In this document: piece after piece, positions 1-30,039 of the stretch | How positions within the stretch are numbered: position 1 is the stretch's first letter | Layout of the letters: each line of letters starts with the position of its first letter | Virus record (IMG/VR): IMGVR_UViG_3300010373_000109 | Coordinates: 1-30,039 of that record | DNA: 30,039 nt | Direction: 5' to 3' (one strand) | Source: a virus | The notes under the pieces: generated by a model | The model's input: only the letters and a program-made list of their open reading frames with translations | Told to the model about the DNA's origin: nothing | The model's database searches: none | Made by a program: the position numbers and the translations under genes

Positions 1-3000
1 CCGCCCGATTGCGCGGGATCATCGAGGTACAGATAGACGATATAGGTGTTTCCGCGCGTCAACGAAATGACGGCGGACGATGCGTTGTACGCCACCGAAT
101 AACTGCCGGCGAGCATCGTCCAAGCGGCCACGGTAATAGTGATGTTGCACGGCGTGACAGAGCCAATCGGGACGGAATAGCTAATAGCCGTGGGCAGCAG
201 CGCGGGAGCATTGCTCACTGTACGCGTGACGAGGTTGCGCTGGTCGCCGACCGTCTGTCCGCTCCCCGCCACGCGCAGCCCGACGCGGTTGCTGCTCAGG
301 TCGGTAGTGGAGACGCGGCCATATGTCGCTGTGTCGCTGATGTTGTCCAGCGTTTTGTTCGTGACGCCCGCTTTCGAGAGATCGACGTTGCCGCTCGTGA
401 GTGCCGTGGCATTCGTTCGCGCGTAAGTGGCCGTGTCGGCTAGATTGTCGAGGTTCTTGTTGAGGTGATAGCCGGCTGCAAAATCGATTAACGGATTACC
501 GGCATTGAGGCGTCCCACGAGCGGGCGCCCATACGTCGAGCCATCGGCGAGGTTATCGACGTTTTTATTCAGATGCCCGCTTGCCGTATTGTCGCCGAAA
601 TCAACGTAGGCTTTCGCTCCGCTGCCAGCTACGCGCACATCGTTGACGCGACATTCAATGTTCAGGATGTCGCCATAACCAAACCCGGTTGCCGGGGCGT
701 TCACGGCAAACAGCAACAGGAAATAGGCTGCTGTGGATGGAGCTACCCCTGACGCGGTGCAAAGTGCCATCGTCCCTGACGTAGTGCTTGGCTGAACAGG
801 TGAACCCACCGTAGCGCCCGCCGCCGTATACCAGGCTGCCTGCGCAATGGTATATGTCCCGTTTGGGGAACTCATCGTTGCGCCGAGCCACACCGAATCG
901 CCGGGTTTGACGGAGAATCGCTGCGAACAAGTAGCTATCGCGAAACCAGCCCCCGCTTGCGAGCGAAGCTCTGCATTGCCGCCATGTGCCGTATTTAATC
1001 CCCATGCCGCGCCGACGCCGCCAGCCGTGAGTGACCAGGCTGGTATATGTCCGCTCGCGTCAAGTGGTTGCGAAAAGCTTGCATTGGGTATCGAAACGGG
1101 TGACCCAATGACGGGCGGGATGATGTATGAAGTGCCAGCCGCAATGTTGTCCGCATTCTTGTTGAGCTGGAACGAATCGGAGAAGTCGATGAGCGGCCGG
1201 TTCGCGTTCAGACGGCTATTCAATGCACGGCCATACGTCACGCCGTCTGCAAGGTTGTCAACGTTCTTGTTTACGTGATATCCGGCCGCAAAGTCGATGA
1301 GCGGGTTGCCGGCGTTGACCCGCGTCGCCAGCGTGCGCGCGTTCACCGTGCCGTCTGGCACTTCGTCGATGCTGTTCGGGTACTGCGAGCACAGCACGTT
1401 GTCCACATAGTAGTAACCGGCCGTGTGGCTGGCGACAGCGAGGCAGGTGCGCGCGTAGACGGTGCCGGCCGGAGCCGTGCCGACTACATACGAGCCGGCC
1501 GTGGTCGTGCCCGTCACGAAGTTGCCAGCGGTTGAGCCGATCTCGCCGCCGCCCGCATTGCACCAGCTGATGAACACGTAGCAGCTGCCTGTCGCACCAA
1601 CTGCCTTTATCAGTGCTTGCGCTTTGTAGACCTGTCCCGGCCCGCAGGCCGCCAGCCCATTATTACGGTAGGCGCCATTGCCCGTACCGCCGGCATGCAT
1701 GGCCGAGTTCGGGCCGACGCCGGGCGTATTGCCAGCAGTGTCGATCGTCCAACCGGTACCGCTATCCGCTGTCCAGCCATACCCAGTTGGCGAGATGTCG
1801 AAGCCGCCATTGATGACGGCCTCTTGCTGCACTTGGCCCACAGCGGTGTTCGCCGTGCTTTGCGCCGCATCGGCCTTCGCCTTCGCCGACGCATAAATCG
1901 CATTGAGCAGCGTCTGGCGTGTCGTATAGACGGTGTTGAAATTGCTGCGAAACGTCGTGCCGACAATCGTTGTATCACCCGTCTTGTCGTTCCATGCCTT
2001 CGGCGTAGTCAATCCGCCGAGATAGCTTGTCAACGCAGTGATGGCATTGTCATAGGCAACTTGCTGCGACGACGCCGATCCAAGGAACGAAACGGCCTGA
2101 CTATCGATGCCGGACTGTTCGGCAGTGATGACCGCGTAGTCGCGGATGACGGTCGGCTTCTCGGCGGCCGACAGGATGCCATCGCTGGCGATGTTGGCGA
2201 GTTCGTTGTTGGCTGCATTGGCTGACGCTTGCGCGGCAGCAGCTGCATTAGCGGCACTGCTAACCGTTGTCGGCTGCAACGTCTGGTCGGCAACCGTCAA
2301 CGGCGATGACACCGTGGATACCGATCCGATACCGGAAGCGTTAACGGCGCGGACGCGCGCCACATAGACGCCTGGTTTCGCGTTGGGCAGGTCGAACGAC
2401 AAACCACGCTGTTTGCCGATGGGCTGCCAGTCGCCATTATCCTTGCGCCAGTCAGCCTCATAATAGACGGCGCTTGCAGCGGCATCCCACTGGATATTAA
2501 GCAGGGTCGAGGCAAGCACGGCCCCGGCAGTCGGCACAGAGGCGAGCGTCACGGTCGCGGGTCCAACCTACGAACTGGGCGGTATCGCGGTGACGTTCGG
2601 AATGGTGAGCGGCGCGCCCGTATCAATATTGGCGAACTTGCTATCGTTGTGCGCCAGCGCCGTGATGGTGAATGACAGATTCTGGCCGGTGCCATCTTCC
2701 AGCACGGACAATACGCGGAAGGTCTATGCGGCAAGCGCCGTGGATTCGACCACCCACGCGGATTCAGGAAGTGGTGCGGTGCTGAAGGCGGAGGTCGTGA
2801 TGACATTGCCGGCCACCGCGCTAACGGTATGCGTCTCTGTTATACCCGACGGCATCGTGCAAGTCAGGGTGTCGCCGATGGCAACCGTTGGGGCGCTGTC
2901 CAACGTGACAACCGTTGTGGTGGCGGATGAAATACGGCCGCCCTGCCGCTTGCCGGCTCGCGCGGAGTCGGCGATGCGGATGATCTGACCCGGAGCGGCG

Positions 3001-4466
3001 ATGGTTCCATCTAGGCCAACCTGGAACGTGACGGTTTCCGTTTCAAGCCGCGACGTCAGCAATGTCCACAGACCGATGCGATGCGCCTACGCTTGCGAGG
3101 TGCAGCCGAAGCCGGTCACACTGGTTTGCTGGATGCCGTAGCGTGCGATGCCGACATTGTCCGGCACGTACTCGACCTTGGCGCGACCGAAGTCCTGCGG
3201 GTCATTCCAGCTCACCAGTGCCGTGGTAAATCGCGTCTTACGGCCTGAACCGGTGTACGTGAACTTGCCGCCGATCACGTTTGCCTGGGTATAGGTATAG
3301 ACCGGGCTCTGCGGCATATCCGCGACAGCTTGGATTGCTCCGCCGGCCCAATACGCCATGCCACGGAACACGCTCGACAGATCTTGCAGCACCTTGTACG
3401 CGTCGGCCTGCGATTGCAGGTAGAGGTTACAGGTAAAGCGCGGCTCCGTGCCGCCGAAGCCGTCAGATACCGACCCATCGCAATACTGCGCAATCTGGTA
3501 CAGCGACCACTTGTTCAACAGCGCGGTGTTGATGTACTGACCCAGACCATAGCGGGCGTTCGTGGCCAGGTCGTAGAAGATCCACGCTGGGTTGTTCGTC
3601 CACGCCGGTTTGAACGTGCCGTCCCATGCGCCACCCGATGTGCCCGTGCCCGTCGTGGCATAGGTTCGCGCCACGGGGTCATAGTTGGCCGGCACCGAGA
3701 TGATGCGGCCGTACAGATCGTAGGCGCGCGACGGGATCGAGGTGAACTGCGAAGCGTCGATGATGATGCCGACCAGCGCGCTGTTCGGATAGCGGAACTT
3801 GGCGTCCACGATCGCGGTATAGCTTTCGACCGTGGTCGTGTCGGCAATCGTCGCCAGATTCTAGTTCGCCGTCAGTCGCGTGACGCGCAGCACCCAGCCG
3901 GTCGTGGCGGCAGGCAAGTCGATGCGATGCGACCGCTCATACTTGCTAGTGGTCTTGCCGGTAAACGCCGACGTGAGCATGGTCACGAAGTTTCCGCCGT
4001 CCGTCTGCAGCTCGATCTTGTACTGGATCGTGTAGCCGGTGATGTCGCCGGTGCTGGTATTGCTCTACTGCAGACTCGGCACGCTCAGGCGCACGCGCAC
4101 GGCAGACAAGGTGAGGTCGGTAAGCGATTGCGTCCACGGCGTCGCGCTTTTCAGCTCGGTGCCGACGGCCGTCTCATTTTCCACGTCCGGATAGCCGGGC
4201 ATATAGCCCTGCGACTGCGTGCCGGTACGCGTGTCGATTTGGACGTTCTTGAAGTTCAGCGAGTTGTCGGCGTTGGCGACCGGCGTCTCATTGAGATAAA
4301 TGTCCTGCAGCGCGTTTGCTGCCCCATGTTTGAAGCCAAGGATTTCGCCCTCGCTGACCAGATCGAGGATGCGCGCCTACGCGATGGAGTGCAGGCTATC
4401 CGGTGCCTCGGTGGCTGCATGGGGCGTGCTGCTGCCGCCCTTGGCGCCGCGAATGGTATCGGTCAC
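1..4466 (-). CDS. J: Tail tip / host-specificity protein, lambda gpJ-like (partial, runs off left edge; 6 recoded TAG)
   Basis: Central tail-tip protein that recognises the host and starts tail assembly. The gene starts at GTG 4464-4466 (GGAG nine bases upstream; overlaps the I stop) and stays open to base 1, about 1488 codons, if TAG is read as an amino acid. TAG codons lie at 4377, 4065, 3861, 3087, 2724 and 2568 (codons 30, 134, 202, 460, 581, 633). The text across them is gpJ-like throughout, e.g. LTAN-TAG-NLATIAD and GCTSQA-TAG-AHRIG followed by LLTSRLETETV. Visible parts: N-terminal gpJ core to about residue 630, a fibronectin-III-like domain about 634-725, an Ala-rich helical segment containing LSAAEKP near 765, a possible carbohydrate-binding-like domain about 888-1027, then five repeats of about 30 residues (HxNKNxDNLADGxTYGR) from about 1049 to 1384. 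Family call is firm; the end is missing. Confidence 0.93.
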
Positions 4467-5143
4467 TGCAATTCACTCCGGCCCACGTTCATGTCACCGC
4501 CATAACCCATGTGAGATTCGCCGGCCTTGGGCGGCTGGTAGGCGGCGGAGTTTTCGCGCACGTCGATGCCGGCAGAGATAACCGCGCTGCCAACCTTCAA
4601 GGGGCCGCCGTAGAGAAGCGGGACAGGGTGACCCTAGGCCTCGGTATTGATCGGGCCGTTGAAGACGTAGCTAGGCGTATTAGCGGGTTTATCCTTGGAG
4701 GATAAACCTTTGGGCATGGGGGTGAGGAGCTGGACGACGCCGCCTGCGATCATGGCTGCGCCAGTACTCATCAAGAATGGAGCGATTGGCGCAAGGAACG
4801 GAATGAATGACGCTGCAATCAGGACAGCGCCGAGAATGATGTTGAACACGCCGCCATTTTTGCTGCCCATGACAACAGGAGCGATGCGGATAGTCTCATT
4901 CCCGACCGGATGACTCAGTTCGTCCTCGGCGATATTGCGCTTGCCGATAAAGACCGCGTACCCAATTCCGCGATCTTTTGATCCAACCATATCGGCAGAG
5001 AATCCCGGTTTCTGCGACCGAAGCGCCGCGATGGCCTCTGCGGTTGAGTTCGTATCCAATGCGAAGCGGTGAACCCGACCGTACTTCCTGCCCAGCTAGC
5101 CGGAAAGAATAACAGTGCGAAGCGGCGGATTAGCGACGGTCAT
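4463..5143 (-). CDS. I: Tail assembly protein, lambda gpI-like (2 recoded TAG)
   Basis: Tail-tip assembly factor of the K-I-J set. Starts at ATG 5141-5143, overlapping the lipoprotein stop as TAATG, and ends at TGA 4463-4465 overlapping the J start; 226 aa. TAG at 5096 (codon 16) and 4634 (codon 170). Under the standard code only an internal fragment from a TTG would be found. With readthrough the N-terminus reads ILSG-TAG-LGRKYGRVHRF and the C-terminus reads NTEA-TAG-GHPVPLLYGG, both typical of the gpI family, where Gln is the usual residue. The middle holds a Gly/Ala/Ile-rich hydrophobic stretch (about residues 100-140), also a family feature. This is among the clearest cases for TAG as Gln. 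Confidence 0.92.
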
Positions 5144-5490
5144 TAGACACATTCCTGTACAACTTTCGTGAATTTTGCATACCCGCCAAGCCCGCTAAGG
5201 CGATAACGAACCGTGACGTGTGATCCATTTGCGGCTGGCTCAACATCAAGCACGCCATTGTTACCAGTATAGGTATTCGGCATGGATACGCTATATCCGC
5301 CAGATGGCGTCGGCCCTTGGTTGATCGTAACGCTCATGAACTCGCCCCATCCATTAGCGACGCACTGGCCGACTGCGGAGGGTAATTTAGTGGACGTTAG
5401 GCTAAGATCAGGAGCCTTCTCACGCAGCCCCGAAACGCTCGCGCATCCAGCCAGCATCAGCACGATCATGGCGATGAATGTCTGTTTCAT
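5143..5490 (-). CDS. Small lipoprotein in the tail operon (possible moron)
   Basis: 115 aa. The N-terminus is a lipoprotein signal: MKQT, a hydrophobic run, then lipobox LAGC with Cys16 as the predicted lipidated residue. The mature part has no motif I recognise. An AAGGA-type ribosome site precedes ATG 5488-5490. The stop TAA overlaps the I start. No TAG codon inside. It lies between the K-like and I-like genes, where lambda has no extra gene. Phage lipoproteins made late can block superinfection at the outer membrane (established for T5 Llp); that role here is inference. A structural or assembly role cannot be excluded. Confidence 0.82.
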   Translation of the reverse strand: MKQTFIAMIVLMLAGCASVSGLREKAPDLSLTSTKLPSAVGQCVANGWGEFMSVTINQGPTPSGGYSVSMPNTYTGNNGVLDVEPAANGSHVTVRYRLSGLGGYAKFTKVVQECV

Positions 5491-5768
5491 GGCCGGTCCT
5501 TTGCCGTGTTGATGACGATTTGACGTAGGCTCTTAATAATATCCGCTATGGCAAGCATGAAAGGAGTGGTGATAATCCCAATGGCGCCAATGATGGCGAG
5601 ATATGCAGCCGAGCCCATGAGTCCGAACAGAATCAGCACTAACGATGCGATAAAAGTGAACCACGCAAGCAACCAGATGACGTCGGGAATGCCATTTAAC
5701 GGCTCAAGCTTTGTTGGCGGATCAAACTCCCCAATCTCTTGCGCCCGTTCCGTAGCGACTGTCTTCAT
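5487..5768 (-). CDS. Small membrane protein, two predicted TM segments
   Basis: 93 aa from ATG 5766-5768, chosen over an in-frame GTG at 5778-5780 because GGAG lies six bases upstream of the ATG. The N-terminal third is hydrophilic (EFDPPTKLEPLNG); two hydrophobic stretches follow, about residues 33-53 and 57-79, then a basic C-terminus. The stop TGA overlaps the lipoprotein start as ATGA, so the two are probably translated together. I do not recognise the family. With the lipoprotein it forms an insertion between K and I and may be an accessory envelope pair. No TAG codon. Confidence 0.75.
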   Translation of the reverse strand: MKTVATERAQEIGEFDPPTKLEPLNGIPDVIWLLAWFTFIASLVLILFGLMGSAAYLAIIGAIGIITTPFMLAIADIIKSLRQIVINTAKDRP

Positions 5769-5798
5769 ACCACACTCCACCCCGTTCAGTTCGCGGGA

Positions 5799-6524
5799 TC
5801 ATACACCCTGCGAACGGTGGCGTAATGTCAAGCGATGGCACTCGCGCCAATAGCCGCCCCAGCAGTCCTTCGAGCTAAGGCGGCCGTAAAGATGCTGTAG
5901 GATTAGCCCTTCACCGAGATAGATAGCGGCATGGTTCGGCACGGGCGATCTGATCTACATCAGCAGTACATCGCCGCGTCGCATCGGCTCACCTTCCGAC
6001 ATAACCACAAAGCCGGTTTCGGCGTAGTGGTCCAGATAGAGATTCTGACCCTTGTTCCACCATCCATCCTCACGCGGCCATGATTTGAGTGTGATGCCCA
6101 GTTCGCGTTGGTAGTAGTCGTTGACCAGCTATACGCAGTCCGTCACGCCATGGCTGAACTCGCGACCAATCAAGGGAGCCTCGTACCCGGACGGCTCGAA
6201 GACGTTGATCTCGCCCGCAATGCCATCAATCACGCTCACGATGGCCCACGGCAGGCCGGAGGCTTCGCACGCCACCTTGTCGGCCTCCGATGGTCTTGCA
6301 GCCACGTCAGGGTGCGAGTGGACGATATGCGTAATCTCGCCCCGATCTTCGGCGTTGGCGTAGTCTTCGGCGCTTAGCTGGAAATGCTCGCTCGCGGTTT
6401 CTGCCGTGTTGCGACAAGGGATATAACGCTCCTTGCCTCGGATGATGCAGATGAGACCGCAGGATTCGTGCGGATACGACGCCAACGCATGCCCGCGGAT
6501 GGCGGCTAGCGTTGATTCGATCAT
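5799..6524 (-). CDS. K: Tail assembly peptidase, JAMM + NlpC/P60 domains, lambda gpK-like (2 recoded TAG)
   Basis: 241 aa. N-terminal JAB/MPN (JAMM) metallopeptidase domain: Glu20 in PHESCG, then H69-S-H71-P, Ser79 and Asp82. C-terminal NlpC/P60 domain: catalytic Cys130 in GVTDC and His198 in PNHAAIYLG. TAG lies at 6129 (codon 132, two residues after the catalytic Cys) and 5955 (codon 190, GDVLLM-TAG-IRSPVPNHA). Without readthrough the product is a JAMM domain with an unusable NlpC stub. Start ATG 6522-6524 overlaps the L stop as ATGA; stop TGA 5799-5801. Members of this family act in tail-tip assembly or peptidoglycan processing at infection. Confidence 0.93.
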
Positions 6525-7213
6525 GTTCTTGTCAAAGAGGCTGCGGCAAAACTCCCGTAGGGTAATTCGCCAGCGGCACCGAAGCGCAGCTTGCACCCAC
6601 TCACCCGCAGACTGCAGTCATCGAGCGCCGGGTTACTTGTCGCCACGTCATTGACGTCAGCAACGGGGCCACCCGTATAGCCGCATTCCGCGCTGCGGTA
6701 ACGCCAGCCGCAAACGTTCGCGGTGATTTGCCTGCGCGGTAGCATCACTCCGCCGAAGTCCATTGCGCTGGATAACTCGAACTGCACGACCTCGTTGTCT
6801 TCGGACGCCTTGCGCTCGATGAACCAGATTTCAGGCGGGATTTCCTGTGTCGGGTCAGCAGTTGGATTCACACCGCCGAAGTTCACCGCATCCAGATACT
6901 TGCCGAAGGTGCGGTGAAACGTGACCTTGGAGCCGAGCAAGTCCTGATAGGTCAGGCACAGCGCCGAAATGCTGCTGTCGATGTTGCCCACGGATAGCTT
7001 CGGCACGGGTTGCTGCGCGGCGGTTTTCTCGAAGCCTTCGGCCTGCAGCGGCCACGGGGAATAGATGTTGCCCTACCAGGTGATGGTTCCAACCTGCGTA
7101 TACCCATGGAACCGTATCAGCGAGCCGCCGACAATCGTACCGTCAAGCTCGAACAGATCGACCATTGCGCCGGGTTCGAGTTTTTGCACATCGGAATAGA
7201 TCGAGTTGGTCAT
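6521..7213 (-). CDS. L: Minor tail protein, lambda gpL-like (1 recoded TAG)
   Basis: 230 aa from ATG 7211-7213, overlapping the M stop, to TGA 6521-6523, overlapping the K start. TAG at 7073 (codon 47) in GTITW-TAG-GNIYSPWP; this is a conserved gpL site where Gln is expected. The C-terminal half has the spaced Cys residues (NVCGW, AECGYTG, DDCS, SGCKLRFG) typical of gpL, which in lambda bind an iron-sulfur cluster. Function: tail-tip ring component between M and J. Confidence 0.93.
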
Positions 7214-7542
7214 GGCTTGAACATCTGTTGCAGCGTGCACGTCAGCGAATAGTTATCGCCGCCATGCGGAATCGGGCTATACGTCGCGCACTGGTAATAA
7301 CCCTGCACGCCGAGCGGCGGCGTCCAGTAGAACGATATGCCGATATGCGCGTCCAGAAAGTCAGCGATGGGCTGGATCGTTGCCGCGTTGCCCTGAAAGC
7401 TCAGCGGCCACGACTACACCTTGGCGTTTATCCCGTCTGCCACGGTCTGCGCGTAGCCGTCGCCGAACTGTGCTTTGCGCACCCGTAGCGTTGTGGCGCC
7501 GGTTGGGTCGATCTGCGGCGTGAAGGTGAAGGTATCAGTCAT
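7210..7542 (-). CDS. M: Minor tail protein, lambda gpM-like (1 recoded TAG)
   Basis: 110 aa from ATG 7540-7542 to TGA 7210-7212, with ATGA overlaps at both ends. No minus-strand ORF survives here under the standard code because TAG at 7414 (codon 43) splits it. Readthrough gives AQFGDGYAQTVADG followed by NAKV-TAG-SWPLSFQG, the signature of the gpM family with Gln before SWPL. It joins the tail tube to the tip complex. Confidence 0.92.
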
Positions 7543-10517
7543 GCGCCCACACCCTTCTGCCAGAGGATGCCGCCCGGTTGCGTGGCGCGCATCACGACTT
7601 CCTTCGCCTTCGATTCCATCATGCCGGCCAGTTGCTTCGCCATCGCGTCGGAGCTATCACTACTTGTTTGTGACTGCATGCCTCCCTTATCCACCGTGAT
7701 AGATGTGTTGATGTTGATGACGTTTCCACCACCACCGGATGATTGCACGCCGAGCCTGCCATCGGCGCCACGAGTCAGCGGCATGATAGCTTCCGGACCA
7801 GCCTCCCCCAACACGCCCATCTTGCCGCCGCTACTGAACGGGGTTGCGCCGTCCACCACGCCACCCAGCGCGAAGGCGGTGATCTATCCTGTCGCGTCGA
7901 ATGCTCCGCCCTTGGCAATGCCGCCCCAGCCGCCGTCGAATATCGACGCCATTTGGGCACCACCCCCGCCAGCGCTGGTATCCGTACCGCCGCCGAACAT
8001 GGATGACAACGCCTTCGACATGGCGATGCGCATTTCCATCTTCGCCAAGTCGGCCAGGATCGAAGCAACCAGCGACTTGAAACTCAGCTTGCCTGTCGTG
8101 GCAAAGTTGGTCAGCGCATTCGTCATGTTATCGAACGAGCTGATGAAAAAGCTCTGCGTCAGGCCGGCGACGTTCTGGCCGGCGTCTTCGTAATCCTTCA
8201 AGGCCTTCTTGGCACCATTGAGCCAGCTACTTTGTGCGGCATCCATCGCCTTCCAGCCGTTGACGGTGTCATCCTTCAGCTTCAGGAAATAGGCGTCTGA
8301 ACTGGCTAGCTCATCGTCGTACTGCTGCTGCGTCAACGTACCTTTGGCGCGTTGATCGTTGAGTTTTTGATCAGCTGCAATCTGCTGTTGTTTTATCGTG
8401 TTCATTTCGGTCATCTGGGCAATTTCCTTAGTGCCCATCCCAACCGATGCGACCTGTATGTTGATCGCGTTTTCTTTCAGCGCCAGCTCAATGGCAAGGT
8501 TCTGTGCGTAAGCATCGGTGACGGCCTTCTATTTCGCCGCCGCTGCGGCAAGATCGCCTTGAAGTGTATTGACACCCTTATCGTAGGCAGCTGTTGCCTG
8601 CGTAATGTCCGCGTGTTTCTTGATGGCTGTCTGCAACTCATCGTTCAGCTTGACCATGGCTGACGTATACTTCGCCGCTGCTGAATTGTCGGATGACGTG
8701 TAAGACGACGCGTCGAGTGAATCGACTTGACCCTGGAAGGTGCTGAGTGCGGAAATGCCGGGGTCTTTCGGCCCTTTCTTCGGCTTGAACTCCGCATCAA
8801 TGCCGGCCAGATCACTAGCGAAGTTACCGCCAGAAAAAGTTGCCGACCCATCCGCATTGACGATGCGCTGAACGCCTTTCAATCGTGCATTGTCGCTGCC
8901 AGTGTGCTCCCACATCTGCTCATACGTCGCAGTGAGGTCGTTAATCTCTTTCTGCTTTTCCTTGATCTTGTCGAGTTTGGCGAAATGGCTGTCGTAATAA
9001 GCATCGGCGGCCGTGCCGGCCTTGTTGTCATCCGTGCTTTGACCCTTCAGGGCAGCCGCATCGCGCACAGCCTGGATCTAGTCGGCGATCGTCTACACCT
9101 GCGCGCGCTCAGCCTATAGCTGCTCGGGCGAGAATACTTGCCCAGCAAGACGGTCAAGCGGACTATTGCGGGCTGTACTCTGCAGATGCAGCTTGTAGGT
9201 AGCGTTAGCCTGCTGGAACTGATCCGTAAGCGACTGACCATTAACCAGTTTCGCGTACGCCTCGCCAATAGATGCCGCGCCATTTTTCCAGCGTGCAACG
9301 AGTCGGTCAATCAAACCTTCCTACGCATGCTCGGCATCCGCTGTCTTTCCCATGGTGTCTATGATGGCTTGGTAGGCTGCGGCGACCGCGCCGAGCTTGT
9401 CGCCCTCATCAATCAGCGCAAGTACATGGTCGCGCACCTTTGGTGTGATATTGCCGTATTGCTGATTGATCTTGTCCAGTGTCTGCAGCGGGTTCCTCGA
9501 CAATTCGTCGAAGATCTGGATGACTTGCTTTTCGCTATCGCCCGTCGCCTCACCGAAAACAACGGCGGCCTCGGTGGCCTGCTTAAACGTACTGGCCGTC
9601 ACGGCGCCGGTAGCCATCAACTATTCTTGAATTGCCACCACCTGCTTCGCGCTTGTGTAAAACGTCGCGTACTATTGGGCTGATGCACGTATCTGTTCTG
9701 CTGACAATCCTGCCGCGCTACCGCTCCGCGTGATAGCTTGTTCAAGCTCCGTTTCCGACTCGGCTGCTTTGTATGCCTCCACGCCAAGGAAAGCGATAGC
9801 CGCTGTTACGCCAGCGATGGCTAGTCCCGTCGGTGACATTAGCGCGCGCAGCAGTCCGGTTGAATTTGCGAGAGCCGCACCACTGCGCTTCAATCGGCTT
9901 ATATTGCCGGATGCCAACTCGCCAGCCATGATGCCAAGTTCGTACTGAGTACGCGAATTGACCGTCTTAGCTGCGGTATTTTCAATCGTCGCCACGGTGT
10001 CAGCCTTGGTGGCGACGGTATCAGCATCACGCGCGCCAACCAGTCCCTCGGTGCTGGTCATCTGCGCATCCTGCGCGGCAATGGCGGCTTGCGTCGCGGC
10101 GATCTGCTCGGCAGTCGCTTCGATGCGTGTTCCGGATGCTTCGGCAATCGCCCGTTCACTCAGGGCGATCTAACCGCCCGCCGCTGCTTGTTCGGCATAC
10201 GCCGCAGCAATGGATTTATGGCGCGCGGCAGACATCTCCGCCGTCTCGCCGAACGCGTTGACAGCATCCTTCGCCGTGTTGACGCTTGCCGATAGCGCGG
10301 CGCTGGCGTCGGCTGCTCCGCTCATACTTGTGCTGGCCGCATCCACCGTTGCCGATACAGCCGCAATGTCGGACGACGCTTGTGCTGCTCCGCCGATGCC
10401 ACCGATAGCCGCTTCGGCACGCGCACCAGCAGCGGTCAGAAGATCCAGCTAATCGGCCGCCGCTTTCGCGCTGGTGCTGTCTACGACGATGGTTAGTGAG
10501 GCTGTTTCATTTGCCAT
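7539..10517 (-). CDS. H: Tail tape measure protein, lambda gpH-like (10 recoded TAG)
   Basis: 992 aa from ATG 10515-10517, overlapping the GT stop as TGATG, to TGA 7539-7541, overlapping the M start. Ten TAG codons: 10449, 10170, 9672, 9621, 9321, 9114, 9093, 9078, 8529 and 7884 (codons 23, 116, 282, 299, 399, 468, 475, 480, 663, 878). The reading frame is continuous over all ten. Composition is Ala/Gln/Lys/Asp-rich and helical; a hydrophobic segment (GLAIAGVTAAIAFLGVEAY, about residues 228-246) and a Gly-rich C-terminus (GGIAKGGAFDATG, FALGGVV, GEAGPEAIMPL) are tape-measure hallmarks. It sets tail length and helps DNA entry. Three TAGs fall within 13 codons (468-480). Confidence 0.94.
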
Positions 10518-11190
10518 CAGTTTCTCACCCGGTCAAGTCGCATCATCGTTTCCACTTCCCATGGCTTCAGCTTGCGATGGGTCATGGTCTGCCAGTGCGC
10601 CAGTTCCGCGTACAGCAGCGGGGGCGCGTGTTCGTTCAGCCAATGCCAGAGATAGGCCAGTTCTTCCGGTGGCTCGCCTATCTCGGCCAACTCTTGCGGC
10701 TTGATGCCCGTTTGCTTCCATACGGCCCGCAGATGCTTGATCAGCGGGACGGTGGAACCCTCCGGTGGGCGCGAGAGCCTTACTTGCCCTTCGGCCCATT
10801 CTTGGAGCCGGTCAAGCCGTTGCCGAAAAAACGGCTGTGGTCATCCGCTGCGGAAACGACGGCATCAGCCACCTGTGGAGCCTCGCGCAGAAACTCACGC
10901 ACCGATTCCGGCGTGCAGGGTTCGTCGAAGCTCCACGACTTGACCAGGGCCGCGTGCATCTTGGCCTTGACCTCGGCAATGGCGTCCTTGCGTTTGCCCT
11001 CATCGCCCAATGCCGACGTTTCTCCGGCATCTTGCAGCGCCTTGTCGCGGGCTTCCCGGAACGCATCGGAGAGGCTGGATACGACTTCGACCCAGTCCTC
11101 CCCGATATGCCCGGTAGAGGGATCAAGCAACTTGACCTTGATGCCCTCGTTGGCCTTTTCACGTGTTTTGTAACGGTTGATCCGACTCAT
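10517..11190 (-). CDS. GT: Tail assembly chaperone GT, -1 frameshift fusion of G
   Basis: The overlapping downstream frame is open from about 10830 to TGA 10517-10519 (overlapping the tape measure ATG) and has no ribosome site of its own. It reads RFFRQRLDRLQEWAEGQ, then PPEELAYLWHWLNEH and KPWEVETMMRLDRVRN, the kind of C-terminal T domain expected in lambda-like GT. In the G frame the codons CGT TTT TTC form T TTT TTC at 10825-10831; a -1 slip there joins the frames and yields about 223 aa. This mirrors the programmed G/GT frameshift of lambda-like phages. The slip efficiency and any downstream stimulatory structure cannot be judged here. Confidence 0.84.
10780..11190 (-). CDS. G: Tail assembly chaperone, lambda gpG-like
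   Basis: 136 aa from ATG 11188-11190 (overlapping the major tail stop as TAATG) to TAA 10780-10782. It sits between the major tail protein and the tape measure, the standard place for gpG-type chaperones, which coat the tape measure during tail assembly. The sequence is charged and helical (VVSSLSDAFREARDKAL). No TAG codon. Near its end is the slippery heptamer T TTT TTC at 10825-10831, from which a longer GT product can be made. Sequence similarity to gpG itself is weak; position and frameshift carry the call. Confidence 0.85.
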   Translation of the reverse strand: MSRINRYKTREKANEGIKVKLLDPSTGHIGEDWVEVVSSLSDAFREARDKALQDAGETSALGDEGKRKDAIAEVKAKMHAALVKSWSFDEPCTPESVREFLREAPQVADAVVSAADDHSRFFGNGLTGSKNGPKGK

Positions 11191-12098
11191 TAGGCGGGCG
11201 TCCGGGTAATCTGCAGGTTGGTGCCGGTCACGCTATCGAGCAGCGCGGAGAACGGCATGGCAAGGGTGATGGGCTTGTCACTGGACACGTTCGGCGGCGC
11301 GCCCGTGTACTTCACGCGTGGAATCAGGATGTCGTAGCTGTTCGTGCCATCGGTCAAGATGAACTCGATGCTCGATTCCGTTTCATTGACGAACTTGTTG
11401 AGCATCGTCGTGTCTTGGAAGTACGCCGTCACGGTGCCGGTGACAGTGGACTTGCCAATGGCCGGCTCCAGGGTCAGAGGCGAGCCGACGACGTAGATTT
11501 CCGAGAGATTGTTCTTCAGCGTCAGCTTGACCTCGGTCAGCACGGCGATCACCGAGCCGCCTTCCTTGATCGTACCGCTGAAGCCATCGTAGGGGCTATT
11601 GGTCGGTGCGGCGGTATATGTCGCGCCCGTGACGATGGTCGTGGCGCTGGACTGATCCTGACCAACGGCGTTGAACACGATCGGCACGATGCCCTCGGCC
11701 TTCACGTCGATGTCGAAGCCGTCGAATTCCGTGCCTACATAGCGCAGGTATTGGCCAATGTCGGCGAAGTCGCGCTCAATCGTGAAGCTCTTCCGCGCAA
11801 CACCCGCTTTCAGGACGCCAGTCGTCCATGTGCCGCCCATCGCAGCCTCGAGGAAATCATCGAACGCCGCGCCCGAGAACTCGCAATTGATCGCACCGCC
11901 CACCTTCTTTGTGCCGTGGCGCAGATCCGTGATCTAGCGATCAGCGCGCAGTTCCGCACTGGTATACGTGGACTTGGTAAGCGCCAAGGTAGTGCCGGTG
12001 TGGCGAATCGCCTTGAACACGGGGGTTGCCGGCGTGGTGCCATAAACCGTTTCGGCGACATACGCCATTGAGTGGCGTGAGCCGTTTGCAATCGTCAT
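11190..12098 (-). CDS. Major tail tube protein (1 recoded TAG)
   Basis: 302 aa from ATG 12096-12098 (GGAG eight bases upstream) to TAA 11190-11192. TAG at 11934 (codon 55) in AELRADR-TAG-ITDLRHG; the RADRQI-type motif is common in this tail-tube family and Gln fits. The rest is a beta-rich sequence with AINCEFSGAAFDDFLEAAMGG and a conserved LTEVKLTLKNNL segment. Forms the tail tube through which DNA passes. Position between the tail terminator and the chaperones agrees. Confidence 0.92.
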
Positions 12099-12120
12099 GG
12101 TGACGTCTCCGATGGGTGAA

Positions 12121-12528
12121 TTAACGAGGGGTGTAGGCGCGCCATGACACGGACACGCTTATGGTCAGCCAGCCGCCGCCCTGCGACAGCTTGGAACGGG
12201 AGCAGGCAAGAATAAGGACGGATTGCGTGCCGTGTACTGCGGTAGCTCCAGCCTTGAACGTGGAGCGCAGCGTGTCGGCATAGCCGAGCAGCGCGCCGGT
12301 TCCGGTGTTCGGCGGGACGTTTAGATCAATCTGGAAAATGCCTGTGTGTAGGTCAAGGCCGTTTGCGCCAAGCGTATCGACGATGACTGGCGACGGAAGC
12401 AACCACAGCTATGCCCACGGAGCCGCTGGCGGGGCAACGAAGTCCATACCTTCCCATGCGGTAGGGATGCCAAGCGAGGTGCCCTGATAGGCCGCCACGA
12501 GGGCTGCATTGATATCGACAAGGCTCAC
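12121..12528 (-). CDS. Tail terminator / completion protein, gpU-like (1 recoded TAG)
   Basis: 135 aa from GTG 12526-12528, overlapping the upstream stop as GTGA, to TAA 12121-12123. TAG at 12409 (codon 40) in APPAAPWA-TAG-LWLLPSP. The N-terminus SLVDINAALVAAYQG is typical of small tail completion proteins that cap the tube. Family membership rests on size, beta-rich sequence and place between the gp10-like protein and the tail tube; the frame fits only if TAG is read through. Confidence 0.8.
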
Positions 12529-12977
12529 GGCGCACCCTCACGCAAGATCGCTTGAATGCGGGTCATGTTGACGCGAACCATGCCGGCCGGCGCCTGCTTG
12601 CTGAATCCCGCAATGGACTTGATGACCCAGCCCTTACCCTTGACCCATGATCCCTGCTTGACAGGATCTGGGTAGCCGCCAAATTCGATCACTTCTGCAT
12701 ATGGCAAATTGTTGGTGAGATAGGCCTTACCGCCAGCTGGCCCGATGCCTGCCGCAATCTCTGCCATTACGGTTGCCCCAGAGGGATCTAGCCTGTCTAC
12801 CTCAGACGTGACCGGCGCGCTCATGGATATCTGCCAGTTGCCACGGAATCGACCCGTATCGACGGGCGACGATAGGACGATGGAGTTGAACAATGATTGC
12901 GTCACGGCACGAACATAAGCATCCGTTTTCGCCGTAGCGCTTACCTTGAACTGGCCCAGCTCGGCGGAAAAGGTCAT
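12525..12977 (-). CDS. Neck / head-tail connector protein, HK97 gp10-like
   Basis: 150 aa from ATG 12975-12977 to TGA 12525-12527, with ATGA and GTGA overlaps on its two sides. Typical HK97-gp10 features: SPVDTGRFRGNWQ near residues 37-49, and YLTNNLPYAEVIEFGG near 86-101, matching the family pattern of a VDTGxLRxxW motif and an NxxPYAxxxExG motif. No TAG. Acts at the head-tail joint. Confidence 0.88.
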   Translation of the reverse strand: MTFSAELGQFKVSATAKTDAYVRAVTQSLFNSIVLSSPVDTGRFRGNWQISMSAPVTSEVDRLDPSGATVMAEIAAGIGPAGGKAYLTNNLPYAEVIEFGGYPDPVKQGSWVKGKGWVIKSIAGFSKQAPAGMVRVNMTRIQAILREGAP

Positions 12978-13330
12978 GCCCTTACCTGCAGCCTGTACGC
13001 CAGTGGCGTATTCGTCGGCTCAACCTGCTCCATGCGCACAATTGCCCACGGCACGCCGGAAATAAGCAATCGGTCAGTCATCAGCGGAGTAACGGCACCA
13101 TCGAGCACTGCCATGCGGTCGTTCGCTTCGACCGCAAAGGACTTCGCGTAGTCGTCGGTGATGCGGGTCAGGATGCCAAGGCACGGAATGTCTGCTGACG
13201 TTCCGCCCGTGGTGACGCCCAGCACCGGGTCATAGGTTCCGGCCGTCACGCGACGCAGCGCCATGGGCATGCCGAATTGCTTGAGCTACGTCGTGACGAT
13301 GGTGGCCATGTCGGAGTAGAAGGATGTCAT
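12974..13330 (-). CDS. Head-tail connector (head closure-like) protein (1 recoded TAG)
   Basis: 118 aa from ATG 13328-13330 to TGA 12974-12976. TAG at 13286 (codon 15) in ATIVTT-TAG-LKQFGMPM; without readthrough the family N-terminus is lost. The sequence ALRRVTAGTYDPVLG followed by short beta segments (DRLLISGVPWAIVRMEQV) resembles small head-closure proteins placed between the adaptor and gp10-like genes. Exact family not certain. Confidence 0.8.
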
Positions 13331-13752
13331 GGCGTCATCACGTCGATACCCATCCCGCACCCGTTTTCGTAAATGCAGGCAATCTCTACCGCGTCGGCGG
13401 CACTCTTGCCGCAGTGCATGGCGGCAATGGCGTAGTCACGTCCGCAGCCAAAGGCGATGAAGTCATCCTCATAGATCGCAGGATAAGGCGTGTTTGTCCA
13501 GCCTTGCACGACGCCCTTTATGACTGCGATGACTTGGCATTCATCGGTATTCCGGCATGAATCGGGAAAGGTTTCCGGCTTGCGTTCGCCGCGCACCCAT
13601 GCCAGCAGCTCAAGGGATAGCGGGATGGTGCCGCAGATGGCAGCCACGCCGCCGCGAATCTTGAACAACTTCTATCCCGTGCGCCGCAATCCGGCGCTGG
13701 TGTATTGACGGTCAGCGGCAAGCGTCGCGCCGTCCCATGCAATGACCGTCAC
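13327..13752 (-). CDS. HslV/proteasome-beta-like Ntn hydrolase (1 recoded TAG)
   Basis: 141 aa from GTG 13750-13752 (GTGA overlap with the upstream stop) to TGA 13327-13329. The N-terminus MTVIAWDGATLAADRQ matches proteasome-beta/HslV proteins, in which the Met is removed and Thr becomes the nucleophile; here Thr2, with Asp14 and Lys28 or Lys31 as likely partners. TAG at 13672 (codon 27) lies in RRTG-TAG-KLFKIRGG, inside the active-site region, so no active enzyme forms without readthrough. The C-terminus (GRDYAIAAMHCGKSA, VEIACIYENGCG) is typical of phage HslV-like proteins. Its place within the connector genes suggests a role in head maturation, but this is inference. Confidence 0.83.
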
Positions 13753-14381
13753 GACCGGCTCGCCGCAATCGACAACGCGCCGCGCTTGTACAGCACGTTA
13801 AGCAGCGTGTCGGGGTTGGCGAAGGCGCTCACCGACAGCACGCGGCCCGGGTTGGTGGACGGCGATGCCCATCGCGTAGTGGTTTTCACCGCGCCAGATA
13901 CTTCGTTCGTCTGCTCGATGACTGGCCCGCTGATGACATAGTTGGCCGGGTTCTGCTGCTGATCGTAGACAAGCAACGCTTGCGCCATCTGGCCGTATTG
14001 CAGTTCGCGAGGGATGACGTTGTTCGGCAGGATCGCGCTGTCGATCGACACGCCCGTGCGCGGCCACTGCAACGGCTGGTCCTGAGCCGACTCAGCGGCA
14101 ACCATGGTGGGGTTGTTCCACTGATAACGAGGATCTCCGATCAGGTAGGTTGGCAGCAACGTCGCGTTGTTGGCCTGCGATGTCTTGACACCTTTGAACC
14201 TGTCGCGCTGCGCCTCGATGTAATCCATCGCCTTGATGAGCAGCACGGCGCAATCATCGTCGGCAACGGGCAACGTCACATTGCGCAACAAGGCATAGTT
14301 GCGCAGATCGGCCACGGCACAATAGCTGTTCGCGGCCTGATTGGTGCCGGTGCCATCTTCGACGATGATCGCAATAGCCAT
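13749..14381 (-). CDS. Head-tail adaptor, DnaT-like_2 family
   Basis: 210 aa from ATG 14379-14381 (GAAGGA site upstream) to TGA 13749-13751. Start IIVEDGTGTNQAANSYCAVADLRNYALLR is the pattern of the phage DnaT-like family (VEDGTG..ANSYVSLADA), found just after major capsid genes and thought to be a head-tail adaptor despite the name. No TAG. The middle is helical (LIKAMDYIEAQRDRFKG) and the C-terminus carries RVLSVSAFANPDTLLNVLYKRG. Confidence 0.85.
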   Translation of the reverse strand: MAIAIIVEDGTGTNQAANSYCAVADLRNYALLRNVTLPVADDDCAVLLIKAMDYIEAQRDRFKGVKTSQANNATLLPTYLIGDPRYQWNNPTMVAAESAQDQPLQWPRTGVSIDSAILPNNVIPRELQYGQMAQALLVYDQQQNPANYVISGPVIEQTNEVSGAVKTTTRWASPSTNPGRVLSVSAFANPDTLLNVLYKRGALSIAASRS

Positions 14382-14383
14382 GC

Positions 14384-14554
14384 TCAGTCCTTCGCCTTGC
14401 GGTTATAGGCCCGCTTGGCGGGTTGTTCCGGCTCGCCCTGTTTCGGCGCATCGGCTAATTGGTGGTGTTGCTGCAAATCCGCCCGGTTGATGATGCGGTG
14501 CGACCCATCGGGATCAAGCACTGCAACGGTCGGAATGGGGTCGTGAATGGACAT
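14384..14554 (-). CDS. Small hypothetical protein between capsid and adaptor genes
   Basis: 56 aa from ATG 14552-14554 to TGA 14384-14386. A strong GGAGG site lies seven bases upstream of the ATG and decides the start within a longer open frame. Sequence: MSIHDPIPTVAVLDPDG then a charged, Gln/Lys-rich tail (PEQPAKRAYNRKAKD). No recognised domain. Small proteins at this place sometimes decorate the capsid or assist connectors; no function is claimed. Confidence 0.7.
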   Translation of the reverse strand: MSIHDPIPTVAVLDPDGSHRIINRADLQQHHQLADAPKQGEPEQPAKRAYNRKAKD

Positions 14555-14612
14555 CTTACGCCTCCAAGAGATAGCCGGAGCGCGAACGCCCCGACTACCG
14601 TTACTCACTTGC

Positions 14613-15746
14613 TCAGCCGAGCAGCAACGCGGTGTGCGCTGGCTTGATGACGGCAGACCCAAAGGCCACCGACACCTCGTAACGCACCTGGCGATACTGG
14701 CGATACATCGCAACCTCAAACGACAGGCCCGAGCGCGGGTCAGTGATGACCATGCGATCATCGGCCATATCGCCCTCTTCCGGCAGGGCCGGAGCGCGGG
14801 TGACAAGGACGATGGCATTGCGCTGGAACGCGAAGTTCGGGGTGAACGCAGCGACCGAAGTCATCGCCACGCCCGATGCCAGCGACTGACGCAGGCCGGG
14901 AGCGGCAAGGGTCAGGTTGCCCGGAGCAGTGACGCCCACGGCTACGACGTACTGGTTCGGGTCACCCGCGAAGGTCACCACGTCACCCGCATTGATCGCA
15001 CCGGAACCGGTGTTGACCGCAATCACGGTCGCGCCCTTGGCGGCCGCAGCACTGGACTTGTACAGCGTGCCAGCACCCGGAGTCACGGGGTTGATGCCCG
15101 CCGATTCGCGAATAGCGAAGCCATGCACGTCCAGCAAGACGCCCTGACGCAGCAGAGTTGCGTCCGCCGCTTCATTCGCCTTGGTCAGCTGGGTCAGCGT
15201 GCGCATCTTCGCGCCAGCCGTGGTGTCGATGACCAGTTGCAGGTCAGCGTTCGGAGCGCCGTTATCCTTCAGCACCTTGAGCGCCGCAGCGGTAGCCGAT
15301 AGGTCGGACGCGAACGGGGTCGTACCCGCCACGCCAACGGCACGGGACGCGCTGATGTACTGCGCGGCCAGCGAGTTCTCGATCTCGTTGGTCAGCGTGC
15401 GCATCGCCTGGGTGATCTGGTCACGCTTGATGTTCGCGTAACCCGGACCCGTGTTGACGCCCTTGACCTCTTCGCCGGACCAGCGGAACGGCACGGCGCG
15501 CGACTTGGTGATCTGGATCGCCACGTTGCCGATGACCTGATCGCCATCGTTCGGGGCAGTGACGCCCGGGGTGACATCCTCAGCCGCTGCAGCCGGAGCC
15601 AGCGGGACAAGGATGGATTGGTTGACCGCAGCGCGTGCGGCAGAGGCATCCATCGCGACGGACGGGATGAAGCCGACCTATTCGCGAGAGATGACGTCCA
15701 GCGACTCGTAGAGAGTCGGCAGAAGGGAGGTGAGAGTGTTTGCCAT
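14613..15746 (-). CDS. Major capsid protein, P22 coat-like (1 recoded TAG)
   Basis: 377 aa from ATG 15744-15746 (GAGGA eight bases upstream) to TGA 14613-14615. TAG at 15678 (codon 23) in YESLDVISRE-TAG-VGFIPSV. The first 40 residues and the block AVPFRWSGEEVKGVNTGPGY are typical of P22-coat-family proteins. An insertion about residues 235-305 (KGATVIAVNTGSG, GDVVTFAGDPNQYVV) resembles the extra surface domain of this family. With the TAG unread only a 22-residue peptide forms, so capsid supply depends wholly on suppression. Confidence 0.93.
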
Positions 15747-15757
15747 GGGTTAAATCC

Positions 15758-16474
15758 TCAGTCGGTGATGGTGATGCCATCCTTGAACACTTTCGCCTTC
15801 GCGGCGTAGTCAAGGGCGTCAAATTCGGAACGCTTCATGGTTTTGCTTGCGGCCCCGCCGCGACCTGCACCGGAAGCCCCACCACCGGATGCTTTTGTAC
15901 CCGCGACAATCGGCGCGAAGGCCGGGTTTGCCGCAAATTCTGCTTTCAGTTCGTCAATCGTCGCCGCGCTCGGCTTGCCTGCAGCATCGAGCACGCGTGT
16001 AACTGGTGCACCATCCACATAATCCACGGCCAGACGGCCTCGGATATGCGGCAGCAGCACATTGGCACTACCCTGCACCGCCAGATCGGCGGCGAGACGG
16101 CTTGCGACGCTATCGACCAGTACGCCAGTCAGGTTGCCGTTGAGGCGTTGAACCTCGGCATCCTTTTCGGCCAGTGCAGCGTTGTACTTCTCGCTCCACG
16201 ACTTTTCCAGCGAACCCACGTCGCCGGCTTTGCGTGCGGCATCTTCCGCCGCCTTGCGCGCCGCGTCCTCAGCCTCCCTGCGCTTGGCATCCGCTGCCTT
16301 CTTCTCGCTCAACAGCTCGTCAACCTTCTTCTTCAGGCCGGTTACATCGTCGTTAGCCTATGGCTGCGGAATGCCCTCCACGCCCAGCGTGAACTTGCCA
16401 TCGGCTTCGGTGTAAAGCGCCTTCACGCCGTCGTCCAAGCCTTCCAGTGAATCGAGCTGATATTTCAGTGCCAT
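15758..16474 (-). CDS. Capsid scaffold protein (1 recoded TAG)
   Basis: 238 aa from ATG 16472-16474 to TGA 15758-15760, just upstream of the capsid gene. TAG at 16358 (codon 39) in GIPQP-TAG-ANDDVTG. The centre is a Lys/Glu/Ala coiled coil (KKKVDELLSEKKAADAKR, AEDAARKAAEDAARKAGD), followed by a Gly/Ala linker and a short helical C-terminus, the usual plan of a capsid scaffold. Location and composition support the call; no sequence signature is decisive. Confidence 0.85.
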
Positions 16475-16534
16475 GTTGTTTGACCCCCAAGGTCAGTTTG
16501 ATACCGGCCCAGCCGGCGATTAGGTGAGACGATG

Positions 16535-16621
16535 TGGCGGAAGGTTGAGGAGTCGAACCCCTACCGTTTCCAGTCCCTCCGGGTTCGAACCGGATTGCCA
16601 GCCAACCTAGCGGAACCTTCC
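16535..16621 (-). tRNA. tRNA-Ser(CGA)
   Basis: 87 nt including encoded CCA (16535-16537) and G73. Acceptor GGAAGGT/ACCTTCC pairs fully. The anticodon arm TCCGG-TTCGAAC-CCGGA gives anticodon CGA (codon UCG). A long variable arm (ACTG-GAAA-CGGT) makes it a class II tRNA, as expected for Ser. The T-arm keeps the GTTCGACTC core with one end mismatch. Same strand as the late genes. Confidence 0.9.
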
Positions 16622-16626
16622 GTAAT

Positions 16627-16702
16627 TGGAGCCGGACGCAGGAATCGAACCCGCAACCTGTTTCTTACAAAGGAACTGCTCTGCCAATTGAGCTAGTCCG
16701 GC
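16627..16702 (-). tRNA. tRNA-Thr(TGT)
   Basis: 76 nt with encoded CCA (16627-16629). Acceptor GCCGGAC/GTCCGGC, D-arm GCTC/GAGC, T-arm GCGGG-TTCGATT-CCTGC. The anticodon loop TTTGTAA gives UGU (codon ACA). The anticodon stem has one C30-A40 mismatch; otherwise canonical. Five bases separate it from tRNA-Ser. Confidence 0.92.
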
Positions 16703-16706
16703 TTAA

Positions 16707-16784
16707 TGGTCGGGGTGGATGGATTCAAACCATCGGCAACTCGCTTCCAAAGCGAGGACTCTGACCAGGCTGAGCTACGCCCCG
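16707..16784 (-). tRNA. tRNA-Pro(TGG)
   Basis: 78 nt with encoded CCA (16707-16709) and A73. Acceptor CGGGGCG/CACCCCG starts with C1-G72, as in bacterial tRNA-Pro, with one C6-A67 mismatch. Anticodon arm CTCGC-TTTGGAA-GCGAG gives UGG (codon CCA). T-arm GATGG-TTTGAAT-CCATC. Four bases from tRNA-Thr. Confidence 0.92.
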
Positions 16785-16815
16785 TGAATCATGAAGGTTC
16801 CGATATCACCCATCG

Positions 16816-17001
16816 TCACCTACAACCGTTGAGGCGCTTACGCGTCTGTTTGCTCGGTATGCCTTTCGGCATGTTGAATATGCGATGGCCGACACTGATC
16901 TCCGGCATGGCTACATCGTGCTTCCAGTTACCTAGGCCAGCTGGACCTTGTAGGTAATAGCCGCGTCCTGCTTTTCGCTGCGCATCAGCCTGCGCATTCA
17001 T
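16816..17001 (-). CDS. Small hypothetical protein within the tRNA cluster
   Basis: 61 aa from ATG 16999-17001 to TGA 16816-16818. Basic, with a glycine-rich start (AGRGYYLQGPAGLGNW) and GHRIFNMPKGIPSKQTRKRL. No domain recognised and no clear ribosome site. It fills the gap between tRNA-Ala and tRNA-Pro and is on the operon strand. The composition looks protein-like, but it may be chance. Confidence 0.45.
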   Translation of the reverse strand: MNAQADAQRKAGRGYYLQGPAGLGNWKHDVAMPEISVGHRIFNMPKGIPSKQTRKRLNGCR

Positions 17002-17010
17002 CGCAAAACT

Positions 17011-17082
17011 TGGTGGATCGCGTGAGAATCGAACTCACCGCTTCGATCTTGCAAGGATCAAATGCGCCCAAGCGCGCAACCC
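17011..17082 (-). tRNA. tRNA-Ala(TGC), compact D-arm
   Basis: 72 nt with encoded CCA (17011-17013) and A73. The acceptor GGGTTGC/GCGATCC includes a G3-U70 wobble, the main identity element for AlaRS. Anticodon arm TGATC-CTTGCAA-GATCG gives UGC (codon GCA). T-arm GTGAG-TTCGATT-CTCAC is perfect. The D region is only about 15 nt instead of about 19 and lacks the usual linker bases. Confidence 0.87.
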
Positions 17083-17088
17083 ATATTG

Positions 17089-17158
17089 TGGAGCGAGGCT
17101 AGGGACTCGAACCCTAACTGCATGGCTTGGAAGGCCGGCGTATGCCATCATGCCTCGC
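17089..17158 (-). tRNA. tRNA-Gly(TCC), reduced D-arm
   Basis: 70 nt with encoded CCA (17089-17091). Acceptor GCGAGGC/GCCTCGC and T-arm TAGGG-TTCGAGT-CCCTA are perfect. Loop CTTCCAA gives UCC (codon GGA), but only three pairs (GGC/GCC) of the anticodon stem form cleanly and the D region is shortened. It may be a degraded or unusual tRNA. Confidence 0.75.
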
Positions 17159-17346
17159 GGAAATTTACTGGTCAGAGGTTGTATGGATTATTTAACCGAC
17201 AGGATGCGTTCCTCATCGGAGCTTCACCCATGCAACCATCTCCCGCTTGACCAGATGAGCTTGTCGTTCTCTCGCCAGTCACCCAGCTCAATTAAGGCTG
17301 GAACCGGCTTGGAATCTAGGGATGATTCATTGAATCAGAAGCGTAT
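17159..17346 (-). other. Non-coding gap between MuF gene and tRNAs with a nested stem structure
   Basis: No gene seen. Within 17197-17266 three nested stems can form: CGACA (17197-17201) with TGTCG (17262-17266), CTCATC (17212-17217) with GATGAG (17254-17259), and GGAG (17218-17221) with CTCC (17240-17243). It does not fit a cloverleaf. It could be a decayed tRNA, a processing signal for the tRNA cluster, or chance. Confidence 0.4.
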
Positions 17347-18429
17347 TTACAAACCAGCTTTCAAGAACGCTAACGGCTCCAACGCCTTCATCTGCACCAG
17401 CGTCAAGGGCTGGAACGTGCGATCAAGCTGCAATGCTGCGAACCGTTCTGCGCTCAATCCGCCGTCCAAAAACAGCTTCGTGCGATCGCGACCCAGCACT
17501 TCTCGAATGAATTCCTCGGGTTGCTCCTTGAGCCACTGGTAATAGCTCAGGTCTTGCGGCACCGGGCCGTTTACGCTGGCCCGTGTCGCGCCCTTGTTGA
17601 GGAAATCGAACTCGGGCGGCAGCTTGAGGATTGTGGTCGAGCGGCATCCAACATGCAGAGGCGGCACCGGACCTTTGCCGATCTTGAACACCCTGCGATC
17701 GAGCGAGCGGCACTGAACCGTCGTGCGCGAATCCAGTGTGGCGATGAATTCATACTCGGTGGATAGGTCGGAGTTCGCCTTCCACGTTTCGGACCTCGCC
17801 TGACTGGCGGCATGCTGCACCGCCGTCCTCACCATCGCGTCCGCGCCGCGCTTCGTACTGCTTAGCAGGCCATTGCTATATTTCAGCGCCCGTGTACCAC
17901 GAATCGCGCGCACCATCTGCGCGTTCGTCTGGCCCTCGAAGTAGCTGCGCCGGATCGTGCCGGTGAAGGCCTTGCGCTGCGCCGAACTCCAATCCGTCAC
18001 GAACGATTCCAGCAGCTTGCCGCCATCCGGGCCGCGAACGCTCAGTGGATTGGTGAGTACCGCCGTCTTGATCTGTGCCGGCGAGGGAACCGCCGACTCG
18101 AATACCTTTTCGGCCGTATCGACGGCCTTGGTCAGTGTCGCCGCTTCAAAGCCAGCCTGATACTCGGCAATGTCGATCACGTCGGTTTTCAGACGCTGCC
18201 AGTAACGATCCTGGATCGCCGCGATGTTGGCGTCCACATCGGCCAGCAGCGCCTCGAGTCGGCCCCGTTGGAAGTCGGTCAGCTCATCGCCGGATAATGC
18301 GTCACGGATCACTTGATCCATCTCGCGCAGGAACGCATCGAACTTCGTCGCCTCGTGCGACTTCACCCGCTCAAGAAAGACCTGTTGCCGGACGGCAATG
18401 GTTGCCATCGCGGCCTGTTTCGTGGTCAT
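17347..18429 (-). CDS. Minor head protein, MuF-like
   Basis: 360 aa from ATG 18427-18429 (ATGA overlap with the portal stop) to TAA 17347-17349. The C-terminal MuF domain is clear: AVQHAASQARSETWKAN, then EFIATLDSRTTVQCRSLD and GPVPPLHVGCRSTTI near residues 225-270. The N-terminal half is helical. MuF-like proteins lie next to the portal and are packaged in the head of SPP1-, Mu- and P22-like phages. No TAG. Confidence 0.91.
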   Translation of the reverse strand: MTTKQAAMATIAVRQQVFLERVKSHEATKFDAFLREMDQVIRDALSGDELTDFQRGRLEALLADVDANIAAIQDRYWQRLKTDVIDIAEYQAGFEAATLTKAVDTAEKVFESAVPSPAQIKTAVLTNPLSVRGPDGGKLLESFVTDWSSAQRKAFTGTIRRSYFEGQTNAQMVRAIRGTRALKYSNGLLSSTKRGADAMVRTAVQHAASQARSETWKANSDLSTEYEFIATLDSRTTVQCRSLDRRVFKIGKGPVPPLHVGCRSTTILKLPPEFDFLNKGATRASVNGPVPQDLSYYQWLKEQPEEFIREVLGRDRTKLFLDGGLSAERFAALQLDRTFQPLTLVQMKALEPLAFLKAGL

Positions 18430-19979
18430 TGGCCGCCCTGGTTCGCCGCTTGCGTCAACGCATCAGCGCCCGGCAGATTGTTAGGGTTGGCCGCACCCTT
18501 CGGCGCACCGCCCAGAATCGCGCTCATGCCACCTTGCGGCTGCTCAGCCTCAATCTCGGCTCGAATCTCGTCATCGGTCTTTTCCGGGTCAATCACACTG
18601 ACCTTGCGCAAATAGGCCCACAGGTCGGTTTGCGGGACCGCGCCGGCCTGCCACGCCTGCACTGCCGCCATGATCGACGGGGCGTCCAGCGGGTTGACCG
18701 CGAACTCGGTATCAATCGCCAGCGAACACTCACCCTCGGCGCCCATGAACTCCGCAGCCCAGCCCAGCGCGTCGGTATAGCCCAGTGAAATGTTGTCGCA
18801 GACCAACGCTAGCACGCTGGCATCGTTTGCCGCATCCGTGCTGGCCTGCGTTGCCGTCTTGGAGCGCCCGGTGTTCGGCTGAATCAGCTTGGCACCCAAC
18901 GCCCTCATCTGTTCTTCTTTGTCCAGCATGGCCTGCCGGACAAGGTTGTTCGGGCTAGCCTGCGCGATGCCGAACGAGCCGCCCACGGGTAGCGGGAGCA
19001 CGTAACGCGAGCCCAGCATCACGCCGTTCTTGACCAGCGTGTCGCGCCACTCGGGATCGAGCCCGCTCATCCAACCCTGCGGCTGACCAGTCAGGAACAC
19101 AGAATCCTCGTAGTCGGCCGAATTGCGGTAATGCGCGATATTCAGCGCCGCGATATCGTACAGCGGCGATACCATCAGATCGTTTGACGTGCCCAGCGAC
19201 GAGGCGAAGCTCTCCAGCTCCGGTGTGTTGCGGACGGCACCGAGAAAGGCGAACGGGATCTCACTCCACGGCTGGCCTTTGCCATTTAGCGGAACGGACG
19301 TGGTGTCGAGCGTGTAATCTTCTGCCCCCTCATCCTTCGTCCATACCTCTTGCACATACATGCCACCGCGAAGCCTCAGTACGCGATAGGTGATCTGTGT
19401 ATCGAAGCCGAACTCGCTGTATTGGTTGACTACCTCGCGGATGACGACAAGCGTCAGGATTTGGCTACCGCCGACTCGCTCCGTCTGCCAGTTGATGATG
19501 CTGTGGGCCGGGTACAGATTGATCGTGGCGACGGTGTTACCCGATTTCACGTCATAAACGGATGTTTCGGCGGTGTTCTCAACCACCGGAAAGTCAACCA
19601 ACAGGCCGGCACGGCCCGTCTTGAGCAATTCGGCGAGCGCCATCTGGCACGACTGCACCAGCGAGCAACCGGCGCCGTCGGCATCGTCCGTCAGGTATTC
19701 CAGCGCGGCAGGGATCGCAATCTCCGGCCACTTGCCGAACGCCATGCCGACCAGGCTCGACAGGGTGCGCCCCGTCGCGTTGTAATACACGGCGCGACTC
19801 AGGTACTGCGCGTAACGCTGATTGGCTTCCAGCGAGAAATCGGACGGGTTGGGGCGTGGCAAATACTCCTCGCCACGGCGCTTGATGGCGTGCTGACCCG
19901 TGCAGGCATCCTCGACCATGCGCCACAGCTCGATGTTCTAAGCGTGCTCCGGCCGCGATGTTTCGACGCTGTTTTTCAT
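18426..19979 (-). CDS. Portal protein, DUF4055 type (1 recoded TAG)
   Basis: 517 aa from ATG 19977-19979 (TGATG overlap with the terminase stop) to TGA 18426-18428. TAG at 19938 (codon 14) in SVETSRPEHA-TAG-NIELWRMV. The body shows DUF4055 portal features: RRGEEYLPRPN near the start, TGRAGLLVDFP, PAHSIINWQTERV, IPFAFLGAVRN and a Gly/Ala/Asn-rich C-terminus. It forms the ring at the packaging vertex. The order terminase-portal-MuF is standard. Confidence 0.93.
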
Positions 19980-21271
19980 CAAGGAAGCCTGAAGGGGAGA
20001 GACATGAGCGGCTTGACCAGCGGAAATAGCCGATGGATCACGTAGCCGCCTGCGTCGTTTGTATGGTCCGTACCCGACGCCTTGTCAGGCTCACCGTTCG
20101 CCGCCCATACCTGCTGTTCCAAGTGGTCCGCATAGGTTGGGCACGTCTTGGCGTTGACCTTGTAGCGCCGAACGCCAAGCGCGTTGCAGAACATCGCGTT
20201 CATGGCGTTGATGCGGTCTTTTACGGGCGGATTGGCAGTGGGCGCAATGACGACGAAACCGGCCGCCCGCAGTAGCGCGATATCCGTCTCGCTGGCGTTG
20301 ACTGATTTACGGCTTCCGCCGCTCGCGTCGGGATAGACACGAATCTCACGGGTTTTCTGCCAGTCCGAGCCGTTGTGTCTCCAATACCGCTCGCGAATCT
20401 GCCGGATCATGTCCGGCGTGTCGTAAGCGTTGATGATTTCCTCGACGGCCCGTGGGTCGCCGTCCCGCAGAATGTGGACAATGCCGGCCATCTTGCCGAC
20501 GTTGAAGTCGATGCCGATGTGCAGTGACTCGCCGTCCGCCACCTGGTCATCGCAGCCGTTCTTGGTGCGGTCAAAGGTGTGATAGACCGTGCCGCTGGTG
20601 AGGTTGACGAATTGCCCGTCGATGTAAGCCTAGACCAGCTGCGCCGGGTACGTCGCAAACAGACTGGGGATGTAGTCGTCAGGTAGGTTCGATTCGTTGT
20701 CGTAGGTGCTGGCCTGCACCATGCCGTACATACCGGCGAGCGCGGGATTGTCGCGCACCGATTTCACCCACTGCTGATAGGTGAACTTGAAGCCCTCTGG
20801 CGTGGTTGCGGCATCGGCCCCATTCAGGCCATCAAAGTTAAGGCGCAAGCGGGCGAGAATCTTCCGCCATGCATGCTCAGCCTTGCGGATCGGCAGGGTG
20901 TCCAGCTCATCCACGTCAGCCCGTGCAATCTTGAAGCCGACGATGCTTTCCGGCTTCTCCATTGAGCGGCAGATTGTGGTTCCGCGATACACGCGGCCGC
21001 TGTAGAAGTGAACCTCTTTGTTGACCTCGGCAATCTTGACTCGCAAACCCCAGTCGTGAGCCACCTCCTCAATAGTGGGAAAATAGATATCGCGAATCTG
21101 CGGGTAGCTCGGCGCGAAGTAGCCGCGATGTGCCTTCGGATGCTCCCAGTAGTGCTTGCAGGCCCCGGCAGCAATGGCCCAGGTCTTGCCCGCACCGAAG
21201 CCGGCAACATAGGCCCGAAACTTGTGTGGCAGCGCAAGGAAGCGCGCCTGCGGATCGTTAAGCGTCGGCAC
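19979..21271 (-). CDS. Terminase large subunit (1 recoded TAG between ATPase and nuclease)
   Basis: 430 aa from GTG 21269-21271 to TGA 19979-19981. ATPase: Walker A GFGAGKT at 24-30 and a Walker B-like segment ending at Asp121-Glu122 (ADVDELD). TAG at 20630 (codon 214) in TYPAQLV-TAG-AYIDGQFV lies between the ATPase and nuclease domains. Nuclease: Asp255 in HIGIDFNVG starts the RNase H-like fold. The next in-frame codon beyond TGGACGCCC upstream is TAG, preceded by TAA a few codons further, and no better start exists, so the GTG is chosen. Overlaps the small subunit by 14 bases. Confidence 0.93.
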
Positions 21272-21668
21272 AGGGCTTTCGGGCGTCCACTACGGACACC
21301 TCGACCCTTACAGGCTGGGCTTCCTCACCCTCGCCGTCAGTGTCCTTGTCCAGGCCAGCCAGCTTTGCCTTACCCATTGTTGCGGCAGCCATCGCCGACG
21401 CCTACCCGCGCTCCTTGCCCACTTGGCGCGCTTCTTCCAGCTCCGCAATTAGGCTTGCCACCGTGACACCGTGTGTCTACTGCACCACCCCGCGAAGCTC
21501 CGCTATGCGCCCCGTGATCGCCCCGTTTGCGAATAGCTCATTTGACCGCTTGTTCACGGTCGCCGGCTTCATGGCGCTGGCGTCGTAAGCCTGCCGATAT
21601 GCCTCGCTGGCGTTCCCGGTCTCAATATACTTTTGGCAGAACGCCTCCTGCTTGATCGTCAGTCCCAT
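21258..21668 (-). CDS. Terminase small subunit (2 recoded TAG)
   Basis: 136 aa from ATG 21666-21668 (GAGGA site upstream) to TAA 21258-21260. The N-terminus KQEAFCQKYIETGNASEAYR with NKRSNELFANG is the HTH DNA-binding domain of the terminase_2 family. TAG at 21477 (codon 64, GVV-TAG-THGVTVASL) and 21402 (codon 89, GKERG-TAG-ASAMAAA). The C-terminus (MGKAKLAGLDKD) matches the family only after readthrough. It recognises phage DNA and loads the large subunit. Confidence 0.93.
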
Positions 21669-21728
21669 GGTCTTTCCTCAACGGCCCTGCCGTCGATGCG
21701 CCAACCTCGGGTCAGCGTTCTACTTGAA

Positions 21729-21929
21729 TCAGTGTAGCGTCGAGCTGCATGGCCTGCCAGCAAAGGCACTATCCGTAACGGCTTGGGCCACATTGGTCAG
21801 CGTCAATGCGGCTTCGTTTGCCGTCATGTGCTGCCACTTGCAACTCCATCCTGCGCCAGTCACTTCAACGGTAATGGTTGGATTGCGGGCGAATAGTGCG
21901 CGCCATGCATTGCGGAGTCGGTTAAGCAT
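21729..21929 (-). CDS. Small hypothetical protein upstream of terminase
   Basis: 66 aa from ATG 21927-21929 to TGA 21729-21731. The start lies inside the end of the preceding short frame, as is usual in this operon. Basic N-terminus (MLNRLRNAWRALFARNP) then a mixed segment (TVEVTGAGWSCKWQHMTAN). No family recognised, no TAG. Confidence 0.65.
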   Translation of the reverse strand: MLNRLRNAWRALFARNPTITVEVTGAGWSCKWQHMTANEAALTLTNVAQAVTDSAFAGRPCSSTLH

Positions 21930-22113
21930 GGTCAGTCACCAGCTTGGCGATCAGTTCGCGTATCCATGCCTTGTCGCCGCCATACGTGATTTTGCCATCT
22001 TCGCCGAGACGGACCAGGGCGACGGTATGGGATGTGGCGGGGGGCGTAGGGTTCGAACCTACTTCAAGCGGGTTAGAGCCGCTTGCATTCCCGTTTATGC
22101 TAGCCCCCATCAT
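21922..22113 (-). CDS. Short open frame running through the suppressor tRNA gene
   Basis: Open from ATG 22111-22113, two bases after the previous stop, to TAA 21922-21924. The first 26 or so codons are the suppressor tRNA sequence read as protein. The rest (VALVRLGEDGKITYGGDK, WIRELIAKLVTDHA) looks like a real small phage protein. No good start lies between the tRNA and that part (only CTG). Possibly the tRNA was inserted at the 5' end of this gene, or translation begins in the tRNA precursor. Confidence 0.4.
   Translation of the reverse strand: MMGASINGNASGSNPLEVGSNPTPPATSHTVALVRLGEDGKITYGGDKAWIRELIAKLVTDHA
22035..22109 (-). tRNA. Amber suppressor tRNA (anticodon CTA), Gln-type
   Basis: 75 nt with encoded CCA (22035-22037). 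Anticodon arm AGCGG-CTCTAAC-CCGCT has a perfect 5-bp stem and anticodon CUA (22074-22076), which reads UAG. D-arm GCAT/ATGC, T-arm GTAGG-TTCGAAC-CCTAC, acceptor TGGGGGC/GCCCCCC. U1 facing C72 (an open first pair), G2-C71, G3-C70, G10 and G73 are features used by glutaminyl-tRNA synthetase on bacterial tRNA-Gln. This matches the Gln expected at the in-frame TAG codons. It lies in the late operon between the lysis genes and terminase, so it must be cut out of the mRNA. Confidence 0.95.
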
Positions 22114-22115
22114 TC

Positions 22116-22283
22116 TCAGCCCTGCGGCTTCGGGGCATCCGGGCTACCCGCCAGGTCAGCGAGTGGTGTGACCGGTGCCGGGACGCTGGGTGCGACCACC
22201 GGCACCGACTTGCTCACGCGACGCGCGAAGTAGACATAACCGCCGACGATGGCGGCAAGGACAATCAAGGCGGATACGATCAT
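22116..22283 (-). CDS. Small membrane protein after Rz1
   Basis: 55 aa from ATG 22281-22283 (ATGA overlap with the Rz1 stop), chosen over an ATG further upstream, to TGA 22116-22118. One N-terminal membrane span (MIVSALIVLAAIVGGYVYFA) followed by RR and a Pro/Val-rich tail (VVAPSVPAPVTPL). Linked to the lysis genes by overlap; role unknown. Confidence 0.7.
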   Translation of the reverse strand: MIVSALIVLAAIVGGYVYFARRVSKSVPVVAPSVPAPVTPLADLAGSPDAPKPQG

Positions 22284-22561
22284 GGCTGCAATCCTCGGAT
22301 CTTGGTGAGCTGGTCGTTTGTCGTGGCGAGGCACGACTTCAGGCGTATGGCGTAGTCAATCAATGAGCCGTTCGTCCACGTTGCCGGCACGTCCACGATG
22401 CATGGACGCAGCAAATCCGTGGGCAGCGCGATATACGCTGGCACATTGACTCTTACCGTCTCAGTGCGGATAGCCGGCTTGCTGGCGCAGGATGCGAGAC
22501 ATAGCATCAGGCACGGCAACATCAGCCCATGCCTTAACTTGCGGGTGAGCTGCATATGCAT
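22280..22561 (-). CDS. Rz1: o-spanin lipoprotein, Rz1-like
   Basis: 93 aa from ATG 22559-22561 (or the ATG two codons later) to TGA 22280-22282. Signal with lipobox LASC after a hydrophobic run, then VRVNVPAYIALPTDLLRPC and a C-terminus with DYAIRLKSCLATTNDQLTKIR, typical of Rz1-like spanins. The first third overlaps the end of Rz in another frame, a common nested arrangement. It spans from the outer membrane to Rz to complete lysis. Confidence 0.88.
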   Translation of the reverse strand: MHMQLTRKLRHGLMLPCLMLCLASCASKPAIRTETVRVNVPAYIALPTDLLRPCIVDVPATWTNGSLIDYAIRLKSCLATTNDQLTKIRGLQP

Positions 22562-22883
22562 CGCGTAATGCCTTCTGGGCCTTCAATGCGGCCCGCTGCT
22601 GCGTTTCGGCGTATGTCTTGGCGTCTCGCACTGCCTTGGCGGTGGCGGCGACGTCAGCGGCGGACTTGTGAGCCCATTGCTGGTTTGCGGCTAGTAGCGC
22701 GGCAATCGTCGCCAGATTGGTTTTCTGCGCCGATTGGAAGGTTTTGACGGCTGACTGCAAAGTTACCGCGCTAGTCTTGTAATGGCCGACCTCTATGTGC
22801 TGCACGCCTGCCACGACCAGCAGCAGGCAGGCCAGTGCGGCGAAGGTCGTGGCGCGGATGCCGCCGAGTAGTTCAACGATCAT
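22461..22883 (-). CDS. Rz: i-spanin, Rz-like
   Basis: 140 aa from ATG 22881-22883 to TGA 22461-22463. N-terminal membrane anchor (ATTFAALACLLLVVAGVQHI) then a long Ala/Gln/Lys coiled coil (SAVKTFQSAQKTNLATIAAL, AKAVRDAKTYAETQQ), the plan of an inner-membrane spanin. Overlaps Rz1. No TAG. Confidence 0.88.
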   Translation of the reverse strand: MIVELLGGIRATTFAALACLLLVVAGVQHIEVGHYKTSAVTLQSAVKTFQSAQKTNLATIAALLAANQQWAHKSAADVAATAKAVRDAKTYAETQQRAALKAQKALRDAYAAHPQVKAWADVAVPDAMSRILRQQAGYPH

Positions 22884-22885
22884 GG

Positions 22886-23074
22886 TCAGCTATCCGTGGG
22901 TTTCTTGGTGATAGCGGAATCAGCGACGTCCGACCCGAAGTAGAGGCCGAGCGTCCATGTGGTGAACGACACCCACTGTTCTGAGGTGAGTAGGTGGGCG
23001 ATCAGCAGACCTAGACCAGCAAGGAAGGCGGCGCAGGCCAGTTTGAACTTACTGTGCAAATACCAGTTGTTCAT
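22886..23074 (-). CDS. Small membrane protein in lysis cassette (possible second holin)
   Basis: 62 aa from ATG 23072-23074 (ATGA overlap with the endolysin stop; an in-frame ATG four codons upstream is less likely) to TGA 22886-22888. Two hydrophobic stretches, about residues 8-26 and 33-49, with a charged C-terminus (ITKKPTDS). Size and place between endolysin and Rz fit a holin or antiholin. No TAG, unlike the upstream holin candidate. Confidence 0.72.
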   Translation of the reverse strand: MNNWYLHSKFKLACAAFLAGLGLLIAHLLTSEQWVSFTTWTLGLYFGSDVADSAITKKPTDS

Positions 23075-23541
23075 GACTTCAGGCACAGTGCGCGCTCGGC
23101 GGCTCGGCGCGTTACCAGGCCACGAAGCTGCCGGCCGCCGCTATACGTCCAGCGCAGCAGATCACCACACCAAATGACGGCGGGTTGGCCTTCATTGAGC
23201 TTGCGAATCAGTGAGGAATGGCAGGCGGCGGTTACTCCCACATTCCACTCCCAGCTCGCCAGCGCGGCGGCTTGATTCAGCGTGAGCGGTCGTTTAATGC
23301 ACGGCTCGAACTTGCCCCATTCCACCGCCAGACGCTTGTCTAGGCGCTGCAGGCAGGCGTCAATCGTTAGATGCATACCCGGGCGAACATCCGCGCCAGT
23401 CTCACCAGCGCAGACCGTGGCGACCCCGTTAACGTCCACATAGGTATGCGTGACCACGTCCTCCTAATTAGCGATGAAAGGGGCGGCTATCATTATCAGC
23501 GCTCCTAGGGCTATGCCGGTGCGACCCTTAGACCACGGCAT
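23071..23541 (-). CDS. SAR endolysin, GH24 lysozyme (recoded TAG next to catalytic Glu)
   Basis: 156 aa from ATG 23539-23541 to TGA 23071-23073. Residues 9-24 (GIALGALIMIAAPFIA) form a weak, Gly/Ala-rich signal-anchor-release segment. Catalytic triad spacing is that of T4-type lysozyme: Glu27, Asp36, Thr42 (E-x8-D-x5-T), in ED, VDVNGVAT and VCAGETG. TAG at 23464 is codon 26, just before Glu27. Unsuppressed translation would give only the 25-residue membrane anchor. Downstream WEWNVG and CHSSLIRKLN are family motifs. The start overlaps the holin end by 14 bases. Confidence 0.93.
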
Positions 23542-23746
23542 GGTCGGAATCGTCCGGCTTCTTCGCCTCGCGCCGCCACTTCCAAATCAGGTATGCACAT
23601 TGCAAGCCGAGCAGCGACACGGTGAGTATCCAGACCAGCGTCTATGGTCCGAACCCCCACGCCCATGCGCCGATGAACGCAGCGGTAGGCGTGCCACGGG
23701 CTAGCGCACCGTGAATTTCGTTCGTGACGGCCTGCGGGATCTGCAT
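23528..23746 (-). CDS. Holin candidate (recoded TAG just before its membrane span)
   Basis: 72 aa from ATG 23744-23746 (AAGGA site upstream) to TAA 23528-23530. No intact minus-strand ORF exists under the standard code. TAG at 23642 is codon 35, in WGFGP-TAG-TLVWILTV. The main hydrophobic span is residues 36-55 (TLVWILTVSLLGLQCAYLIW), followed by a basic, charged C-terminus (KWRREAKKPDD). This is a holin-like plan directly upstream of the endolysin. Without suppression the product ends before the span and should be inactive. Confidence 0.82.
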
Positions 23747-23788
23747 TGGCGTTCCTTGGTGATGGCCGCCAACGCGAGCCGAGTGGAG

Positions 23789-24043
23789 TTACTTGATCGC
23801 TGTCACGTTGCCGCGTTTGCGCGCAGGCGAGCGCATCACGCCCGTCTCATTGTCCTCGCCCGTGATGGATCCGGACTTGTAATCGACGAATAGGGCATTG
23901 AAGCCATGGGTGTCGGCATACCAGGCCGTGCCATGCGGGAAGATGATTTGACCTTTCTCGCAATCGACGTATTCGGCATCCCCGTCAAGCTCGATTTCGA
24001 CGTCACCCACCATCTCGTCTGGGTTTTCGGCGTCGTCGGTCAT
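23789..24043 (-). CDS. Small acidic hypothetical protein, first gene of late block
   Basis: 84 aa from ATG 24041-24043 to TAA 23789-23791. Acidic N-terminus (DDAENPDEMVGDVEIELDGD), then DCEKGQIIFPHGTAWYAD and a basic tail (RSPARKRGNVTAIK). No family recognised. It is the first coding region downstream of the hammerhead ribozyme and precedes the holin by about 40 bases. No TAG. Confidence 0.65.
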   Translation of the reverse strand: MTDDAENPDEMVGDVEIELDGDAEYVDCEKGQIIFPHGTAWYADTHGFNALFVDYKSGSITGEDNETGVMRSPARKRGNVTAIK

Positions 24044-24105
24044 GGGGTTGCCTGAATAGTTGCCGGGCCAGATGCGTGCTGCACAGCGAGACGTTGCACG
24101 CCCAC

Positions 24106-24138
24106 GCCCTAAATCGACTCATCGAATCGGCTTAGGGC
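24106..24138 (-). other. Hairpin downstream of the ribozyme
   Basis: GCCCTAA (24106-24112) pairs with TTAGGGC (24132-24138). An inner TCGA (24114-24117)/TCGA (24122-24125) stem closes a four-base loop. It lies in the 5' leader of the late mRNA after the ribozyme cut. It may stabilise the new 5' end or be a regulator site. No T-run follows, so it is not a standard terminator. Confidence 0.5.
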
Positions 24139-24179
24139 TGTCTCGCCTGATAGCCAGTTATTCCCCGGCTGGGGCTAAT

Positions 24180-24227
24180 CCGCGCGACGCCGAAGCGTTT
24201 CGCCCAGTAAGGACTCATCAGGCGCGG
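24180..24227 (-). ncRNA. Hammerhead ribozyme (stem I open)
   Basis: Read on the minus strand, all core parts are present and in order: stem I strand CCGCGC (24222-24227), CUGAUGA core (24215-24221), stem II GUCC-UUACU-GGGC (24202-24214), GAAA (24198-24201), stem III CGC-UUCG-GCG (24088-type hairpin at 24188-24197), UC (24186-24187), then stem I strand GCGCGG (24180-24185). The G10.1-C11.1 and A15.1-U16.1 pairs are as in the consensus. Cleavage is predicted after C17, between 24186 and 24185. It would cut the late transcript about 140 bases before the next gene. Flanking loops that speed cleavage are not clear. Confidence 0.92.
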
Positions 24228-24238
24228 TATCTATGCAC

Positions 24239-24282
24239 TATACGTCAAGAAACGGCGCTGCTATGCGGTTTCTTGACGTATA
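24239..24282. promoter_or_regulatory. 15-bp perfect inverted repeat
   Basis: Arms 24239-24253 and 24268-24282 are perfect complements (TATACGTCAAGAAAC and its reverse complement) around a 14-base centre. It lies just upstream of the ribozyme in transcription order. Each arm contains TTGACG reading outward, which resembles a -35 box, but no convincing -10 follows. It could be an operator or an RNA hairpin. Confidence 0.6.
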
Positions 24283-24342
24283 CATCAATTCATCGCGCGG
24301 GTTGAATCGCGCCGATTGAACCGGTGGGTTGAATGGTGCATA

Positions 24343-24372
24343 CGTGATCCGTTAGCGGGTTAACGGATCACG
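24343..24372. promoter_or_regulatory. 12-bp perfect inverted repeat after the small gene
   Basis: CGTGATCCGTTA (24343-24354) pairs with TAACGGATCACG (24361-24372) around a six-base loop. It begins about 10 bases after the TAA of the 24383-24628 gene in transcription order. No U-run follows on the minus strand, so it may be a factor-dependent terminator, an operator or an antitermination site. Confidence 0.6.
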
Positions 24373-24382
24373 GGTGGAGTAA

Positions 24383-24628
24383 TTATTTGCCCTCGGGCCG
24401 CTTATGCAGCCCCTTTTCGGCCAGCAGCGCAGCCAGGTCGTCCATGTGGATGCAGTCGCAGAGGCATGCGTAGCTCACTGTGCCGCTTGACAGTGGGAGG
24501 ATGTTTCCATTGCAGTGGTCATTGCCCGGCGTGGCACCGTACAGGACGCCAAAAGCTTGAACGCGGCCACCATTGAGCATGACGATCTGATCGCCGTTCT
24601 TGGCCTCGCGGCCGTTGCGGTAATGCAT
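24383..24628 (-). CDS. Small hypothetical phage protein with Cys cluster
   Basis: 81 aa from ATG 24626-24628 (GGAG six bases upstream) to TAA 24383-24385. N-terminus MHYRNGREAKNGDQIV is a small beta-barrel-like start common in phage proteins of unknown role. The middle has DHCNGN and YACLCDCIHMDDL, so a metal site is possible. It stands alone between two non-coding stretches. No TAG. Confidence 0.72.
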   Translation of the reverse strand: MHYRNGREAKNGDQIVMLNGGRVQAFGVLYGATPGNDHCNGNILPLSSGTVSYACLCDCIHMDDLAALLAEKGLHKRPEGK

Positions 24629-25018
24629 GCGGATCTCCAAATTGGGGCCGGGATTACGCCCTCCGGCTGGCGTTGACTGCCTCGCGGCGGTCAGCTTGCG
24701 GCGTCCGCTGCTATGGCGGCATTCAGGCCACCCATGGCGGATTTGCCTATCACTGGGTGCACCGCAAATTGATTGGGGATACGGGCCGTACGTGCCCGCT
24801 ATCCTGCATCAGGGAACCGTCTCGCTCAGGTAACCGGAGCTTGTGAGATCGCCACGGCAGCTAACCGTGTCCTAGTGCAGCCCCAAAGGTGAATCGCCGC
24901 CCTGTTCGAGCTTGCCGGCCTTGCGAGGCTTCGGGAGATTTCGGTAGAGGCTGGGCGGCAAAGATGAAATTTCTTTGATCTTTTAAGTGTGCCAGACGGC
25001 CATGTTTATCCGGCCCGA
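24629..25018 (-). other. Non-coding stretch, possible regulatory region
   Basis: About 390 bases without a convincing gene. An AT-rich patch at about 24962-24985 can form AAAGAT/ATCTTT and CAAAG/CTTTG stems. A frame from ATG 25056-25058 could extend through one TAG (24861) to TGA near 24750, but its Arg-rich content and lack of a ribosome site argue against it. No clear promoter. Confidence 0.5.
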
Positions 25019-25606
25019 TTAACTTCGCGGCCAGACGTTCTCTGTCGCGTCCTCCCATCGCTCGCGAAACCAGCGGCTATGTCGGCCTGTTCGACACTGC
25101 TCCATGTCGTCTCGGAAGCTGGCAATCAGCTCTTTTGTGCGGGACTCCACGGCATCGCGGATATATAGATATGCGTCATGCCCGCAGCCATATTGCTCAC
25201 ATCGCTTGTTGCGCCCCGGCATCTCGTCGGACAGATGCGGCCACAAGGCCAACGCAAGCCCGTCACGCGCTGCCTGATGTCCCCACGGCGTGTCGTAGGA
25301 CTCCACCGCCCGCTTGTTGCGCTTGCTGCCAGCACGCGGTGCCATAGCCGCTGCGTCGGCCACATCGTAGGCCCAGTCCTTGATGGCCCGCTTATGACTC
25401 AAGTCCTCGGCGACATGTGCAAGGTAGAGGGATTGGGCAATAGAGTCGTCCGCGATCATGCGGCACACCGACAGCCACCACGCCACGGAATCATCCGGCT
25501 TTCCCCACCAGTACGCGGCGGTTCGCTGATCGGCGTCAGGGTCTTCGCGCTGCTCATGGACGGCCTTGAGCGCGGCGATGATTTCGGCAGCAGTGAAAAC
25601 TGTCAC
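25019..25606 (-). CDS. Unidentified protein in late-regulator position
   Basis: 195 aa from GTG 25604-25606 (GTGA overlap with the phosphoesterase stop), chosen because the longer open frame upstream only covers that gene in another frame. Ends at TAA 25019-25021. Helical N-terminus (AAEIIAALKAVHEQ), Trp-rich segment AYWWGKPDDSVAWWLSV, a basic region (APRAGSKRNKR), and RNKRCEQYGCGHDAYLYIR that may bind metal. I do not recognise the family. Last gene before the non-coding region and late genes, the usual place of a Q-type antiterminator or late activator; that role is inference. Confidence 0.75.
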   Translation of the reverse strand: MTVFTAAEIIAALKAVHEQREDPDADQRTAAYWWGKPDDSVAWWLSVCRMIADDSIAQSLYLAHVAEDLSHKRAIKDWAYDVADAAAMAPRAGSKRNKRAVESYDTPWGHQAARDGLALALWPHLSDEMPGRNKRCEQYGCGHDAYLYIRDAVESRTKELIASFRDDMEQCRTGRHSRWFRERWEDATENVWPRS

Positions 25607-26742
25607 GCCGCCTCCTGCAACATTTGCGGGCAGACCGTGTGCCGCGCAACTTCGCCGAACTCCTTGTGCAGCACGATGGCCTTCATGTTCTGCCGCGACC
25701 GCCAGCCACCATTCGCGGCATAGGCATCGTTTGGCGCAAGCGTGTTGAAGGATTCGACGGTGCAGCCGGCGAACTCTTTGATCGACTGATTGTGGATATG
25801 TCCGGTCAGCCAGTAACGATGCTTTGACGATCCCCACATTTCGGGTCGGTCGGCGGCCATGACGCCCGGAAGCGCCTCCATCTTCACCGTGTGTCCATGG
25901 TGGATGCCGACAAGCGTCCTGCCAAACTGGAAATAGGCGAACAGCGACGGCTGCGTGTCTACCGTCACCCGCGACTCGCGCTCATAGATTTGCGACAGTG
26001 CCACGCTCATCCAGAGAGCGCCGCTTTCGTTGTGGTTGCCGGGTATACAGATCACGCGGACAAACTTGTGCTTTTCCAAGGCCGATTCGATGCATTGGCG
26101 AATGATCTTGACGCCAACTTGAATGATCTTGGCGTAGCGCCCGTCAGCATCCAGCGGATGCCCGCTGCGAGGTGTTTGCGCCACAATCCCATCGCTATGC
26201 AGCCAGTCGCCCAGATCAATGACCGCTGCGGTTTCCGTGGCTGGTGCGCCAGAGACAAGCTCCGCCATTGCGCCGCATTGCACGCGCTCGGCAATCTTCA
26301 GATCCCAATTCGCGCCGGTTTCTTCCATCCAGCTACGCATGCCGATATGTGCATCGCCGATGGGATACACAGTCATCAGGTCGGGCAGGTATGTACCTTT
26401 GGCCTTGCGTGCCAGGAGCTTCGGCAAGTCGCATGTCATGGCATCGATGGCTTCGCGCATCATGGCAAGCTGCCTTTCCGCATCCGCCGTACTCTTGACC
26501 CACTGGGCAGCTACCGTGCCATCCTCGCGATACATCGTTGAAACGCCTTTGAGCTTGAATCCATCCGGTACGTGATGCGTGTAACCGTGCGCCGGGCTAT
26601 ACCCCTTCAACGCCAGCCGCTTCGCCCGTTCCTGCAGGCCAGATCGCGCCACGCCAAGATGCTTCGCCGCCTTGTTGATGCTGCCGCACGACTCCAGTGC
26701 GGCAATCACTTCGTCGTCGGTGTGAATCTTCGGGGCACTCAC
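25603..26742 (-). CDS. HTH-calcineurin-like metallophosphoesterase
   Basis: 379 aa from GTG 26740-26742 to TGA 25603-25605. An HTH-like N-terminus (SINKAAKHLGVARSGLQERA, residues 21-40) is followed after a linker by a full calcineurin-like phosphoesterase: GDAHIG, DLGDWLHSD, PGNHNE, HHGHT and TGHIHNQS carry the metal ligands in order. Phage members occur near replication genes. The substrate is unknown; DNA or nucleotide phosphates are possible. No TAG. Confidence 0.9.
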   Translation of the reverse strand: MSAPKIHTDDEVIAALESCGSINKAAKHLGVARSGLQERAKRLALKGYSPAHGYTHHVPDGFKLKGVSTMYREDGTVAAQWVKSTADAERQLAMMREAIDAMTCDLPKLLARKAKGTYLPDLMTVYPIGDAHIGMRSWMEETGANWDLKIAERVQCGAMAELVSGAPATETAAVIDLGDWLHSDGIVAQTPRSGHPLDADGRYAKIIQVGVKIIRQCIESALEKHKFVRVICIPGNHNESGALWMSVALSQIYERESRVTVDTQPSLFAYFQFGRTLVGIHHGHTVKMEALPGVMAADRPEMWGSSKHRYWLTGHIHNQSIKEFAGCTVESFNTLAPNDAYAANGGWRSRQNMKAIVLHKEFGEVARHTVCPQMLQEAA

Positions 26743-26960
26743 AAAAACGCCGCCCATAGCAGGCAGATCGCCACGACAGCTAGCGCGATCGCGTAGCCAA
26801 TCCATAGCGGCGACAAGACCCACCACCAAGACCACGAAACGACCCCGCCGAGTTTCAGGCCGATGAACAGGATTGTCAGCAGGCAAGCAAAGCTTATGCC
26901 GCCGCCTGGTGCTGGCGGGATCGGTGCGCGGCGTATTGCATCGTTCGACATATAGGTCAT
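26739..26960 (-). CDS. Small membrane protein, Fragile-X-F type
   Basis: 73 aa from ATG 26958-26960 (ATGA overlap) to TGA 26739-26741. Pro-rich start, then two membrane spans: FACLLTILFIGLKLGG and a span starting SWSWWWVLSPLWIGYAIAL. The LKL-G-V-WSWWWVLSPLWI pattern matches the small phage proteins annotated as transmembrane Fragile-X-F. Role unknown. No TAG. Confidence 0.82.
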   Translation of the reverse strand: MTYMSNDAIRRAPIPPAPGGGISFACLLTILFIGLKLGGVVSWSWWWVLSPLWIGYAIALAVVAICLLWAAFL

Positions 26961-27754
26961 AACCTGTCCTCTGGTGTGCGCTCATCGTCGATACGCATGG
27001 CTTCGGCATACATCGGGTGCATGGGTTGCGTGCGCACGAACGTTCCGCCAACCTCGTCCCATGCGTGACGTGACGCGACGCGACGCGTGATCCCGTTACC
27101 ATGCGAATCGGTGAAGGTTGTTGGGACATCGCGCAGCGTGGCGGACATCGGTGGCGCATCATCGCGAGGCGGAACGCGTTCATTCGGGCCGAAGCTCGCG
27201 AGATAAGCCAGTTCGGCCGGCGTGCAGATGCGGCTTGGCTCAAGCGGCGGTTTGCCGGTTGCGGCGGCGTCCAATTGCGCGCGCGTCGGGAAGCATGCGT
27301 TCCAGTCGATGTCGGCGACCGGCGACGTTTCGGGAATGTCGGCGACCGCGTACAGTGCCGCGTCTTGTGCTGCCGCGACGGCGCTGGTTTCGTCGTACAA
27401 CTTGCGAGCGTTATTTGACGGCGAACCCTTGGCGTTGCGTGGAAGCGGAACACCATCCTCACGCTCAATCTCTTCTTGCAACAAGGCCAGTGCCCGCCAT
27501 GCCACTTTGGCGCTATGCCGCTGCCCGTCAGTGTCGATCGTGCCGGCGTCCACAAGGTGCCGCATGATGCAGTCGGCATGATCCATCGATTTGCCGCGTG
27601 CGTGGTGCATCGGCTCACCAGGATTGTGCTGGTCATTACCCGCCTTGCTCACAGCGGCTACGGCAGCCAGCGCGTTCGGGAAGTACCAGAGCAAGCCCTC
27701 GGCCATTGGCGCGGCTTTGCGGGCGGCTGCGTCTTGCGGAAGTGATCCGTTCAT
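26957..27754 (-). CDS. dATP/dGTP diphosphohydrolase-like protein (DUF5664 type)
   Basis: 265 aa from ATG 27752-27754 (ATGA overlap with the upstream stop) to TGA 26957-26959. The domain at about residues 20-100 reads LLWYFPNALAAVAAVSKAG, DQHNPGEPMHHARGKS, DHADCIMRHLVDAG and AKVAWRALALLQEE, the conserved pattern of the phage dATP/dGTP diphosphohydrolase N-terminal family with its His/Asp-rich metal site. The C-terminal half is low in known motifs. Likely changes dNTP pools; substrate not proven. Confidence 0.85.
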   Translation of the reverse strand: MNGSLPQDAAARKAAPMAEGLLWYFPNALAAVAAVSKAGNDQHNPGEPMHHARGKSMDHADCIMRHLVDAGTIDTDGQRHSAKVAWRALALLQEEIEREDGVPLPRNAKGSPSNNARKLYDETSAVAAAQDAALYAVADIPETSPVADIDWNACFPTRAQLDAAATGKPPLEPSRICTPAELAYLASFGPNERVPPRDDAPPMSATLRDVPTTFTDSHGNGITRRVASRHAWDEVGGTFVRTQPMHPMYAEAMRIDDERTPEDRL

Positions 27755-27987
27755 GACTTCGCCTCCGTCTGACCCCATCGCAATCCGTTGAACCACCTGC
27801 GAAGGCAGTAGGAGCGAACCAGCGATATGCCGGTGAACACCACACCGATGCCGAAAGCCTTGCTCGCGTTCAGGCTAATGAAGCCGAAGTGCGGCAGGAT
27901 CAGGAGATTCGCGCAAAAGTTAATCGAGAAGCCGACGAAGATATTGGCCCACGATTCGACGAACGATCCGAACTTGGTCTGAGCCAT
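27751..27987 (-). CDS. Small membrane protein, DUF7220-like
   Basis: 78 aa from ATG 27985-27987 (a GTG one codon earlier is possible) to TGA 27751-27753. The pattern QTKFGSFVESWANIFVG, LLILPHFG and GIGVVFTGISLVRSYCLRR matches the small DUF7220-type phage membrane proteins (two spans and a basic end). Part of the overlapping chain of middle genes. Role unknown. Confidence 0.82.
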   Translation of the reverse strand: MAQTKFGSFVESWANIFVGFSINFCANLLILPHFGFISLNASKAFGIGVVFTGISLVRSYCLRRWFNGLRWGQTEAKS

Positions 27988-28247
27988 CACGCCGCCCCGC
28001 GCAGTTGCTTGACGCGTGCGATATGGCGCAGCTTGACGGCAGCAACTTGCAACCGTGCCTGCGTGTAGAGGCTTTGCGCGTTGTCGCGGATGGGCTTCGG
28101 GTCGGTCAGCTTGCGTCGCTTCGGATCAGCCTCGATCAGTGCGGCGCGGCTATCCAGCGAGGCGGCAATCTTCGTCAGGCTGCCGGCATGCGCAACGCGG
28201 CGCTGGAATGTCTTCGTCCAGCCGAAACATACGGTGCGCTTTTTCAT
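27987..28247 (-). CDS. Small basic hypothetical protein
   Basis: 86 aa from ATG 28245-28247 (ATGA overlap) to TGA 27987-27989. Lys/Arg-rich and helical: MKKRTVCFGWTKTFQRRV, then DPKRRKLTDPKPIRDNAQSL and ARLQVAAVKLRHIARVKQL. May bind nucleic acid; no family recognised. No TAG. Confidence 0.72.
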   Translation of the reverse strand: MKKRTVCFGWTKTFQRRVAHAGSLTKIAASLDSRAALIEADPKRRKLTDPKPIRDNAQSLYTQARLQVAAVKLRHIARVKQLRGAA

Positions 28248-28522
28248 TTCTTCGCCCCCATCTTTTGAGCCACCCATTTGGCGTGCGACTCTGGGTTACT
28301 CACTATCTCGATGCCGATATGATTCGTAATGGCGGAGATGCGGTCTTGAACGGTCGGCTCGGGATAAAGGATGCCGTTCGGCCCGATGATGAATGACATG
28401 CGCGGAGTGGAAGTGGTGCCGACAATCCGCTCCAAAGAGGCCACTCGATCCGTCAGGCGACATACCTCAGCATGCAGCTCGAACTCTCGATCACTTTGCG
28501 ACTTTCGGCTGAAAATACTCAT
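28244..28522 (-). CDS. Small hypothetical protein with coiled-coil start
   Basis: 92 aa from ATG 28520-28522 (ATGA overlap) to TGA 28244-28246. The N-terminal heptad-like helix (REFELHAEVCRLTDRVASLE) suggests a coiled coil; the rest is mixed (MSFIIGPNGILYPEPTVQDR). No family recognised. No TAG. Confidence 0.72.
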   Translation of the reverse strand: MSIFSRKSQSDREFELHAEVCRLTDRVASLERIVGTTSTPRMSFIIGPNGILYPEPTVQDRISAITNHIGIEIVSNPESHAKWVAQKMGAKK

Positions 28523-28740
28523 GCCGGCACCCCACTGCGCCGCACAAAGCGCAACCGCTTAGCAGCCGACTCGGCCTGCAACTTCTGGTAATGATCGGGA
28601 TCGCGCAGGACGTTCAAGCGAACCTTCACAGATTCGATGTCCTTGAACGCATCGGGCGCTTCGGCGAAGGTCTGGCCGTCCACGCAAGCGCGCAGCGTGT
28701 CCAGCTCATTTTGCAGTTCGACTTCGGCTAGTTGTGTCAT
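28519..28740 (-). CDS. Small hypothetical helical protein
   Basis: 73 aa from ATG 28738-28740 (GATGAGG upstream) to TGA 28519-28521. Helical and charged (VELQNELDTLRACVDG, KLQAESAAKRLRFVRR). No family recognised. Its ribosome site lies in an 8-bp inverted repeat (28740-28747/28760-28767), so translation may be structure-controlled. Confidence 0.7.
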   Translation of the reverse strand: MTQLAEVELQNELDTLRACVDGQTFAEAPDAFKDIESVKVRLNVLRDPDHYQKLQAESAAKRLRFVRRSGVPA

Positions 28741-29039
28741 GACCTCATCCTGTTTTCAGTGAGGTCAGATTCCACTTGTTTTGTCGCGTTGTGCGGAATC
28801 TATGCGACTTTCTCACGCGCCTTTTCAGCGAGGCGGTATACCGTGGATCGGTGGCACCCGATGCGCCGCGCCGCCACGTCTGCGCCCAACAATGGCAACA
28901 TGGATTCAGCGTTGCGAATGCGGCGCGCCTTGAACAGCAGCGTGAGCATGCGGGCCTCCAACTCGCCACATGCCGACATGTCCACGCCTTCATCCCGCAG
29001 CGCAATCATCGTGTTTGCAATGTCGTGTTCGGTCGTCAT
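28737..29039 (-). CDS. HTH DNA-binding protein (1 recoded TAG, the only one in the middle genes)
   Basis: 100 aa from ATG 29037-29039 (GGGGTGAG upstream) to TGA 28737-28739. An HTH lies at about residues 50-72 (GADVAARRIGCHRSTVYRLA). TAG at 28800 is codon 80. If read, the protein gains 21 codons (TAG-IPHNATKQVESDLT...) and ends at a TGA that overlaps the next ATG as ATGA, exactly like its neighbours. This overlap is the argument that TAG is not the stop. If TAG is the stop, the protein is 79 aa and this would be the only amber terminator in the window. Confidence 0.78.
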
Positions 29040-29042
29040 GGC

Positions 29043-29339
29043 TCACCCCGGGGTCACTAATGCAATGGCTTCGTTAATGGTCCTGACAATGTGCACTTCC
29101 CCGCCCGCCCTACCTATCTCCGCATGCACGCGAATCTGCGCTGTCGTCAGCGATTGATCGGCCTTGGGTTTTGCAGGATTCTTCACCTCGACCATCCAGA
29201 CTTTGCCGCGATAGATCACCAACAGGTCCATCACGCCACCACCTGAGCCGGACAGGTCGATCACGCATGCGCCGATAGCCTTGAGCGCCGAGACAATCGA
29301 CTTTTGATTTTCGTCAACGCGGCGGCGGTGATGGATCAT
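29043..29339 (-). CDS. PD-(D/E)XK (VRR-NUC-like) nuclease
   Basis: 98 aa from ATG 29337-29339 (ATGA overlap) to TGA 29043-29045. The core GGGVMDLLVIYRGKVWMVEVKN gives the catalytic set Asp38, Glu51-x-Lys53 typical of VRR-NUC/Holliday-type phage nucleases. C-terminus VHIVRTINEAIALV agrees. It probably acts in replication or recombination. No TAG. Confidence 0.87.
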   Translation of the reverse strand: MIHHRRRVDENQKSIVSALKAIGACVIDLSGSGGGVMDLLVIYRGKVWMVEVKNPAKPKADQSLTTAQIRVHAEIGRAGGEVHIVRTINEAIALVTPG

Positions 29340-29857
29340 GCAATCGCCTCATATAGCGACCTAACTCCGCCTCGCCCACCGTCAGGAACCTTACGTCCGC
29401 GTCGAACCGTGCCGCCACGCATAAGCCTGCGCAGTGCATTACGGACGGCTTGCTCACTGACGCCGATACGTTCGGCAATGACATCCGAAGTCAGCGGCCT
29501 CGCTGCCAATGCCAGCGCAACGTGCATCATCACGGTATTGCGCGAGCGGGGCGTCTTCGTGGTGCGATACATGCGCCGTGCTGCCGTCGCGGCTTTGCGC
29601 GCGATCTTGACGTTCCCGGTGCATTTCGCATCCTGCAGATCGGCGGCGATGAATACGATTTTCCATCGCGCATTGAACGGGCCGGCCAGCGACGCGCCGG
29701 AACGCTGCAATCGGTTGGCGAATGGCGAACCGACACGGGCCATGACGTAGCCCTCATCCTCGACTGGGTTGACTATCCACTCGCCGCCTTTGTCGTCCAT
29801 GACATCAGCAATCTTCAATGCCGCCTTGTCTGCGACGGTTTCGGTAATCTGGATCAT
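29336..29857 (-). CDS. Hypothetical protein with C-terminal winged helix
   Basis: 173 aa from ATG 29855-29857 (ATGA overlap) to TGA 29336-29338. The C-terminal part (HVALALAARPLTSDVIAERI, SEQAVRNALRRLMRGGTVRR) is a winged helix-turn-helix. The N-terminal domain is unknown. Likely DNA-binding. No TAG. Confidence 0.78.
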   Translation of the reverse strand: MIQITETVADKAALKIADVMDDKGGEWIVNPVEDEGYVMARVGSPFANRLQRSGASLAGPFNARWKIVFIAADLQDAKCTGNVKIARKAATAARRMYRTTKTPRSRNTVMMHVALALAARPLTSDVIAERIGVSEQAVRNALRRLMRGGTVRRGRKVPDGGRGGVRSLYEAIA

Positions 29858-30039
29858 TTCGTTCCCTTAATTGTCAAAATGCCCGCGTCATACATGGTCC
29901 GCAACGTGCGAGCCATGCCGCGCAAGGCGTAGAAGTACCAATCGGCTGAATCTTTCGGTAGGCCTGGAAGTCGCCCGTCAAGCAGGTCGTGACAAGTGGC
30001 GCAGGCATAGCAGCTGCATACGTCGTCAGCCTTCAAGCC
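29854..30039 (-). CDS. DUF1364-like nuclease-type protein (partial, cut by right edge)
   Basis: The frame is open to the right edge; ends at TGA 29854-29856. The visible 61 codons carry CSCYACATCHDLLDGR and YALRGMARTLRTMYDAG, matching the C-terminal part of DUF1364 phage proteins (Cys/His metal site, possible HNH-like nuclease). The N-terminus is outside the window. Confidence 0.75.
   Translation of the reverse strand, partial: GLKADDVCSCYACATCHDLLDGRLPGLPKDSADWYFYALRGMARTLRTMYDAGILTIKGTK

Follow-up and report, generated by a model that had tools for sequence, protein, structure and literature searches.

UAG as a sense codon, very probably for glutamine, and a possible late-gene amber gate in a GC-rich lambda-like phage

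Background

It has been confirmed by metaproteomics that TAG encodes glutamine (Gln) in code-15 crAss-like phages (PMC9523058; reviewed in PMC10136315). Theta ribozymes have been described beside the suppressor tRNAs of recoded phages, and the bodies of these tRNAs are of the Gln, Trp, Ile and Tyr types (PMC10879173). Among cultured phages, table-15 genomes occur sporadically, with 49 in INPHARED (PMC11210395). Classical Gln-inserting amber suppressors include an amber tRNA-Trp that is charged with Gln and an amber tRNA-Ser that was converted to Gln through acceptor-stem pairs 1-72 and 3-70 (PMC9976931). Here, we analyzed a viral DNA stretch of 30,039 nucleotides (IMG/VR record IMGVR_UViG_3300010373_000109), which is referred to as the window, and compared it with these systems.

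Results

The window phage is a lambda-like siphophage with a GC content of 60%. Its best families were lambda-like J, K, L and M together with HK97-type head genes, its nearest relatives were phages of Dyella, Pseudomonas, Burkholderia and Stenotrophomonas, and its host probably belongs to the Gammaproteobacteria. The criterion of crAss-like marker genes for Crassvirales was not met. A near-identity DNA search of cultured phages gave no match, and neither did a structure-database search with the capsid protein. For the proteins searched, the listed INPHARED matches included no near-identical one, although the recoding state of these matches was not checked singly. A literature search for the habitat of the source metagenomes yielded no paper, and we make no claim of a soil origin.

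A previous sequence-only reading of this DNA had claimed that TAG is a sense codon across the genome, with 35 in-frame TAGs in 18 genes and no defined gene ending in TAG. We found TAG on the coding (minus) strand at all 35 positions, where the plus strand reads CTA (Table 1). The TAG-bearing genes comprised 17 late genes and one early gene; 34 of the TAGs lay within the first gene set, while that at 23642 lay instead in a 72-codon holin-like ORF. The TAG frequency in the late genes, which the same reading had proposed as a check, was 34 in 7650 codons, with no internal TAA or TGA, and if stop triplets occurred in the proportions seen off-frame, all 34 would be TAG with a probability of 2e-22. 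These TAGs are embedded in family-homologous sequence. No TAG terminator was present among the closed genes of the window, as had been stated, and none of 43 genes in recoded relatives ended in TAG, versus 139 of 1167 in other relatives. Thus, it is confirmed that TAG is a sense codon in the late genes of the window. The single early TAG, at 28800, remains ambiguous: it occupies codon 80 of the 100 codons of a small HTH gene, near the 3' end, and it is equally plausible that it is a sense codon or a true stop that ends a 79-aa product. A further TAG at 27875 lies upstream of the likely start of its ORF and was left out of the counts.

Table 1. Features of the window and their in-frame TAG codons (position of the lowest base of each codon)
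Feature	Coordinates	Strand	TAG positions	Family or basis
Host-specificity protein J (past window edge)	3..4466	-	4377, 4065, 3861, 3087, 2724, 2568	phrog_31, E 1e-289
Tail assembly protein I-like	4463..5152	-	5096, 4634	phrog_32
Tail tip peptidase-like protein K	5799..6596	-	6129, 5955	phrog_30
Minor tail protein L-like	6521..7240	-	7073	phrog_18
Minor tail protein M-like	7210..7542	-	7414	phrog_14
Tape measure	7539..10517	-	10449, 10170, 9672, 9621, 9321, 9114, 9093, 9078, 8529, 7884 (10 TAGs)	phrog_24
Tail protein (tube position)	11190..12098	-	11934	phrog_290
Tail terminator	12121..12528	-	12409	phrog_179
Head closure	12974..13360	-	13286	phrog_161
HslV-family peptidase-like gene	13327..13752	-	13672	phrog_1040
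Major capsid protein	14613..15746	-	15678 (codon 23)	phrog_283, residues 1-377
Scaffold	15758..16474	-	16358	phrog_206
Portal	18426..19982	-	19938 (codon 15)	phrog_145
Terminase large subunit (TerL)	19979..21271	-	20630	phrog_2/10250
Terminase small subunit	21258..21668	-	21477, 21402	phrog_51
Amber-decoding tRNA, anticodon CUA	22035..22109	-		ARAGORN; Rfam tRNA model, 49.6 bits; comparison with 45 Dyella tRNAs; position
Endolysin	23071..23541	-	23464 (codon 26)	phrog_7, E 1e-38
Holin-like gene (72 codons)	23528..23746	-	23642 (codon 35)	hydrophobic stretch, directly before endolysin; function inferred
Early-type block	23789..29857	-	1 TAG in 1584 codons	endonuclease and exonuclease families
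Small HTH-like early gene	28737..29039	-	28800 (codon 80/100)	

A single transition turns CAG into TAG, and the record is a contig from a metagenome, so we considered whether the TAGs stem from sequencing or assembly mistakes or from decay of the phage. Six of these sites are also TAG in contigs of other metagenomes, which excludes a sequencing-error origin; the major capsid TAG is also present in L081, L082 and L241. In addition, the absence of internal TAA and TGA is not expected from error or decay, the frames are intact throughout, and a matching tRNA is present. The chance that errors or decay explain the TAGs is therefore close to nil.

To identify the amino acid at TAG, a calibrated codon-assignment test based on column likelihoods was applied, which recovered 58 of 58 sense codons. 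With this sense-codon control, homologues were found to occupy the TAG columns with Gln, which scored +27.2 against -12.9 for the next residue, a margin of 40 nats. In close relatives, 13 of the 19 non-TAG partners at TAG sites were CAG or CAA. Codon 89 of the terminase small subunit is Gln or TAG in 7 of 7 relatives, the terminase large subunit site is TAG or CAG in close relatives, and the portal site is TAG or CAG in L001-L003, L240 and L241. For L007/L008 alone, with two sites, Gln could not be separated from Met. These comparisons, made without peptide data, leave little doubt that UAG would be read as glutamine. The rival view that UAG encodes pyrrolysine, Leu or Ser draws on the ARAGORN label "tRNA-Pyl", which is printed for any CUA anticodon, and on the Leu- or Ser-like tRNA bodies of some relatives. 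We judged it extremely improbable in light of the likelihood margin and of the ordinary cloverleaf and Gln-like body of the window tRNA, which fits the Rfam tRNA model; moreover, no pyrrolysine genes, such as PylRS, were among the families found in the window. Pyrrolysine tRNA identity needs a reduced, unusual cloverleaf, which the window tRNA lacks, and a partner PylRS, which was absent from the families found.

A weak first acceptor pair, such as U1.C72, is plausible for glutaminyl-tRNA synthetase (GlnRS). The acceptor end of the window tRNA has a U1.C72 mismatch followed by G2-C71 and G3-C70, with G73, and its anticodon loop has U35 and A37. When these elements were compared with the published list of GlnRS determinants (PMC9976931), G73, G2-C71, G3-C70, U35 and A37 were all present, whereas the published set has U1-A72 where the window tRNA has U1 opposite C72. 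Position 36 is A rather than G, which is unavoidable with a CUA anticodon. From these elements we infer, in the absence of charging data, that this tRNA may be a substrate of the host GlnRS. The best phage match to the tRNA, in Erwinia phage UCB24, was rejected, as that tRNA is an ordinary tRNA-Gln(ttg). No theta ribozyme or other Rfam RNA was detected beside the window tRNA.

The tRNA gene has the orientation of the late block and immediately precedes the terminase genes, 764 bp upstream of TerL; in the presumed late transcript, it comes after the holin and endolysin genes. All 32 GC-rich loci in which TerL was detected had the tRNA on the TerL strand, at most 1.5 kb upstream of that gene; in L002, no tRNA was found in the 1.6 kb examined before its TerL. 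An ARAGORN scan revealed CUA tRNAs in 4 of 280 homologue loci, all four of them recoded, and a fifth was found in L013. Related recoded phages have tRNAs with a Leu-, Ser- or Trp-like body and the same U1.Y72/G73 pattern at the end. A search of the literature found nothing specific on a fixed suppressor position before terminase genes.

The same recoding also occurs in a clade of metagenomic phages defined by TerL and in several unrelated groups of GC-rich (54-65%) phages. Our best reading is that this is a code-15 phage, and that a GC-rich, Gram-negative-type phage is an unusual setting for that code; the setting had indeed been called unusual, but it is not unique. No recoded prophage was found in 39 genome loci carrying this TerL type, and a search with the portal of the recoded phage G011 against 369 Dyella-class genomes gave 5 distant matches, none with internal stops. 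It could be argued that the host itself reads UAG as sense, through a suppressor tRNA or an altered code, and that the phage follows, as the host is unknown. However, the phage has its own amber tRNA, a pattern search found such a tRNA in 0 of 198 Dyella family genomes, the same TerL clade contains sister phages without internal TAG, some of which end genes in TAG, and the early genes are nearly without TAG. A host code of this kind seems very unlikely.

The contrast between early and late genes was modest in the window (p=0.022 per codon, p=0.10 against Gln codons), and TAG avoidance by early genes was strong in G007 and G011, two other phages of ~40 kb. In all of these phages, the counts used hand-chosen blocks, because homology-free gene picking gave spurious antisense genes in GC-rich DNA, the window included. 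The late-gene TAGs crowd into the first 60 codons beyond chance: in G007, 9 of 10 late genes had a start-proximal TAG, and in the window 14 of 25 did, which is roughly two- to threefold the expected number, and this placement persisted after a control for conservation. The sequence-only reading had missed this crowding, the fact that early genes are almost free of TAG, the amber tRNA and the identity of the amino acid.

These patterns might also have arisen without a regulatory role. Under such an explanation, code 15 is real, CAG and CAA drifted to TAG in a nearly neutral way after the tRNA was acquired, and the late-gene and start-of-gene patterns reflect the cost of incomplete read-through, since a translation failure costs least close to the start, and early genes are translated at a time when the tRNA is not yet present. 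TAGs turn over fast between close relatives, as drift predicts, TAG occupies Gln sites of slightly lower conservation, and low-GC recoded contigs show the same shift to gene starts in a weaker form. Nevertheless, the start-proximal TAGs in G007 and the window exceed what cost avoidance alone needs, and in every GC-rich case the tRNA keeps its position before the terminase genes. Near-neutral drift and its cost logic thus remain a serious, if somewhat doubtful, possibility.

Discussion

We have good confidence in the explanation as a whole, which combines code 15, an amber tRNA of the phage's own and a late-gene gate. Taken alone, the gating function is inferred without protein, RNA or charging data, and we incline to it only slightly. 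In the proposed gate, the host GlnRS would charge the amber tRNA, by virtue of the weak U1.C72 and the other elements described above. The tRNA is probably transcribed with the late transcript, since it lies directly before the terminase genes in the late-block direction, and would then be processed out of it, so that UAG would become readable only once late transcription runs. Both charging and co-transcription with the late block are inferred steps; co-transcription with the holin and endolysin genes is only assumed, because the tRNA lies after both in the presumed late transcript, and without expression data its position is no more than suggestive of late-only production. UAG occurs in the holin, endolysin, capsid, portal and tail genes, mostly in the first 60 codons, so translation of these genes would abort early until the tRNA accumulates. 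The outcome would be a feed-forward gate on virion assembly and lysis.

The gate may extend beyond this phage. In several unrelated GC-rich phages, one amber tRNA heading the packaging and structural operon may be the key that opens the late genes to translation, with UAGs close to the starts of the capsid, portal, holin and endolysin genes blocking translation until the key is made; the key would have been rebuilt repeatedly from Gln, Leu, Ser and Trp bodies through the same glutamine-type acceptor end. For this generalization, we consider the odds to be even. The clade bears on the question of why phages recode stop codons: because it mixes recoded and standard-code sisters with small genomes and well-studied lambda-like kin, gating and drift can be compared directly. 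Any recoded genome can be examined for the same two quantitative signatures, TAG placement at gene starts and a constant tRNA position. Under table 11, such GC-rich phages are annotated wrongly, and the tRNA body alone is an unsafe basis for calling the inserted amino acid.

The window phage resembles the code-15 crAss-like phages in the assignment of TAG to Gln, a phage-borne CUA tRNA, the restriction of most TAGs to late structural and lysis genes and, as we count it, hosts with a standard code. Unlike those large gut phages of Bacteroidota, it is a lambda-like siphophage with 60% GC that probably infects Gammaproteobacteria, and it has one amber tRNA in a fixed place before the terminase genes. 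It is also similar to the INPHARED table-15 genomes, in which TAG recoding occurs outside Crassvirales, often with a CUA tRNA. The phages with theta ribozymes likewise combine code 15 with suppressor CUA tRNAs whose bodies are of several isotypes (PMC10879173), but no ribozyme family accompanies the window tRNA, and Leu- and Ser-like bodies occur among the phages studied here. Isotypes were called by body in that work, so that Trp bodies could signify code 32; the Gln-type acceptor end found here argues instead for Gln. As in the classical suppressors, a CUA anticodon with suitable acceptor-stem elements would confer glutamine identity on non-Gln bodies. Those suppressors were laboratory mutants, while the tRNAs with Trp-, Ser- and Leu-like bodies described here are natural phage tRNAs and resemble a natural repeat of the classic glutamine-identity experiments.

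Genome organization and probable host

The window is an IMG/VR virus record of 30,039 bases with 60% GC, and all of its identified genes lie on the minus strand. From high to low coordinates, an early-type block (endonuclease, HTH genes and exonuclease) is followed by a holin-like gene, the endolysin, the spanins and a tRNA with anticodon CUA, and then by the terminase subunits, portal, head morphogenesis, scaffold, capsid, connectors, tail genes and the host-specificity protein J. The nearest kin of the terminase large subunit (TerL) are other metagenomic contigs, followed by prophages of Dyella (74%), Pseudomonas and Luteibacter, and J is closest to proteins of Stenotrophomonas and Burkholderia phages. 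Because of these kinships, the host, judged from sequence, is probably a gammaproteobacterium.

Coordinates of features in the window and in two of its relatives
Record	Coordinates	Strand	Feature	Observation
Window	3-1500	-	Distal J	Imperfect repeats of type 'NLADG.TYGR.L..RLNAG.PLIDF..G.HLNKN'
Window	16535-17082	-	Four more predicted tRNAs, flanked by the scaffold and head-morphogenesis genes: Ser(cga), Thr(tgt), Pro(tgg), Ala(tgc)	Rfam gathering score reached by Thr and Pro only; Ser and Ala look degenerate
Window	22035-22109	-	tRNA-CUA	
Window	26957-27778	-	Early gene	N-terminal domain dATP/dGTP diphosphohydrolase (PF18909, E 1e-10)
Window	28737-29039	-	Small HTH-like early gene	Only TAG (28800) is codon 80 of 100, close to gene end
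L002	44-1264		ParB/methyltransferase-like gene	Inserted near terminase small-subunit gene
L013	1551-2348		HNH-like gene	Inserted near terminase small-subunit gene

TAG is a sense codon in the late genes

The sequence-only reading had proposed that TAG is read as sense at 35 positions. All 35 are indeed TAG on the coding strand, and the proposal holds for 34 of them, spread over 17 late genes; the exception, at 28800, is doubtful and may be a true TAG terminator retained in an early gene. None of the closed genes terminates in TAG, as had also been stated, and no internal TAA or TGA was found in the window genes; 34 stops arising by chance would all be TAG with a probability of 2e-22. TAG ends 0 of 43 genes in relatives with internal TAGs, compared with 139 of 1167 in the remaining relatives. 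In addition, the identical TAG recurs at the identical site in contigs of other metagenomes, which argues against sequencing error.

Glutamine is the residue assigned to TAG

Each window codon was scored against columns from homologues in 280 loci, with recoded relatives excluded. The scoring gave the correct residue for every one of the 58 sense codons represented at 10 or more sites. For TAG, Gln scored +27.2 and Glu, in second place, -12.9. The columns that are mostly Gln in relatives include J codons 460, 581 and 633, tail assembly codon 173, tail tip codon 214 and terminase small subunit codon 89. When the window was compared with its closest recoded relatives, TAG stood opposite TAG at 12 sites; of the 19 remaining partners, 13 were CAG or CAA. 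The relatives L007 and L008 taken alone offer two TAG sites, at which Gln and Met were not separated.

The tRNA-CUA of the window has U1 facing C72 (no standard pair), G2-C71, G3-C70, G73, U35 and A37. The published determinants of Gln identity in bacteria are G73, U1-A72, G2-C71, G3-C70, G10 and the anticodon loop, with U35 and A37 among its bases (PMC9976931). Among the 45 distinct tRNAs of a Dyella genome, the two tRNA-Gln are the only ones to have both U1 and G73, and the phage tRNA most resembles tRNA-Gln(ctg). The label 'tRNA-Pyl' given to the window tRNA derives from the anticodon alone.

Suppressor tRNAs of varied bodies precede the terminase genes

Internal TAGs were found in L001-L003, L007, L008, L013, L014, L081, L082, L122, L240 and L241, loci identified through protein homology prior to any tRNA-based search. 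The suppressor body is Gln-like in the window, Leu-like in L007 and L008, Ser-like with a long variable arm in L013, Trp-like in L241 and unclear in L122, and every suppressor tRNA in this set has U1 facing C72 or U72, G2-C71 and G73. It thus looks as though different tRNAs were repeatedly converted to glutamine identity, with charging inferred from a review (PMC9976931) and no charging data. A TerL tree placed the window, along with six recoded rows, in a 14-row clade found only in metagenomes, which also contains phages without internal TAG, some of them (L005, L016, L017) with TAG-ended genes; this quick tree does not resolve gain and loss counts of recoding.

Scanning viral contigs for a CUA tRNA with U1, Y72 and G73 returned 113 stretches, and ARAGORN confirmed a CUA tRNA in about half. 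Because the acceptor end was fixed by design, the scan cannot serve as evidence for it. By GC content the stretches divide into a low-GC group, at 31-43% except for one contig at 51%, and a GC-rich group, at 54-65%; in both, coding length rises with TAG as sense in many stretches. A scan for the Leu-bodied form picked up L453 as well; its TerL fragment shares 90% identity with that of the window. In all 32 GC-rich rows with a TerL match, the window included, the tRNA lies 330-1461 bp upstream of TerL and on its strand, and some of these TerL types share only 25-40% identity. As several rows come from identical or nearly identical phages, independent cases are fewer, and the result covers the GC-rich group only. 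In L013 the distance is about 1.65 kb, since the HNH-like ORF sits between the two subunit genes, yet the tRNA is again directly before the small-subunit gene. L002 is an apparent gap: no tRNA was found in the 1.26 kb of available sequence before its small-subunit gene, where the methyltransferase-like gene lies.

Three contigs of 65% GC (L360, L365, L384) carry a Gln-like-bodied CUA tRNA before TerL and few TAGs (7 among 3551 codons in one example), which may reflect an early stage of recoding. In six contigs of 31-42% GC (L333, L293, L311, L348, L370, L380), two adjacent CUA tRNAs differ in bodies and acceptor ends.

TAGs are concentrated in late genes and near gene starts

Early and late blocks were hand-picked from lists of ORFs; in G007 and G011, two unrelated recoded phages, ten genes of each were also compared with protein families. 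TAG occupies 34 of 7650 late and 1 of 1584 early codons in the window (p=0.022); relative to Gln codons, the window difference is not significant (p=0.10). The contrast is far stronger in G011 (58/5147 late, 2/3039 early) and G007 (49/4903 late, 0/2800 early). G011 (L461-L462) is a 37.9-kb phage with a P22-like portal, and its early block is almost free of TAG. It may be temperate, because it has an integrase gene, itself without TAG, and is a candidate temperate code-15 phage.

Compared with random reassignment of TAGs within each gene's own Gln codons, late genes with a TAG near the start are in excess: within the first 60 codons in 14 of 25 genes for the window (6.7 expected, p=1.5e-4) and in 10 of 12 for G011 (6.4 expected, p=0.013), and within the first 40 in 9 of 10 for G007 (2.9 expected, p=1e-4). 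The same placement was seen at additional sites of the window's relatives and in two other records, G009 and G010; the shift is weaker in low-GC contigs. In the window it persists with Gln conservation allowed for (p=0.003). The start-proximal TAGs of J, tail assembly, tape measure, capsid, portal and endolysin sit within homologous columns, and thus wrong start codons are not the cause in those genes. In G007 the mean-position shift vanishes without the first 30 codons, and so depends on the first codons only.

The main rival explanation is that start-proximal TAGs persist since failed read-through costs least there. The sequence data favour, without proving, a gate in which late-gene UAGs are unreadable until tRNA-CUA is made. 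On the simplest reading of such a gate, the tRNA would be carried on the late transcript and then processed out, a host enzyme would charge it with Gln, and UAG would become readable while late transcription proceeds. Leaky early transcription would give only short peptides, because the blocks lie near gene starts, those of holin and endolysin included. The TAG at 28800, if a true terminator in an early gene, would bear on this idea.

Comparison with known recoded phages

In the literature examined, the coverage of which was incomplete, we found no description of the GC-rich, Gammaproteobacteria-type setting of recoding, the constant location of the tRNA upstream of the terminase genes, the varied tRNA bodies sharing one acceptor end or the start-of-gene TAG placement, and priority is not established for any of them. 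Code 15, suppressor tRNAs in phages and late-gene bias are already known, mostly from gut phages (PMC9523058, PMC10136315, PMC10607447, PMC11210395, PMC10879173).
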